A DNA stretch of 47,809 nt from the NCBI GenBank assembly GCA_021736445.1, contig JAIPGA010000010.1, forward strand, positions 1 to 47,809. Reading direction: 5' to 3'. This document shows, in pieces, positions 1 through 47,809 of the stretch; the stretch's first letter is position 1; each line of letters opens with the position of its first letter. Origin of the DNA: Synergistales bacterium (GTDB lineage: Bacteria > Synergistota > Synergistia > Synergistales > Aminiphilaceae). The notes beneath the pieces are model-generated. The model was not told the origin of the DNA and searched no databases. It saw only the letters and a list, made by a program, of their open reading frames with translations. The position numbers were made by a program, and so were the translations under genes.

Positions 1-33
1 CCCGCCATTGTAGATAGCATCTACAATGGCGGG
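1..33. terminator. Perfect inverted repeat, probable terminator of a gene left of the window
   Basis: CCCGCCATTGTAGAT at 1-15 is exactly repeated in reverse complement at 19-33, with a 3-nt loop. No long T-run follows (gcttccttt), so a bidirectional or structure-only role is possible. It separates whatever lies to the left from the regulator promoter at 176-204. Between 34 and 175 I see no gene. Confidence 0.6.
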
Positions 34-175
34 GCTTCCTTTGCCGTAGGCTCGCTGGGCTTGACGGATAGAAGTCATCAGTAGAGCACCAACCTTTGCT
101 TGGTTTTACAACGCGATTTCAGATATGAGGCACTATTTCTGAATTGCACTAAATATTGACTCTTTTCAAACGATC

Positions 176-204
176 TTGCGCGGCTCTCAAGAAGTTGCTA
201 TAAT
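176..204 (+). promoter_or_regulatory. Sigma-70-type promoter of the GntR regulator gene
   Basis: TTGCGC (176-181), a 17-nt spacer and a perfect TATAAT (199-204) give a strong housekeeping-type promoter. The start would be near 211, about 47 nt ahead of the ATG at 258. It may also serve the tctCBA genes, since I found no second clear promoter in 990-1088. Confidence 0.75.
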
Positions 205-228
205 ATTCGCAATCTTATTCGGGATATT

Positions 229-241
229 GGATACAGTATCC
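229..241. promoter_or_regulatory. Palindromic operator candidate GGATAC-A-GTATCC
   Basis: A perfect 13-bp palindrome lies about 18 nt downstream of the predicted start, just before the ribosome-binding site. FadR/FCD-type GntR proteins bind short palindromes of this size, often in their own promoters, so autorepression by the adjacent gene product is the simplest reading. This is inferred from position and symmetry only. Confidence 0.5.
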
Positions 242-257
242 TAATGGAGGAAAATTA

Positions 258-989
258 ATGCCCCAATCCCTTGAATCGATACGGTCGCGCAGACTTCCCC
301 CGCTTCGCGAGGATGTGTACAAAGCCCTTCTTCAGGCGATTTTCTCCGGTCAGCTCAGTACCGGTCAGCATCTTGTGGAGGGAGAGATCGCCCGACAGCT
401 CGGCGTTAGCCGAACCCCCGTGCGCGAAGCCGTGCGAAGGCTGGAGAGCGAGGGGCTTGTCAATGTCGACCAGGGGAGGGGTCTCAAGGTTATCGATATC
501 AGTGATGACCGGATTCGGGAGATCTTTGCCGTTCGGGAGTCTCTGGAATGTGTTGCCGTGATTTTCACGGTCGAGCGCGTTACGAAGGAGGAAATACGTC
601 GTCTTGAACGTATTGTCGCCGAGGGGCTGGAGTTTGCATACCGGGATGACACAGCGTTCTTCTTGAAGTCGGTTAAACAGTTTAACAAAGAATTTGTAGA
701 AACAAGCAAGGCGCAAAATCTCATTAAAATTATTTATAATTACCATGAGTATGTGCACTGTCTTCGTCTGCGCAGTCTCGCTGGCAGGGAGAGGCGCATA
801 GAGGCGGCTCGGGAACATGCCGCCATGCTGGAGGCAGTAAAGCAGGGCGAGAGCGAATTGGCAAAGGAGATCATCCACCAGCACATCCAAGGGGCACATG
901 AATATTACAAGAGTGCCAGAGGCGTCGCCCGCGACATGGAGGACGCAGAGGCGTCCTTGATGTCGCGGGTGCAGAACCGTACTGAATAA
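258..989 (+). CDS. GntR-family transcriptional regulator, FadR/FCD type
   Basis: This 243-residue protein has an N-terminal GntR winged helix (about residues 15-80, including VSRTPVREAVRRLESEGLV) and an all-helical FCD ligand-binding domain (about 85-225). FCD domains sense small carboxylic acids, often through a bound metal. The later histidines are present (EHAAML near 195; HQHIQGAHE near 209), but the usual early Asp/His pair is replaced by QFNKEF near 139, so metal binding may be altered. It is the first gene of the uptake cluster and is transcribed toward tctC, suggesting it senses the imported acid or a product. A strong promoter and a palindrome precede it, and GGAGG precedes the ATG. 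The ligand is unknown. Confidence 0.9.
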   Translation: MPQSLESIRSRRLPPLREDVYKALLQAIFSGQLSTGQHLVEGEIARQLGVSRTPVREAVRRLESEGLVNVDQGRGLKVIDISDDRIREIFAVRESLECVAVIFTVERVTKEEIRRLERIVAEGLEFAYRDDTAFFLKSVKQFNKEFVETSKAQNLIKIIYNYHEYVHCLRLRSLAGRERRIEAAREHAAMLEAVKQGESELAKEIIHQHIQGAHEYYKSARGVARDMEDAEASLMSRVQNRTE

Positions 990-1088
990 CCTGGAGAAGA
1001 GAGGGGGTATGGATGCGGGAACCCGAAATGCCGTGAGTGCTCCACAGGGTATCGGATCACTGAACAGAGGCAGAGGAGGAATGTGAAG

Positions 1089-2072
1089 ATGAAAAAGTTT
1101 GTAATGCTGCTTGTTGCGGTTTCCATGGCGACCCTTTTGTTTGCAGGCGCGGGCTTTGCGGCGGATTATCCTTCAGAGCCCATCGAAATGATTGCCCCGG
1201 CCACTCCTGGTGGAGGCTGGGATACAACGGCAAGGTCCATCCAGCACGTCATCAAGAAAAACGACATGTCTCCCGAGTCGATTATCGTTACCAACAAGCC
1301 GGGGGGCGGCGGTGCCGTAGGCTGGACATACCTGAACAGCAAGGCGGGAAGCGGCTACTATCTCGCCGTCAATTCAAGCCTTGTCTTTCTCAATGAACTT
1401 CTTGGCAGGAGCGAACTCTCCTATACGGATTTTACCCCCATCGCGATCATGGCCACTGAATGGTGCGCCGTCTTTGTCGGCAAGGATTCCAAGTTTGACA
1501 GCGGTATAGAGGTTATGGAGGCCCTGAAAGAGGATCCCACGTCACTTTCCATCGCCGTTGCCCCGAGCCTCGGAAATGACGACCACCTTTCCTTTGTCAT
1601 GGCGGCAAAAGCCTATGGTGTCGACACCAGCAAGCTTCGTTTTGTCGTGATGGGAAGCGGCGGCGACATCCTTCCCGCACTCCTGGGTGGACACGTCGAT
1701 GTTGTCACCGGTTCCGTCTCTGAAGGTGCGGAGCACGCCCGTGCCGGTAAGGTAAAAGTTCTGGCTGTTACCTCGGATGAGCGTCTGGGCGGCGAGCTCT
1801 CCGATGTTCCCACCTGGAAAGAGCAGGGTATCGACGTGGTTTTCCCTCACTGGCGTGGTGTGATGGGCCCCAAGGATATGCCTCAGGAAGCCATCGACTG
1901 GTGGAACAAAACGCTTTCCGCAGTTGTTGAGACCGAGGACTGGGCCAAGATCCTCAAGAATAACAAGTGGGACGACTTCTACAAGAACAGCGAAGAGACC
2001 AAGGCCTTCATGGACGAGAACTTCCAGATGTACAAGAACCTCGTTGAAGAGCTTGGCCTGGCCCAGAACTAG
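1089..2072 (+). CDS. tctC: Tripartite tricarboxylate transporter substrate-binding protein (TctC family)
   Basis: Periplasmic solute-binding protein of the TTT family, 327 residues, the usual size. A Sec signal peptide covers about the first 26 residues and ends in AGAGFAADYP; there is no lipobox. The TctC signature regions are present: an early Gly-rich ligand loop (ATPGGGWDTTAR) and a later VTNKPGGGGAVGW. I chose the ATG at 1089 because AGGAGG at 1074-1079 is 9 nt away, whereas the in-frame GTG at 1083 is only 3 nt away. It captures a carboxylate and hands it to TctA/TctB. The citrate lyase genes downstream make citrate or a related tricarboxylate attractive, but TctC specificity cannot be read from sequence. 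Confidence 0.92.
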   Translation: MKKFVMLLVAVSMATLLFAGAGFAADYPSEPIEMIAPATPGGGWDTTARSIQHVIKKNDMSPESIIVTNKPGGGGAVGWTYLNSKAGSGYYLAVNSSLVFLNELLGRSELSYTDFTPIAIMATEWCAVFVGKDSKFDSGIEVMEALKEDPTSLSIAVAPSLGNDDHLSFVMAAKAYGVDTSKLRFVVMGSGGDILPALLGGHVDVVTGSVSEGAEHARAGKVKVLAVTSDERLGGELSDVPTWKEQGIDVVFPHWRGVMGPKDMPQEAIDWWNKTLSAVVETEDWAKILKNNKWDDFYKNSEETKAFMDENFQMYKNLVEELGLAQN

Positions 2073-2097
2073 GAGTATTTTCTTACCCTAGAATACA

Positions 2098-2122
2098 GGG
2101 GCCCCGGTATATCCGGGGCCCC
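2098..2122 (+). terminator. Intercistronic hairpin between tctC and tctB
   Basis: GGGGCCCCGG (2098-2107), a TATAT loop and CCGGGGCCCC (2113-2122) form a perfect 10-bp stem without a T-run. Hairpins after binding-protein genes often stabilise the upstream message or partly stop transcription, so that binding protein exceeds membrane subunits. A comparable palindrome follows the peptide-binding gene at 21463-21490. Confidence 0.6.
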
Positions 2123-2142
2123 ATTCTTCGGAGGTCTTCGCA

Positions 2143-2616
2143 ATGAATACGAATAGAATATGCGGAACAATCGGGATTGCGCTGGGAGTCCTCTGTTTGA
2201 TAGGTGCGCTCAACATTCCCGAGCCGGTTATGGGGGACGCACTTGGTCCCAAATTTTTTCCGCTACTGGTGAGTGGCGGTATGATCATTATCGGCATCGT
2301 TACCTGGCTGACGGATGTGCGGAATGCCGGAAAGGGACACTACGAACGGACCCAGGTGATCACACCGAAGTGGAAGGAAGTCTACCTAATGATCGGTGTG
2401 ACCATTGTGATCGGCCTGGTATACTCGATGCTCTTCGTTGATCTTGGATATATCATATCCACCTTTATATTTGTGGGCGCCATACTGAGCCTTGTCAATC
2501 CAAGAAGGCATGTCATGAATCTCATTATTGCGCTTGTTTTCAGCGTGGGGGCCTATTATGTCTTTGCAAAACTGCTTGGTTTGAGCCTCCCCCGCGGCGT
2601 CCTGGGGTTCTTCTAA
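2143..2616 (+). CDS. tctB: Tripartite tricarboxylate transporter small membrane subunit (TctB family)
   Basis: A 157-residue membrane protein with four predicted helices (about residues 7-24, 43-60, 84-110 and 115-150), the normal TctB size and topology. TctB sequences are poorly conserved; the call rests on topology, the PEPVMGDALGPKFFPLLVS stretch typical of the family's first loop, and its place between TctC and TctA. It forms the sodium- or proton-driven carrier with TctA. A GGAGG precedes the ATG by about 8 nt. Confidence 0.88.
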   Translation: MNTNRICGTIGIALGVLCLIGALNIPEPVMGDALGPKFFPLLVSGGMIIIGIVTWLTDVRNAGKGHYERTQVITPKWKEVYLMIGVTIVIGLVYSMLFVDLGYIISTFIFVGAILSLVNPRRHVMNLIIALVFSVGAYYVFAKLLGLSLPRGVLGFF

Positions 2617-2678
2617 ACAGCAGGGAGGATTGCGATGCGGAGCTGCCGTTGGCGTCTCTCTAAGGGAGGAATGGAATC

Positions 2679-4175
2679 ATGGAGGAAACACTAGGATATA
2701 TCATTCAGGGCTTCGGAAACGTACTCTCCGTTTCGAACTTACTCTGGCTTTTTATGGGGGGGCTCTTGGGGACCATCATAGGCATGCTGCCCGGTATCGG
2801 GCCGGCTACCGGGGTGGCGGTACTGATCCCCATGACTTTCACCATGGACCCGATGACCGCACTCATGACCATGTGCGCCATCTACTACGGAGCGATGTTC
2901 GGCGGGTCGAGGAGTTCAATCCTGATCAATACACCAGGTGATGGGTCGGCTATCGCGGCCACCTTTGATGGATACCCGATGGCCCAAAAAGGAAGGGCGG
3001 GCCCCGCGCTGGCTATTTCTGCACTCGCATCATTTATCGGGGGGATCATAGCCGTTTTCCTGATGACACTTCTTGCGGGTCCTATGTCGTCCTTTGCGAT
3101 CAAGTTCGGGCCTCCGCAGTACTTTTCCCTCTTTGTCTTCGCCCTTTCTGCGACGGTTTCAATTTCCAAAGGTTCCCTGCTCAAGGGTGCTCTTGCAATG
3201 TTTATCGGCCTCATGTTGAGTACTGTCGGGATTGACCAGCAGAGCGGTATGGGGCGGTTTACGCTGGGCGTGGCGGAGCTGCAGGACGGCATCGACTTTC
3301 TCGTCGCCATCATTGGGATCTACGCCATCGGTGAGGTCTTCCTGAACTACGAAAGCCTGGACACGGCCATTGAAGCGCTGAAGAAGAAGTTCGGCAAGGT
3401 CTGGATAACTATGGACGATTGGAAGCGCTGTTTCTGGCCGATTATGCGGAGTACGCCCGTCGGTTTTATTGTAGGCGTACTGCCCGGTTCGGGAGGCTCC
3501 ATCGCCTCAATGGTTGCCTATACCAATGAGAAACAGCTTTCCAAACATCCAGACGAGTTCGGCAATGGAGCCATCGAAGGGCTGGCCGCGCCGGAAGCTG
3601 CAAATAACGCCGCCTCGGTAGGGGCGCTTATCCCCATGCTGACGCTGGGAGTGCCGGGTTCGGGAACGACCGCCGTCATGCTTGGGGCGCTGATGATGAT
3701 GGGACTTCAGCCGGGACCGCTGCTGTTTACGGAGCACCCGCTGCTGGCCTGGAGTGTTATCGATAGTATGTACCTCGGCAATATACTTCTTGCCATCATC
3801 AACATCCCACTGGCCGTGTTGATCGTTAAAGTCCTGTATGTCCCCAAGAGGGTTCTATTGCCCATCATCCTGGTTCTTGCGTTTTTGGGAACCTATACCA
3901 TGAATTACAGCGTTGTCGACTTTTATATGCTGCTTGTGTTCGGCGTCATGGGCTATGCAATGAAAAAGCTCAAGATACCGGCTGCCCCGATGGTGCTGGC
4001 GCTGATTCTGGGTAATATGATGGAACAGGCCTTCCGGCAGTCGCTTACCCTTTCCATGGGCAGCCTGATGATATTTGTGGAGAAACCTATTTCCCTGACA
4101 TTGCTTATTATGGCTCTTCTGTCTACTTTGTATCCGTTCTTTGCTGAGTGGCGACAGAAGAGAAAACAGCAATAG
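2679..4175 (+). CDS. tctA: Tripartite tricarboxylate transporter large membrane subunit (TctA family)
   Basis: The 498-residue permease of the TTT carrier has about 12 hydrophobic segments and the full family length. Diagnostic Gly/Pro-rich motifs occur in both halves: [19 protein letters not shown] near residue 37 and [20 protein letters not shown] near residue 266, reflecting the internal duplication. It moves the TctC-delivered carboxylate across the inner membrane using an ion gradient. GGAGGA lies about 9 nt before the ATG, and a strong intrinsic terminator follows the stop codon, so this gene ends the transporter transcript. Confidence 0.95.
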
Positions 4176-4201
4176 ATCCAGATCAGATGAAATGAATAAA
4201 G

Positions 4202-4242
4202 AGGGGGCGTTGGTAACTGTACTCTGACGCCCCCTTCTTTTT
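4202..4242 (+). terminator. Rho-independent terminator after tctA
   Basis: AGGGGGCGT (4202-4210) pairs with ACGCCCCCT (4227-4235) around a 16-nt loop, followed by a T-rich tract (ttcttttt, to 4242). This is the clearest intrinsic terminator in the window and ends the tct operon on the plus strand. Confidence 0.88.
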
Positions 4243-4277
4243 GTAGCGAAAGGGGTGGTCCCCTGGAACGTCTGCTT

Positions 4278-4772
4278 GTGGCGGGAGCTGTCTTGCTGGG
4301 GGGGTACGCCGGATGGAAATCCCCCATTCCCTCGGGTGCCCTGATAGGGGGAGTTGTCCTCGGTTTTGCGGTGAAGGGGTGGCTGGGGCACAGCTCTGTG
4401 GATGTGCACACCCTTTCGGTGCTTGCCCAGCTACTTATATCATACGTTATCGTAAGCCGCACTTCTCTGGAAAACCTTGCTCTATTGCGGCGACTTTTCG
4501 TTCTGGCCTTCATGTACAACCTGATACTGTACATTGTCAGCTTCGGCGCCTCGTTTCTCCTGGCTTCGTTCACAGGCATGGATGTGATGACGGCACTCTT
4601 TGCAACACCACCGGGGGGGTTGTCAAGCCTGGGCATTATCGCCGCAGAGATGGACGTGGAAGTCCCTGTGACGCTTCTCTTCCACGTTATCAGGGTCACG
4701 CTTATCGTCTGCCTCGTGCCGATGCTGGCTGTGTGGCTCAAATCGCGCTATTCAATGACTGAAGTGGAGTAG
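4278..4772 (+). CDS. Half-size AbrB-family membrane protein
   Basis: This hydrophobic protein of 164 residues from the GTG used here has four to five helices and resembles one repeat of AbrB (putative ammonia-monooxygenase-like regulator) membrane proteins, with the typical ATPPGGLSSLGIIAAEMD motif. Full AbrB proteins carry two such repeats (about 350 residues); single-repeat versions occur near TTT transporters. The start is uncertain: the only Shine-Dalgarno-like run (AAAGGGG, 4249-4255) is 7 nt before an in-frame CTG at 4263, giving LERLLVAGAVLLGG, and 22 nt before the GTG at 4278. It follows a terminator closely, so it needs read-through or its own promoter. Its function is unknown; an export or accessory role with the transporter is possible. 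Confidence 0.75.
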   Translation: MAGAVLLGGYAGWKSPIPSGALIGGVVLGFAVKGWLGHSSVDVHTLSVLAQLLISYVIVSRTSLENLALLRRLFVLAFMYNLILYIVSFGASFLLASFTGMDVMTALFATPPGGLSSLGIIAAEMDVEVPVTLLFHVIRVTLIVCLVPMLAVWLKSRYSMTEVE

Positions 4773-4803
4773 AACGCTGAAATAGTTGGGGAGGGAATCT
4801 GCA

Positions 4804-5679
4804 ATGCACACAGGAAAGATGCTGCGGGAACGCCTCGAGAAATCGGAAATAGTAGTTGCTCCCGGAGCTCAGAACGCGCTTTTTGCACGACTCATTGAAG
4901 AATTCGGTTTCGAGGCGATCTATGCCACCGGTGCGGGAATCGCCAATTTGCACCTTGGCTGGGCGGACCTCGGCCTGACGACGATGACGGAGGTTGTGGA
5001 GACCGTACGCCGGATGACGGATGTGGTTTCAGTTCCGGTAATCGCCGATATCGATACCGGCTTTGGCAACCAACTGAATGTCTGGCGGACCATTCGTGAG
5101 TTTGAAAATGCTGGGGTTGCAGCTGTCCAGATCGAGGACCAGGTTTTCCCGAAGCGTTGCGGTCATTTTGCCGGTAAGGATGTTATTCCCCGGGAGGAGA
5201 TGCTCGACAAGATCTGTGCGGCCAAGGACGCCCGGAAGAGTGACGATTTCCTTATTATCGCCCGCACCGATGCAGGAGCCGTCCACGGTTTTGAGCAGGC
5301 AATCGAGCGGGCCAACGCCTACGCTGCAGCTGGTGCCGACCTTCTCTTTGTAGAGGCACCGCCTACGGAGGAAGAGCTCCGCAGGGTTCCCAAAGAGGTG
5401 GATGGCAAGGTTGTCGCCAATATGGTGGAGGGCGGGAAAACACCGCTCTTTTCGGCACAGGCGCTTGAAGAAATGGGATATAGCCTTGTTCTCTTTGCCA
5501 ATGCCACCCAGAAAGCGGCGATCCGCGGACTTGAACGGCTGCTGGGGCACCTCTCGGAAACAGGCGAGACCTGGAGCGAGCCTGATCTGATGATCTCCAT
5601 GGAACGCCGTAACGAGATAACGGGATTGCATGAATTGCGGCGGAAAATGGAAGGGTACGGTCCTGAAGCCTCGCGGTAG
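4804..5679 (+). CDS. Isocitrate lyase/PEP mutase superfamily lyase
   Basis: A 291-residue TIM-barrel enzyme close in length to 2-methylisocitrate lyase (PrpB) and 2,3-dimethylmalate lyase. The metal-binding segment ADIDTGFGN is at 81-89, and the superfamily lyase signature KRCGH at 117-121 includes the catalytic Cys119. Phosphomutases and the oxaloacetate decarboxylase branch lack this Cys, so C-C bond cleavage of a 2-hydroxy-acid is favoured, giving pyruvate or glyoxylate plus a second acid. Substrate candidates are 2-methylisocitrate, 2,3-dimethylmalate or a relative. The ATG at 4804 follows GGGGAGGG (4788-4795); the upstream TTG at 4786 lies before that site. It adjoins the tct genes and probably acts on the imported compound or its product. 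Confidence 0.85.
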   Translation: MHTGKMLRERLEKSEIVVAPGAQNALFARLIEEFGFEAIYATGAGIANLHLGWADLGLTTMTEVVETVRRMTDVVSVPVIADIDTGFGNQLNVWRTIREFENAGVAAVQIEDQVFPKRCGHFAGKDVIPREEMLDKICAAKDARKSDDFLIIARTDAGAVHGFEQAIERANAYAAAGADLLFVEAPPTEEELRRVPKEVDGKVVANMVEGGKTPLFSAQALEEMGYSLVLFANATQKAAIRGLERLLGHLSETGETWSEPDLMISMERRNEITGLHELRRKMEGYGPEASR

Positions 5680-5684
5680 AGTGG

Positions 5685-5702
5685 CGCCGCACAAAAGCGG
5701 CG
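5685..5702 (+). terminator. Weak hairpin after the lyase gene
   Basis: CGCCGC (5685-5690) and GCGGCG (5697-5702) form a 6-bp stem with an ACAAAA loop just past the stop codon. There is no T-run, so termination is uncertain. The gene-free stretch 5680-5897 also holds several GTAC-centred sites described separately. Confidence 0.3.
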
Positions 5703-5864
5703 AGAGCATATATTCATCAATGGTGCCTGCGCCCCACAGGAAAGAACACGCCCATCCCCCGGCATAAAGGCCAGTGGTACCTGCCGTGCTCAGAAAAGGT
5801 TTCTGGTACAGGGGGTGTTACTGCGTCATGACAGACATCATGCAGGAAATTGCAGGCTTTTATT

Positions 5865-5880
5865 TGTGCTGTACAGCACA
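5865..5880. promoter_or_regulatory. Perfect 16-bp palindrome upstream of citD
   Basis: TGTGCTGTACAGCACA is fully self-complementary and ends 17 nt before the citD ATG, overlapping the likely promoter or leader. Related GTAC-centred sequences, ctGGTACag and gtGGTACct, occur about 60-100 nt upstream in the same gap. This looks like an operator for the citrate lyase genes. I could not assign a convincing -35/-10 pair, so the exact promoter is unknown. Confidence 0.5.
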
Positions 5881-5897
5881 GGCGAGGTGATACGACG

Positions 5898-6155
5898 ATG
5901 ATAGAGAAAACGGCCCAGGCCGGCACGCTGGAGTCCTCGGACTGCCTGGTGACGGTGGCCGGAAGCGGGACAGTGGACATAGACTACCGAGGCGCCAACG
6001 CCGCCCTCTTCGGGGAGCGGACCCGCGCCATCGTGGAAGAGATAGTGAAGCGGCGCGGTCTGGACGGTGCCAGCATCCAGATACAGGACCAGGGCGCCCT
6101 GGAGCCCACGCTCCGGGCCCGTCTTGAGACGGCGCTTGCCCGCGCCGGCGCCTGA
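5898..6155 (+). CDS. citD: Citrate lyase acyl carrier protein, gamma subunit
   Basis: An 85-residue protein matching CitD, which carries the phosphoribosyl-dephospho-CoA arm used by citrate lyase. The attachment motif GTLESSDCLVTV is at 9-20, with Ser14 in the position modified in characterised enzymes. The ATG at 5898 gives this standard N-terminus; an upstream in-frame ATG at 5850 would add 16 unrelated residues and overlap the palindrome. It is first in a citD-citE-citF run with only 12 nt before citE. The genes that make and attach the prosthetic group and acetylate it (citG, citX, citC) are not in this window. Confidence 0.93.
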   Translation: MIEKTAQAGTLESSDCLVTVAGSGTVDIDYRGANAALFGERTRAIVEEIVKRRGLDGASIQIQDQGALEPTLRARLETALARAGA

Positions 6156-6167
6156 GGAGGTGGAACG

Positions 6168-7058
6168 ATGCCCAGAGTCTGCCGCTCCATGCTCTACGTA
6201 CCGGGGAACAACCCCTCCATGCTCCAGCACTGCCCGGTTTTCGGCGCCGACAGCGTCCTGCTGGACCTGGAGGACGCCGTGGCCATAACGGAAAAGGACG
6301 CTGCCCGTCATCTTGTGGCCCACTTTCTGCGGAGCCTTGATTTTGGTGAGATGGTGGTGACGGTGCGCCTGAACGGTGCCGACACGGAGTGCTTCGAGGA
6401 AGACATCCGCGCCATCGTCCCCTGCCGCCCCGACGCCGTGCGGCTGCCCAAGTGCCATACCGCCGAGGACGTGCGCCGGCTGGACGGACTGATCGGTGCA
6501 GTCGAACGGGAGCAGCGCCTCCCGGAAGGAGGCGTGAAGATCCACGCCATGATCGAGACCGCCCGGGGCGTGGAGCACTCCTACGAGATCGCCTGCGTCT
6601 CGCCGCGAGTGGACGCCCTCACGCTGGGCGGGCAGGACCTCACCGCCGACATGGGTGTACGGAAGACCCCCGGCGGGAGCGAGATCTTCTACGCCCGGAG
6701 CCGAGTGGTTATGGCGGCCCGTGCCGCAGGGATCGACGTCTTCGACACCGTCTGGGTAGACGTGAACGACAACGAGGGACTGCTGGAAGAGACGAGGATG
6801 GTCATCGGCCTTGGGTTCACCGGGAAGGCCGCCATCCATCCCGGACAGATCGAATGGATCCACAGAGCCTTTGTGCCGAAGGCACGGGAAGTGGCCCACA
6901 GCCGCCGGGTGGTGGAAGCTGCCGACGAGGCCGAGCGCCGTGGCAAGGGAGCCGTTGCCGTGGACGGGCGGATGATCGACGCGCCGGTGGTCGCCAAGGC
7001 CCGGCACATCCTCGAACTGGCCCGTCTCTACGGAATGGAAGGGGGAGAAGAGAAATGA
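6168..7058 (+). CDS. citE: Citrate lyase beta subunit (citryl-ACP lyase)
   Basis: A 296-residue HpcH/HpaI-type TIM-barrel enzyme that cleaves citryl-ACP to acetyl-ACP and oxaloacetate. The N-terminal SMLYVPGNNPSML and VLLDLEDAV segments and the later IHAMIETARGVEH and ALTLGGQDLTADMG motifs are characteristic; Glu and Asp in these bind Mg2+. The length is normal for CitE. GAGGTGG precedes the ATG by about 5 nt, and the stop overlaps the citF start in ATGA, indicating translational coupling. With citD and citF directly next to it, it belongs to true citrate lyase rather than the stand-alone CitE-like group. Confidence 0.95.
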   Translation: MPRVCRSMLYVPGNNPSMLQHCPVFGADSVLLDLEDAVAITEKDAARHLVAHFLRSLDFGEMVVTVRLNGADTECFEEDIRAIVPCRPDAVRLPKCHTAEDVRRLDGLIGAVEREQRLPEGGVKIHAMIETARGVEHSYEIACVSPRVDALTLGGQDLTADMGVRKTPGGSEIFYARSRVVMAARAAGIDVFDTVWVDVNDNEGLLEETRMVIGLGFTGKAAIHPGQIEWIHRAFVPKAREVAHSRRVVEAADEAERRGKGAVAVDGRMIDAPVVAKARHILELARLYGMEGGEEK

Positions 7059-8623
7059 CCGAATGGGTACGCAACGCCCTGGGGCGACAGGTCCCCTGCA
7101 CAACGCCGGGACTCGGCGAGCTGATCCCCTTTTCGGGAGCGATGACGAGAATAATCGGAAATACTGAGGTGCTCCGGAACTGCCCGCCGCTGAAGCCTGA
7201 ACCGCCCACGCGGAGCAAGGTGACGCAGAGCCTCAGGAAGGCCGTGGAGGCCTCCGGACTTGAAAACGGGATGACCGTCTCCTTCCACCACCACGTGCGC
7301 AACGGCGACGCCGTGGTTTCCATGGTATTACAGCTCCTCCACGAGATGGGGTACCGCGACCTCACTCTGGCGCCGAGCTCCCTCACCGGGGTGCACGACT
7401 GCGTGGCCGACTACGTCCGCAACGGCACGATCCGGTGCCTCTTCACCTCCGGCCTCCGCGGCGAGGTGGGGCGCATGGTCTCCAGAGGCGAAATGGACGT
7501 GCCCGTGGTAGTCCGCAGTCACGGCGGCCGTGCCCGGGCAGTGGAAGAGGGGAGCATCTCCATCGATGTGGCCTTTGTAGCGGCTCCCACCTGTGACCCT
7601 CTGGGTAACGCCACCGGCAGCGAAGGCCGCTCCGCCTGCGGCGCCCTGGGCTATCCCATGCTGGACGCACGGTATGCCCGGCACGTCATCGCCATCACCG
7701 ACAACCTGGTGGACTACCCACTGGCGCCGCGGATCTCCATCCCACAGTACGACGTGAACCAGGTCGTAGAGGTCGACAGTCTCGGTGATCCATCAAAAAT
7801 CGCCACTGGTGCAACCCGAATCACAAACAATCCGCTGGATCTCCGCATCGCCAAGAGCAGTTTCGACCTGATCCAGGCCTCGGGGATGCTGGCACCGGGT
7901 TTTTCGTTCCAGGTAGGAGGCGGTGCGGCAAGCCTTGCCACTGCTTCCTATGTTCGAACCGCCATGCGTGAACAGGGTATCGTGGGGAGCTTTGGGATGG
8001 GTGGCATTACCGGCTATATGGCCAGCATGCTCGAGGAGGGGCTTTTTAAGGCCCTTTTTGATATCCAGAGCTTCGATGCCGCAGTGAGTGATTCCATAGC
8101 CAACAATCCCAACCACATGGAGATCGATGTCTCCTGGTATGCCAATCCGTTCAACAGGGGATGCATGGTCCATAACCTGGATATCGTGGTGCTTGCGGCG
8201 CTCGATATCGACACCTCCTTTAACGTGAATGTCCTCACCGGAAACGATGGTTTCCTCCGGGGCGCCTCGGGCGGGCACTCCGACACCGCTGCCGGCTCGT
8301 CGCTCTGTATCGTAGTGGCTCCCTCCTTCCGGGGCGGTGTGCCAACCATCAAGGAGCACATCCCTACGGTGGTAACGCCCGGAGAGACGGTAGACGCCGT
8401 GGTAACGGAGCGGGGTATCTGCATCAACCCGCGGCGTGAGGATCTGCTGCAGGAGGCCACAAGAGCGGGCCTTCCCGTTGTGGATATCGAAAAACTCCAC
8501 CATGATGTGACGCAACTCACCGGAAAACCACGACCCGTGGAGTATGACTACGACAAGGTGGTGGCGCTGGTGGAATACCGGGATGGTACCATAATCGACT
8601 GTGCCTATAAGGTGCAGGAATAA
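7055..8623 (+). CDS. citF: Citrate lyase alpha subunit (citrate:acetyl-ACP transferase)
   Basis: A 522-residue family I CoA-transferase-like subunit that swaps acetyl for citryl on CitD. It starts at the ATG overlapping the citE stop (MTEWVRNALGRQVP), with GGGGGAGAAGAG just upstream; the open frame extends far upstream inside citE, but that part is a shadow. Recognisable stretches include MTVSFHHHVRNGDAVV near residue 70, typical of CitF, and the Gly-rich GASGGHSDTAAGSSL late in the protein. GC appears to drop somewhat in the second half (from about 7.8 kb), which could reflect recombination, though I only estimated this by eye. Confidence 0.95.
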   Translation: MTEWVRNALGRQVPCTTPGLGELIPFSGAMTRIIGNTEVLRNCPPLKPEPPTRSKVTQSLRKAVEASGLENGMTVSFHHHVRNGDAVVSMVLQLLHEMGYRDLTLAPSSLTGVHDCVADYVRNGTIRCLFTSGLRGEVGRMVSRGEMDVPVVVRSHGGRARAVEEGSISIDVAFVAAPTCDPLGNATGSEGRSACGALGYPMLDARYARHVIAITDNLVDYPLAPRISIPQYDVNQVVEVDSLGDPSKIATGATRITNNPLDLRIAKSSFDLIQASGMLAPGFSFQVGGGAASLATASYVRTAMREQGIVGSFGMGGITGYMASMLEEGLFKALFDIQSFDAAVSDSIANNPNHMEIDVSWYANPFNRGCMVHNLDIVVLAALDIDTSFNVNVLTGNDGFLRGASGGHSDTAAGSSLCIVVAPSFRGGVPTIKEHIPTVVTPGETVDAVVTERGICINPRREDLLQEATRAGLPVVDIEKLHHDVTQLTGKPRPVEYDYDKVVALVEYRDGTIIDCAYKVQE

Positions 8624-8736
8624 CCGGGAGACCTCGCTTGTGAGACAACCCTGAACTTGTGCCAGCTCATTGTAGCTTCCGGCGCTGGATAGGAGGCTGC
8701 TGCCCTTGGAGGAACCCGCCTTCAAGGATAATTGTA

Positions 8737-8767
8737 AGAGGGAGTGCTATCCCTCTGCCTGTTTGTT
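8737..8767 (+). terminator. Candidate terminator of the citDEF operon
   Basis: AGAGGGA (8737-8743) pairs with TCCCTCT (8750-8756) around a 6-nt loop, followed by gcctgtttgttt, moderately T-rich. It lies about 115 nt after citF. The gap 8624-9019 is AT-richer than its surroundings. Its short open frames show no family resemblance and lack good ribosome-binding sites, so I call no gene there. Confidence 0.5.
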
Positions 8768-8940
8768 TGGGTGGCAACAGTATGTATCTTCCCTCATTGT
8801 GCACCGAGGTTTCGCAACGAAGAGGGAAATGCTTTATTTCGCGAAGGTTCGGAGAACGGGTGTTCTTTGTCAGCTGGCTGGAGTGCTGCAGCGAAAAAAT
8901 CGATGCAATAATTGCAATTGCACGTTAATTTCCGAAAGCT

Positions 8941-8969
8941 TTGACCGATTTGCGGTTTTCTGCTAAGAT
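8941..8969 (+). promoter_or_regulatory. Sigma-70-type promoter of the aconitase-isocitrate dehydrogenase pair
   Basis: TTGACC (8941-8946), a 17-nt spacer and TAAGAT (8964-8969) place the start near 8976, about 44 nt before the aconitase ATG at 9020. The promoter separates acn-icd from citDEF, so the two halves of citrate metabolism can be controlled independently. Confidence 0.7.
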
Positions 8970-9019
8970 GCCACACCAAATTCCCCCTATTATGGATGAG
9001 GGTAAGGGAGGAACGAGCG

Positions 9020-10969
9020 ATGGGACAGACACTCTGCGAAAAGATCATGGGCGGGCACATCGTCGAGGGCGCGTGGGGGCCCGGGAAGCCGCTGGCCATC
9101 AGGATCGACCAGACGCTTTCCCAGGACGCCACGGGGACCATGGCGAACCTGGAGTTCGAGGCCATGGGTGTGGACAGGGTGCAGACCGAGCTGTCTGTAA
9201 GCTATGTGGACCACAACATGGTCCAGCAGGATTTCAAGAATCCCGACGACCACCGCTTTATGCAGGACATAGCGGCGAAATACGGCATGGTCTACTCCCC
9301 GCCGGGGAACGGGATCTGCCACCAGGTGCATCTCGAACGCTTCGCCCGGCCCGGCCGGACGTTGCTGGGCTGTGATTCCCACACCCCCACCGCCGGCGGG
9401 GCCGGGATGATCGCCATCGGGTCCGGCGGTCTCGATGTGGCCATGGCCATGGCGGGCGAGCCCTTCTGGGTGACCACCCCCAAGGTGGTGGGCATCAAGC
9501 TTTCCGGGAGCCTTCCGCCCTGCGTCTCCGCCAAGGACGTTATCCTGGAGGTGCTCCGCCGGATCGGCGTCAAAGGCGGCGTGGGCAAGGTGCTGGAGTA
9601 CTTCGGTCCCGGTGTGGAGAGCCTCTCCGTACCCGAGCGGGCTACCATCACCAACATGGGCGCCGAGACAGGGGCCACCACCTCCCTTTTCCCCAGCGAC
9701 AGCCGCACCAGACAGTGGCTGGCCGTCCAGCAGCGGGAAGAGCAGTGGACCCCCATGCAGGGGGACGGAGAGGAAGACTACGACGAGATCATCGAGATCG
9801 ATCTCTCCTCGCTGGAGCCGCTGGTGGCCCAGCCCTTCCAGCCCGACAATGTGGTGCCTGTTGCCGAGATCGAGGGGATGGCCGTCGACCAGGTGATGTT
9901 CGGTTCCTGCACCAACTCCTCGCTGCGGGATATCATGGCTGTGGCCCATCTGCTGGAGGGCAACCGGGTGAGTCACGCCGTAGACGCCGGGATCTCCCCG
10001 GGCAGCCGGCAGGTTCTTAGAGCCGCCGAGGATGCCGGTGCGCTCAAGACCCTGATCGCCTCGGGTGTCCGTCTGCTGGAGGTCAGCTGCGGTGCCTGCA
10101 TCGGCATGGGTTTCGCTCCGCCCACCGAAGGGGTCTCGCTGCGGACGATCAATCGGAACTTCCTCGGCCGCTGCGGCCACAAGAGCGGCAGGGTCTACCT
10201 GGTGAGTCCCGAGGTGGCGGCGGCCTCGGCTGTCAGCGGCACGCTCACCGATCCCCGGCGCTACAGTGAGGAGAACGGTTTCGACCGCTTTGTCTTTGCC
10301 CTTCCCGGGCGGCTTCCTGTGGACGACAGCGGCTTTATCTTTCCGCCGGAGGAGGCCCGGGGCGCGGAGGTCGAGGTTCGGCGGGGCCCCAACATCGCCC
10401 CGCTCCCCGAGATGAACCCCCTGGAGGAGGAGGTCAACAGCGAGGTGCTGCTGAAACTGGGCGACGACATCACCACCGACCACATCATGCCCGCCGGAAC
10501 CAGGGTGCTGCCCTTTCGGTCAAACATCCCGGTGATCTCGAAGTTTGTCTTCGAGGTGGTGGACGAAACCTTCCCCGACCGGGCCCTGAAGGCCGGCAAC
10601 GGCTGCCTTGTCGGCGGCCACAACTACGGCCAGGGATCCAGCCGCGAGCACGCCGCTCTGGCTCCCCGCTACCTGGGTGTCCGCATGGTGATCGCCAAGA
10701 GCTTTGCCCGGATCCATCTGGCCAATCTGGTCAATTTCGGCATCCTCCCCCTGGTGTTCGAGGACGAGAGCGACTACGACAGGGTGGACCAGGGGCACGG
10801 TCTCTCTATCAGGCGGGAGGAGCTTGTCATATCGGCTCCCCTTACAGTGCGGGACACCACCACGGGGGCGTCCTTCCGCTGCACGATCCCCTTGAGCGAG
10901 CGGGATCTGGAGATGATCCGTCTGGGCGGCAAGCTCAACTGGATCAAGGAGAAACACAGCCAGGCATAG
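9020..10969 (+). CDS. acn: Aconitate hydratase
   Basis: A 649-residue aconitase of the short bacterial type, isomerising citrate and isocitrate with a [4Fe-4S] cluster. The three cluster ligands are visible: Cys297 in FGSCTNSSLRD, and Cys357 and Cys360 in SCGACIGMGF. The swivel domain with GQGSSREHAALAPRYLGVR is complete at the C-terminus. The ATG at 9020 follows GGGAGG at 8 nt; the upstream ATG at 8996 would place that site inside the gene. It lies 19 nt before icd in the same transcript, so the pair converts citrate to 2-oxoglutarate. A 2-methylcitrate- or homocitrate-type substrate cannot be excluded because of the nearby methylisocitrate-lyase-like gene. Confidence 0.93.
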   Translation: MGQTLCEKIMGGHIVEGAWGPGKPLAIRIDQTLSQDATGTMANLEFEAMGVDRVQTELSVSYVDHNMVQQDFKNPDDHRFMQDIAAKYGMVYSPPGNGICHQVHLERFARPGRTLLGCDSHTPTAGGAGMIAIGSGGLDVAMAMAGEPFWVTTPKVVGIKLSGSLPPCVSAKDVILEVLRRIGVKGGVGKVLEYFGPGVESLSVPERATITNMGAETGATTSLFPSDSRTRQWLAVQQREEQWTPMQGDGEEDYDEIIEIDLSSLEPLVAQPFQPDNVVPVAEIEGMAVDQVMFGSCTNSSLRDIMAVAHLLEGNRVSHAVDAGISPGSRQVLRAAEDAGALKTLIASGVRLLEVSCGACIGMGFAPPTEGVSLRTINRNFLGRCGHKSGRVYLVSPEVAAASAVSGTLTDPRRYSEENGFDRFVFALPGRLPVDDSGFIFPPEEARGAEVEVRRGPNIAPLPEMNPLEEEVNSEVLLKLGDDITTDHIMPAGTRVLPFRSNIPVISKFVFEVVDETFPDRALKAGNGCLVGGHNYGQGSSREHAALAPRYLGVRMVIAKSFARIHLANLVNFGILPLVFEDESDYDRVDQGHGLSIRREELVISAPLTVRDTTTGASFRCTIPLSERDLEMIRLGGKLNWIKEKHSQA

Positions 10970-10988
10970 CGAGAAAGGAGAGAGCGAG

Positions 10989-12215
10989 ATGGAACAGGGA
11001 GAGAAGATCCGCATTGAAAACGGGCAGGTGGTTGTTCCGGATACCCCGGTTATCCCATTCATAGAGGGAGACGGCATCGGTGTGGACATCACACCGGCTG
11101 CCATCAAAGTAGTCGATGCCGTTGTCGCCAAGACCTACGGCGGGACGAAACAGATCGTCTGGAAGGAGATCCTGGCCGGCGAGAAGGCCCTGCGGGAGTG
11201 CGGCGAGGTGCTGCCCCGGGAGACCCTGGACGCCATCCGGGAGTACCGCGTCGCCATCAAGGGGCCGCTCACCACGCCGGTGGGAGGCGGCTTCCGGAGC
11301 CTCAATGTGACCATCCGGCAGACCATGGAGCTCTTCGCCTGCGTCCGTCCCGTCAAGTGGCTCAAGGGGGTTCCCTCGCCGGTCAAACGGCCCGAGGATG
11401 TGGACATCGTGATCTTCCGGGAGAACATGGAGGATCTCTACGCCGGGATCGAATGGCCCGCCGACAGCCCCGAGGCGGCCGACCTCCGGAACTTTCTGAA
11501 AGAACGGTACGACATCGACATCCCCGAGGATTCCGGGCTGGGGATCAAACCCATCAGCCGCAGGCGGACCCGGGATATCGTGGGGCTGGCCATGGAGTAT
11601 CTGCTGCAGAACGGCCGCAAACGCCTCACCATCGTCCAGAAGGGCAACGTCATGAAATACACCGAAGGCGCCTTCAAAGCCTGGGCCTACGAGTACCTGC
11701 AGGAACAGTACGGTGACCGCATCATCACCGAGGAGGAGCTCTACGACCGGCACGACGGCGAGATTCCCGAGGGGAAGGTCCTGGTCAACGACCGGATCGC
11801 CGACAACATGTTCCAGCAGATGCTGCTGCGGAGCAGCGAGTACGATATCGTGGTCACCCCCAACCTCAACGGCGACTACCTCTCCGACATGACCGCCGCG
11901 CAGGTGGGCGGACTGGGGATGGCCCCGGGCGCCAATATGGGGCGCACCATGGCCGTCTTCGAGGCCACCCACGGCTCCGCGCCGAAGCACGCCGGCATGA
12001 ACCGGGCCAACCCCTCGTCGCTGCTCTTCTCGGCCCGGATGATGCTGGATTTCCTCGGCTGGAACGAGGCGGCCGACGCCCTGGAACGCGCCGTGGAGAC
12101 CACCATCGGCCGGAAGACCGTTACCTACGACCTGGCGCGGCAGCTGGAAGGGGCCACCAGGCTCTCCACCTCGGCGTTTGCCGACGCCATCGTGGCCAAT
12201 ATCGACAATACCTAG
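10989..12215 (+). CDS. icd: Isocitrate dehydrogenase (probably NADP-dependent)
   Basis: A 408-residue decarboxylating dehydrogenase giving 2-oxoglutarate, CO2 and a reduced cofactor. It matches the E. coli-type Icd subfamily: GGFRSLNVTIR near residue 100 (with the serine that kinases modify in enterics), DIVIFRENMEDLYAGIEW near 140, LVNDRIADNMFQQML near 265, and ATHGSAPKHAG near 330 in the cofactor site. Length is normal. GAAAGGAGAGAGC precedes the ATG, and a perfect hairpin at 12241-12277 follows. In a fermenter, this supplies 2-oxoglutarate for glutamate synthesis and reducing power. NADP preference is inferred from the subfamily, not from a residue test. Confidence 0.95.
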   Translation: MEQGEKIRIENGQVVVPDTPVIPFIEGDGIGVDITPAAIKVVDAVVAKTYGGTKQIVWKEILAGEKALRECGEVLPRETLDAIREYRVAIKGPLTTPVGGGFRSLNVTIRQTMELFACVRPVKWLKGVPSPVKRPEDVDIVIFRENMEDLYAGIEWPADSPEAADLRNFLKERYDIDIPEDSGLGIKPISRRRTRDIVGLAMEYLLQNGRKRLTIVQKGNVMKYTEGAFKAWAYEYLQEQYGDRIITEEELYDRHDGEIPEGKVLVNDRIADNMFQQMLLRSSEYDIVVTPNLNGDYLSDMTAAQVGGLGMAPGANMGRTMAVFEATHGSAPKHAGMNRANPSSLLFSARMMLDFLGWNEAADALERAVETTIGRKTVTYDLARQLEGATRLSTSAFADAIVANIDNT

Positions 12216-12240
12216 CGTATTGGAGAGAGGCAGACAGACC

Positions 12241-12277
12241 CAACGCCCCGGCCGGGAGGATTCCGGCCGGGGCGTTG
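12241..12277. terminator. Bidirectional terminator between icd and the Hsp70-like gene
   Basis: A perfect 15-bp stem, CAACGCCCCGGCCGG (12241-12255) with its complement at 12263-12277, encloses a 7-nt loop in the gap between two convergent genes. There is no long T-run. Position and symmetry suggest it stops transcription from both sides. Confidence 0.7.
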
Positions 12278-12296
12278 CGCATCCGGGGGCGGGATG

Positions 12297-14282
12297 CTAT
12301 CTGTCGGCGCCGATCTGGTTGATGGCGGTGAGGGAGTCGATCTCACTGCGGATGATCCCGGCCAGTTCGTCCAGATAGCGGTCCTCCTGCTCCCGCCAGA
12401 GATCCAGCACCAGCTCTTCAACGGTTTCCCTGAAACGCCGTTCCCCCTTGTCCAGCACCTGTTCCACCCGCCACTCCGGGAGGATGCCCCGGGTGATCCA
12501 GGGGTGGAGGGGGAGCGCGTGGAGATTCCTCCGTCCCAGGGCGTAGACGATGATCCCTCCGATGCCGCCGATCACCAGTCCCACAGGGCCGCTCATGATC
12601 AGGGCCATCCCCGATCCACCGCAGATGGAGGCCGTCACGCCGCCCACAAGCAGCGCGCCGATCCCTTCGAAGAGCCCCACCAGTTCGTTGGTGAGGTCCC
12701 GCCCCGAGAAGGCAAACCTCCCGCTCTGGACCGGATGTCGGCTTCCTTCGGAGACCGATGTCAGATGCGGCGGCAGGGACCCCACCCCGTTTTCGGCGAA
12801 CCATCTGGCCGTGGCGCTCCGGATCTCCCCGGAGAGCACCACCGCCAGCTCCTCGGTCCGCTGGGAGAAGGCGGACTCGATCTCCGCAGCGGCCTCCTGC
12901 AGCCTCTTTTCCACCCTGGTGCGCAGACCCTGGATGGTTCCACCCTCCTGGCGGAAGGCGCGGACCGCCGGGGCGATGCGACGGCGGTAGATGCTGCCTG
13001 TCAGGTCGTCGGCGATCTCCCGGGCCATGTCCCCGGCCCGGACGGCGATGACCTCCTCTTTGAGAGAAGCGAGAAAGCGGGGAAGGCTGTTGTTGAGTCT
13101 GGCGCTGACCTGCCTGTGCCGGCGTTTCAGTGCCGGCAGAAGGGAAAGCCCCTCGGCGACCACGGCGTAGGGCTGGTCGCTCCGCAGCAGCTGCGAGGGC
13201 GCAAGGTGGAGCGCTTCGCGGATCACCTCGGGCACGAAAGGCCAGAGGCTGCTTCCCCCGGAGAGGAGCACCTTCTCGATATCGGCGCTGCGGATCTGGT
13301 GCCGTTCCAGTCCTTCCAGGAGGCAGTCCCTGAACCAGCAGATCAGGTCCACCGGTGTTCCGGGGAGCACCTTCCCGCCGGGGGTGTGGGCAAGGAGCTC
13401 CCGCAGTGTGTCCGAGGGCCGGTAGTCCGATGCGGCCTCCAGGAATGCTTCCCAGGAGAGATTCTCCAGCGTGGCGTATCGCCCGGCGCGGCCGCTCCAG
13501 GCTTCGGCGCGGTCTCTGCTCATGGAGGAGGAGAAGGCCTCCTTCATCCGGCGGCAGAGATACCACTGGACGAAGCTCGAGGCTCCTTCCCCGGCGAGCC
13601 GGGCCTCCAGCCCGGGGTTCCGCCGCAAGAGGAGCTGATAGAAGAGATCGTCGAAGAGCCGTCCGCCCAGCCGGAGATCGCCCCAGGCGTGTCGGATGTC
13701 CAGCCGTTGCATATAGGCGAAATCGCAGGTGCCGCCGCCGAAATCCACCACCAGCACGCCCCGCAGGGCTTCGGAGGGAGCGATGTCCCGCCGGGAGAGA
13801 TGGGAGAGCAGCGCCCCCACGGGCTCCTCCACGGTGCGCACCTCACCGAAGCCTGCCTCCCCGGCGATGGAGGCCAGGGCGGTGCGGAAGGCGGCGTCCG
13901 CCTCGCCGGGCACGCCGAAGTAGATCTCCTTGGAGCCCCCATCGAGATCGGCACCTGTCTGGAGTGCTGCGTTGCGGAGCCCTCTGAGGAAGTCCAGCGC
14001 CCACTGCGACGCCTCGGCGTCGGCAGTGATCTCCGGTTTGAACAGGATCCGCAGCCTGTAGCCGCGGCGTTCCTCGGCGGAGGCATCGGCCCAGGTCTCC
14101 AGCGCCCGGCTCCCCACCAGCGGCGTCTGTCCCTGTCTGTAGAGCAGGGCCGTCTCGGTGCCTACCTGTCCCGGAGCGAAGGAGACAGGCGAGGGGAGCA
14201 GTTCATCGGCGGGGCAGCGGCTGATGTAGGTGTTGCTGGTGCCGAAATCCACGGCGATGGTGTGGCGGGGTTCACCGTTCAT
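12297..14282 (-). CDS. Hsp70/DnaK-type ATPase with a membrane-hairpin C-terminus
   Basis: A 661-residue protein. Residues 8-385 form an Hsp70/actin-fold ATPase: phosphate-1 loop VDFGTSNTYI at 11-20, phosphate-2 loop VVDFGGGTCDF at 178-188, and adenosine loop VLLSGGSSLW at 338-347. The usual beta-sandwich substrate-binding domain is missing. Instead comes a charged helical region (about 390-500), a Gly-rich hydrophobic stretch long enough for two membrane passes (about 538-583), and a charged helical tail (about 600-661). This trunk-hairpin-tail order recalls bacterial dynamin/mitofusin-like proteins. I chose the ATG at 14282 because upstream residues are unlike the family. The start overlaps the end of the upstream gene by 11 nt, implying coupling. 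Its job is unknown; ATP-driven action at a membrane is inferred. Confidence 0.85.
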   Translation of the reverse strand: MNGEPRHTIAVDFGTSNTYISRCPADELLPSPVSFAPGQVGTETALLYRQGQTPLVGSRALETWADASAEERRGYRLRILFKPEITADAEASQWALDFLRGLRNAALQTGADLDGGSKEIYFGVPGEADAAFRTALASIAGEAGFGEVRTVEEPVGALLSHLSRRDIAPSEALRGVLVVDFGGGTCDFAYMQRLDIRHAWGDLRLGGRLFDDLFYQLLLRRNPGLEARLAGEGASSFVQWYLCRRMKEAFSSSMSRDRAEAWSGRAGRYATLENLSWEAFLEAASDYRPSDTLRELLAHTPGGKVLPGTPVDLICWFRDCLLEGLERHQIRSADIEKVLLSGGSSLWPFVPEVIREALHLAPSQLLRSDQPYAVVAEGLSLLPALKRRHRQVSARLNNSLPRFLASLKEEVIAVRAGDMAREIADDLTGSIYRRRIAPAVRAFRQEGGTIQGLRTRVEKRLQEAAAEIESAFSQRTEELAVVLSGEIRSATARWFAENGVGSLPPHLTSVSEGSRHPVQSGRFAFSGRDLTNELVGLFEGIGALLVGGVTASICGGSGMALIMSGPVGLVIGGIGGIIVYALGRRNLHALPLHPWITRGILPEWRVEQVLDKGERRFRETVEELVLDLWREQEDRYLDELAGIIRSEIDSLTAINQIGADR

Positions 14283-15399
14283 GGCCGTTCTCCCGTCTGC
14301 GCCGCACCAGCCCCCGCTGGAGCAGGACACCGTCCTTCTCAATGGGTTCCTCCTCGATCACGATGGGCTGGCCCTCCTCGACGACACCGAAGGTATCGTA
14401 CCGTTCCCGGAGGGCCTCGCTCCAGCGCACCGTTGCGCCGGAAGGGGAGTCTTCGCCTACGGAGAAGCCGTGAGCGCCGTCGAGCCCCTGGTAGCCCAGC
14501 GCCCGTGCCTCCTCGATCACCTCGTGGGAGGCCGTCTCCAGCTGGTTCCGGTGGGCGTGGTGGAGTCCGTAGACCGCCCGGATCAGCGGTCTTGGGCACT
14601 CCTCCACCGTCCGTTGCGGTTCCGCCGCACCTTCCAGGGCGATGACGGCGCATCCCAGCAAACGCAGCCTGTTCAGAAAGTAGCGGTGCAACAGCGAGCC
14701 CAGGTCCTTGCGGTTCAGTTGCTGTTCCTCCCGCGAGAGCAGCACGAAGCCGATGGCCAGAAGATAGAGGGCGATGCGCTTCAACCTGCTTCCCGCGGAC
14801 TCCGGCCTGAGTCCCACCATCCCCCAGAGGGCCCGCAGGAGGCCGCGCCCCGGGAGGGGCAGCATCTGCCAGAGCTCCGCCACCGTGGCTGTGCCGGCGA
14901 TGGCGCAGAGGGTACGCCGGATGGCCCTGGAGTGGGCGACGACGCCCGAGAGAGCGGCGCCGCAGACGGCGCCTGCGCCGACCGACCAGGGAGAGAGCAC
15001 GGCTCGTTCCAGACCGGCGAGGCCTGTCAGGGAGGAACCGCCGGCACCCCCGGCCAGAGCGCCGAGACCCGTGGCGGCGGCCAGAGCGGAGATGCGCAGC
15101 CGGCTCTGCAGCGGCAGGGCAATCTGTTCCGGCGGGGGAACCAGCACGGAGAGGCTCTGTCTGATCCGGAGGGCCGTTGCTTCGTCGGGATGCAGGATCT
15201 CCTGCTCCTGGAGTATTGAGAGCACCCCGTTCCGCAGAACCCGTTCCGCCTCCTGCGTCGCCTGTCGGCGTTCCTCCGCGCTGGGGATACCCCTCTGGGG
15301 GATGGAGGCGAGAAAGCGCTCCCGAGCCTCCTCCACCAGGCCGCTCTGTTGGGCAAGGAGGTTCAGTGCGGTTCGGAGCTGTTGTTCCTGTGGTGTCAT
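14272..15399 (-). CDS. Membrane protein of unknown function, partner of the Hsp70-like ATPase
   Basis: I do not recognise this 375-residue protein. Residues 1-85 are charged and helical. About 100-190 are Gly/Ala-rich and hydrophobic (ATGLGALAGGAGGSSLTGLAGL and more), with a short hydrophobic helix at about 216-232 (ALYLLAIGFVLLS). The C-terminal 140 residues are soluble, acidic then ending in an Arg cluster. A strong GGAGGAAATCC site precedes the ATG. The 11-nt overlap with the Hsp70-like gene and the shared Gly-rich membrane segments suggest that the two proteins act together. It could be a membrane docking factor or co-chaperone; there is no J-domain HPD motif and no GrpE resemblance that I can see. 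Confidence 0.7.
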   Translation of the reverse strand: MTPQEQQLRTALNLLAQQSGLVEEARERFLASIPQRGIPSAEERRQATQEAERVLRNGVLSILQEQEILHPDEATALRIRQSLSVLVPPPEQIALPLQSRLRISALAAATGLGALAGGAGGSSLTGLAGLERAVLSPWSVGAGAVCGAALSGVVAHSRAIRRTLCAIAGTATVAELWQMLPLPGRGLLRALWGMVGLRPESAGSRLKRIALYLLAIGFVLLSREEQQLNRKDLGSLLHRYFLNRLRLLGCAVIALEGAAEPQRTVEECPRPLIRAVYGLHHAHRNQLETASHEVIEEARALGYQGLDGAHGFSVGEDSPSGATVRWSEALRERYDTFGVVEEGQPIVIEEEPIEKDGVLLQRGLVRRRRENGHER

Positions 15400-15564
15400 G
15401 GATTTCCTCCTGTCGGCCGGACCTGCGGCTGGAGTGTCGGTGCTATCGCCCGGTACGGCGGTGTGCCCCTCTGGAGCGTCCGGCCAGGTCCGGTGCTGGC
15501 TGTCGTGGCGTTGCCCCTATTGTACCGCCTCTGCCGGAGGGAAACACCAGGAACGATGCCCGGA

Positions 15565-16389
15565 TTACAGGGGAGGGTCGCTGGTGACGGCGCACTCCGC
15601 TACAAACCGGGCCGGTCCGGTGAGAGAGAGCAGGAGTTCGTCATCTCTGTGCTCGATGGTAACCCTGTTCACCCCTCCAGGGTTCGTCACATCCGTCGGA
15701 GAACCGGTCATCCCCTTCAGATAGGCCGCAACAGCCGCCGCCGTCGACCCTGTTCCGCAGGAGCGGGTGAAGTCATTGACGCCCCGTTCGAAGGTGGCCA
15801 CAGAGAGCCCCGCGTCGGTGACGGCTGCGAAATTCACGTTGGTGCCCTCCGGGAAGTGTTGTTTGTCGTTCTGGATCGCCTGGGCCAGTGCCTCCCTTCC
15901 GTTGCCCCCCGGGGGGCCCTCCATTGCCTCGAAAAAGAGCACCGTGTGGGGAACGCCCACCGTGAGGTGGCAGTAGACGATCTCCCTTCCCATAACGGAA
16001 AGCGTGCCGTCCAGGACCACCGCATCGGGCCGGAGCCTCCCCATGTCGAGGGTGACCTCCCCGCCGCCCACCCAGGCTCTGACAGGGCCCGCCAGGGTGA
16101 CGAAGCTCATCGCCGCCGGGGCGATGCCCCGCTCCCAGGCGTACCGGGCGAGGCAGCGGGCGCCGTTGCCGCACATCTCCCCTTCGCTGCCGTCGGCGTT
16201 GAACAGGCGCATCCCGAAGTGGCGGCCCTGGGCTTCTTCCAGCACCAGCAATCCGTCCGCGCCGAGGGAGCTCCGGCGACGGCAGAGGGTCGCCGCGATC
16301 CCGGAGAGTGCCTCCCTGTCGTATCTCTCCCGACGGTTGTCCAGCACCAGGAAGTCGTTGCCGTTTCCCTCCATTTTTGTCAGTTCCAT
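15565..16389 (-). CDS. dapF: Diaminopimelate epimerase
   Basis: A 274-residue cofactor-independent epimerase interconverting LL- and meso-diaminopimelate. Both catalytic cysteines are present: Cys73 in GEMCGNGARC and Cys211 in SCGTGSTAA, with the N-terminal MEGNGNDFLVLDN motif. The segment before Cys211 is VNDFTRS rather than the usual Glu-rich version, a mild departure. GAAGGAGG precedes the ATG. It lies 85 nt downstream of nhaC on the same strand, probably sharing its promoter, and across the divergent promoter from peptide uptake and diaminopimelate dehydrogenase. That placement suggests a role in using external diaminopimelate as well as, or instead of, lysine biosynthesis. The gap 15400-15564 holds no gene I can support. 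Confidence 0.93.
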   Translation of the reverse strand: MELTKMEGNGNDFLVLDNRRERYDREALSGIAATLCRRRSSLGADGLLVLEEAQGRHFGMRLFNADGSEGEMCGNGARCLARYAWERGIAPAAMSFVTLAGPVRAWVGGGEVTLDMGRLRPDAVVLDGTLSVMGREIVYCHLTVGVPHTVLFFEAMEGPPGGNGREALAQAIQNDKQHFPEGTNVNFAAVTDAGLSVATFERGVNDFTRSCGTGSTAAAVAAYLKGMTGSPTDVTNPGGVNRVTIEHRDDELLLSLTGPARFVAECAVTSDPPL

Positions 16390-16474
16390 GGTCTTCCTCC
16401 TTCGGCAAAGCAGTGCGGCGTCCGCACATGTGCGGGGGCCGCGTCGGATGGTTCGGTGCCGGCGGGACGCCCCG

Positions 16475-18157
16475 TCAGGCGGCCTGTTCCGCCGTGGTGG
16501 TCCCGTCGTCCACCTTGCTGGAGATGATCCAGAAGATCCCCAGGGCCACCGCGATGCCGATCAGCAGATCCACCAGCACCGGCAGTCCCAGGGCCACACC
16601 GGCGTAGCCCGCCAGGGCGCCGGCGGCCGAAACCAGTGCGTAGGGGGCCTGGCTGTTCACGTGGTCCATGTGGTCCGAGCCCGTGAACATGGAGGACATG
16701 ACCGTGGTGTCCGAGATGGGGCTGCAGTGGTCCCCCCAGACGGCGCCTCCGAAGACCGCTCCGATGGTGGGAATGATGGCCTGCATGGGATCGACCCCGG
16801 CGTTCTGGGAGACCGTGTAGGCCAGCGGAACGACAATGGGCATCAGGACGGCCATGGTCCCGTAGGAGGTCCCGGCGGAGAAGGAGATGGCCGCTCCCAT
16901 GATGAAGGTGATGAAGGGGATCCACATGGGCGCCAGCGTGTCGCCGGCGATCCCCACGATGAACTGCGGCGCCCCCACAGCCTTGATGGACGAGCCGATC
17001 CCCCAGGCGAAGATCAGGATCAGCGTTCCGAAGAAGATGGAGCGCATGCCCTCCATGTAGCCGCGGAAGAGGTACTTCCAGGTGGTCACCCCCTGGGCGC
17101 GGTAGAAGACCAGCGTGATGAAGACCGACCCGAAGGCACCCCAGACCAGCGCCTTGGAGCTGCTCCCGGCGCCGATGGCCTCGCGGACACCCACGCCCGG
17201 CCAGCCGCCGGTGACGATGAGCATGGTGAAGATCAGTCCGATCAGCGAGATGATGGGGATCACGAAGTTGACCAGCCGGCGTGGCGTTTTCTCGGCGGGG
17301 ATCAGGTCGTCGCTTTCCACGTTGATGAGCGGTTCGGCGTCGTCGCGGATGATCTTGCCGGTCCGTCTCGCCCGGCGCTCCGCCTTAAGCATGGGTCCGA
17401 AGTCCCGCAGCGTGAGGATGCAGAAGGTCATCAGAATAAGTGCGAGGATGTTGTAGAAGATATAGGGAATGGAGCTCAGATAGGCCACGTAGGGCGAGCT
17501 GTCGATCTCCAGAGCGGAGAACTGGTTGCCGATCTGGCCCACCATGTAGGCGATCCAGGAGGAGATCCCGGCGATGCAGGCGATCGGGGCGGCCGTGGAG
17601 TCGACGATGTAGGAGAGCTTCTCCTTGGAGATGTTGTACCTGGCGGTGATGGGGGTCATCGTCGTTCCGACAACCAGCGTGTTCACATAGTCCTCGAAGA
17701 AGATGATGAATCCGGCGAGTTCCGTCATCAGCAGCGCGCCCTTGACGCTGTTGATCTTGTTGGTGATCCACTGGACCACGGCGTCGATCCCGCCGCCGAC
17801 CCGCATGATCCCCACCAGGCCCCCCATGGTCAGACTGGTGAGGACGATCCGGGCCGACCAGGCGCCGCCCAGGTTGTCCCAGAGGGAGGCCACGGCATTG
17901 CCGAAGCCGGCGATGGGGTTCCCGCCGGCGATCATCGTGCCGGCCACCCATATGCCCAGGAAGAGCGAGGGGATGACCTCCTTGGAGATGATACAGAGTC
18001 CGATGGCGATGATCGGCGGGAGCAGGGAGAGGATACCGAAATTCGATGTCTCGCCGTTGGCGGCGAAGGCGGGAAGAGACAGAAGCAGAAGCGCAGACAG
18101 CACGGAACCGAAGAACAGAAGACGGCGGTCCCGTCGTGACGGAGTACTACTGGACAT
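16475..18157 (-). CDS. nhaC: NhaC-family Na+/H+ antiporter
   Basis: A 560-residue integral membrane protein with about 12-13 helices, belonging to the NhaC/ion transporter group that exchanges Na+ or coupled organic solutes for protons. Characteristic stretches include ELAGFIIFFEDYVNTLVVG near residue 155 and a late segment around AVFGGAVWGDHCSPISDTT. The first 35 residues resemble a cleavable signal (LLLLSLPAFAANGE). The ATG at 18157 has AGAGGTG 6 nt upstream; the GTG at 18175 has none. A strong promoter and a 180-nt leader precede it. Some members exchange amino acids or carboxylates, so with peptide uptake next to it, either sodium cycling for fermentation or a solute/Na+ role is possible. 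Confidence 0.88.
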   Translation of the reverse strand: MSSSTPSRRDRRLLFFGSVLSALLLLSLPAFAANGETSNFGILSLLPPIIAIGLCIISKEVIPSLFLGIWVAGTMIAGGNPIAGFGNAVASLWDNLGGAWSARIVLTSLTMGGLVGIMRVGGGIDAVVQWITNKINSVKGALLMTELAGFIIFFEDYVNTLVVGTTMTPITARYNISKEKLSYIVDSTAAPIACIAGISSWIAYMVGQIGNQFSALEIDSSPYVAYLSSIPYIFYNILALILMTFCILTLRDFGPMLKAERRARRTGKIIRDDAEPLINVESDDLIPAEKTPRRLVNFVIPIISLIGLIFTMLIVTGGWPGVGVREAIGAGSSSKALVWGAFGSVFITLVFYRAQGVTTWKYLFRGYMEGMRSIFFGTLILIFAWGIGSSIKAVGAPQFIVGIAGDTLAPMWIPFITFIMGAAISFSAGTSYGTMAVLMPIVVPLAYTVSQNAGVDPMQAIIPTIGAVFGGAVWGDHCSPISDTTVMSSMFTGSDHMDHVNSQAPYALVSAAGALAGYAGVALGLPVLVDLLIGIAVALGIFWIISSKVDDGTTTAEQAA

Positions 18158-18244
18158 GCATTTCACCTCTTTCACTGAACTCGATCTGTTGCGTCACATC
18201 CTTGGTCTCCTTTGGTGCCCAGACCCTTTTCGGGCAGAGCGGGA

Positions 18245-18294
18245 GTCGGAACCGGGGATCCCGACGGCAGCATCACCGCCCTTTCTGTCGGAAC
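18245..18294 (-). promoter_or_regulatory. nhaC leader with mutually exclusive pairing elements
   Basis: Read on the minus strand, the 5' leader contains CCGAC (18287-18291), then GTCGG (18261-18265), then a second CCGAC (18245-18249). The two CCGAC copies sit in direct repeats of GTTCCGAC. GTCGG can pair with either but not both, a layout seen in switching leaders. The first pairing is extended by an inner GGCGG/CTGCC stem. No known riboswitch class is recognised by eye. Confidence 0.35.
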
Positions 18295-18300
18295 TCGATG

Positions 18301-18315
18301 CTCATTTCTGATGAG
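18301..18315. promoter_or_regulatory. Shared operator candidate, nhaC copy
   Basis: CTCATTTCTGATGAG is a palindrome of form CTCAT-N5-ATGAG, starting about 22 nt downstream of the predicted nhaC transcription start. Its extension GCTCAT...GATGAGTGGT is nearly identical to the ddh copy at 26397-26411, and a third copy lies at 18610-18624. Confidence 0.65.
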
Positions 18316-18343
18316 TGGTAGCGTGATGAGTGATTGCGGGTTC

Positions 18344-18371
18344 AGTATAAGCGAAGATTCTCTCTTGTCAA
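18344..18371 (-). promoter_or_regulatory. Sigma-70-type promoter of nhaC-dapF
   Basis: On the minus strand: perfect TTGACA (18371-18366), a 16-nt spacer and TATACT (18349-18344), with the start near 18337. It faces away from the dipeptidase promoter at 18558-18587, so the two transcripts are divergent across a gap of about 600 nt between start codons. Confidence 0.8.
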
Positions 18372-18557
18372 TGTCGACTTTCTGTGCTGGACGAAGCAGC
18401 CTGGGCGGATAAATCGGGATGGTTGCGATGCCCCGGCGGGAAGGTATCGCCGGAGGATGGTCTGGGTTGTTCGAAATCGTTGTTGCCATGGAATGCAGAC
18501 CTGTGCAGAGGTCGATCATTCCGATGCGAAGGGCTGTTTGAGTTACAATGAGAAGCG

Positions 18558-18587
18558 TTGACAAATTATTGTTTTTTGTGGTAGGCT
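18558..18587 (+). promoter_or_regulatory. Promoter of the dipeptidase-peptide transporter operon
   Basis: A perfect TTGACA (18558-18563) is followed after 18 nt by TAGGCT (18582-18587), a poor -10 that would suit regulated expression. The start would be near 18594, leaving a leader of about 160 nt before the ATG at 18755. Confidence 0.6.
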
Positions 18588-18594
18588 CAAAATG

Positions 18595-18625
18595 GCTCAT
18601 CAAGAGCAAATCATCAGTGATGAGC
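18595..18625. promoter_or_regulatory. Shared operator candidate, dipeptidase copy, within a wider inverted repeat
   Basis: ATCATCAGTGATGAG (18610-18624) aligns with CTCATTTCTGATGAG and CTCATTATTGATGAG from the nhaC and ddh promoters. The left arm also forms a wider repeat, GCTCATCA (18595-18602) with TGATGAGC (18618-18625). The site begins about 16 nt past the predicted start, similar to the nhaC copy. Confidence 0.6.
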
Positions 18626-18640
18626 AAAATGCGCGAGCTA

Positions 18641-18694
18641 TCCGGAGAGGAGGCATGCCGCGGCTGCGCCGACAGGGCATGCCTCCTCTCCGGA
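18641..18694 (+). promoter_or_regulatory. Very stable 19-bp hairpin in the dipeptidase leader
   Basis: TCCGGAGAGGAGGCATGCC (18641-18659) is perfectly complementary to 18676-18694. The 16-nt loop contains CGGC-TGC-GCCG, which can extend the stem. A second hairpin, GCGGTA-GGGA-TACCGC (18705-18720), follows before the start codon. Neither has a T-run. They lie in the transcribed leader and could act as an attenuator, RNA stabiliser or cis-regulatory RNA. Confidence 0.6.
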
Positions 18695-18754
18695 GTGACC
18701 ACCTGCGGTAGGGATACCGCAAGGAACAACAGCATACCAGAGAGGATGTTGCGC

Positions 18755-19780
18755 ATGCCCGGGAATGAAGCGGAAAGGCTGCTGCGTGGGAGTACTGTGG
18801 TGGATGCCCATTTCGACCTGGCTATGGATATCCAGGACAAGTGGGACCGGGGCAGACGGAATGTCCTCCGGGAGGAGTACCTCCCCTCCTTCCGGAGGGG
18901 AGGGCTTGATCTTGTGGTCTCCTCCATCTTTCTCCACAGCTACTTTCTGCCGGAAATGGCCCTCCGGAAGGCTCTGACCCAGATCGGCATACTCAAAAAC
19001 GAGCTTGACGGACTGGGGGATCAGGTGCGCCTCGTGACCTCCCCCGAGGATATGGATGCCGTCCGGAAGGAGGGGCTTCTGGGGATCCTGCTCTCCTTTG
19101 AAGGTCTGGATCCGATCGGCAACGACCTCGATCTCCTGCGGGTCTTCTACGACCTCGGTGTCCGGGGAGCCGGTCTGGTCTGGAGCCGCAGGAACTACGT
19201 CGGCGACGGCTGCTTCCTCTCCCAGCGCCGGGAGGGGCGTAAGGGGGGGCTGACGGATTTCGGTGTTCGGGTGGTGCAGAAGGCGGCGGAGCTCGGGATG
19301 TACATCGATGTCAGTCATCTGAATGACGAAGGCTTCTGGGATGTCATGGAACATGCCGAAGGCCCGGTCATCGCCTCGCACTCCAACTGCCGGGCCCTGG
19401 TGGATTCCCCCAGGAACCTCACGGACGAACAGATCCAGGCGATTGCCCAGAAGGGCGGTGTGATCGGCATGAATGCCTACGCGGCCTACGTGGCCGGGGA
19501 TTTCAGGGAGCGCAGGGCGGGTGCCGGGGATCTTGTGGACCATCTGGATCATGTGGTGGGGCTTGTCGGCGTGGAGCATGTGGGGATCGGTTTTGATTTC
19601 TGCTCCAATTTCGAGGACTTCATGTCCTTTGATGACGGCGAGCTTGAATACGATCTGTTCGAAGGGCACCAGGAGATGCACCTGTGGGTGCGGGCCCTGC
19701 TGGAGAGGGGGTATGGAACGGCGGAGGTGCAGAGGATTCTTGGCGGGAATTTCTGGAATTTCCTGAAACGGTCCCTGTGA
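18755..19780 (+). CDS. Membrane-dipeptidase-type metallopeptidase (family M19)
   Basis: A 341-residue zinc dipeptidase of the renal dipeptidase family, which cleaves dipeptides and, unusually, tolerates a D-residue at the C-terminal position. Metal-binding residues are recognisable: His19 and Asp21 in VVDAHFDLA, Glu in LSFEGLDPIG, His in IDVSHLNDEGF, and His in VIASHSNCRAL. GIGFDFCSNF follows near the C-terminus. No signal peptide is evident from the ATG at 18755, so it should act in the cytoplasm. That ATG has GAGAGG 9 nt upstream; the ATG at 18746 abuts the site. It is first in the peptide uptake operon, 60 nt before the binding protein. Confidence 0.93.
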   Translation: MPGNEAERLLRGSTVVDAHFDLAMDIQDKWDRGRRNVLREEYLPSFRRGGLDLVVSSIFLHSYFLPEMALRKALTQIGILKNELDGLGDQVRLVTSPEDMDAVRKEGLLGILLSFEGLDPIGNDLDLLRVFYDLGVRGAGLVWSRRNYVGDGCFLSQRREGRKGGLTDFGVRVVQKAAELGMYIDVSHLNDEGFWDVMEHAEGPVIASHSNCRALVDSPRNLTDEQIQAIAQKGGVIGMNAYAAYVAGDFRERRAGAGDLVDHLDHVVGLVGVEHVGIGFDFCSNFEDFMSFDDGELEYDLFEGHQEMHLWVRALLERGYGTAEVQRILGGNFWNFLKRSL

Positions 19781-19840
19781 GGCTGCAATGGAAGAGTGAT
19801 TGAACGAATGTCCTGGTACAGAGAAAAGGAGGAGAGAGCA

Positions 19841-21448
19841 TTGAGAAGCTACGTGCACGGTGTTCCGCGTTTCCTGCCGGCAGTTGTGGTGGTGGTGGCC
19901 GTACTGATGCTGTCTGCGGGCGCCTTCGCCGCCGAGAAGGTGTTGACCGTCCCCTACCCGGAGGATCCCCAGACGGCGGACTGTCAGAAGACCACAAGCT
20001 GCTACACCCTGCCGCTGAACTGTTTCGACCGGCTTCTGGAGTGTGTGACCGTGAAACCCGGCGAGTCCAGGCTTGAGCCGGGGCTGGCGGAGAGCTGGGA
20101 GATCTCCGATGACGGGAAGACCTACACCTTCCATCTCCGGGAGGGGGTCTTGTTCCACAACGGAGAAGAGTTGACGGCGGACGATGTGGTCTATACCTTC
20201 GACCGCATGCTGAACCCCAGGACAAAAGCCCTGAATACGGGCATCCTCGATTTTGTCGAGGGCGCCAAGGCCCGGCTTGACGGCGAGGCCGAATCCACGA
20301 AGGGGTTGAAGGCCCTGGACAGGTACACCGTCCAGATCGAGCTGAGCAAGCCCTACGCGCCCTTCCTCGCCGTGATGGCGAGTCCCCAGTCCAGCATTTT
20401 CAACCGCGAATTCACCGAAGCGGCGGGGCAACGGTTCGGGTTGACCCCGGAGACGACCTGCGGCACCGGACCCTTCATTTTGAAGGAGTACGCCCTGAAC
20501 GACCGCCAGGTCCTGACAGCCAACGAGGAGTACTACAAGGGTCCCCCCGAGATCGACCGCCTGGTGATCAAGGTGGTCAGCGACGCCGAGACCATGCGGA
20601 TGCTCTTCGAGGCGGGGCAGATCGATGTCTTCGACTGCGACTACGCCATCTCGCAGATCCCCTACTTCACGCAGAGCAAGAAGTGGAAGGACAACATTGT
20701 CAGCGGCCCCCGGGTCGGGATCTACTATATCAGTCTGAACCAGCGCAAGAAGCCCTTCGACGATGTGCGCGTCAGAAAGGCCTTCCAGATGGCCATCGAC
20801 AGGGAGCTCATCCTGGAGAAGATGTTCTACGGCCGCGGTGTGCTGGCCAATGGCGTGATGCCCAGGGGGCTCGTGGGGTACAATCCCGATCTTGCGGCTC
20901 TGGAGTACAACCCGGAGAAGGCGAGGACGCTCCTCGCCGAAGCCGGCTACCCCGACGGCGCCGACATGACCATCGTCCAGGTCAGCGGCTGGAGCCAGAA
21001 GTGGGTCAAGATCAACGAGATCATCCAGGCCATGGTCAAGGACGCAGGGTTCCGGCTCGATATCAGACAGGTCGATGAGTCGACCTACTACGCCACACGC
21101 AAAACAGGCGATGTCGGGCCCTACACACAGGTGTGGTCTGCGGATTTCAACGATCCCGACAACTTCTTCTATACCTTCTTCGGCAGGAGAGGGACGGTGG
21201 TCCGTTCCTTCAACAACCACAGCCCCGAGGTGTTCGATGCCATCGACCGGGCGCGGGCCATGACCGACCAGCAGGAGCGCATCGCGCTCTACCGCTCCCT
21301 GGAGAAGAAGATCGTCCACGAGCAGGCCGCCTGGGTGCCGCTTTTTACCCTGGATCACGTCTACGTGGTGCGCGACAAGGTGAAACGCTTCGAGGTGCCC
21401 TGGAACGGCTGGAGCGACATGTCCTACTACCCCATGGATGTGCAGTAG
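19841..21448 (+). CDS. Peptide ABC transporter substrate-binding protein
   Basis: A 535-residue periplasmic binding protein of the dipeptide/oligopeptide/nickel family (SBP family 5), the normal length. It has a signal peptide ending near AGAFAAEKVL and no lipobox Cys. Family features include LEPGLAESWEISDDGKTYTF and FHNGEELTADDVVYTFDRML. The start is probably the TTG at 19841, 8 nt after AAGGAGGAG; the longer GTG start at 19796 would put 15 charged residues before the signal. It feeds the two permeases and two ATPases that follow. The ligand is not readable; the downstream peptidases suggest short peptides, perhaps from cell walls. Confidence 0.9.
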   Translation: MRSYVHGVPRFLPAVVVVVAVLMLSAGAFAAEKVLTVPYPEDPQTADCQKTTSCYTLPLNCFDRLLECVTVKPGESRLEPGLAESWEISDDGKTYTFHLREGVLFHNGEELTADDVVYTFDRMLNPRTKALNTGILDFVEGAKARLDGEAESTKGLKALDRYTVQIELSKPYAPFLAVMASPQSSIFNREFTEAAGQRFGLTPETTCGTGPFILKEYALNDRQVLTANEEYYKGPPEIDRLVIKVVSDAETMRMLFEAGQIDVFDCDYAISQIPYFTQSKKWKDNIVSGPRVGIYYISLNQRKKPFDDVRVRKAFQMAIDRELILEKMFYGRGVLANGVMPRGLVGYNPDLAALEYNPEKARTLLAEAGYPDGADMTIVQVSGWSQKWVKINEIIQAMVKDAGFRLDIRQVDESTYYATRKTGDVGPYTQVWSADFNDPDNFFYTFFGRRGTVVRSFNNHSPEVFDAIDRARAMTDQQERIALYRSLEKKIVHEQAAWVPLFTLDHVYVVRDKVKRFEVPWNGWSDMSYYPMDVQ

Positions 21449-21462
21449 GCTGCGGTGGAAAC

Positions 21463-21490
21463 CGGTGGAATGCCCCGCGGGGCATTCCAC
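21463..21490 (+). terminator. 28-bp perfect palindrome between binding protein and permease
   Basis: The arm GGTGGAATGCCCC (21463-21475) and its complement at 21478-21490 form a 28-nt perfect palindrome, so the RNA makes a 12-bp stem with a CGCG loop. No T-run follows. As with the hairpin after tctC, this would favour binding-protein mRNA over the permease message. Confidence 0.65.
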
Positions 21491-21528
21491 CTCCTGCATG
21501 CGCGAGCGGGGGAAGGTGGGGATAAGCA

Positions 21529-22452
21529 ATGTTGCAGTATGCCCTCAAGCGGCTTCTGATAGCCATACCGGTATTGCTGGGCATCACGTTTCTGATATTT
21601 TTTCTGCTTAATGTCGTTCCCGGCGATCCTGTGGCTCTGATGATGAAAGAGAAGGCCAGCGCCGAGGTCATCACCCGGGTCAGAGCCCAGATGCATCTGG
21701 ATGATCCGTGGCCGGTCCGGTACCTCCGATTCCTCTGGGGCGTGCTCCACGGTGATTTCGGCGTTTCCTACAAGCTGCACCGGCCCGTGACGGGGCTGAT
21801 CATGAATGCCTTCCCAAAGACACTGATTCTGGCTTTTTCCGCGGCGCTCTTTTCGTGGATCATCGGGATCCCGGCGGGTGTGCTCTCTGCGGTGAAACAG
21901 TACTCCATTCCGGATTACCTGTTTATGGGATTTTCGTTGACCGGGGTTTCCATGCCCATCTTCTGGTCGGCGCTGCTCTTCCAGTATGTCTTCGCCCTCA
22001 AGCTGCAGTGGTTGCCTGTGGCCGGTTTCTACGGCTGGCAGTACGTCATACTGCCGGCCATCATCCTCGGCTGGAGTTCGGCGGGACTGATCGCCAGGCT
22101 GACCCGGTCGAGTCTGCTTGACGTCATGGGCAACGACTACATCAGAACGGCCCGTGCCAAGGGGGTCAGGGAGGTGCCTGTGATCGTAGGGCACGCCCTC
22201 AAGAATTCCATGCTGCCTGTGGTGACGGTCATGGCCGTGCAGGTCTCGACACTCCTCTCCGGTGCGGTGATCACAGAGAGTGTGTTTGGTATCTCCGGTC
22301 TCGGGCGGGTGGCTGTGGACGCGATCAAAAGCCGGGATATGCCCCTGCTGCAGGGGGCTGTGCTCTTTGCGACCCTGCTGGTGATCCTCGGGAACCTGAC
22401 TGCGGATATCCTCTACTCCTATCTGGATCCCCGCATACGCTACGAAAAGTAG
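21529..22452 (+). CDS. Peptide ABC transporter permease, DppB type
   Basis: A 307-residue inner-membrane permease with six predicted helices and the N-terminal MLQYALKRLLIAIPVLLGIT typical of DppB/OppB. The cytoplasmic EAA loop that docks on the ATPase is at about 200-225 (DYIRTARAKGVREVPVIVGH). It pairs with the next gene to form the channel. GGGGAAGGTGGGG precedes the ATG. It lies 9 nt before the second permease. Confidence 0.93.
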   Translation: MLQYALKRLLIAIPVLLGITFLIFFLLNVVPGDPVALMMKEKASAEVITRVRAQMHLDDPWPVRYLRFLWGVLHGDFGVSYKLHRPVTGLIMNAFPKTLILAFSAALFSWIIGIPAGVLSAVKQYSIPDYLFMGFSLTGVSMPIFWSALLFQYVFALKLQWLPVAGFYGWQYVILPAIILGWSSAGLIARLTRSSLLDVMGNDYIRTARAKGVREVPVIVGHALKNSMLPVVTVMAVQVSTLLSGAVITESVFGISGLGRVAVDAIKSRDMPLLQGAVLFATLLVILGNLTADILYSYLDPRIRYEK

Positions 22453-22461
22453 GGTGACGCC

Positions 22462-23385
22462 ATGGAATCGGAAAAGGAACACAGCATGAACACGGAACAG
22501 GATGGACGTGAACGGTCCGGCGGCACCCGGGAGGGTGGGGGCAGGGATTCCCTTCTGTGGGATGTGCTCCGTGCGTACCGGAAGAACAGGACAGCGCTGC
22601 TGGGTGTGGTGTTCGTCATTGTTCTTGTCGTGCTGGCGGTGTTCGCCCCCTGCCTCTCGCCCGGTGACCCCTACGCGGTGGATCTGAACAGACAGTCGCT
22701 GGCCCCTTCATGGCAGCACTGGTTCGGTACCGACAGCCTGGGACGGGATCTGTTGAGCCGGGTGATCTACGGCGCCCGGATCTCCCTGCTTGTCGGCCTG
22801 GTTCCCAGCTTTATCGCTATCGCCATCGGCGGCGTCCTCGGCGTGGTCAGCGGGTACATCGGGGGCCGGACCGATTTCTGGCTCATGCGGCTCGCCGATG
22901 TGGTGCTTGCCTTTCCTTCGCTGCTGCTTGCCATGGTGGTCATGTACACCCTGGGCGCCTCGCTGTTCAATATCTTTATCGCTCTGAGTCTGGTGGGGTG
23001 GGCCGGCGCCGCCCGGGTTGTCCGTTCCCAGGCCCTCTCTCTGCGCGAGAAGGAGTTTATCGAGGCGGCCAGGGCGATCGGTGTGCGTGATGTGGTGATC
23101 ATCCTGCGGCATATCTTTCCGAACTGCCTGCCGGCGCTGATTGTGCTCTTTACGCTCCGCATCCCCCAGGCCATCATGGCGGAGGCGGGGCTGAGCTTCC
23201 TGGGTGTGGGGGCCCAGCCGCCCACACCCAGCTGGGGATTGCTTGTGTCGCGGGGAAAGGAGTTTCTTTTCTCCGCGCCATGGATCGCCATTCTTCCGGG
23301 GGTGGCGATATTTCTGACGGTGCTGGCCTTCAACTTCATGGGCGATGGCTTTCGGGACGCCATCGACCCGTACATGGAAGACTGA
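22462..23385 (+). CDS. Peptide ABC transporter permease, DppC type
   Basis: A 307-residue permease of the DppC/OppC group with a polar N-terminal extension before the first helix (about residues 43-65), as is usual. It contains HWFGTDSLGRDLLSRVIYGAR near residue 90 and the EAA loop FIEAARAIGVRDVVIILRH near 200. The start is uncertain between the ATG at 22462 and one at 22486 that has AAAAGGA before it. It ends 15 nt before the first ATPase gene. Confidence 0.93.
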   Translation: MESEKEHSMNTEQDGRERSGGTREGGGRDSLLWDVLRAYRKNRTALLGVVFVIVLVVLAVFAPCLSPGDPYAVDLNRQSLAPSWQHWFGTDSLGRDLLSRVIYGARISLLVGLVPSFIAIAIGGVLGVVSGYIGGRTDFWLMRLADVVLAFPSLLLAMVVMYTLGASLFNIFIALSLVGWAGAARVVRSQALSLREKEFIEAARAIGVRDVVIILRHIFPNCLPALIVLFTLRIPQAIMAEAGLSFLGVGAQPPTPSWGLLVSRGKEFLFSAPWIAILPGVAIFLTVLAFNFMGDGFRDAIDPYMED

Positions 23386-23400
23386 GCAGGGGACGTGCCG

Positions 23401-24399
23401 ATGACACAGGAGAGCCTACTCACCATCCGGGGTTTGAAAACGCAGTTTTTCACGCGAAAGGGTGTGGTCCCTGCGGTCGACGGGCTGGACCTTGATGTGG
23501 AACGGGGGAGGATCACCGGCATTGTCGGCGAATCGGGGTGCGGCAAGAGCGTCACGGCGCTCTCGATCCTCGGCCTCATTCCCGGACCCGCCGGCCGGAT
23601 TGTGGAGGGGCGGATGCTCTTCGAGGGCGAAGATCTGGTGCGGAAAAGCTATGCTCAGATGTCGGCGATACGGGGCAGGGATATCTCCATGATCTTCCAG
23701 GAACCCATGACGGCATTGAACCCTGTCTACCGGGTGGGGCGCCAGGTGGGGGAACCCTTGCGGGTCCACTCGAACCTTTCAGGGGAAGAGATCAGGGAGC
23801 GTGTGATCGAGATGCTCGATCTGGTGGGGATCCCCGATCCGGGGTCGCGGTACCATGCCTTTCCGCACCAGCTCTCCGGGGGGTTGCGGCAGCGGGTGAT
23901 GATCGCCATGGCGTTGATCTGCGACCCCAAACTGCTTATCGCCGACGAGCCCACCACGGCACTGGATGTGACGATACAGGCCCAGATCCTGGAGCTGATG
24001 AAACGTCTCATGAGGCGTCTGGATACCTCCATCATCCTGATTACCCATGATCTGGGTGTCGTCGCCGAGGTCTGCGACGAGGTCCATGTGATGTACGCCG
24101 GCAAGGTGGTGGAATGCGGGGATGTCTACGATATCTTCGATGCCCCCGCCCATCCCTATACCCGGGGGCTGATCCAGTCCATACCCGGGGTGCGCGAAAC
24201 CAGGGCGGGAGGCCGTCTCTACAACATCGAGGGAATGGTGCCGCCGCTCCTGAACCTTCCGTCGGGCTGCCGTTTCGCCCCGCGCTGCGACCGGGCCGGG
24301 CCGCAGTGCCGTCGGTCGGTGCCGGAGCTCCTTCCGGTGGGGGACGGCCATCTCGTTCGCTGCTGGAAGGCCGGAGAGGGGAGGAGGTGTGCGGGATGA
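23401..24399 (+). CDS. Peptide ABC transporter ATP-binding protein, DppD type
   Basis: A 332-residue ATPase with Walker A GESGCGKS near residue 45, signature [15 protein letters not shown] near 160, Walker [13 protein letters not shown] near 180 and a His switch (ILITHDLG). The C-terminal oligopeptide/dipeptide domain contains a Cys-rich segment ([14 protein letters not shown]) of the kind that binds an Fe-S cluster in some Dpp/Opp ATPases. The ATG at 23401 follows AGGGGA by 7 nt, better than the GTG at 23395. Its stop overlaps the next start in ATGA. Confidence 0.94.
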
Positions 24400-25370
24400 G
24401 TCCCGCTCTGCTGGAGACCAGAGGATTGAAGAAGTACTTCCCCCTCTCCTCGGGACTGCTGGGGAAGAAGAAACGTGCGGTCCGTGCGGTGGACGACGTG
24501 GACCTCGCCATTATGGAGCGTGAGACCTTTGCCCTGGTCGGCGAGTCGGGATGCGGGAAGACGACCCTGGGCCGGCTCCTCCTCCGGCTGATCGAGCCGA
24601 CAGAGGGTGAGGTGCGCTTCGGGGGAACCGACATCTTCTCCCTCCCGCCCGGGGAGATGCGGGCTCTGCGGCGGGAGATGCAGATTATCTTCCAGGATCC
24701 CTATGCCTCCCTCGATCCCAGGATGCGGGTGCGGGATATCCTTGCGGAACCGCTGCGGACCCACCGGGATGTGGTTCCCTCCGGGAAGCGGGACGCCAGG
24801 GTCCGGGAACTCCTCGATGTGGTCGGTCTGCGGGAGGATGCCCTCGCCAAGCATCCCCACCAGTTCAGCGGCGGCCAGCGTCAGCGGATCGGCATCGCCA
24901 GGGCATTGATGCTGCAGCCCCGCTTTGTGGTCTGTGACGAGGCGGTGTCGGCGCTGGATGTCTCGATCCAGGCGCAGATCCTCAATCTGTTGCAGGATCT
25001 GCAGGAGCGGTTTTCCCTGACGCTGCTCTTTATCACCCACGATCTCAGTGTTGTGCGCTATCTGGCGGACCGTGTGGGCGTAATGTTTTTGGGGCGCTGT
25101 GTGGAGATGGGCAGAACCTCGGAGATCTTCGCTTCGCCGCTGCACCCCTACACGCGCTTTCTGCTCTCCGCCGTTCCCCTGCCCGATCCGCACCAGCGGG
25201 ACCGGGAGAGGATGCTCCTGAAAGGTGATATCCCCAGCCCCATCGATCTCCCCCCGGGCTGCCGTTTCCACACGCGATGTCCCTTTGCGCGGAAGATCTG
25301 CAAGGAAGAGGATCCACCGACACAGTGGCGGGAAGGGCGGAGCTACGCCTGCCATTTTCCCCTGCGGTAG
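24396..25370 (+). CDS. Peptide ABC transporter ATP-binding protein, DppF type
   Basis: A 324-residue second ATPase with Walker [10 protein letters not shown], signature [15 protein letters not shown], Walker [13 protein letters not shown] and the C-terminal [14 protein letters not shown] Cys motif seen in DppF/OppF. It starts at the ATG overlapping the previous stop, preceded by GAGGAGG. It forms the heterodimeric motor with the preceding gene product. LD-carboxypeptidase follows after 37 nt and is likely on the same transcript. Confidence 0.94.
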
Positions 25371-25407
25371 CCGGTGGTGCGAATACAAAGAAAGGATGAG
25401 GCAAAGC

Positions 25408-26364
25408 ATGCGACGGGTACCTGCTCTGCGCCCGGGCGATACGGTGGGGCTGGTCTCCCCCTCCAGTCCATCCTCCAGACGGTCTGTCGACACGGCTGTG
25501 CAGGCGGTGCGGGAGCTGGGGTTTCAGGTCAAGGTGGGACCCAGCTGTTACGCCGCACTGGGGTATATGGCAGGTGAGGATTCCCTCCGGGCCCGGGATG
25601 TGAACGAGATGTTCGCCGATCCCGGGGTCCGCGGTATCCTCTGCCTCCGCGGCGGCGACGGGGCGACGCGCCTCCCTCCTCTGATCGATCTCGAGGCGAT
25701 CGCACGCACCCCCAAGGTGTTTCTCGGGTACAGCGACATCACCATTCTCCACCAGATGTTCAACTGCTACGGCGGGTTCTGCACCTTCCACGGCCCCATG
25801 CCTGCCACAGAGTTCTCGAAACCCACCTTCCCCGGCTATGTGCGGGACCATCTTCTGCAGGCGCTCTGCCGGGAGGAACCCCTGGGACGGATCGAACCCT
25901 ATGAAGGGGCCGCCCCCATGGAGACCCTGGTGCCGGGCGCCGCCGAGGGGGAACTGGTGGGCGGGAACCTGGCTCTGGTCTGTGCACTTCTGGGAACCCC
26001 CTGGGAGATCGACACCAGGGGACGTATCCTGGTTCTGGAGGATGTGGACGAACCGCCCTACCGTATCGACCGGATGCTGACGCAGCTGCGTCTTGCCGGG
26101 AAACTGCAGGACGCCGCCGGTATCGTGCTGGGACAGTTCAACCATATCAAGCCCAAGAATCCGTCGCGGACCCTGAGCCTTGCCGAGATCTTCGAGGCGG
26201 TCGTCGCCCCGGTCGGCACGCCCTGTCTGACCGGCGGCTGTTTCGGCCACGGCGAGAAGAAGGTCACCCTGCCGCTCGGGGCGAGGGCCGCCCTTGATGG
26301 TGCCGCGGCGGAGCTGACGCTTCTGGAGTCCGGGGTCCTGGGAGATGTTGATGGCTCTTCTTGA
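25408..26364 (+). CDS. LD-carboxypeptidase, family S66
   Basis: A 318-residue serine peptidase of the MccF/LdcA family, which in bacteria removes the terminal D-Ala from muropeptide tetrapeptides at the bond to meso-diaminopimelate. The catalytic Ser lies in FLGYSDITIL; Glu and His are in the C-terminal half (LVLEDVDEPPY; GCFGHGEKKVTLPLG). No signal peptide, so it should work on imported peptides in the cytoplasm, as LdcA does in recycling. The ATG at 25408 has GAGG 6 nt upstream; an ATG at 25396 abuts its site. The last bases overlap the -35 element of the ddh promoter. Some S66 members act on other substrates (for example microcin C), so the muropeptide role is inferred from context. Confidence 0.9.
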   Translation: MRRVPALRPGDTVGLVSPSSPSSRRSVDTAVQAVRELGFQVKVGPSCYAALGYMAGEDSLRARDVNEMFADPGVRGILCLRGGDGATRLPPLIDLEAIARTPKVFLGYSDITILHQMFNCYGGFCTFHGPMPATEFSKPTFPGYVRDHLLQALCREEPLGRIEPYEGAAPMETLVPGAAEGELVGGNLALVCALLGTPWEIDTRGRILVLEDVDEPPYRIDRMLTQLRLAGKLQDAAGIVLGQFNHIKPKNPSRTLSLAEIFEAVVAPVGTPCLTGGCFGHGEKKVTLPLGARAALDGAAAELTLLESGVLGDVDGSS

Positions 26365-26389
26365 CGGAGCGGGGGCAAACCCCTATAGT
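26361..26389 (+). promoter_or_regulatory. Promoter of the ddh operon
   Basis: TTGACG (26361-26366), a 17-nt spacer and TATAGT (26384-26389) put the start near 26396, at the edge of the operator at 26397-26411. The -35 element overlaps the end of the LD-carboxypeptidase gene. Confidence 0.75.
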
Positions 26390-26396
26390 CTCCTTG

Positions 26397-26411
26397 CTCA
26401 TTATTGATGAG
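26397..26411. promoter_or_regulatory. Shared operator candidate, ddh copy
   Basis: CTCATTATTGATGAG, same CTCAT-N5-ATGAG form as in the nhaC promoter and with the same following TGGT, sits right at the predicted transcription start, a position suited to repression. Confidence 0.7.
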
Positions 26412-26441
26412 TGGTGAGCACGCGAAAAGGAGCTGTCACGA

Positions 26442-27347
26442 TTGGAAACGATTCGGATTGCAGTGGTCGGATACGGCAATGTGGCGAAGGAAGCGGTCAA
26501 TGCGGTGGAGACGGCTCGGGACATGGAGCTTGCGGGGATTGTGATCCGCAACCCCGATAAGGTGGCCCCGGTTGAGCGCGAAAGCGGCGCGCAGGTGGTG
26601 CTCGATGTGTCGGAACTGGGAAGGGTGGATGCGGCGGTGCTGGCCGTGGCGAGCCGGGCCGTTCCCGTCGTGGCGCCGGTCTACCTCGAACAGGGGATCG
26701 CCACGGTGGACAGCTACGATATCCACGGAGATCCCATGCTGGAGCTGCGCCGGCAGCTCGGCGCGAGCGCCCGGAACGGGAAGACCGCCGCCGTGATCGG
26801 GGCGGGGTGGGATCCCGGGAGCGACTCGCTGGTCCGCGGGCTCTTCGAACTCCTCGCCCCCCGGGGGATCACCTGCACGGATTTCGGACCCGGCGTGAGC
26901 ATGGGGCATACCGTGGCCGTCAAGCAGATTCCCGGCGTAGCCGATGCCGTTTCGCTGACGTTGCCCGCCGGACAGGGGAGGCACCGCCGGAGGGTCTACG
27001 TGGAGGTGGCCGCAGGATACGACATCGAAGGGATCCGGAGCACCATCGGCGAGGATCCCTACTTCTGCGGCGACGACACCTGCGTGGAAGAGGTTGAGGA
27101 TGTGAACCAGCTCATCGATCTCGGCCACGGTGTCCATATGGAGCGCAAGGGCGTGGCCGGCTGCTCCCACAACCAGCGGATGACGCTGGAGATGACCGTG
27201 ATGAATCCCGGTGCGACGGCCCAGATGATGGTCTCCGCCGCCCGCGGGGCCGTCCGGCAGAGCCCCGGGGGCTACACGATGCTGGAGATCCCTGTGGCCG
27301 ATTGTCTCCCCGGTGACAGAGAGGGCACGCTGAAACGGCTCGTCTAA
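26442..27347 (+). CDS. ddh: meso-Diaminopimelate D-dehydrogenase
   Basis: A 301-residue NADP-linked dehydrogenase that interconverts meso-diaminopimelate and L-2-amino-6-oxopimelate plus ammonia. The Rossmann motif is at the N-terminus (AVVGYGNVAKEAV). Family-specific stretches are clear: ATVDSYDIHGDP near residue 87, GAGWDPGSDSL near 120, FGPGVSMGHTVAVKQIPGV near 148, and a C-terminal TMLEIPVADCLPGD. It starts with TTG, 9 nt after AAAAGGAG. It is slightly shorter than the Corynebacterium enzyme (about 320). Its own promoter carries the operator shared with nhaC-dapF and the dipeptidase operon, and LD-carboxypeptidase is directly upstream. That argues for a catabolic direction, yielding NADPH and ammonia, although the enzyme is reversible and elsewhere serves lysine synthesis. 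Confidence 0.92.
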   Translation: METIRIAVVGYGNVAKEAVNAVETARDMELAGIVIRNPDKVAPVERESGAQVVLDVSELGRVDAAVLAVASRAVPVVAPVYLEQGIATVDSYDIHGDPMLELRRQLGASARNGKTAAVIGAGWDPGSDSLVRGLFELLAPRGITCTDFGPGVSMGHTVAVKQIPGVADAVSLTLPAGQGRHRRRVYVEVAAGYDIEGIRSTIGEDPYFCGDDTCVEEVEDVNQLIDLGHGVHMERKGVAGCSHNQRMTLEMTVMNPGATAQMMVSAARGAVRQSPGGYTMLEIPVADCLPGDREGTLKRLV

Positions 27348-27379
27348 CCGGTGGCGCAGGTCAGGAAAGGATGACGTCT

Positions 27380-29089
27380 ATGACTGCAGCACAGGCACTA
27401 CTGGAGATGCTCCGTGCCTATCATGTCGAGTATGTCTTTGGGCTACCGGGGGAGACGACGCTGGGCCTCTACGATGCCTGGAAGCGCTTTGACGGGATCA
27501 CCCACGTGATGGCCCGGGACGAACGGAACGCCGTCTTCATGGCCGACGGCTACGCCAGGGTTTCCGGGCGGCCCGGCGTCTGCGAGGGGCCGAGCGTGGG
27601 GGCCACCCACATGATCCCGGGGGTGGTGGAGGCGGCGAAATCCTTTATCCCCCTTGTGGTGATGACCTCCGACATCCCCCTGCACATGGAAAAACACAAT
27701 ATGCTCACCGGCTTCGACCAGACCGGCCTCTTTGCCGGGGTGGCCAAGGAGAGCCTCACCGCCACCCGGGGGGAGGAGATCCCCTATCTGGTGCAGCGGG
27801 CCTTCCGTGTCGCCACAGGCGGATCGCCGGGACCGGTGCATCTCCGACTGCCCATGGATGTGCTGGCGGAGGAGATCCACCGTCTGCTTCCACCGGCGCA
27901 GGAACGATTCGCCTTCTGTCCGGGAACGCGTCCGGTGGCGGACCCCGACTCCGTGCAGCAGGCGGCCCGTGCGCTGGCGGACTGTGACAGCGGGGTCATG
28001 GTCTGCGGGCAGGGGGTGCTGACCTCGCGGGCCTGGGAGGAGGTGGCGGAAACCGCCGAGCGCTTTGGCCTGGCTGTGGCGACCACCATCAACGGCAAGG
28101 GGAGCATCGCCGAGACCCACCCGCTCTCCGTCGGGGTGATCGGTTCCCGGGGGAGCACGGCCTATTCCAACCGCTTTCTTGAAGAGGCGGATCTCGTGGT
28201 CTTTGTGGGCAGCAGCACCGATTCCGTGGGTACCGATGGAGGCAGGCTCCCGCCGGAAGGAGCCGGAACGCGCTTCGTTCATCTCAATCCGGACGAAGGG
28301 GAGCTGGGCAACAGCTGTTCCGACGCCCTGCTTCTGCAGGGCGATGCGCAGAGCACCCTGCGGGCACTCCTGGTATCGGCGGAAGACCAGCGACTGACCC
28401 CGCGTTGCGATATGCGCTCGGGCGTCGCGCGACGGCCGAGCCCGGAGAGCTGTGCCGGAGCGGAACAGTCGGCCCGGGGATATATGGATCCCCGCCCGGC
28501 GGTGGGGCTGCTGACGGAAGCCATGCCGGAGGACGCCGTGATTGTCGCCGATCCCGGGATGAGCGCTGTCTATCCTGCGGCCTTCTACCGGATTCCCCGC
28601 CCCGGTCGGTACTTTGTCTGCAACTACGCCATGGGTGCCCTCGGCTATGGTTTCCCCGCGGCACTGGGGGTTTCCTACGCCATTCCGGAGGATCGCATGG
28701 TGCTCAACTTCACCGGCGACGGCAGCTTCGGCTTTACCGCCGGAGAGCTCGAGACACTGGCCCGTCTGGGGCGGAACGTCAAGGTAGTGCTGTTCAACAA
28801 CGAGAGCTACGGCTGGATCCGGGCTACCAACCGCTTCAGCTTCGGGGGACCCCACTTCGCCACCGATTTCCAGGGCGTGGACTATGTGGGGCTGGCCGAG
28901 AGCTGCCGGATACCGGCGTTCCGTGCGGCCTCTATCCCGGAGCTGCGGAGGGTGGTCTCCGCCTTCTATGATGTACAGGGTCCCGCTTTGCTCGAGCTGG
29001 TGGTTCCGCCGGAGGACCGCTGCGTGCCGCCGGTTCCGGACTGGGCCGCCAAGGCTGCAGAGCTGGGGATGGAGTGTCCCTACTGGTGA
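27380..29089 (+). CDS. Thiamine-diphosphate-dependent enzyme, acetolactate synthase-like
   Basis: A 569-residue protein with the three-domain layout of acetolactate synthase and 2-oxoacid decarboxylases. The ThDP-activating Glu is in VFGLPGETTLG near residue 26, and the cofactor motif GDGSFGFTAGELETLARLG followed by NNESYGW is near residue 450. The substrate is unknown. It is unlikely to be biosynthetic acetolactate synthase: no small subunit gene is adjacent and it lies 32 nt after ddh. The ddh product is a 2-oxo-acid, so decarboxylation or carboligation of L-2-amino-6-oxopimelate is a natural guess. The ATG at 27380 has AGGAAAGG 9 nt upstream, better than the ATG at 27371, which abuts it. 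Confidence 0.85.
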   Translation: MTAAQALLEMLRAYHVEYVFGLPGETTLGLYDAWKRFDGITHVMARDERNAVFMADGYARVSGRPGVCEGPSVGATHMIPGVVEAAKSFIPLVVMTSDIPLHMEKHNMLTGFDQTGLFAGVAKESLTATRGEEIPYLVQRAFRVATGGSPGPVHLRLPMDVLAEEIHRLLPPAQERFAFCPGTRPVADPDSVQQAARALADCDSGVMVCGQGVLTSRAWEEVAETAERFGLAVATTINGKGSIAETHPLSVGVIGSRGSTAYSNRFLEEADLVVFVGSSTDSVGTDGGRLPPEGAGTRFVHLNPDEGELGNSCSDALLLQGDAQSTLRALLVSAEDQRLTPRCDMRSGVARRPSPESCAGAEQSARGYMDPRPAVGLLTEAMPEDAVIVADPGMSAVYPAAFYRIPRPGRYFVCNYAMGALGYGFPAALGVSYAIPEDRMVLNFTGDGSFGFTAGELETLARLGRNVKVVLFNNESYGWIRATNRFSFGGPHFATDFQGVDYVGLAESCRIPAFRAASIPELRRVVSAFYDVQGPALLELVVPPEDRCVPPVPDWAAKAAELGMECPYW

Positions 29090-29175
29090 AGCGAGTGCCT
29101 CCGCAGCAGCCGAAGCCGACGGGATTTCTGGTAGGATATGGAGCGGATCCCGGAGATCATGGAGGCGGCGCAGCT

Positions 29176-29928
29176 ATGAACGAACAGTCTACGCAGAACG
29201 AAACCCTCATTCTGGCGCTTCAGGCGCTGGGGCACGCCACCGAGCCCCTCGGTGCCGGTTCGCTGGCCCGTGCGCTGCGGGACATGGGTTCGCCCGTCAG
29301 CATGGCCACCGCCGGCCGGATTCTCTGGGAGCTCGACGAGAAGGGATACGTGGAGAAGGTGAGCAACAAGGGGCGTGTGCTTTCCACCGAGGGACAGGCC
29401 TACCTTGAGGAGGTAGAGGCCCGGGGGAAGAACAACATGCTGGCCCAGGCGCTTCTCGACGAGCTCCATCTGCGAACGCCCGGGGATCTGCTGGATATCC
29501 TTGTCGCCAGAAGGGCCATCGAACGGGAGACCGCCCGCCTTGCGGCCGTCAATGCCTCCGAGGAGGATCTGGCGGAGATCAGGGCCTTCGCCGAGATCCT
29601 CGACGGCGGGGAGGAGCAGGGACGCAGTATCTCCGTGATGGACCGCATGTTCCACGAGGCCATCGCCCAGGCGGGGAAGAACAGCGTTCTGATCGCCACG
29701 CTCAAGCTCGTGCGGCAGGACGTGCATGTCCAGCATGCCTTCGCCTTTATCCGCCGCCAGGAAGGACGCCATCTCGGCGGCGACCACATGCCTGTCTACG
29801 AGGCCGTCGCCGGAAGGGATCCCGATGCGGCCGAACGCGCCATGTTGCGGCATATCGACAATATCGTCCGCGACGTGGAGCACTACTGTCGGGAGGAGGA
29901 TCTCGCCGGGGATTCTTCTGAGCGGTAG
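29176..29928 (+). CDS. Winged-helix regulator with FCD ligand-binding domain
   Basis: A 250-residue regulator. Residues about 10-75 resemble the winged helix of NrpR/ribonuclease-R-like regulators (EPLGAGSLARALRDMGSPVS, then ATAGRILWELDEKGYV) rather than a standard GntR helix. Residues about 85-235 form an FCD domain with intact metal-ligand pattern (MDRMFHEAIAQAG, GGDHMPVYEAV, MLRHIDNIV). The start at 29176 has GGAGG 10 nt upstream; the longer frame from 29074 overlaps the previous gene. Last of the ddh transcript, it is the obvious candidate for binding the three CTCAT-N5-ATGAG operators and sensing a small acid such as diaminopimelate. A terminator follows. Confidence 0.85.
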   Translation: MNEQSTQNETLILALQALGHATEPLGAGSLARALRDMGSPVSMATAGRILWELDEKGYVEKVSNKGRVLSTEGQAYLEEVEARGKNNMLAQALLDELHLRTPGDLLDILVARRAIERETARLAAVNASEEDLAEIRAFAEILDGGEEQGRSISVMDRMFHEAIAQAGKNSVLIATLKLVRQDVHVQHAFAFIRRQEGRHLGGDHMPVYEAVAGRDPDAAERAMLRHIDNIVRDVEHYCREEDLAGDSSER

Positions 29929-29959
29929 CGCGCCATGAGGCGTTGCGGCATGCCGATGC

Positions 29960-29990
29960 AGGAAGCCGGGGCCTCGGGCCCCGGCTTCCT
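29960..29990 (+). terminator. Terminator after the ddh operon
   Basis: AGGAAGCCGGGGCC (29960-29973) pairs perfectly with 29977-29990 around a 3-nt TCG loop (14 bp). Only a weak T tract follows (caattat). It sits between convergent genes and may act for both. Confidence 0.7.
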
Positions 29991-30036
29991 CAATTATCGC
30001 CACTTCCGCTGTGTTCGACCAGCAGTTTTGCTTCCG

Positions 30037-30216
30037 TCAGTGTCGTTGGGAGATCATCTGTACGATGAGTGTGTTGGCCCAGGAGAAATCCCCTCTGGAA
30101 AGGCTGATGACGATATAGGAAAGCAGGATGGCTCCCGCGCAGACAGCCAGAGCGATCAATGCCTGACGGACCTTCGACGGGTGATGCCAGACATACCGTT
30201 TCCCGATCCTTGCCAT
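30037..30216 (-). CDS. Small single-span membrane protein, 59 residues
   Basis: The ATG at 30216 is preceded by a good GGGGAAGGGA site, giving a basic N-terminus (MARIGKRYVWHHPSKVRQ), one hydrophobic helix (about residues 20-43) and a short polar tail. The inside-positive rule predicts N-in, C-out. No family is recognised. It is an isolated gene between two other transcripts, convergent with the regulator and divergent from the Synergist-CTERM protein. The longer frame from 30354 reads through sequence lacking a start signal. Confidence 0.6.
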   Translation of the reverse strand: MARIGKRYVWHHPSKVRQALIALAVCAGAILLSYIVISLSRGDFSWANTLIVQMISQRH

Positions 30217-30386
30217 GTCCCTTCCCCCTTTCCGAACGGCGTTGCGATATCTCACAGCGTTGTCGAGAAAGCGTTCCGCCGTCAAATCAATCATACAGCA
30301 TACTTGTGCCCGCATCAAAGCTGGGCTACTCTTGTGGGGAAGTCGCGCGTACACCTATCTCGTGCGAGAAAGAGGGGGCTGCCGGT

Positions 30387-32099
30387 ATGAAATGGAAGGC
30401 GTTGCGAGACGCTGCATGCGTCATGGCTGTCATCGGAGGGATATTCCTGTGTGGGGGTGCGGCGCCGGCGTCACAGCCGCCCTATCCACTGGAGGTGGAA
30501 AGCGACATCTTTGTCGAGAGCACCGCTCTCTCGGGCGGATTCGGTCAGTCCGACAGGCTGGAGATTACCTTTTCGCAGAATGGGGCGACCCTCGCCGTCG
30601 GCGGTGTTTCCCTGGATGTCCAGGCTCTGGACCGGCTCCTGCTCAGGACGACGAAGGCCGACGGCTCGCTGACGGCGCACTGCACCAATGCGGAACCGGC
30701 CCGCTCCGTCGATGTCTATACCGAAGGCGATGCGCTCGATGCTTCCGAGACGCGCTTTGTCTCCGGTGACCGCACCAGGGAGCTTGCCGTCAGATGGAAG
30801 GCCGGCGACAGAGCCCCCGGCCTGGGAAGCGGCCGGATTGTCATCTCCGGCGATCAGGCGGTGACGACGGTGCCCCTGCAGCTGGCCTTTCTGGAGGATC
30901 CCGACGTCTTTCAGCTGGAATACGCTTCCGGTACGGTATCGGCCGATCCGCAGGCCTACCGGTCGCTCTTTGTGGATCCCCGGAGCACCACCATTGACCT
31001 CAGTGTGATGGCCCGCGCCGACGATGTGCTCTGGTTCCGGCTCTTCAACTGGGGGACCAATGTGGTGGAAGCCGGGGGGAGCGGGCTGACCGACAGTGGC
31101 GTGGTGGTCCGGTCCGGCGATACGGCCGCATCGGTGACCTATCCGGCCTACGGACAGCGCTTGCGCACCGGTCCGCTGGGCCTCTCGCCCCGGGTCACCC
31201 TGGAGGTGGAGGGGCAGGCCGGATACGATCTGGATGCGGCATACCGATGCTATGTCGATATCCTCTCCTATAGCTCCTTCTCCAGAGACATGGCGATCGC
31301 CGGAGCGAGGCTCTCCCCCCTGGAAGACCTGTCCCTGCCCGCCTCCGCGCTGGAGATGACCATCCCCGGCGAACTGGGAACGCTGACCTGCGACGAGGTG
31401 CACCCCAAGTATCTGCACGACGTTGACCATCCCTTCCGGGCGCTGGAATTCGGCATCGGGGCCGGGAATGTGGACCCCGACCGTGTTCTGACCCTGCCGG
31501 TGCTGGTCTCCTGGACCTTTTCCAGACGTGATGTGCTGGGGGTCTACAGCGACGACGCGGTACCCGCTTTCTTCGAGCAGGTCGCCCAGGCTTCGGATCA
31601 GCTGAAGACGCTCTTCGCCCGCGTGCGGCCGGTCAAGCAGCTCAGGATCTCCGGCGCGGCGCATGACCTGGTGGACCTTGCCGGTGATGACTGGCCCTCC
31701 TATTTCAGCGGCGCAATGGATCCCGGAAGCGGCGCCTTCACCCTGCATTTCCGTCTCATCGTCGTCGATAGCGACAGCGAATCGGTGGAAACCCTGCTCC
31801 ACAACGGGATCGGTTTTTTCGTCGTCTACGATGGAGATCGGAACGGCGTCTTCGCCGACCCCTTAGCCCTGGACTTCGCGGCTCGGGAGCAGGACGTGCC
31901 GGACCGCCCGCGGCCGACACCCTGTCTTTCCCCCACCGCGACGCCGGGGGCCACGAACACCCCCACACCCACCGGGGGAGGCGGCGATGACGATGATGAC
32001 GGCAAGGACTTCGGCTGCAGCACAGGGGGAGCACCCTTTGGGGCGTTGCTTCTGCTGCCGGTGCTCGGCGTACTTGCAGCCCTGAGACGGACCAGATAG
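30387..32099 (+). CDS. Secreted protein with Synergist-CTERM sorting signal
   Basis: A 570-residue exported protein. The signal peptide ends near residue 31 (ICGGAAPASQ-like region), and a long beta-rich body of unknown function fills about 32-510. A Thr/Pro-rich linker (TPCLSPTATPGATNTPTPTG) and an Asp run follow. The tail, DFGCSTGGAPFG then a hydrophobic helix and RRTR, matches the Synergist-CTERM signal known only from Synergistetes. Proteins with this tail are thought to be processed and anchored at the surface by an unidentified sortase-like enzyme. The body mentions no motif I recognise. AGAGGGGGCTG precedes the ATG. The Thr-rich linker is a plausible site for the glycosylation genes downstream, but that is speculation. 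Confidence 0.8.
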   Translation: MKWKALRDAACVMAVIGGIFLCGGAAPASQPPYPLEVESDIFVESTALSGGFGQSDRLEITFSQNGATLAVGGVSLDVQALDRLLLRTTKADGSLTAHCTNAEPARSVDVYTEGDALDASETRFVSGDRTRELAVRWKAGDRAPGLGSGRIVISGDQAVTTVPLQLAFLEDPDVFQLEYASGTVSADPQAYRSLFVDPRSTTIDLSVMARADDVLWFRLFNWGTNVVEAGGSGLTDSGVVVRSGDTAASVTYPAYGQRLRTGPLGLSPRVTLEVEGQAGYDLDAAYRCYVDILSYSSFSRDMAIAGARLSPLEDLSLPASALEMTIPGELGTLTCDEVHPKYLHDVDHPFRALEFGIGAGNVDPDRVLTLPVLVSWTFSRRDVLGVYSDDAVPAFFEQVAQASDQLKTLFARVRPVKQLRISGAAHDLVDLAGDDWPSYFSGAMDPGSGAFTLHFRLIVVDSDSESVETLLHNGIGFFVVYDGDRNGVFADPLALDFAAREQDVPDRPRPTPCLSPTATPGATNTPTPTGGGGDDDDDGKDFGCSTGGAPFGALLLLPVLGVLAALRRTR

Positions 32100-32124
32100 C
32101 GTGGGCGAGAGGAGGGGCACTCCC

Positions 32125-32850
32125 ATGCAGAATCTCCAGATGCTTGCAGAACGGATCAGCGAAGGGAATGTGGTGGTCTTCTCCGGAGCCGGTATGAGCA
32201 CCGAGTCGGGGCTCCCCGATTTCCGCTCCGGCGACGGGCTGTGGCAGCAGCATGACCCGCGGATGCTGGCGTCCCTGGACGCCATGAACTCGAACCCTCA
32301 GGCCTTCAGGGAGTTCTACGGGCAACGGATCCGGGCCCTTGGGGACGTGACGCCCAACAGCGGCCACCGGATCCTGGCCCGCTGGGAGCGGCAGGGGCTC
32401 ATCCGCGCCGTGATCACGCAGAATGTGGACCGTCTGCATCAGGAGGCCGGTTCCTCCCGGGTGGTGGAGCTCCACGGGACCCTGCGGCAGGTACGCTGTT
32501 CCGCCTGTGGGCACAGCTTCGACAGCGCTCTCTTCCTGGAGCGGATGGACTGTCCCGACTGCGGTGCCCCGCTGCGGCCTTCGGTGGTGCTCTTCGGCGA
32601 GATGCTGCCCGGCGCTGCTTTGGAGGAGGCCGAGCGGGTGAGCACGGAGGCCACCGTCTTTCTGGTTCTGGGATCGTCACTGACCGTCTCCCCGGCGAAC
32701 TGGTATCCCCGGATGGCCAAACGGGCCGGAGCCTTCCTGGCCATCATCAACAGGGACGCAACCACCATGGACGGTGTGGCCGATTTCGTGGTCCACGGCG
32801 GGATCGGTTCCGTGCTGGAGGAGGTCGATGCACGGCTCGGGGGGGAGTAG
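32125..32850 (+). CDS. cobB: Sir2-family NAD-dependent protein deacylase (sirtuin)
   Basis: A 241-residue sirtuin with the complete signature: GAGMSTESGLPDFRS near residue 22, TQNVDRLHQEAG near 98, catalytic His in VVELHG near 118, and the zinc-binding CSACG...CPDCG pair near 130-153. GSSLTVSPANWYP follows. It removes acetyl or other acyl groups from lysines using NAD+. The ATG at 32125 follows AGGAGG by 9 nt; a GTG at 32101 is 1 nt after the upstream stop but lacks a site. It is 25 nt past the CTERM gene, possibly co-transcribed. A 7-bp stem (32906-32923) lies between it and the convergent gene. Confidence 0.94.
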   Translation: MQNLQMLAERISEGNVVVFSGAGMSTESGLPDFRSGDGLWQQHDPRMLASLDAMNSNPQAFREFYGQRIRALGDVTPNSGHRILARWERQGLIRAVITQNVDRLHQEAGSSRVVELHGTLRQVRCSACGHSFDSALFLERMDCPDCGAPLRPSVVLFGEMLPGAALEEAERVSTEATVFLVLGSSLTVSPANWYPRMAKRAGAFLAIINRDATTMDGVADFVVHGGIGSVLEEVDARLGGE

Positions 32851-32920
32851 ACGCTATCAGCCGATTTTGCCGCGATGCTCCCGGGCGCTGCTGTCTGTTT
32901 CCATATAGAGGCGCAGGCCT

Positions 32921-33796
32921 CTACTGGTGGAGGATGACAAAGGTGAGCAGCCAGGCCATCACGGTAATCTGCAAAAAGCGATCCTCCAGAAAGAGATGGG
33001 TCGGCGCCCCGCTCAGCTCCCGGACCAGGGTGAGCTGGAGGAAACGGAGGATCCCCATCAGAACAAAGGCCCCGGTGATGTACAGGTGCTCGCTGCCCGC
33101 CTTGGCGATCACCTCCGGCGAGAAGCAGTACATCAGGTAGGCCACCAGGGTGACCGCCGCCACAATGGCCATGGAGGTGTCCACAAGGGTGAGATTGTAC
33201 CCCTGCACGGACTCCCGGACCTCTACGGTGTCTTCCACCAGCAGGATATCGTCCCGCCGCTTCGCCAGGACCAGAAAGAGCGCCAGCAGGAAGGTCATGA
33301 CGATGATCCAGCGGGAGAGGGGGATGTCCGTGGCGAAGCCGCCCAGGAAGACCCGCATCGGAAACCCTGCGGCCACGATGAAGATGTCGATCAGTGCGAA
33401 CTCCTTCAGCCCCAGCGAATAGAGGAGATTCAGCACGGCGTACCCCAGGAGCAGAAGCAACGCCTCGGGACCGAGCGGGATGGCGAGCCCGAATCCGGCC
33501 AGCGCAGACAGGGCCGCTGCGATCCGTGCCGAGTGTGGCGCGATGCGCCCGGCGGCCAGCGGGCGAAAGCGTTTGGCCGGGTGTCGCCGGTCGATTTCCA
33601 GATCTTTGAGATCGTTCACCACATAGATGAAGCTGGCGATGCAGCAGAATGCGGCGAACGCCAGGGCCGAGCGGAAGAACAGATCCAGCTCGGTAAACCG
33701 GAAGGCGAAAAAGAGCGGAGCGAAGACAAAGAGATTCTTGACCCACTGGTAGGCTCGGAGCAGCTCCAGATAGGTGCGTAGCGGCACGCCGGTCAT
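32921..33796 (-). CDS. UbiA-family polyprenyl-phosphate phosphoribosyltransferase-like protein
   Basis: A 291-residue membrane protein with eight to nine helices. The first Asp-rich motif NDLKDLEIDRRHPAKRFRP (about residue 60) closely follows the NDxxDxxxDxxHPxKxxRP version found in decaprenyl-phosphate phosphoribosyltransferase (Rv3806c type), rather than the quinone-prenylating version. The second motif region holds ILLVEDTVEVRESVQGYN. This suggests transfer of 5-phosphoribose from PRPP onto a polyprenyl phosphate, making a lipid-linked pentose donor. The start at 33796 has AAAGGA about 11 nt upstream, slightly far. It is the last gene of a five-gene minus-strand glycosylation run. Confidence 0.85.
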   Translation of the reverse strand: MTGVPLRTYLELLRAYQWVKNLFVFAPLFFAFRFTELDLFFRSALAFAAFCCIASFIYVVNDLKDLEIDRRHPAKRFRPLAAGRIAPHSARIAAALSALAGFGLAIPLGPEALLLLLGYAVLNLLYSLGLKEFALIDIFIVAAGFPMRVFLGGFATDIPLSRWIIVMTFLLALFLVLAKRRDDILLVEDTVEVRESVQGYNLTLVDTSMAIVAAVTLVAYLMYCFSPEVIAKAGSEHLYITGAFVLMGILRFLQLTLVRELSGAPTHLFLEDRFLQITVMAWLLTFVILHQ

Positions 33797-33888
33797 GGTT
33801 TCATCAATCCTTTCACAAGCGCCGCCGATTGTCGGGGGGATCGGTTCCCAGGCAGGCGGCGTTCCCATGCACTGTCATACGGCTGCGA

Positions 33889-34878
33889 TCATACACCAGA
33901 ACGCGGCCGGGGTGACGGGTTTTCCTTGGTTCTTTCGGGGATCTCCTCGTCGAATCCCAGATGTTCCGTGATGATATACCGTGGCCGATCCTTGGTCTCC
34001 TCGTAGATTCTGCCCACGTACTCCCCCAGGATCCCCAGCATGATGAGGGTGATGCCGTTGAAAAAGAGTGTGATGGCCATCAGCGAGCTCCAGCCTGGAA
34101 CCGTGAGGTCGGTAAAGAGCTTCTCGATCACCACCACCAGGATGTAGACAAAGCTGACCGCCGAGAGGAGAAAGCCCAGATAGCCGGCCAGCCGCAGCGG
34201 CTTGTAGGAGAAGGAGGTGACCGCGTCGAGGGAGAGCCGCAGCATCTTCGCGAAGGGGTACTTGGTCTCCCCCGCGTAGCGCCCCTCCCGGATGAAGGTC
34301 ACCTCGCCCTGTCTGAAGCCGATCCAGCTGATAAGCCCCCGGAGAAAGAGGCTGTGCTCCCGGAGCCCGCAGAGGACGTCCCGCACCTTGCTGTCCATCA
34401 GTCGGAAATCGCCGGTGTCCACGGGGATCGGGAAGTCCACCAGGTGGTTGAGCATCCGGTAGAAGCAGTGGGAGGTCATCTTCTTGAAGAAGCGCTCCTT
34501 CTTGCGCTTCAGGCGCCTTCCGTAGACAACCTCGAAGCCCTCCCGCCACTTCTCGATCATCTGAGGGATCACCTCCGGGGGATCCTGCAGATCCGCGTCG
34601 ATGATGACGATGGCCTCCCCGGAGGCGTACTCCAGGCCCGCCATCACGGCGGATTGCTGCCCGAAGTTCCTCGAAAAGGAGAGAAGCCGGAAACGCCGGT
34701 CCCTCTGAGATCTGGCCCGGATGATCGACGCCGAGCTGTCGGTGCTGCCGTCGTCGACAAAGATGATCTCCCAGGGCATGCCGGTGCCCTTCAGCACTGT
34801 CTGCAACCGCCTGCAGGTGGTGTCGAGCACATCCTCTTCGTTCAGAAACGGTACAACAACAGAGAGCGTTGGACGCAT
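33889..34878 (-). CDS. Family 2 glycosyltransferase, polyprenyl-phosphate type
   Basis: A 329-residue GT2 with a cytosolic catalytic domain (about 1-230) and two C-terminal helices (about 240-262 and 275-297), as in GtrB/ArnC/DPM1-like enzymes that make polyprenyl-phosphate sugars. Visible motifs are VVVPFLNEEDVLDTT at the N-terminus, IIFVDDGSTDSSA, AIVIIDADLQDPPEVI (the DxD metal site), and VYGRRLKRKKERFFKK. AAAGGAG precedes the ATG. It probably transfers a hexose or amino-hexose from a nucleotide sugar to a lipid phosphate for use by the GT39 or DUF2298 proteins. Confidence 0.9.
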   Translation of the reverse strand: MRPTLSVVVPFLNEEDVLDTTCRRLQTVLKGTGMPWEIIFVDDGSTDSSASIIRARSQRDRRFRLLSFSRNFGQQSAVMAGLEYASGEAIVIIDADLQDPPEVIPQMIEKWREGFEVVYGRRLKRKKERFFKKMTSHCFYRMLNHLVDFPIPVDTGDFRLMDSKVRDVLCGLREHSLFLRGLISWIGFRQGEVTFIREGRYAGETKYPFAKMLRLSLDAVTSFSYKPLRLAGYLGFLLSAVSFVYILVVVIEKLFTDLTVPGWSSLMAITLFFNGITLIMLGILGEYVGRIYEETKDRPRYIITEHLGFDEEIPERTKENPSPRPRSGV

Positions 34879-34915
34879 TGCAGGTTGTCTCCTTTCCGTA
34901 TTGTGGCTGACGCCG

Positions 34916-37138
34916 TCACTGGTGCGGGGATCTGTCGGGCCGGCTCCGCAGGGAGATCTCGATCAGCGTTGTGTCCCCCGACTGGAAGGCCACATCGCCC
35001 AATGCGTGCAGGGCCTGCTCGTCGAGATCCTCGTAGCGTTCGCGTTCCAGTTCGCCGATGACAATATAGCGGATTCCGTAGTCTTCGAGCACCTGTCGGG
35101 CCCTCTCGCCTGAAGGATTGGTGTAGACCGCACGGACCTCCTGCCTCCTCCGGGCCGGCAGGTCGGGGTCGTTGTGCCAGAGCCATTCGTGGGCATACCA
35201 GCCCAGTACCGTCGGCAGTCCGGTGGCCATGGAGATCCGGCCGTAGCGGCTGTAGCTGTCTCCCTCGGCCTCCAGGATCACCGGCTGTCCCGGGAGACGG
35301 CTGCGGAGCCACTGGACAGCGGCGGCGTCGCCGGGCAGATCCTCATGGAGGAAGGTCAGTCCGTCGAGACTTTTGCTCTCCTTCCGCAGCGGATAGAACC
35401 CCGCCATCGCCTGGGGCGTGTAGAGCAGCGGCGCCGTGACGGCGGCGCCCAGAAGCAGTATCAGCAGAGCGGAGAGCGCTCTGCCCCGCACCACCGAGAC
35501 GATCCGGACGGTGACATATCCGCCGAGCAGTCCCAGCAGGATGAAGGCCTGGTAGACCAGCTTGAACATGGTGTTGCAGCGGTGGAAGTCGTTGCCGTAG
35601 ATATCTTTGACATAGACGATCTCCGGTGCGGCGATCAGGGCCAGCCCGGAAACGGCCAGCCCCAGAGCGAAGAGATCCGGCCGCTGCAGCCCGCGCCAGA
35701 AACGCAGGAAGCGCCCCTCCCCCCCGGCTGTCTTCGTCCAGAGCACAAGCAGCAGGAGAGCGAGCAGGCCGGCGAAGAGGAGCTTGTCCCCCCAGAGCAC
35801 CAGAAGCTGCCACAGCGGCGTATGGGCGTGGACAAGGCCAACCCCCTCCGAGAAATGCTCGAAATGGAGCAAAAAAGGCGACGACACAGCCATGGCCAGG
35901 GCGAAGAGCAGCACGCCCCCCTTCGCCGTGTCAAGCAGGGCCTGCTGGAAGGACTCCCGTTTCAGCCAGGCGAAGGCCAGTGCGCCGAGCCAGATACAGA
36001 GGTAGATCGGCAGATCCCAGGCGTTGGTGATGTACATGACCCCCAGCAGCACGCCTCCGACGACCGTTTTGATCCGGGAGGGGCCGTGCTGCACCGTCGC
36101 GAGCAGCAGCGCCGCAGTGGTGAGCACCGCCGGGATGTCGGAGACATGGCCGTGCAGGTCGGCCACCACGAAGGAATAGATGGGGAACTCGTGGATCGTC
36201 TTGTCGTCGGTCTCCGGGTGGTAGCCGATGTACCGGGTGGCGTCGGGGTACCAGTAGGGCTCCGCCTTCTGTTCGGTGAGCCCCAGATCATGCGCCGCAG
36301 GCAGCACATAGCCGTGGACCAGGGCGTGGAGGTTCCCCCCGCCGGCCACCAGAGCGGCGGCGATGAGCCCCCCCAGCACCGCCCGGTATCCCCTGATCCG
36401 CCGCAATCGTTGCAGAGAAGGTGCTCTGTGGGGCTCCCTGTGGTGCAGAAATCCGATCGCCGCGGCCACTACGGAGAAACTCCCCACCACGGTGAAGGCG
36501 AAGAGCGAGGCGATCATCAGGTTGTAGGCCACCTCCGTGGGGATCCCTGTCACGATCGCCAGGGTGGCGCAGACCACATGGCCGAAGTAGTAGTAGTTCA
36601 CCGGCGAGCCGGCGAGCCACATATCCTCCGGCGGCATCGAGGTGGCCTGTACGGCGGTGTTCACGAAGCCGAAATCCATGAATTTCTCCAGCCCCTCCAC
36701 GGAGGGATGGAAACTCCGGATGAAGGCCCAGCCCAGAAGGCAGCACAGAAAGAGCGCCTCTTCCAGGGCGATGACCTTGAGAGGGAAGTGCGGCGGTACA
36801 GGCGGAAGGGCGGTGCGGGGTTCCCCGCCGTCCATCCGCCACCCTGCGAAGGAGACGGCCAGCATGGCGCCCACGGCGACAAAGCGACCCCCGCCGGCGA
36901 GGGAGGAGAGATGGAGCGATCCCGCCAGCCAGGCCGCATAGACCGGCAGCAGGATCCCCAGGATCTTGGCGAAGGGGTAGGCGGCGTCCAGGGGAAAGCG
37001 GAAGAGCCGTCTGGCAAGCGGCAGCATCACAATCCCCGCCGCAAGGAGCCAGGCCCACCACCAGAGCAGGGTGGGCAGCGCCGGCGAGAGAAGGAAGCGC
37101 AGGAATTGGTCCGGAAGATTGGTGAGGATCGACAGCAT
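34916..37138 (-). CDS. DUF2298 (YYY family) large membrane protein, probable glycosyltransferase
   Basis: A 740-residue membrane protein with about 15 predicted helices. The namesake SPVNYYYFGHVVCATLA motif near residue 180 places it in the DUF2298/YYY family of Chloroflexi, archaea and related bacteria. An Asp/Glu-rich early loop and VNYYYF after it resemble the catalytic loop layout of GT-C enzymes. The C-terminal 120 residues are soluble. GT-C enzymes take sugars from lipid phosphates on the outer face of the membrane. The ATG at 37138 overlaps the stop of the upstream FAD gene by 1 nt, indicating coupling. Function is inferred; no member is known to me with a defined substrate. Confidence 0.85.
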   Translation of the reverse strand: MLSILTNLPDQFLRFLLSPALPTLLWWWAWLLAAGIVMLPLARRLFRFPLDAAYPFAKILGILLPVYAAWLAGSLHLSSLAGGGRFVAVGAMLAVSFAGWRMDGGEPRTALPPVPPHFPLKVIALEEALFLCCLLGWAFIRSFHPSVEGLEKFMDFGFVNTAVQATSMPPEDMWLAGSPVNYYYFGHVVCATLAIVTGIPTEVAYNLMIASLFAFTVVGSFSVVAAAIGFLHHREPHRAPSLQRLRRIRGYRAVLGGLIAAALVAGGGNLHALVHGYVLPAAHDLGLTEQKAEPYWYPDATRYIGYHPETDDKTIHEFPIYSFVVADLHGHVSDIPAVLTTAALLLATVQHGPSRIKTVVGGVLLGVMYITNAWDLPIYLCIWLGALAFAWLKRESFQQALLDTAKGGVLLFALAMAVSSPFLLHFEHFSEGVGLVHAHTPLWQLLVLWGDKLLFAGLLALLLLVLWTKTAGGEGRFLRFWRGLQRPDLFALGLAVSGLALIAAPEIVYVKDIYGNDFHRCNTMFKLVYQAFILLGLLGGYVTVRIVSVVRGRALSALLILLLGAAVTAPLLYTPQAMAGFYPLRKESKSLDGLTFLHEDLPGDAAAVQWLRSRLPGQPVILEAEGDSYSRYGRISMATGLPTVLGWYAHEWLWHNDPDLPARRRQEVRAVYTNPSGERARQVLEDYGIRYIVIGELERERYEDLDEQALHALGDVAFQSGDTTLIEISLRSRPDRSPHQ

Positions 37139-38457
37139 TACAGGGTTTCCCCCTCATCCAGACCCATGAAGGACGGCGCCCGGCGGCCCATGGCGATGGC
37201 GTAGTTCTGTCCCCGGTCCTGCGGATAGATCTGGGCCATGGACGCCAGGAAGAGCCCGGGCAGCGGCGTCTCGTGGGGGAGCAGCGAAGCGCCGTAGCCC
37301 CGGTCCACCACAGGCTGCGCGTAGCGCGCCCGGAAGAGATGGGTCCCGGTGATCGACATCAGCGTCTCCCCGGAGGTGATGCGGCCCAGTCCGTCGAGGA
37401 AGGCGTCCCGCACCGCCTCGTCGTCGGCGTCCCAGAGGGGGTTGCCCTCGTCGAGATAGCGCGAGAGATAGGTGATGTGCCGGCCGTAGCGTTCCGCCGG
37501 CAGCGCGGCGGTATGGCCGATGATCGCCACGAAGGGGAGGCCGTTGTCGGCGATGGAGGTCCAGTACCAGGGAACCAGGGGCTCTCTGCTCTCCAGGGTG
37601 AGGCAGAGATTGGCCATGTAGCGCACCTCCCGCAGACGGCTCCGGTAGGCCTCCGGTGCCTCGGGGAGCAGTCCCGCGGCCAGAGGCGGGGCGACGGTGA
37701 GCAGCGCCCGGTCGACAGATGTCGATCCCTCGTCGGTGGTGATGGTGAGCCCCTTCGGTTCCCTGGAGAGCGAACGCACGGGACGACCGCAGCGCACCGT
37801 TCCGCCGCGGGACTCGATGCAGCGGACCAGCTCGCGGTAGAGCACGCCGAAGCCGCCGCGCAGATAGCCCAGGCGTTCGCTCCTGCCTCCCTCTCCCCGG
37901 GAGGAGCTTCTGAGGCGGATCTTGTTCCAGAGCCAGGTGGCGCCGATCTCGTCGGCATGCTCGCCGAACTTGGAACGCAGCAGCGGTTTCCAGATTGTCT
38001 CGTAGATCTCGTCGCCCGCCTGTGCCCGCGCCCATTCGGCGGCGGTCACCTCCTCCAGATTGCGCCACTCCCTGCGATGCTGGGTGCGCAGCACGAAGAG
38101 CCCCAGCCGGATGCGCTGGAGCAGAGGCAGCACCGGCAGGCGGAGCAGGTCCAGGGGTGTGGTGAAGGGATGCATCCCCCCTGCGGCGTAGAGGGCGTTG
38201 GAGGGGGCGAACCATTCCAGCCTCCCTCCCAGGCCGAGCTCCTCGATGAGCTCCGTCACGGCACTGTCGCTGGTGAAGATGTGATGGTAGAACATGTCCA
38301 GCGGGTCGTGCCGGCTGTCTTCGTCCAGGACGATGTCCCGTGCGAGGCCACCCGCCTCCGGTGCCGCCTCGAAGACGGTGACCCCATGTCCCCTGCGTGC
38401 CAGTTCGTACGCTGCCGTCAGCCCCGTTGCCCCGGCTCCTACAATGCCTATCTCCAC
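37138..38457 (-). CDS. FAD-dependent oxidoreductase, amine oxidase/protoporphyrinogen oxidase-like
   Basis: A 439-residue flavoprotein with an N-terminal dinucleotide motif (GIVGAGATGLTAAYELARRG, residues 4-23), the following VFEAAPEAGGLARD (FAD ribose and Gly-rich stretch), and a C-terminal FAD contact (GLFLASMAQIYPQDRGQNYA). The family includes UDP-galactopyranose mutase-like and desaturase-like enzymes; this version is common in glycan loci. It starts with GTG at 38457 and overlaps the GT39 stop by 10 nt. It is not of the DprE1 (vanillyl-alcohol oxidase) type, so it would not be the classical epimerase partner of the phosphoribosyltransferase. The substrate is unknown; modification of a lipid-linked sugar or carrier is a guess from context. 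Confidence 0.85.
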   Translation of the reverse strand: MEIGIVGAGATGLTAAYELARRGHGVTVFEAAPEAGGLARDIVLDEDSRHDPLDMFYHHIFTSDSAVTELIEELGLGGRLEWFAPSNALYAAGGMHPFTTPLDLLRLPVLPLLQRIRLGLFVLRTQHRREWRNLEEVTAAEWARAQAGDEIYETIWKPLLRSKFGEHADEIGATWLWNKIRLRSSSRGEGGRSERLGYLRGGFGVLYRELVRCIESRGGTVRCGRPVRSLSREPKGLTITTDEGSTSVDRALLTVAPPLAAGLLPEAPEAYRSRLREVRYMANLCLTLESREPLVPWYWTSIADNGLPFVAIIGHTAALPAERYGRHITYLSRYLDEGNPLWDADDEAVRDAFLDGLGRITSGETLMSITGTHLFRARYAQPVVDRGYGASLLPHETPLPGLFLASMAQIYPQDRGQNYAIAMGRRAPSFMGLDEGETL

Positions 38458-40181
38458 CCGGAAAGCACCTCCTCGATGGCTTCTCGGTCCAGCTCGCCGG
38501 TGTTCTCAAAGAGGATCACCGTGGGGTGATCGAAGACCCGGAAGGTCTCTTCGGCGCCGCTGTCGTTGATGGACAGTCCAAAGAGCTGGGGATAGGAGGC
38601 GAATCGTTTGGTCTCTGTGTACCCCAGCCGACCGCCGAACAGGGTAGCATAGAAACGGTCCATCAAGGGGTACCGATCGGGAAGAGCCGGCAGATTTCCA
38701 TAGTTCCGCCGGCTGGCCAGGATCAGGTAGTCGCCCCAGCGGAGCGTGTCCACCAGCTTGCGGAACTTCTTTTCCCTGTCGGCCGCAGGCGCGTCGATCA
38801 TCTTGAAACGGTAGCTCCGGTGCGCCACCCCCTCCACGGGGCCCGGGAGCGCATAGTCCCAGGACTCGCGGATGATATGGGCGCCTGCCGGGATGTTCCG
38901 GTAGATCCACGCCGAAGCGGCCGTTCTGGTGCTCTCCCTGCCGTAGATGGAGCAGAAGGCCAGACACCAGAGGAGCGAACAGAGCAGAACCGCTCCCGTG
39001 GCGCCCACAGCCAGAGCCCGGGGCTTGCCACGCAGCGTTCGGATCATGGCCGACAGCGCCAGACCCGACCCGAGAAGCAGCGCCGGGTAGATGGGCACGA
39101 GGTTCCGGACGAACTTGGCGTGCCAGGCACCCACATAGCTGATAAAAACCAGTGTGAACAGCAGCAGGGGGATCCCTGCGGGGGAGCGCTTCCGCCCCAG
39201 AATCTCGAGCGTCCACCAGGTACAGCCGGAGAGACCCAGAAAGGGCACCACCGGCCCGAGATGCCAGAGGAGGTTCTGCAGATGGAACCAGTAGGGCTGG
39301 GTTCGGGCGAACTGGAGCGTGTAGGGGACATCCACCGTCCCCTTGGCGATGCCCGATTCGTAGGCCATGACCTGGAGGAAGCCGTCGAAATCGATCAGTG
39401 TGTAGGGGGAGACCGCCGCGGCGACCAGCGCCCAGACCGCGCAGCAGAGGAGGAAATGGAGCAGCGGCCCTCTGCTGCGTTCCGCCGGCCCCGCGGTCGG
39501 TTCCTCCCGCCCCAGGCCGGCGGCGGATACCAGCAGCACCCCCACCGGAACGAGGCCGAAGCTGAGCGCCGTGGTCTTGGTGCCCAGGGCCAGCCCTCCG
39601 GCAACCCCCATCAGCAGCCAGTGTCTCCGTTGCTCCGGGGCCTCCACGGCCTGGGCGGCCCGGAGGGTGAGCAGCAGCAGAAAGAAGACCAGCATCGTCT
39701 CGGTGACGGCGTAGTGGGCCGTCTGGACCAGTCCTGTGGAGAAGGCGGCCAGAAAGGCGGTCAGCAGTCCGGCGCCGGGTCCGGCGAAGCGCCTCCCCGC
39801 CTTGTAGAGAAGAGCGATGGAGACCGTCGCCAGGGTGGCCGAGACATACCGTCCGAGCAGGACAATGTGGCCCAGGTCCCGGGACCACGCCGGGTTCCCC
39901 GTGGCGGCCGCCACGGCCTCGCCCAAAAGTTTGTACAGATAGACCGCCAGGCCGTTGTAGGCGTGGAACTGGGGGTCCATGTTCCCGAAGAACTCGATGC
40001 GGGCCACCGCCATGGCGATGTTCATGGAGTCGGGATGGTAGAGATGGCCTCCGTCCCAGTTGAGATTCCAGAAGCGGAGCAGCCCTCCCCCGGCCATCAC
40101 GAGGAGAAGAACGAAGAGGATCAAAGGTCTGGCTTCCCCTGTCTGTCCCCGGTGCTCCGGGGCGGTGCGTTTTGGGTTCAT
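38448..40181 (-). CDS. GT39-like membrane glycosyltransferase (PMT/ArnT superfamily)
   Basis: A 577-residue GT-C enzyme with about 11-12 helices and a soluble C-terminal region. The first extracytoplasmic loop contains the acidic NWDGGHLYHPDS motif near residue 35, where these enzymes hold catalytic and metal-binding Asp/Asp-Glu residues. It would move a sugar from a polyprenyl phosphate to a protein or lipid at the outer face. I chose the ATG at 40181 (MNPKRTAPEHRG) because AAGGGGGAG ends 6 nt before it; the ATG at 40187 abuts that site. It is first in the minus-strand run, so the promoter should lie in the 40182-40261 gap. Confidence 0.87.
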   Translation of the reverse strand: MNPKRTAPEHRGQTGEARPLILFVLLLVMAGGGLLRFWNLNWDGGHLYHPDSMNIAMAVARIEFFGNMDPQFHAYNGLAVYLYKLLGEAVAAATGNPAWSRDLGHIVLLGRYVSATLATVSIALLYKAGRRFAGPGAGLLTAFLAAFSTGLVQTAHYAVTETMLVFFLLLLTLRAAQAVEAPEQRRHWLLMGVAGGLALGTKTTALSFGLVPVGVLLVSAAGLGREEPTAGPAERSRGPLLHFLLCCAVWALVAAAVSPYTLIDFDGFLQVMAYESGIAKGTVDVPYTLQFARTQPYWFHLQNLLWHLGPVVPFLGLSGCTWWTLEILGRKRSPAGIPLLLFTLVFISYVGAWHAKFVRNLVPIYPALLLGSGLALSAMIRTLRGKPRALAVGATGAVLLCSLLWCLAFCSIYGRESTRTAASAWIYRNIPAGAHIIRESWDYALPGPVEGVAHRSYRFKMIDAPAADREKKFRKLVDTLRWGDYLILASRRNYGNLPALPDRYPLMDRFYATLFGGRLGYTETKRFASYPQLFGLSINDSGAEETFRVFDHPTVILFENTGELDREAIEEVLSGWR

Positions 40182-40261
40182 GGTCATCTCCCCCTTACGC
40201 TGTGCTATTCTATATGATCGGAAGCCGTCGTTGGGACGATCCTTCCGGAAAGGAGGTAGCG

Positions 40262-40633
40262 ATGCAACGTATCGGGTTGATTCTACTGCTGACCGCCATC
40301 ACCTGTAACGCCGGGGCCAACTTCTGTATCAAAGGCGGCATGGGCGACAAGGCCGCCCTGGTGGACGAGGGGCTTCTCTCCACCTTTCTGACTGTCTTCG
40401 GCGATCCCGTGGTGCTGGTGGGATTCCTCTTCTTTGGGGGGGCCTTTGTCGTCTACAGCGCCGTGCTCTCCACGGTGGACCTCTCGCTGGCCTACCCGAT
40501 CATGACCGGTGGGACCTTCCTGCTGGTGCTGCTGGGGTCCATGCTGCTCTTCGACGAGGCGGTGACGCTGACGCGGGCGGCGGGTATGCTTTCCATCGCG
40601 ACAGGGATCTCCGTGGCGACGGCGAAGGGCTGA
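40262..40633 (+). CDS. Small EamA/SMR-like membrane protein, flippase candidate
   Basis: A 123-residue protein with four helices, matching the small multidrug resistance/EamA fold and ArnE-type sugar-lipid flippases. VYSAVLSTVDLSLAYPIMTG near residue 63 is the conserved SLAYP turn of this fold. AAAGGAGG is 6 nt before the ATG. Transcribed divergently from the glycosylation run, it could turn lipid-linked sugars over to the outer face. Drug efflux is the alternative, though SMR drug pumps carry a conserved Glu in helix 1 that I do not see here (LLLTAITCNAGANFCIKG). Confidence 0.8.
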   Translation: MQRIGLILLLTAITCNAGANFCIKGGMGDKAALVDEGLLSTFLTVFGDPVVLVGFLFFGGAFVVYSAVLSTVDLSLAYPIMTGGTFLLVLLGSMLLFDEAVTLTRAAGMLSIATGISVATAKG

Positions 40634-40649
40634 AAGGAGAGGTGAAGAA

Positions 40650-41387
40650 ATGGGAATCCTCGAAGAACGCCTGTGGTCCGCGGCCGGCAAGAGAGCGCCG
40701 GGACGGCAGATCAAGCATGTCGTGCGGGGCCTCCGCTACACGGCGGTGGTACTGGAAAACGGCGATGCCGGGCTGGCCTTCTCCTTCGCCAGGAGGATCG
40801 CCCCGGGGGAGCGGGCCGTGCCCCTCCTCGACCCCCTCCCCTGTCCGGCGGAGTATCTCCTTGAGCTGGCCGACTCCCGCCACCCCTCCGAACGGGCGCT
40901 GGCTGTGGCGACGGCCAACGCCCTCCTCGGCGTGGAGGGCGAAATGGTGGCCGATACGCCGGAGGTCCGCACCGGCGAAACGCTGCTGATGGTGGGCAAC
41001 ATCGCTCCCCTGGCCCGGTATCTCCGCCGCTGCGGCGCCGAGCTCAAGATCGTCGACGACGCCGAAGCCGATGCCCTGCCTCCCGAGGATGCGGAACCCC
41101 TGGCCGCCGAGGTGGACCGATTGATCCTCTCGGCCAGCGCCGTGGTGAACGGCACCTGGGAACCCCTGATCGACGCGGCCAGGGAGAGCTGGGTGGTCGG
41201 CCCCTCTGCCCCCATGAACGCCGCCCTCTACGGCGGTACCTCTGTGCGCTGGGTGCTGGGACGGGTCGTGACCTCCCCCCACCGGCTGCTCCATCTGGTG
41301 GCCGCCGGCGGGGGCACCAGGGATCTCTCCTCCTGTGCGGAGAAGTGTCTGCTCTCCGTTGGCGGGACGGTCGACACCGTCCCGTAG
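40650..41387 (+). CDS. DUF4213/DUF364 protein, putative heavy-metal chelation family
   Basis: A 245-residue cytoplasmic protein with an N-terminal DUF4213 domain (about 1-95, with GLRYTAVVLENGDAGLAFSF) and a C-terminal DUF364 domain (about 105-235, with MVGNIAPLARYLRR and LILSASAVVNGTWEPLIDA). The fold is Rossmann-like, and the family has been linked to metal or corrinoid/nickel contexts, but no activity is established. The late SSCAEKCLLSV pair of Cys could bind metal. It lies 16 nt after the flippase gene with AAAGGAGAGG before the ATG, so they are probably co-transcribed. Confidence 0.85.
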   Translation: MGILEERLWSAAGKRAPGRQIKHVVRGLRYTAVVLENGDAGLAFSFARRIAPGERAVPLLDPLPCPAEYLLELADSRHPSERALAVATANALLGVEGEMVADTPEVRTGETLLMVGNIAPLARYLRRCGAELKIVDDAEADALPPEDAEPLAAEVDRLILSASAVVNGTWEPLIDAARESWVVGPSAPMNAALYGGTSVRWVLGRVVTSPHRLLHLVAAGGGTRDLSSCAEKCLLSVGGTVDTVP

Positions 41388-41458
41388 CCGACTGTCTGTC
41401 ACCAGGGTGGTGTGCGGACCCGCATTCGGTGCGTTCTGAGTACGGGGTTGCCGTTTAT

Positions 41459-41466
41459 GTTATATT
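41459..41466 (+). promoter_or_regulatory. Extended -10 promoter of the binding protein/HD-GYP pair
   Basis: TG at 41458-41459, then T and TATATT (41461-41466) form an extended -10 element with a weak -35. The start near 41473 lies 23 nt ahead of the GTG at 41496, which supports that start codon over upstream ones. Confidence 0.5.
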
Positions 41467-41495
41467 CATTACAGAACAGAGAGCCAGGTGGGGGA

Positions 41496-42632
41496 GTGGT
41501 CGATATCCTGGGATGGTGTAGACGCTGGACCGAAGCGGCGTGGAGGAAGCGACGGGGGCGGATGTGGCTCTGTATCGGCGGGATCGCGGTGCTCTTCGCC
41601 GGGATGATGCTGTGGGCCGCGGTGGCCTCCCGGAGTGTCAAGGTAGGGGTGGCCTACAGTGTCTTCAACAACCGCGTCACCGCGGAGACGGAGATGCTCA
41701 CCGCGGTGCGGGCCTATGTGCGCCGGCACAACAGCCGTGGCGCGCGGCCGATGCTCCGGATGGTGCCGGCCTTCTATCGCAGAACACCAAGGGAGGCCAT
41801 CCATCGGCTCGCCGAAGAAGGGGTCGCGGCGGTCATCGCCGGCACTACCTCCCATGCGGCGGAGGATCTCGCCAGGCTGGCCGCACGGGAACGGATCCCC
41901 CTGATCGCCGTCTCCGCCACCACCGCCGGTCTCACCGGACGGGACGACTGGGTCTTCCGCGTCCGCAACGACCTGGCCCAGGACGCCGTGCTCTACAGAA
42001 GGCTCTGTGCGCTCAAAGGGATCGATCGTTTCCTCGCTGTGATGCCGGCCACGAATATCGTCTACTCCGCCCAGCTGGCCCGGGAGATTGCTGACGGCGG
42101 GCCGGAGCTCTCCGGTCTGGTGGTGGCCCAGGACGGCCGGCTGGAATCCCACACCGACCGCTATGATCCGGAAGCCGTCCTGGTCACCGGCCCCGCCTCC
42201 TTTTCCGGCATGATGCTCCAGCGGGTCCGCCGGCGCTGGCCGGAGAGCCTGCTGCTCTGCGCCCCCTGGGGGATGTTTGGGCTGCCGGGCACCCACACCC
42301 CGCTTTTCTGCGGTTCCTACTACTACGTCGAACAGTTCTCCCCCTTCCACCTGGACGAGGCGCACCCCTTCCTGCAGTACTGGAACCGCCACTATGCCCT
42401 CTCCTACGACGGGACGGTGCACTACACCTTCCTGGCCATGGAGCTGCTCGTGAAGGCGCTGCGGAACAACCCTGCGGCCAGGGGGGAGGAGCTGCGGTCG
42501 CTCCTCGCGAAGGTGAGGAGCGTCGACGGGCCCGCCGGCCGCGTCTCCATCGACCGTTTCGGCGACGCCCGCGGCAGGGGCGCCGTCTTCTTCCGCGGTC
42601 CCCATGGATGGAATGAGGTGTTCCTTCAGTGA
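41496..42632 (+). CDS. Membrane-anchored type-1 periplasmic binding protein
   Basis: A 378-residue protein with a basic N-terminus, one membrane helix (about residues 25-46, LCIGGIAVLFAGMMLWAAVA) and an extracytoplasmic type-1 binding fold like those of branched-chain amino acid receptors. Visible fold elements include VGVAYSVFNNRV, AEEGVAAVIAGTTSHAAEDL and ERIPLIAVSATTAGLTGRDDWVFRV. It has no adjacent permease or ATPase. Its stop overlaps the start of the HD-GYP gene (GTGA), so it most likely acts as the sensory half of a signalling pair. The GTG at 41496 follows AGGTGGGGGA and a nearby promoter; the longer frame from 41412 starts before that promoter. Confidence 0.82.
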   Translation: MVDILGWCRRWTEAAWRKRRGRMWLCIGGIAVLFAGMMLWAAVASRSVKVGVAYSVFNNRVTAETEMLTAVRAYVRRHNSRGARPMLRMVPAFYRRTPREAIHRLAEEGVAAVIAGTTSHAAEDLARLAARERIPLIAVSATTAGLTGRDDWVFRVRNDLAQDAVLYRRLCALKGIDRFLAVMPATNIVYSAQLAREIADGGPELSGLVVAQDGRLESHTDRYDPEAVLVTGPASFSGMMLQRVRRRWPESLLLCAPWGMFGLPGTHTPLFCGSYYYVEQFSPFHLDEAHPFLQYWNRHYALSYDGTVHYTFLAMELLVKALRNNPAARGEELRSLLAKVRSVDGPAGRVSIDRFGDARGRGAVFFRGPHGWNEVFLQ

Positions 42633-44830
42633 CCGACACGATCACCACCTTCCGGAAACGTGTCCTCCTCTTCTCCCTTGCCCTGGCCCTTCTCTGTGGT
42701 GTGGCCGCCGCGGTGGCCGCCTTCTACTGGAACGAACACACCCATTTCCGCCGCATGGAATCGGAGATTCAGGGCATCGCCGGCGACAGCTCGCTCCTTC
42801 TGGAAGAGCGGGCCTCCCTGGTAGACCGGATCGCCCGGTATCAGGAGGGGGTGCAGGATGCCTTTGCCGGACATCTGGTGCCCCCGGATCTGCTCTATCT
42901 CGTCCTCTGCGACAACGACGGCAGGGTGCGGCGCACACTCTTCGGCGGCTCCATGGAGGGCTTGCGGTTCCCCAGCCGCTCTCTGCGCCGGCAATGGATG
43001 ATGAATATCCATTTCACCGGCAGCGAGCGACTCTGCCTGAGCTATGCGGCGCCCTCCCAGGGGGGATGGCTGGTCGCCGGGTTCGAACCCTCCTTTCTCT
43101 TTTCCCGCATCCAGTCGGAGCTTCCGGGGAGCATGTGGGCCCTGATCACCGAATCCCGCGGGCAGGTGCTGGCCTCCTGGAACGACCGCGAACGCTACCC
43201 CCCGGGGAGCTACGTGGCCCAGCACATGACCGTCTCGGAATCGGAGAGCGCAATGCCTTTGCGGGGGGAGATGGCCTGGGGGGCCTGGGACAGATGGCAG
43301 GCCATCCCTATGGCCCAAGGGCTGCAGATCACCGGCGGCGTCTGGCTGGACCGCATGGTCCCTGTCGCCGTGAAGGGCGGCATCGTCGCTGCTCTGGCGG
43401 TGCTGCTCCTCGGGGCGCTTCTGCTCGCCCCGCTGGACAGGGGGTTCGCCCGTGTTACCAGGAGTTTCCGGCATCTCACCTCGCTCATCGGCGAGCTGGA
43501 CGGGCGGCTCCAGCAGTCGGAGGATCCCTTCGCCGCCCTGCTGCACGCCCGGGAGAAGTGGCGGCTTCCGCTCGAGATGGGAAAGAGGGATTTCCGGGAG
43601 GCCAGACAGGTGGAAGAGGCCCTGAACAACCTGCTCAACAGTATGGGAGCCCAGGGGCAGGAGCTGGCAGCCCTCTACGAGGAAACCCGGGCCATCGAGG
43701 AGGAGCTGCAGCAGAGCAACTGGAGCCTCCGCAAGGCCTTCGGGCGTCTGGAGGAGCTGGCGACCTTCTCGCAGACCGCCATGGAAGCCCGCTCCGTCCA
43801 GGACGCCTGCACGCGGAGCATCGGCTCGCTCATTGACTTCAGCGGCGCCCGGGCCGGAACGGTGGTGGCCTTCACCAGGGAACACCAGGAGGTCGTCGCC
43901 TTCCAGGGATCGGAGGAGGCGCGCAAGGTACTGGACCAGTCGCTCCGGGGGGAGCTCTTCCGGATCTTCGGTTCCAGCGGAAAGCGTGAAAGAGAGCTCG
44001 AACGCGGGGGATTCCGGTGGTATCTCTTCCCTGTCTACTACCTCGGCGAGGCCGAGGGGGCCATTCTCCTCGCCCTGCCGCAGGGGGAACGGATGAGCAG
44101 GGAGTCCGCCGAAGCGCTCCACCTCTTTGTCCCCCACCTCGGGGGCATGCTCCACGCCCAGATACTCATGGACGAGATCCGCCACTCCTACCACTATCTC
44201 GCCGTGCGGCTCCAGCATGTATCGGCCACCTACCACGACGAGACCGGCGAGCACCTCCGCCGTATCCGGGCCTTCTCGGTCTTTCTGGCCGAGCAGTACG
44301 GACTGAACCGGCAGAACGTGGAGGATATCGGTCTGTACAGCATGCTGCACGACATCGGCAAGCTCCGGGTGCCCAGAGAGATCCTGCTCAAGCCCGGCCC
44401 GGTGACCGAAGAGGAGTTCGGCGAGATCAAACGCCACGTCCACTACGGCGTGGAGGCACTGGGCAACGCTACCTGGCTGAGCATGGCCCGGGAGATCTGC
44501 CTCTACCACCACGAACGCTGGGACGGCAGCGGCTACCCCGAAGGCCTGAGCGGCAGGCGGATCCCGCTCTCCGCGCGGATCGTGGGCCTGGCCGACGTCT
44601 ACGACGCCCTGCGGACGTCGCGGGTCTACAAGCCCGCCTTCTCCCACCAGAAGACGACCCGCATCATTCTGGAAGGAGACGGCAGGGTGCAGCCCGACCA
44701 CTTCGATCCCGATCTCCTGGAGATCTTTCGGGCGAACCACCATATCTTCGAGCGCATCTACCGCGAGGTCTCCCGGGGCGGCGAGCTCTTTGCCATCGCC
44801 GGGGAGGACTCCGGGAACGACGGGGCCTAG
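42629..44830 (+). CDS. HD-GYP domain signalling protein, probable cyclic-di-GMP phosphodiesterase
   Basis: A 733-residue sensor. A membrane helix (about 8-30) is followed by a periplasmic region (about 31-245), a second helix (about 249-272), a coiled-coil/HAMP-like linker (about 275-385), a GAF-like domain (about 390-505) and a C-terminal HD-GYP domain (about 520-725). The catalytic set is intact: HDIGK, then HVHYG, HHERWDGSGYPEGL and LADVYDALRTSR. HD-GYP proteins degrade cyclic-di-GMP or cGAMP. It starts with GTG overlapping the binding-protein stop, so the pair is translationally coupled and the binding protein may pass a ligand signal to the periplasmic domain. Confidence 0.9.
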   Translation: MTDTITTFRKRVLLFSLALALLCGVAAAVAAFYWNEHTHFRRMESEIQGIAGDSSLLLEERASLVDRIARYQEGVQDAFAGHLVPPDLLYLVLCDNDGRVRRTLFGGSMEGLRFPSRSLRRQWMMNIHFTGSERLCLSYAAPSQGGWLVAGFEPSFLFSRIQSELPGSMWALITESRGQVLASWNDRERYPPGSYVAQHMTVSESESAMPLRGEMAWGAWDRWQAIPMAQGLQITGGVWLDRMVPVAVKGGIVAALAVLLLGALLLAPLDRGFARVTRSFRHLTSLIGELDGRLQQSEDPFAALLHAREKWRLPLEMGKRDFREARQVEEALNNLLNSMGAQGQELAALYEETRAIEEELQQSNWSLRKAFGRLEELATFSQTAMEARSVQDACTRSIGSLIDFSGARAGTVVAFTREHQEVVAFQGSEEARKVLDQSLRGELFRIFGSSGKRERELERGGFRWYLFPVYYLGEAEGAILLALPQGERMSRESAEALHLFVPHLGGMLHAQILMDEIRHSYHYLAVRLQHVSATYHDETGEHLRRIRAFSVFLAEQYGLNRQNVEDIGLYSMLHDIGKLRVPREILLKPGPVTEEEFGEIKRHVHYGVEALGNATWLSMAREICLYHHERWDGSGYPEGLSGRRIPLSARIVGLADVYDALRTSRVYKPAFSHQKTTRIILEGDGRVQPDHFDPDLLEIFRANHHIFERIYREVSRGGELFAIAGEDSGNDGA

Positions 44831-44879
44831 CCGGTTGTTCCTTCCGTAGAGAAATCCGATACAAAGGTGAAGGAGACTG

Positions 44880-44908
44880 TTCCCTCTACGCTGGTGGAAT
44901 GCTATAAT
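44880..44908 (+). promoter_or_regulatory. Promoter of the envelope lipoprotein operon
   Basis: TTCCCT (44880-44885), a 17-nt spacer and a perfect TATAAT (44903-44908) place the start near 44915, about 42 nt before the ATG at 44957. The -35 is weak. Confidence 0.6.
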
Positions 44909-44956
44909 TCCCCTGTGTAAGCTGTTATATTGGCAAATGGGAAGGGGCGTGGAGTT

Positions 44957-45817
44957 ATGAGGAAGATTGCCATTGCTGTCATGGTTGCCATGGTTTCACT
45001 GCTGCTGGTTGCGGTTGCGTGCCAGGGACAGAGCGGGTCCGACGAGACGATCGCCGCACCCGACGTCAGCGAGGGTGCGGTGGTCGAGGAGAGCGAGAAC
45101 GCGAAGATCAACTGGACGGACCAGTACATCGAGGCCCGTGGTCAGGCCGTGCCCCCCACGGGGAAGGAAGGCACGGCGCAGGGCAAGCTGCTCGCCCGGC
45201 GCGGGGCCTTTGTGGACCTCCAGCGGAACCTGCTTGAGTTCATCAAGGGGGTCCGGGTGGATGCGGAGACCACCATGGAGAACTTCATGGTCGACGACTA
45301 TGTCAAGACCGAGGTCAGCGGCACCATCAAGAATGTCCAGGTGGTGGAGGCCGACTGGGACGGCGAGATCTACACCGTGGTGGGACGCGTCCGGCTGGAG
45401 AAGATCCGTACCGCCGTGGTCTCGGCGTTGCCCGAGCAGCCCGAGCCCAAGGATGTGCCGCCCAAACCGGAACCCAGGGGCACCAAGCTCACCGGCATGG
45501 TGCTGGATGCCCGCCATCTGCCGCTGATTCCGGCAATGACCTTCAAGGTCTTCGACGAGAACGGCAAGCCCGTCTACGGACTTGATTTCGTCGACCGCGA
45601 GCGATTCCTCGCCTCCGGCCTCTGCGACTACCAGTCCAACATCAGCTACGCCAAGGGCGCGCCGAGGGTGACCGACAATCCCGTCACCGTGAAGGCCGTC
45701 CGGACCAAGTCGCCGCAGAATGTGGATATCGTGATCCCCAACAGCGCCGCCGCCAAGATCCGCCGGAGCACCTACGACTTCCGGGTGCCCTGCCGGGTGA
45801 CGGTGGTGAAGCGGTGA
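44957..45817 (+). CDS. LPP20-family lipoprotein
   Basis: A 286-residue protein with a lipoprotein signal: basic MRKIAIAV, hydrophobic core and a lipobox-like AVAC at residues 19-22, with Cys22 as the lipid site. Residues about 55-165 match the LPP20 fold, including ARRGAFVDLQRNLLEFIKGV, which recurs in FlgO/LPP20-type outer-membrane proteins. The C-terminal 120 residues form a further beta-rich domain after a Pro-rich linker (LPEQPEPKDVPPKPEPRG). GTGGAG precedes the ATG. It is first of four envelope genes; a role in outer-membrane or surface assembly is inferred from neighbours. Confidence 0.82.
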   Translation: MRKIAIAVMVAMVSLLLVAVACQGQSGSDETIAAPDVSEGAVVEESENAKINWTDQYIEARGQAVPPTGKEGTAQGKLLARRGAFVDLQRNLLEFIKGVRVDAETTMENFMVDDYVKTEVSGTIKNVQVVEADWDGEIYTVVGRVRLEKIRTAVVSALPEQPEPKDVPPKPEPRGTKLTGMVLDARHLPLIPAMTFKVFDENGKPVYGLDFVDRERFLASGLCDYQSNISYAKGAPRVTDNPVTVKAVRTKSPQNVDIVIPNSAAAKIRRSTYDFRVPCRVTVVKR

Positions 45818-46989
45818 GCATGATGAGTCTTCGCAAGACGGCGGTCCCGGTGCTCGTCGCCGGCATCGCCGCCCTGCTCCTGGTCTTCGGTTCGGCGGGG
45901 ACGGCCCCGGCGGCGGAGGAGCCCATCGTCGTGGAGGCCGAAGGCTATGCGCCGGTGCTGAACGGCGACACCACCAGGGCGCGGGACGAAGCCAAACGGC
46001 AGGCCTACCGGGACGCCCTGGAAAAGGGCGTCGGGGCCTATGTCGAGGGCATCACGGAGATGAAGGACTTTCAGGTGGTCAAAGACAAGGTCTTCTCCCA
46101 GGCCCAGGGACTGGTGACGGGCTTCGAGGTTCTCGAGGAGGGCGAACGCGACGACGGTGTCTACTATATCAAGGGACGCTGCACCGTCTCGGTCCGCAAG
46201 CTCGACGGCGTACTGGGGCCGGTGGTCATCGACGCCCTGGGCAATCCCCGGGTGATGGTGATCGTCAAGGAGAGCATCGACGGCGAGGAGCCCTTTCTCT
46301 CCACCGCCGAGGGGGAGGTGCAGCGGATCTTCCAGAAGGCGGGCTACCTGATGGTGGACCCCAGGCAGGCCAGGGCCCTGGACAAACGGGCCTACGACAC
46401 GGCCAAGGAGACCGGCGACGTAGCCAGACTGCAGGAGCTGGCCGAGAGTTTCCGGGCCGATGTCATCATCTACGGCAAGGCCATGAGCTCCGTCTACGCC
46501 AACCAGAGCATCTCCGGCGTGCGGATCTACGGGGTGCAGAGCCAGTTCCAGCTCAAGGCGGTGATCACCCAGACCGCCTACGTACTGGCCACGGAGACCC
46601 CCGCGGTGCGCACCAAGGGCACCTCGCCCGGTGACGCCGCCGCCAAGGGACTCAAGCAGGTGGGCGGCGAAGCGGCGGAGAACCTGGTCCACAAGGTGGC
46701 CTACGCCCTGGTCAGCGGCAGCGCCGGCGGCGTTCCGGGACGGACGGTGAAGGTCGTGGTGGAGGAGATCGGTTTCTCCCAGGCCATGAAGCTCAAGAGC
46801 GCCCTGGAGGAGACCCGCGGGGTCACCGCCGTCTATCAGCGCGCCTTCCGGGAGGGCAAGCTGGAGCTTGACGTCAACACCGAGGGCAACGCCGAGGATC
46901 TGGCCATCCGTCTCGACGGCATGGGCCTGGAGATCACCGGCCTCACCGCGGGCACCATCGAGGCCCGGTGGCGCGGGGGATCGGAGTAG
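45814..46989 (+). CDS. FlgT-like secreted protein
   Basis: A 391-residue exported protein with a signal peptide ending near GTAPAAEEP. The N-terminal domain (about 45-130) contains RARDEAKRQAYRDALEKGVG, the hallmark helix of the FlgT N-terminal fold. A middle part (about 135-270) resembles the peptide-binding fold of FlgT/TolB-like proteins (IVKESIDGEEPFLSTAEG; RADVIIYGKAMSS), and a C-terminal alpha/beta domain follows. The start is the GTG overlapping the previous stop, or the ATGs at 45820/45823. FlgT stabilises the outer-membrane flagellar ring in Vibrio; no flagellar genes are present here, so a more general secretin- or CsgG-associated role fits better. Confidence 0.78.
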   Translation: MSMMSLRKTAVPVLVAGIAALLLVFGSAGTAPAAEEPIVVEAEGYAPVLNGDTTRARDEAKRQAYRDALEKGVGAYVEGITEMKDFQVVKDKVFSQAQGLVTGFEVLEEGERDDGVYYIKGRCTVSVRKLDGVLGPVVIDALGNPRVMVIVKESIDGEEPFLSTAEGEVQRIFQKAGYLMVDPRQARALDKRAYDTAKETGDVARLQELAESFRADVIIYGKAMSSVYANQSISGVRIYGVQSQFQLKAVITQTAYVLATETPAVRTKGTSPGDAAAKGLKQVGGEAAENLVHKVAYALVSGSAGGVPGRTVKVVVEEIGFSQAMKLKSALEETRGVTAVYQRAFREGKLELDVNTEGNAEDLAIRLDGMGLEITGLTAGTIEARWRGGSE

Positions 46990-46992
46990 ACT

Positions 46993-47460
46993 ATGTCTCT
47001 GTGTGGGCGGCGATTGGGTGTTTTCCTTGCGGCGGTGCTGTGTGTGGCCTTTCTCGCAACCGCTGCCGGTGCGCTGGAGGATGTGGATCTCCAGCGGATC
47101 TGGAAGGCCAATGGTGCGGTGGAGGGCCTCCAGGAGTTCCGCTTCGGCGTGGTGGACTGGACGGAGCAGACAGCCGTCGTGCAGGGTGAAGCGGAACTCC
47201 CGCCCGACCCCACCCCGCAGCAGAGGCTCCTGGCCGGGCGGAAGGCGCTGGTGGACGCCCGGCGCAAGCTGCTCTACCTGCTCTACGAGATGAAATTCGG
47301 CCTGCCCAAGAAGCTGACCTCCATCGAGGTGAAGGGGCACATTGTGGCGCCCCATGTCACCAGGGAGACCGTTTCCGGCGGCCGGGCGACGGCACAGGTG
47401 GTGATCCCTCTCAGACGGCTCTTTGAGACCTGTGTCATCTGGGAGGGCGAGGCGAAGTAG
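46993..47460 (+). CDS. Small secreted protein with LPP20-like features
   Basis: A 155-residue protein with a signal peptide (about 1-27, ending AAGALED) and a single domain containing QRLLAGRKALVDARRKLLYLLYEM, similar in pattern to the amphipathic helix of the LPP20-like lipoprotein three genes up. It starts 3 nt after the FlgT-like stop, without a strong ribosome-binding site, so translation is probably coupled. It most likely contributes to the same envelope complex. No specific family is assigned. Confidence 0.65.
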   Translation: MSLCGRRLGVFLAAVLCVAFLATAAGALEDVDLQRIWKANGAVEGLQEFRFGVVDWTEQTAVVQGEAELPPDPTPQQRLLAGRKALVDARRKLLYLLYEMKFGLPKKLTSIEVKGHIVAPHVTRETVSGGRATAQVVIPLRRLFETCVIWEGEAK

Positions 47461-47483
47461 CCCGTACACCAACGCGGTACGGG
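47461..47483 (+). terminator. Intercistronic hairpin before the CsgG-like gene
   Basis: CCCGTAC (47461-47467) pairs with GTACGGG (47477-47483) around a 9-nt loop immediately after the stop codon. No T-run follows. It may tune expression of the next gene rather than end transcription. Confidence 0.4.
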
Positions 47484-47523
47484 GAGATCCGAGGGGTAGG
47501 TTCATACAGGAGGGAGCAGACCT

Positions 47524-47809
47524 ATGGATAGAGGCAGACAGATTCGCGGCATCGTTTCTCTTCTCTTTCTTTTCTCTTTGGTAGTAGCGGCAGCACTGCC
47601 TGCCGGGGCGGCGACACGGATCGCCGTGGCGGATTTCGACAACAACGCCGGCGAGGGGTCCGTGCAGGTGACCGACTCCGTCCGACGGGCCATCACGGAT
47701 ATGCTCATCACGGAGCTGGCCAAGACACCGGGGCTCCAGGTGATCGAACGGTCGCGCCTGGAGGCCATCGCCAAGGAGCAACAGCTCGCGGCCTCCGGCA
47801 TGGTCGACC
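47524..47809 (+). CDS. CsgG-like secreted protein, truncated by the window end
   Basis: The first 95 residues are visible. A signal peptide (about 1-29, ending LPAGAATR) is followed by RIAVADFDNNAGE, VTDSVRRAITDMLITELAK and VIERSRLEAIAKEQQL, the classic start of the CsgG/curli-assembly and related outer-membrane channel families. There is no lipobox Cys, unlike CsgG itself, so it may be a periplasmic relative. AGGAGGGAGC precedes the ATG by about 5 nt. The C-terminal part lies outside the window. Confidence 0.82.
   Translation, partial: MDRGRQIRGIVSLLFLFSLVVAAALPAGAATRIAVADFDNNAGEGSVQVTDSVRRAITDMLITELAKTPGLQVIERSRLEAIAKEQQLAASGMVD

Follow-up and report, generated by a model that had tools for sequence, protein, structure and literature searches.

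Two overlapping genes on the minus strand of the window (the whole analysed stretch of 47,809 nucleotides, from a Synergistales bacterium) form a tightly coupled pair. One of them encodes an ATPase for which sequence comparison and structure prediction well support an Hsp70 head on a dynamin-like arm. The other encodes its partner, a predicted membrane protein whose C-terminus probably resembles the beta-domain of GrpE. We consider it rather probable that the two constitute a membrane machine driven by ATP, with a dynamin-like arm and a dedicated exchange factor anchored in the membrane.

Results

Gene layout and distribution of the pair

The ATPase gene (12297..14282, minus strand) was assigned from the open reading frame, its orthologues and an AF2 model and encodes 661 aa counted from its ATG start. 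A longer version starting from a TTG at 14342 found no support among the orthologues and was rejected. The partner gene (14272..15399, minus strand; 375 aa) comes first in the order of the strand, and its stop overlaps the start of the ATPase gene by 11 nt (14272..14282, minus strand), exactly as stated in the preliminary description. In most orthologous pairs the junction is an ATGA, hence an overlap of 4 nt. Codon-bias gene calling picked antisense frames in the G+C-rich window DNA and was discarded. From reading the translations, the same-strand upstream neighbours of the pair are dapF and an NhaC-type antiporter gene, and the gene for isocitrate dehydrogenase (icd) converges on the pair from the other side. 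No conserved third gene was found next to the pair. In a single Synergistota genus only, the ATPase gene overlaps at its end with a small third gene, whose product begins with a hydrophobic segment (L041:7641-8264 and L043:8377-8979).

A genome scan with the single protein found nothing, and an alignment-based query was required to find relatives. The ATPase was then detected in 23 of the 188 Synergistota genomes, 22 of which also had the partner. Both genes were adjacent, partner first, in 21 of these genomes; the other two hold no more than an ATPase fragment at the end of a contig. Ten genomes beyond Synergistota contained adjacent pairs as well: three Phycisphaerae/Sedimentisphaerales bins, Fimbriiglobus, three further planctomycete genomes, a Desulfovibrionaceae bin, a deltaproteobacterial bin and a Lamprocystis bin. 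Partner and ATPase, in this order, thus stood side by side in 31 genomes of four phyla, so that the coupling proposed from the source genome extends well beyond it. The sole unlinked case was a Planctomycetaceae bin (G191; L129, L220) with ATPase and partner on separate contigs. The ATPase orthologues were about 40% identical and full-length, with the partner nearly always adjacent, which goes well beyond chance; the distribution of the pair was patchy. Since the named records outside Synergistota are all metagenome bins, the host given for any one of them may be incorrect.

The Hsp70-type head

The nucleotide-binding head comprises residues 1-385 (13128..14282, minus strand), as delimited by Pfam, Foldseek and invariant columns. 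Pfam and NCBIfam recognised only an Hsp70/MreB-type core in the ATPase, the Pfam match being HSP70 (2.7e-7). The best Foldseek matches of the AF2 model (pLDDT 84.8) were all nucleotide-binding domains of DnaK/Hsp70, with E values around 1e-15. MreB models matched the head too, more weakly than those of Hsp70; the MreB model reached 24.9 bits on the ATPase and stayed below its cut-off of 27. A Dynamin_N GTPase domain was not found by Pfam.

The motifs of the head are D12, K82, E153, D180, DFGGGT (180-185), GGRLFDDLF (206-214) and GGS (342-344). All were invariant in 15 diverse orthologues from several phyla, with the exception of GGRLFDDLF, which was mostly invariant. D12, K82, E153 and D180 correspond to D10, K71, E175 and D199 of Hsp70. 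The region matching Hsp70 subdomain IIB was conserved in the orthologues as well. The head is of the Hsp70 type with its catalytic residues kept, in agreement with the earlier reading that all nucleotide-binding loops are retained, and going by these residues the ATPase should be an active enzyme.

The arm of the ATPase

Beyond the head, after residue 371, the AF2 model was all-helical. An interdomain linker, a beta substrate-binding domain and a helical lid were absent from the model and from family searches with the C-terminal region, the last 270 aa having no family match of their own. The replacement of the Hsp70 substrate-binding domain by a trunk, a Gly-rich hairpin and a tail, proposed in the preliminary description, was borne out by this helical model, in which a normal substrate-binding domain did not appear. 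DnaK and HscA share with the window ATPase the nucleotide-binding head, the catalytic residues and the subdomain IIB-like region. Where they have the linker, beta domain and lid, however, the window ATPase has a rigid helix leading into a predicted membrane arm.

The helical trunk (residues 371-497; 12792..13172, minus strand), delimited by DSSP on the AF2 model and by alignment, consists of a helix of about 76 residues (371-446), which continues the final helix of the head without interruption, and of two shorter ones (450-463 and 465-497). An FR..GG motif is conserved at residues 443-448. The Gly-rich hydrophobic hairpin (residues 527-589; 12516..12704, minus strand) was defined by hydropathy, alignment and a profile match to the dynamin paddle region. 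Its halves span residues 527-563 and 565-589 in the AF2 model, at a low pLDDT of 41-59, and it carries the conserved motif AxxCGGxGxALxxxGPxGLxxGxxxG. Hydrophobicity is strong over residues 530-587 (highest 19-residue mean, 2.09), the most hydrophobic part of the arm; glycine makes up 25% of residues 530-590. The returning tail helix covers residues 603-650 (12333..12476, minus strand) according to DSSP on the same model. Divergent ATPases with a shortened or altered Gly-rich hairpin motif are encoded at L132:5608-8094 and L223:2240-4273. In another relative (G003; L046:5978-8400), the ATPase gene is broken over two reading frames, by sequencing error or decay.

Relation of the arm to dynamin-like proteins

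With a profile built from 20 ATPase arms (A13), we searched 3,378 ORFs taken from loci with other Hsp70-like genes. Only one match fell below E=1, a 633-aa protein from a Bacteroidales bin (L182; E=2.1e-7, 28.2 bits), collinear with the profile through trunk, hairpin and tail. This protein is a dynamin (Dynamin_N, 2.3e-24). Reversed ORFs gave zero matches with A13; among 1,000 residue-shuffled copies of the matched protein, the highest score was 8.4 bits, against 28.2 for the match. We accept homology of the ATPase arm to the dynamin trunk and hairpin because of this match, and regard it as well supported. The dynamin-like order of parts, at first guessed from anatomy, has thereby gained a match to a Dynamin_N protein.

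Three further comparisons point the same way, none of them significant alone. In a reciprocal phmmer search, the arm of the L182 dynamin was matched best by its own orthologue and next by three ATPases of the window family (E 0.004-0.02). In a PDB-wide profile search covering 177,635 sequences, the bacterial dynamin-like protein BDLP (2J68) took rank 3-4 with an E value of 0.16-0.31; the match lay in its residues 566-667, the region of the paddle and the returning helix. Profile-profile comparison of the arm with a mixed dynamin set scored 36.9, where reversed controls were only moderately lower (26-31) and chemoreceptors reached 17. Bacterial dynamin-like proteins (BDLP 2J68/2J69/2W6D; Dynamin_N) resemble the window ATPase in having a head, a helical trunk, a Gly-rich membrane hairpin and a returning helix; their head, however, is a GTPase, whereas that of the window ATPase is of the Hsp70 type. 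In seven genomes, the dynamin loci did not overlap with the Hsp70-type loci and contained neither an Hsp70 nor a GrpE gene.

The partner protein

The AF2 model of the partner had a pLDDT of 78.8. Helices at the N-terminus (residues 1-100; 15100..15399, minus strand; DSSP on the model) are followed by hydrophobic hairpins at residues 101-222 (14734..15099, minus strand), seen in hydropathy and alignment. The several hydrophobic stretches that hydropathy shows at 101-224 conform to the membrane segments that had been noticed earlier in the neighbouring gene product. The first hairpin pair (101-157) is conserved, whereas some orthologues lack the second. Partners without the second pair are encoded at L124:4920-5981 and L126:4905-5987, which suggests that no more than the first hairpin plus the GrpE-like module is essential. 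A common origin of the N-terminal half of the partner and the ATPase arm was considered: the two aligned in a consistent register, at a score of 38.5 compared with 28-30 for reversed controls, and on account of this margin we do not claim it.

GrpE was suspected from the conserved C-terminus of the partner ahead of any structural search. This C-terminus (W...Y..FG...GD.V.VE..P...DG.V..KGLVRK) is the best conserved part of the protein, and a portion of it (the VRKV codons) doubles as a Shine-Dalgarno-like stretch for the ATPase gene, which calls for some caution in the GrpE reading. The GrpE-like module (residues 230-368; 14296..14712, minus strand) was delimited by DSSP on the model, Foldseek matches to GrpE and hhalign. 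In the model, a long helix (230-258), two shorter helices (270-280 and 284-300) and six short strands (323-367) follow each other in the same order as in GrpE. Foldseek placed four GrpE chains among its top 17 matches, at weak E values of 1.4-2.4, the first of them with the highest listed probability (0.20).

Sequence searches were less uniform. Pfam, NCBIfam and PDB profile searches of the partner returned chance matches only and no GrpE, and the curated GrpE model PF01025 matched none of 15 diverse partners. With hhalign, a narrow GrpE profile from one order did no better than shuffles. Against a diverse GrpE set, which included the GrpEs of the cassettes described below, the partner aligned collinearly over the last helix and the beta-domain (P=0.014); none of 200 shuffles did as well, and the reversed control scored 10.6 against 19.7. 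With the partner domain alone, P was 0.006. Since the narrow profile failed and only the diverse one beat the shuffles, we keep the GrpE claim moderate. As modelled, the partner C-terminus resembles GrpE in its long helix, short helices and small six-strand domain; the gene also lies beside one of Hsp70 type, as grpE does in related cassettes. They differ in that the partner has N-terminal membrane hairpins, lacks the FDPxxH signature and is missed by GrpE models. The housekeeping GrpE of the genome is encoded elsewhere.

The partner might instead be an ordinary membrane subunit whose tail became GrpE-like by convergence, with nucleotide exchange being intrinsic to the ATPase; this would be compatible with a dynamin-armed ATPase. 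The lack of a significant GrpE match in single-sequence searches and the weak profile statistics are in favor of such a subunit. The order of the strands, the collinear alignment, the Foldseek ranks and the arrangement of the genes, however, all favor GrpE and render convergence rather doubtful. On the evidence of sequence and model, we find it quite likely that the partner has a GrpE-like function. The preliminary description had stated that neither a J-protein nor GrpE is adjacent to the ATPase. As to its first half, no J-protein was noticed when the neighbouring ORFs were read; the second is probably wrong, because the partner's own C-terminus looks GrpE-like.

Related gene clusters

The L182 locus contains, in this order, a dynamin gene, an abutting gene for a head-only Hsp70 with a zinc ribbon, a second dynamin gene and the gene for a 219-aa GrpE-like protein, which a GrpE profile recognised with 10.8 bits (single-sequence E 1.4e-5). 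In L137, from another Bacteroidaceae bin, dynamin, Hsp70 and dynamin follow each other in the same order. A C39-type peptidase-like gene is also present in both clusters (L182:2854-9153 and L137:1450-7150). The Bacteroidales cluster (L182, and L137 in part) has the same functional parts as the window pair, there as separate genes: the Hsp70 head, with its zinc ribbon, is a protein distinct from the dynamin, and the cluster includes GTPases, whereas the window pair has no GTPase. These clusters possibly represent a separate, undescribed dynamin/Hsp70 system. A cluster of the L182 type may show the unfused state of the window ATPase, which looks like an Hsp70 head joined to a dynamin arm with the GTPase gone.

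On a cyanobacterial plasmid from Pseudanabaena (L248:9453-11584, NZ_CP112875.1), the annotated grpE and an Hsp70-family gene overlap and are arranged as in the window pair; genes for DUF1257, an AAA ATPase and DUF2997 come next. A Clostridiales contig (L180:1299-9678) carries several consecutive Hsp70-like genes and encodes a 581-aa protein with a GrpE-like end domain. No relatives were found in phages or viral contigs, and the plasmid search yielded distant Hsp70s only. Two Neisseria gonorrhoeae records of the plasmid collection (NZ_CP119142.1 and NZ_CP119140.1, about 2.17 Mb each) were chromosome-like.

Discussion

In the machine that we propose, the Hsp70 head would occupy the place of the GTPase in a bacterial dynamin-like protein. 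ATP would close the head, and hydrolysis or exchange would reopen it; the rigid helix would pass this movement into the trunk and on to the Gly-rich hairpin in the membrane. Since the last helix of the head runs on into the trunk, as in dynamins, a rotation of the domain would move arm and hairpin. The ATPase might act alone or as an oligomer, and membrane bending, tethering, repair or the handling of membrane clients are possible outputs. From its anchor in the same membrane, the partner would insert its beta-domain into the cleft of the head and thereby reset it. GrpE itself drives its beta-domain like a wedge into the cleft of Hsp70 and turns subdomain IIB (PMC4753570). GrpE-like nucleotide exchange is a likely role of the partner. 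Membrane remodelling, exchange activity and lever motion are properties that we infer for this putative machine. Going further, the pair could be an ATP-driven "dynamin" under the control of chaperone machinery: the GTPase of a dynamin-type protein would have been replaced by an Hsp70 ATPase, which a dedicated, membrane-embedded GrpE-like exchange factor would cycle. Such a new class of membrane-remodelling motor is a more tentative proposal that we nevertheless regard as a serious possibility.

The arm may alternatively do no more than anchor a membrane-tethered Hsp70-type chaperone, whose clients would bind to the arm or the partner and which would not deform the membrane. An Hsp70 head and a GrpE-like partner are indeed chaperone parts, and the hairpin alone would suffice as an anchor. 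Conservation and the dynamin match, however, reach beyond the hairpin and span the whole trunk as well, and the substrate-binding fold is absent from the AF2 model. We consider such a chaperone unlikely.

No description of the pair or of such a chimera was found in the open-licence literature searched. The nearest published idea concerns predicted conflict systems with GTPases together with Hsp70, GrpE and a head-only Hsp70 (PMC7159879). What these systems share is the combination of a P-loop GTPase, a head-only Hsp70 and GrpE; they differ in that effectors are present, that the paper does not mention dynamins and that the passages considered report no membrane-armed chimera. The window pair might be a stripped-down relative of them, hence an immunity or self-killing device. 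The gene neighbourhoods reported in PMC7159879 and the existence of a dynamin/Hsp70/GrpE-like cluster speak for this. No variable effector was noticed beside the pair, however, the window neighbours being housekeeping genes (dapF, nhaC, icd); a conserved third gene is lacking and PADLOC gave no real match, which makes a conflict device improbable. A membrane-anchored actin/MreB-like filament former with the partner as assembly factor, suggested by the weaker MreB matches of the head, is highly improbable given that the best folds are all Hsp70 nucleotide-binding domains, the subdomain IIB-like region is conserved and cassettes of relatives carry GrpE.

If the dynamin-armed machine proposed here holds true, the head of a dynamin-like machine would be exchangeable, an Hsp70 ATPase driving an arm that is elsewhere driven by GTPases. 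This would join two NTPase worlds usually studied separately. The pair would offer a simple bacterial system of two genes for a membrane device governed by nucleotide exchange in the manner of chaperones. It would also give a testable function to genes of which family models at present recognise no more than the Hsp70-type head, leaving the other product an uncharacterised membrane protein.

Follow-up and report, generated by a model that had tools for sequence, protein, structure and literature searches.

A candidate operator-linked regulon for uptake and breakdown of diaminopimelate in Synergistota

In anaerobic communities, much carbon and nitrogen is stored in peptidoglycan, whose hallmark amino acid is diaminopimelate (DAP). 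The AruI pathway of amino-acid breakdown proceeds by deamination and then decarboxylation of the resulting 2-oxo acid, and YkfA of Bacillus subtilis belongs to family S66. In the dpp-ykf system, as set out in passages of PMC2954226, the LD-carboxypeptidase YkfA is accompanied by the epimerase YkfB and the endopeptidase YkfC, adjoining dppB-E. DAP dehydrogenases (DAPDHs) appear in the relevant sections of PMC6382763 and PMC7084900 within DAP or lysine synthesis or as D-amino-acid biocatalysts. Five of the six DAPDHs tested in one paper favoured amination over deamination (excerpts of PMC6382763), and type II enzymes such as StDAPDH of Symbiobacterium thermophilum have general activity on 2-oxo acids (excerpts of PMC7084900). 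In those portions of the open-access literature that the searches brought up, we found no description of a dedicated DAP-breakdown operon or of a DapF-Ddh-ThDP route.

Here, we analysed a window of 47,809 nucleotides from a Synergistales bacterium, the whole stretch of DNA presented above, in which one cluster holds dapF, an NhaC-family transporter, an M19 peptidase, a Dpp-type importer, an S66 peptidase, a type II ddh, a ThDP enzyme and an HTH_12 + FCD regulator (Table 1). Family-model searches (M19, SBP_bac_5, S66, Na_H_antiporter, TPP enzyme, FCD and HTH_12) recovered all genes named in a preliminary description of the locus, with spans that match or differ by a few bases, and both ABC ATPases are of the oligopeptide type. 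Genes were called with a home-made codon-usage caller, whose start positions are approximate. We suggest that the cluster is probably an inducible regulon by which the cell imports wall-derived DAP of other bacteria and degrades it oxidatively.

Table 1. Positions of genes, operators and promoter-like sites, numbered within the window.
Feature	Position	Strand	Remarks
dapF, diaminopimelate epimerase family	15565..16389	-	motifs EMCGNGARC and RSCGTGS, both catalytic Cys; sole copy found in genome
NhaC-family transporter	16475..18175	-	start uncertain (18103 alternative); upstream of dapF, same orientation; family model
Operator 1, CTCATTTCTGATGAG	18301..18315		between nhaC-dapF promoter and nhaC
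Promoter-like TTGACA-16-TATACT, nhaC-dapF	18344..18371	-	11/12 consensus match
Promoter-like TTGACA-18-TAGGCT, M19-dpp-S66	18558..18587	+	weak -10, by eye
Operator 2, ATCATCAGTGATGAG	18610..18624		upstream of M19 gene
Membrane-dipeptidase family M19	18746..19780	+	start uncertain; family model
DppA/SBP_bac_5-type solute-binding protein	19796..21448	+	start uncertain; family model
DppB-type permease	21529..22452	+	model search
DppC-type permease	22462..23385	+	model search
DppD-type ATPase	23395..24399	+	ABC_tran + oligo_HPY
DppF-type ATPase	24396..25370	+	ABC_tran + oligo_HPY
LD-carboxypeptidase, family S66	25408..26364	+	family model
Promoter-like TTGACG-17-TATAGT, ddh-ThDP	26361..26389	+	consensus scan
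Operator 3, CTCATTATTGATGAG	26397..26411		7 bases past -10 of ddh promoter
ddh, type II meso-diaminopimelate dehydrogenase	26442..27347	+	closest solved relative StDAPDH; sole copy found in genome
ThDP-dependent 2-oxo-acid enzyme, acetohydroxyacid-synthase-like fold	27371..29089	+	proposed 2-amino-6-oxopimelate decarboxylase
Regulator, HTH_12 winged helix fused to FCD ligand-binding domain	29176..29928	+	family models

One 15-bp palindrome is present in three copies at the locus, each downstream of a promoter-like site. Searching the window for CTCATYANTGATGAG with up to two mismatches gave six strand matches, corresponding to three sites, compared with a mean of 0.37 in shuffled windows, and as 0/100 shuffles attained six, the shared operators of the preliminary description were borne out. 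A sigma-70 consensus scan of positions 15300-30200 returned two promoter-like sites, both just upstream of an operator; as 2.4 are expected by chance, their position rather than their number carries weight. In the whole genome, the looser pattern CTCATNNNTGATGAG with at most one mismatch occurs at eight more sites outside the window, seven of them intragenic by our own gene calls and the lone intergenic one preceding an unrelated-looking gene of 99 aa. As these outside sites are mostly intragenic, we set aside a wider regulon in the host genome and claim no further members. We infer that the HTH_12-FCD protein binds the palindrome and represses.

The DapF protein scored 194 bits against TIGR00652 (cut-off 114.65), with both catalytic Cys motifs kept; a DapF-like protein can be another racemase, as described for the histidine racemase of Fusobacterium in part of PMC11602996. 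The ddh product scored 245.4 bits against TIGR01921 (cut-off 180.6) and matches StDAPDH (PDB 3wb9) over its full length (345 bits, residues 1-301), sharing the motifs VDSYDIHGD, GWDPG, SMGH, GHGV and ERKG. All eight residues that we take to form the substrate site of StDAPDH (W121, D122, F146, M152, T171, R181, H227 and N253) are identical in the alignment, by hand count. The same holds for five of the seven type II cofactor residues given in an excerpt of PMC7084900 (V14, V68, P69, T70, S90, V156 and K159), with P69 replaced by A and T70 by S. We consider oxidation of meso-DAP to be the likely step catalysed by Ddh.

The ThDP protein contains the Pfam TPP N, M and C domains, and E51, presumably the catalytic Glu, and G449-D450-G451 to N477, which we take to be the GDG-NN motif, are invariant in 22 sequences. 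Models for acetolactate synthase score below their cut-offs (PRK06112, 315.5 of 673 bits; TIGR00118, 311.9 of 538.35 bits), as does NF005712 for AruI-type 2-oxo-acid decarboxylases (268.1 bits, cut-off 500). A structure model reached a pLDDT of 86.4, and the nearest solved structures are carboligases, namely acetohydroxyacid synthase, HKA synthase, JanthE and glyoxylate carboligase; as such neighbours would not settle the substrate, we refrained from naming the enzyme from its predicted structure. A search for related loci with this protein returned one relative, UBA4088, which was excluded from the ThDP trees as an apparent duplicate of genome G182. Two relatives (G176 and G184; 87 and 94% complete) keep a ThDP-regulator-Liv arrangement with no ddh match, suggesting that the ThDP enzyme might not depend on Ddh. 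The decarboxylation of L-2-amino-6-oxopimelate suggested for the enzyme in the preliminary description is unsupported as written; because of these two relatives and the carboligase structures, we retain it as a guess.

Seventeen genomes carry this ddh clade, of which we examined 16, leaving out G020, whose matches are nearly those of G021; G008 was examined only as a 3.2-kb contig. Several loci are truncated at contig ends, so that linkage is counted as a minimum: a co-oriented ThDP gene directly follows ddh in at least 11 of the 16 genomes, and dapF lies in the same fetched locus as ddh in at least six. In the ThDP tree, the genes paired with ddh are spread over three regions, and the forks dividing these have SH-aLRT of 83-93. 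All 16 fetched loci contain the palindrome (30 matches; shuffle mean 1.0), and 29 of these 30 matches are intergenic by our own gene calls; in G008, a further copy is located 51 bases ahead of ddh. Copies likewise stand before two unlinked dapF operons: in G009 this is reg-dapF-Liv (L120, site 9984), and in G021 it is mutY-dapF-reg, which has a TRAP system next to it (L122, site 7319). As ThDP-family operons without a nearby ddh are preceded by it too (11 matches in 8 of 18 loci), the palindrome marks the regulator family and not DAP alone. Transporters adjoining these genes differ among relatives (Dpp, Liv, SDF, TRAP or NhaC), and the Liv system of L120 resembles that beside ddh-ThDP in family f10 (binding protein and permeases 78-84% identical, ATPases 62-67%). 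Since varied systems take the NhaC slot (Liv, SDF, Dpp-type or TRAP beside dapF in other genomes), NhaC is likelier a substrate transporter than the contributor to Na+-linked energetics mentioned in passing in the preliminary description, a role unsupported as written. Besides the operonic dapF adjoining ddh, G121 has another copy elsewhere in which both Cys are present. G017 and G018 have two dapF each, the distant G017 copy being without the first catalytic Cys. A gene for an M55 D-aminopeptidase accompanies the Dpp-S66 set in G017, G018 and G021 (identified by model in the G018 copy).

Overall, we propose that the HTH_12-FCD protein would repress three promoters, each with a CTCATCANTGATGAG-type palindrome immediately after it as the binding site, and would be released on binding a ligand, DAP or a product of it. 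Uptake of DAP-D-Ala or of short peptides from murein would fall to the Dpp importer, while free DAP or a product would be carried by the NhaC-family protein. The S66 LD-carboxypeptidase and M19 dipeptidase would cleave D-Ala off the L-centre of DAP. LL-DAP would be turned into meso-DAP by DapF, and type II Ddh, working oxidatively, would convert meso-DAP and NADP+ to L-2-amino-6-oxopimelate, NH4+ and NADPH. The ThDP enzyme might then decarboxylate L-2-amino-6-oxopimelate to allysine (2-aminoadipate 6-semialdehyde), which would enter central metabolism through enzymes encoded elsewhere. We infer the regulator ligand, the direction of Ddh, the ThDP substrate and product, the transported compounds and the fate of allysine. 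Among the 12 locus genes, each compared with at least one model library, there was neither a gamma-D-Glu-diamino-acid endopeptidase (YkfC) nor an Ala-Glu epimerase (YkfB). With no gamma-D-Glu-DAP endopeptidase among these genes, the order of steps proposed earlier is unsupported as written, and DAP-D-Ala or free DAP may be the imported form. The idea of a DAP-catabolic regulon itself stands as the best reading, backed by the ddh-ThDP pairing, the common operator, the second dapF of G121 and the lack of above-cut-off lysA in the clade; the preliminary description is supported in part, its NhaC role, step order and ThDP decarboxylation being unsupported as written.

A biosynthetic purpose has to be weighed against this reading. 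In the host assembly (97.56% complete), dapF and ddh are each single-copy by whole-genome search, a dapB-model match lies on another contig, and neither dapA nor lysA gave a match at E 0.001. The preliminary description had held that sole copies constitutively expressed for lysine synthesis would refute catabolism; further copies of dapF and ddh were not found, yet dapA and lysA gave no match either, and the genes lie under operators. In 10 genomes ddh falls outside this clade, and in seven of them (G102, G125, G128, G129, G137, G138 and G164, but not G135, G136 and G139) dapA lies within about 1-2 kb by coordinates, among the matches listed; in loci L094, L095, L096 and L103, which hold such a ddh, dapA and dapB were recognised by model, with dapB between dapA and ddh. 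The palindrome has no match in the 65,582 bases of these four loci, a weak control with a chance expectation of only 0.5. Among the dapA matches listed, none lies beside a ddh of this clade. As no dapA or lysA was found and ddh outside the clade is mostly beside dapA, we hold ordinary lysine biosynthesis unlikely to be the purpose of dapF and ddh. A lysine route free of lysA, in which Ddh and a ThDP decarboxylase turn meso-DAP into allysine for amination to lysine, is highly improbable. It would fit the mutual exclusion of above-cut-off lysA and this clade (0/17 genomes versus 131/168 others; Fisher p 1e-10, computed without correction for kinship), a pattern that follows whole families and thus reflects few independent events (about five lineages). 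However, lysA is also missing without a ddh match in G006 and in the f10 genomes G176, G177, G179, G180, G181 and G184 (some by elimination), no aminating enzyme was recognised in the loci, and the combination of peptidases with a repressible operon points to catabolism. We regard as distinctly improbable a salvage role, in which the cell, having lost DAP synthesis, would feed imported DAP to MurE for its own wall, with DapF supplying the meso form and Ddh doing no more than adjust pools. The lack of a dapA match and the single dapF and ddh of the host agree with it, as do the DNPR motif of the host MurE, which we take as a sign of a DAP-adding MurE, and the rarity of above-cut-off dapA in genomes with this ddh (3/17 versus 119/168 others). 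Yet salvage leaves the ThDP enzyme paired with ddh without a role, the second G121 dapF with its two Cys lies outside the operon, and dapA loss is not certain, as 11 of the 17 genomes have a family match below cut-off and the host assembly is incomplete. The dapA of G017 is above cut-off, but its neighbours are a gene for a DAO-family oxidase and one resembling aldehyde ferredoxin oxidoreductase (162 of 868 bits), and we therefore set it aside as proof of DAP synthesis.

Other substrates were also considered. General use of D-amino acids and LD-peptides, which we judge unlikely, would have the peptidases free D-Ala and other D-residues, Ddh oxidise D-amino acids broadly and the ThDP enzyme consume the resulting 2-oxo acid, possibly as a carboligase. 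The breadth of type II enzymes like StDAPDH on 2-oxo acids (excerpts of PMC7084900) and the carboligase structures nearest to the ThDP enzyme point this way, and elsewhere in the phylum ThDP homologues under the same operator lie near a DAO-family oxidase gene with its own operator (L086; same gene cluster, c15, in L100). Against this, DapF recurs with Ddh and would be superfluous for a simple D-amino-acid route, and the DAP-site motifs of StDAPDH are kept in the locus Ddh, although StDAPDH itself is broad. That a sulphur analogue, lanthionine or cystathionine, is the true target and DAP a side substrate is extremely improbable: a PatB-type C-S lyase gene lies two genes past dapF in G017 and, as a member of the same gene cluster, in G018, and a D-cysteine-desulfhydrase-family gene adjoins dapF-ddh in G023 and is close by in G121, but neither gene is among those of the host locus, and it is not evident what Ddh and the ThDP enzyme would do with lanthionine.

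Breakdown of DAP as a food source may extend beyond the host. Tentatively, we regard it as possible that several Synergistota families share a regulon, defined by HTH_12-FCD repressors and one conserved palindrome, that degrades diamino acids of cell walls for energy via DapF, oxidative Ddh and a ThDP enzyme, lanthionine being included in some; carriers would have dropped lysA, and several perhaps DAP synthesis, making DAP a food and perhaps an essential nutrient from dead neighbours. If true, this would give type II DAP dehydrogenases a use in the oxidative direction and a ThDP group without an assigned substrate a candidate one, make ddh and ThDP genes under one operator a marker of necromass feeders, and directly link lysA loss to a scavenging lifestyle in testable form.

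Compared with the GntR/FCD repressors PdhR, DhdR and NanR, the locus regulator shares the FCD domain, which compares with the PdhR and DhdR ligand-binding domains at target-normalised TM-scores of ~0.8, whereas in its DNA-binding part the match is to HTH_12 and none was obtained to GntR. The locus ddh differs from those of described DAPDHs in having an operator ahead of it and a ThDP gene as its partner, and the search of its genome gave no lysA match. The ThDP enzyme belongs to the same superfamily as the 5-guanidino-2-oxopentanoate decarboxylase AruI, and the chemistry proposed here, to deaminate and then decarboxylate a 2-oxo acid, is alike; by score, however, it is no member of that family, acetolactate synthase models scoring higher, though also below cut-off. 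As in dpp-ykf of B. subtilis, a Dpp-type importer is paired with an LD-carboxypeptidase, and relatives of the host locus carry an M55 D-aminopeptidase of the DppA type. In contrast, YkfB and YkfC are absent among the host locus genes, regulator and operator are others, and where the known system, in the passages describing it, stops at tripeptide breakdown, the host locus adds DapF, Ddh and the ThDP enzyme.

The gene set at the locus and its common operators were confirmed as first reported (Table). Domain models place an HTH_12 winged helix and an FCD ligand-binding domain in the regulator protein, whose predicted structure resembles PdhR and DhdR in the FCD domain (target TM ∼0.8). The palindrome CTCATYANTGATGAG yielded six strand matches in the window at up to two mismatches, compared with 0.37 expected. 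The only two promoter-like sites that the scan returned in 15300-30200 lie just 5′ of operators 1 and 3; their number is no more than chance gives, and it is their placement that counts. TTGACA precedes the second operator. An operator at or just past the transcription start would suit a repressor. Across the whole assembly (2.45 Mb in 112 contigs; completeness 97.56, contamination 3.35), eight further operator-like sites with at most one mismatch were found, seven within genes and one intergenic, so the regulon in this genome is probably limited to this locus. From the position of its gene and from relatives, we infer that the regulator binds the palindrome. Directly 3′ of the regulator gene is a strong G+C-rich hairpin with few T behind it, which was read off the sequence, is absent from the terminator scan's list and is perhaps the end of the operon.

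Features of the window and of loci fetched from related Synergistota genomes (L, locus; G, genome); genes of the main locus are listed in order for each strand
Feature	Sequence	Coordinates	Strand
nhaC	window	within 15565-29928	-
dapF	window	within 15565-29928	-
M19 gene	window	within 15565-29928	+
SBP gene	window	within 15565-29928	+
dppB	window	within 15565-29928	+
dppC	window	within 15565-29928	+
dppD	window	within 15565-29928	+
dppF	window	within 15565-29928	+
S66 gene	window	within 15565-29928	+
ddh	window	within 15565-29928	+
ThDP gene	window	within 15565-29928	+
Regulator gene	window	29176-29928	+
Operators 1, 2 and 3	window	18301, 18610, 26397	
Hairpin	window	29962-29988	
Citrate cluster: TctA-type transporter, citrate lyase alpha subunit (CitF), HpcH/HpaI-citrate lyase family protein, aconitase, isocitrate-dehydrogenase family protein	window	2754-12215	
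Sir2-family (sirtuin) protein	window	32125-32850	
DUF2298 membrane protein, flavin amine oxidase-like protein, PMT-type glycosyltransferase (consecutive)	window	34916-40187	
PatB-type C-S lyase near dapF	L093, L081 (G017/G018)	15999-17216, 1449-2603	
D-cysteine-desulfhydrase-family gene near dapF-ddh	L083, L085 (G023/G121)	4041-5081, 17106-18128	
Second DapF-like protein, first catalytic Cys replaced (EFLSGNGARC)	L118 (G017)	8915-9832	

Allowing one mismatch, CTCATNNNTGATGAG occurred in all 16 loci fetched from 15 genomes with a ddh of the window's clade (30 sites, 29 of them intergenic; 1.0 in shuffles), and in G008 one further operator lies 51 bases 5′ of ddh. Seven loci were also fetched for other dapF genes; the motif was present in two and absent from five. 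Both positive loci are unlinked dapF operons: regulator-dapF-Liv in G009 (L120), and mutY-dapF-regulator, divergent from a TRAP transporter, in G021 (L122). Compared with the Liv proteins encoded beside ddh-ThDP in family f10, the G009 operon has a binding protein and permeases of 78-84% identity and ATPases of 62-67%; near dapF, G017 and G018 both carry close copies of the binding protein, and G017 of the permeases as well. Given these operators and the likeness of the Liv systems, dapF, ddh, the ThDP gene and the transporters look like a single regulon even where they are unlinked.

The operator also precedes ThDP-family operons that lack ddh (11 matches where 0.9 were expected, across 8 of 18 loci), indicating that the motif belongs to the regulator family. 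In L083, L084, L085, L086, L087, L100, L105 and L106, it lies 5′ of a ThDP-family gene or of a gene next to one; the operons also encode TRAP transporters, FAD oxidoreductases or a DUF34/NIF3-like protein, have no ddh directly adjoining and are probably sister regulons that handle other 2-oxo acids. HTH_12-like + FCD regulators form a family in the phylum (the window's regulator, on which alone the two domain models were run, aligned with 18 other sequences), and the palindrome is nearly constant beside them, many being only 29-38% identical to the window's.

A Ddh match was found in 27 of the 185 Synergistota genomes searched: 17 of the window's clade (51-72% identity), one at 49% (G102), eight distant (33-36%) and a fragment left unclassified (G139). 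Loci were read for 16 of the 17, all but G020, with G008 as 3.2 kb only. The ThDP gene directly follows ddh in 11 of these (G000, G007, G008, where a contig end truncates it, G009, G010, G018, G019, G175, G178, G182 and G183) and lies less than 10 kb from a ddh in G022, G023 and G121; the ddh concerned in G022 is partial, and a complete one adjoins dpp elsewhere. The ThDP gene of G021 is not near ddh, and in G017, whose ddh match ends at residue 256, no ThDP match passed 1e-120. The Dpp-S66 set adjoins ddh in 6/16 (G000, G017, G018, G019, G021 and G022), and dapF shares the fetched locus with ddh in 6/16 (G000, G017, G018, G022, G023 and G121). For ddh, the ThDP protein and the regulator, the window's nearest relatives are in f10 (72, 70 and 77% identity, compared with 62-63, 51-52 and 51% in its own family); the 77% regulator is the second of G183, located after Liv, and the one adjoining the G183 ThDP gene is 38% identical. 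Its dppB instead has its best matches in the window's own family (71-74%; 70% in family f4). As the ddh-adjoining ThDP proteins fall in three parts of the ThDP tree (support of 83-93 at the parting forks; six label changes over 31 rows), the pairing may, judging from the sequences, have been assembled more than once, which would speak for a common function. A single old pairing followed by losses is a tenable alternative.

Could dapF and ddh instead serve lysine synthesis? The preliminary description proposed looking for separate copies, and only one of each was found in the window's genome; yet neither dapA nor lysA had a match there. On another contig there is a match to the dapB model (128 bits, cut-off 122), with no recognisable lysine genes around it. 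Because the genome's MurE carries DNPR, a motif of DAP-adding MurE, an external supply of DAP may be required. Among genomes with this ddh, lysA was above cut-off in 0/17, compared with 131/168 others (Fisher p 1e-10, ignoring kinship within about five lineages; G182 and G183 counted as lacking a match by elimination from tallies), with weaker family members in G017-G023 and G121. Likewise, dapA passed its cut-off in 3/17 (G009, G017 and G018) versus 119/168, and 11 more of the 17 hold a family member below it. For ddh outside this clade, dapA lies within about 1-2 kb in 7/10 genomes, and the four such loci fetched have the order dapA-dapB-ddh by model. Second dapF copies occur in G017, G018 and G121, that of G121 with both Cys and away from the operon; one DapF-like protein of G017 has its first catalytic Cys replaced (Table). 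C-S lyase and desulfhydrase genes lie near dapF in some relatives (Table), a hint that lanthionine or another sulphur-containing diamino acid may be involved. The naming of DapF calls for caution, as one Fusobacterium protein predicted to be DapF is in fact a histidine racemase (PMC11602996).

By alignment, the window's Ddh is of the StDAPDH kind; StDAPDH is described as NADP+-dependent and type II enzymes as taking 2-oxo acids (PMC7084900). DAPDHs run in both directions, and amination was favoured by five of six tested (PMC6382763), so deamination would need a 2-oxo-acid sink to pull it. The adjoining ThDP enzyme could be this sink, drawing off Ddh's 2-oxo acid. The ThDP protein is most like acetohydroxyacid synthase and scores below the cut-off of every curated model among 25 shown of 54. 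A real difficulty is posed by G176 (L077) and G184 (L076), 87 and 94% complete, which keep ThDP-regulator-Liv clusters and gave no ddh match anywhere in these incomplete genomes; it would fall away if their 2-oxo acid came from a different enzyme. Overall, the proposed regulon for uptake and catabolism of DAP is supported in part: it is the best of the readings considered and, in our judgement, somewhat favoured, with the ThDP step its least certain part. Among the papers listed in searches of an open-access library, judged on titles and abstract openings, none described a DAP-degrading operon; subscription journals mostly fell outside the scope.

The suggestion that NhaC could support Na+-linked energetics fared less well. 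In G009, Liv occupies the slot adjoining dapF that belongs to NhaC in the window. G121, G022 and G023 have an SDF symporter there, identified by model in the G121 copy; G017 and G018 have a second Dpp-type binding protein, identified by model in G017; and in G021 the neighbour is a TRAP system on the divergent side. Given this variety, NhaC is proposed to carry DAP or a product rather than serve Na+ balance alone. As in the locus, an LD-carboxypeptidase (YkfA) is reported near dpp genes in B. subtilis; unlike there, where YkfC cuts gamma-D-Glu-DAP (PMC2954226), no gamma-D-Glu-DAP-cutting enzyme is found among the genes of the locus. What enters the cell may therefore be free DAP or DAP-D-Ala; alternatively, the cleavage that YkfC performs in B. 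subtilis may take place elsewhere.
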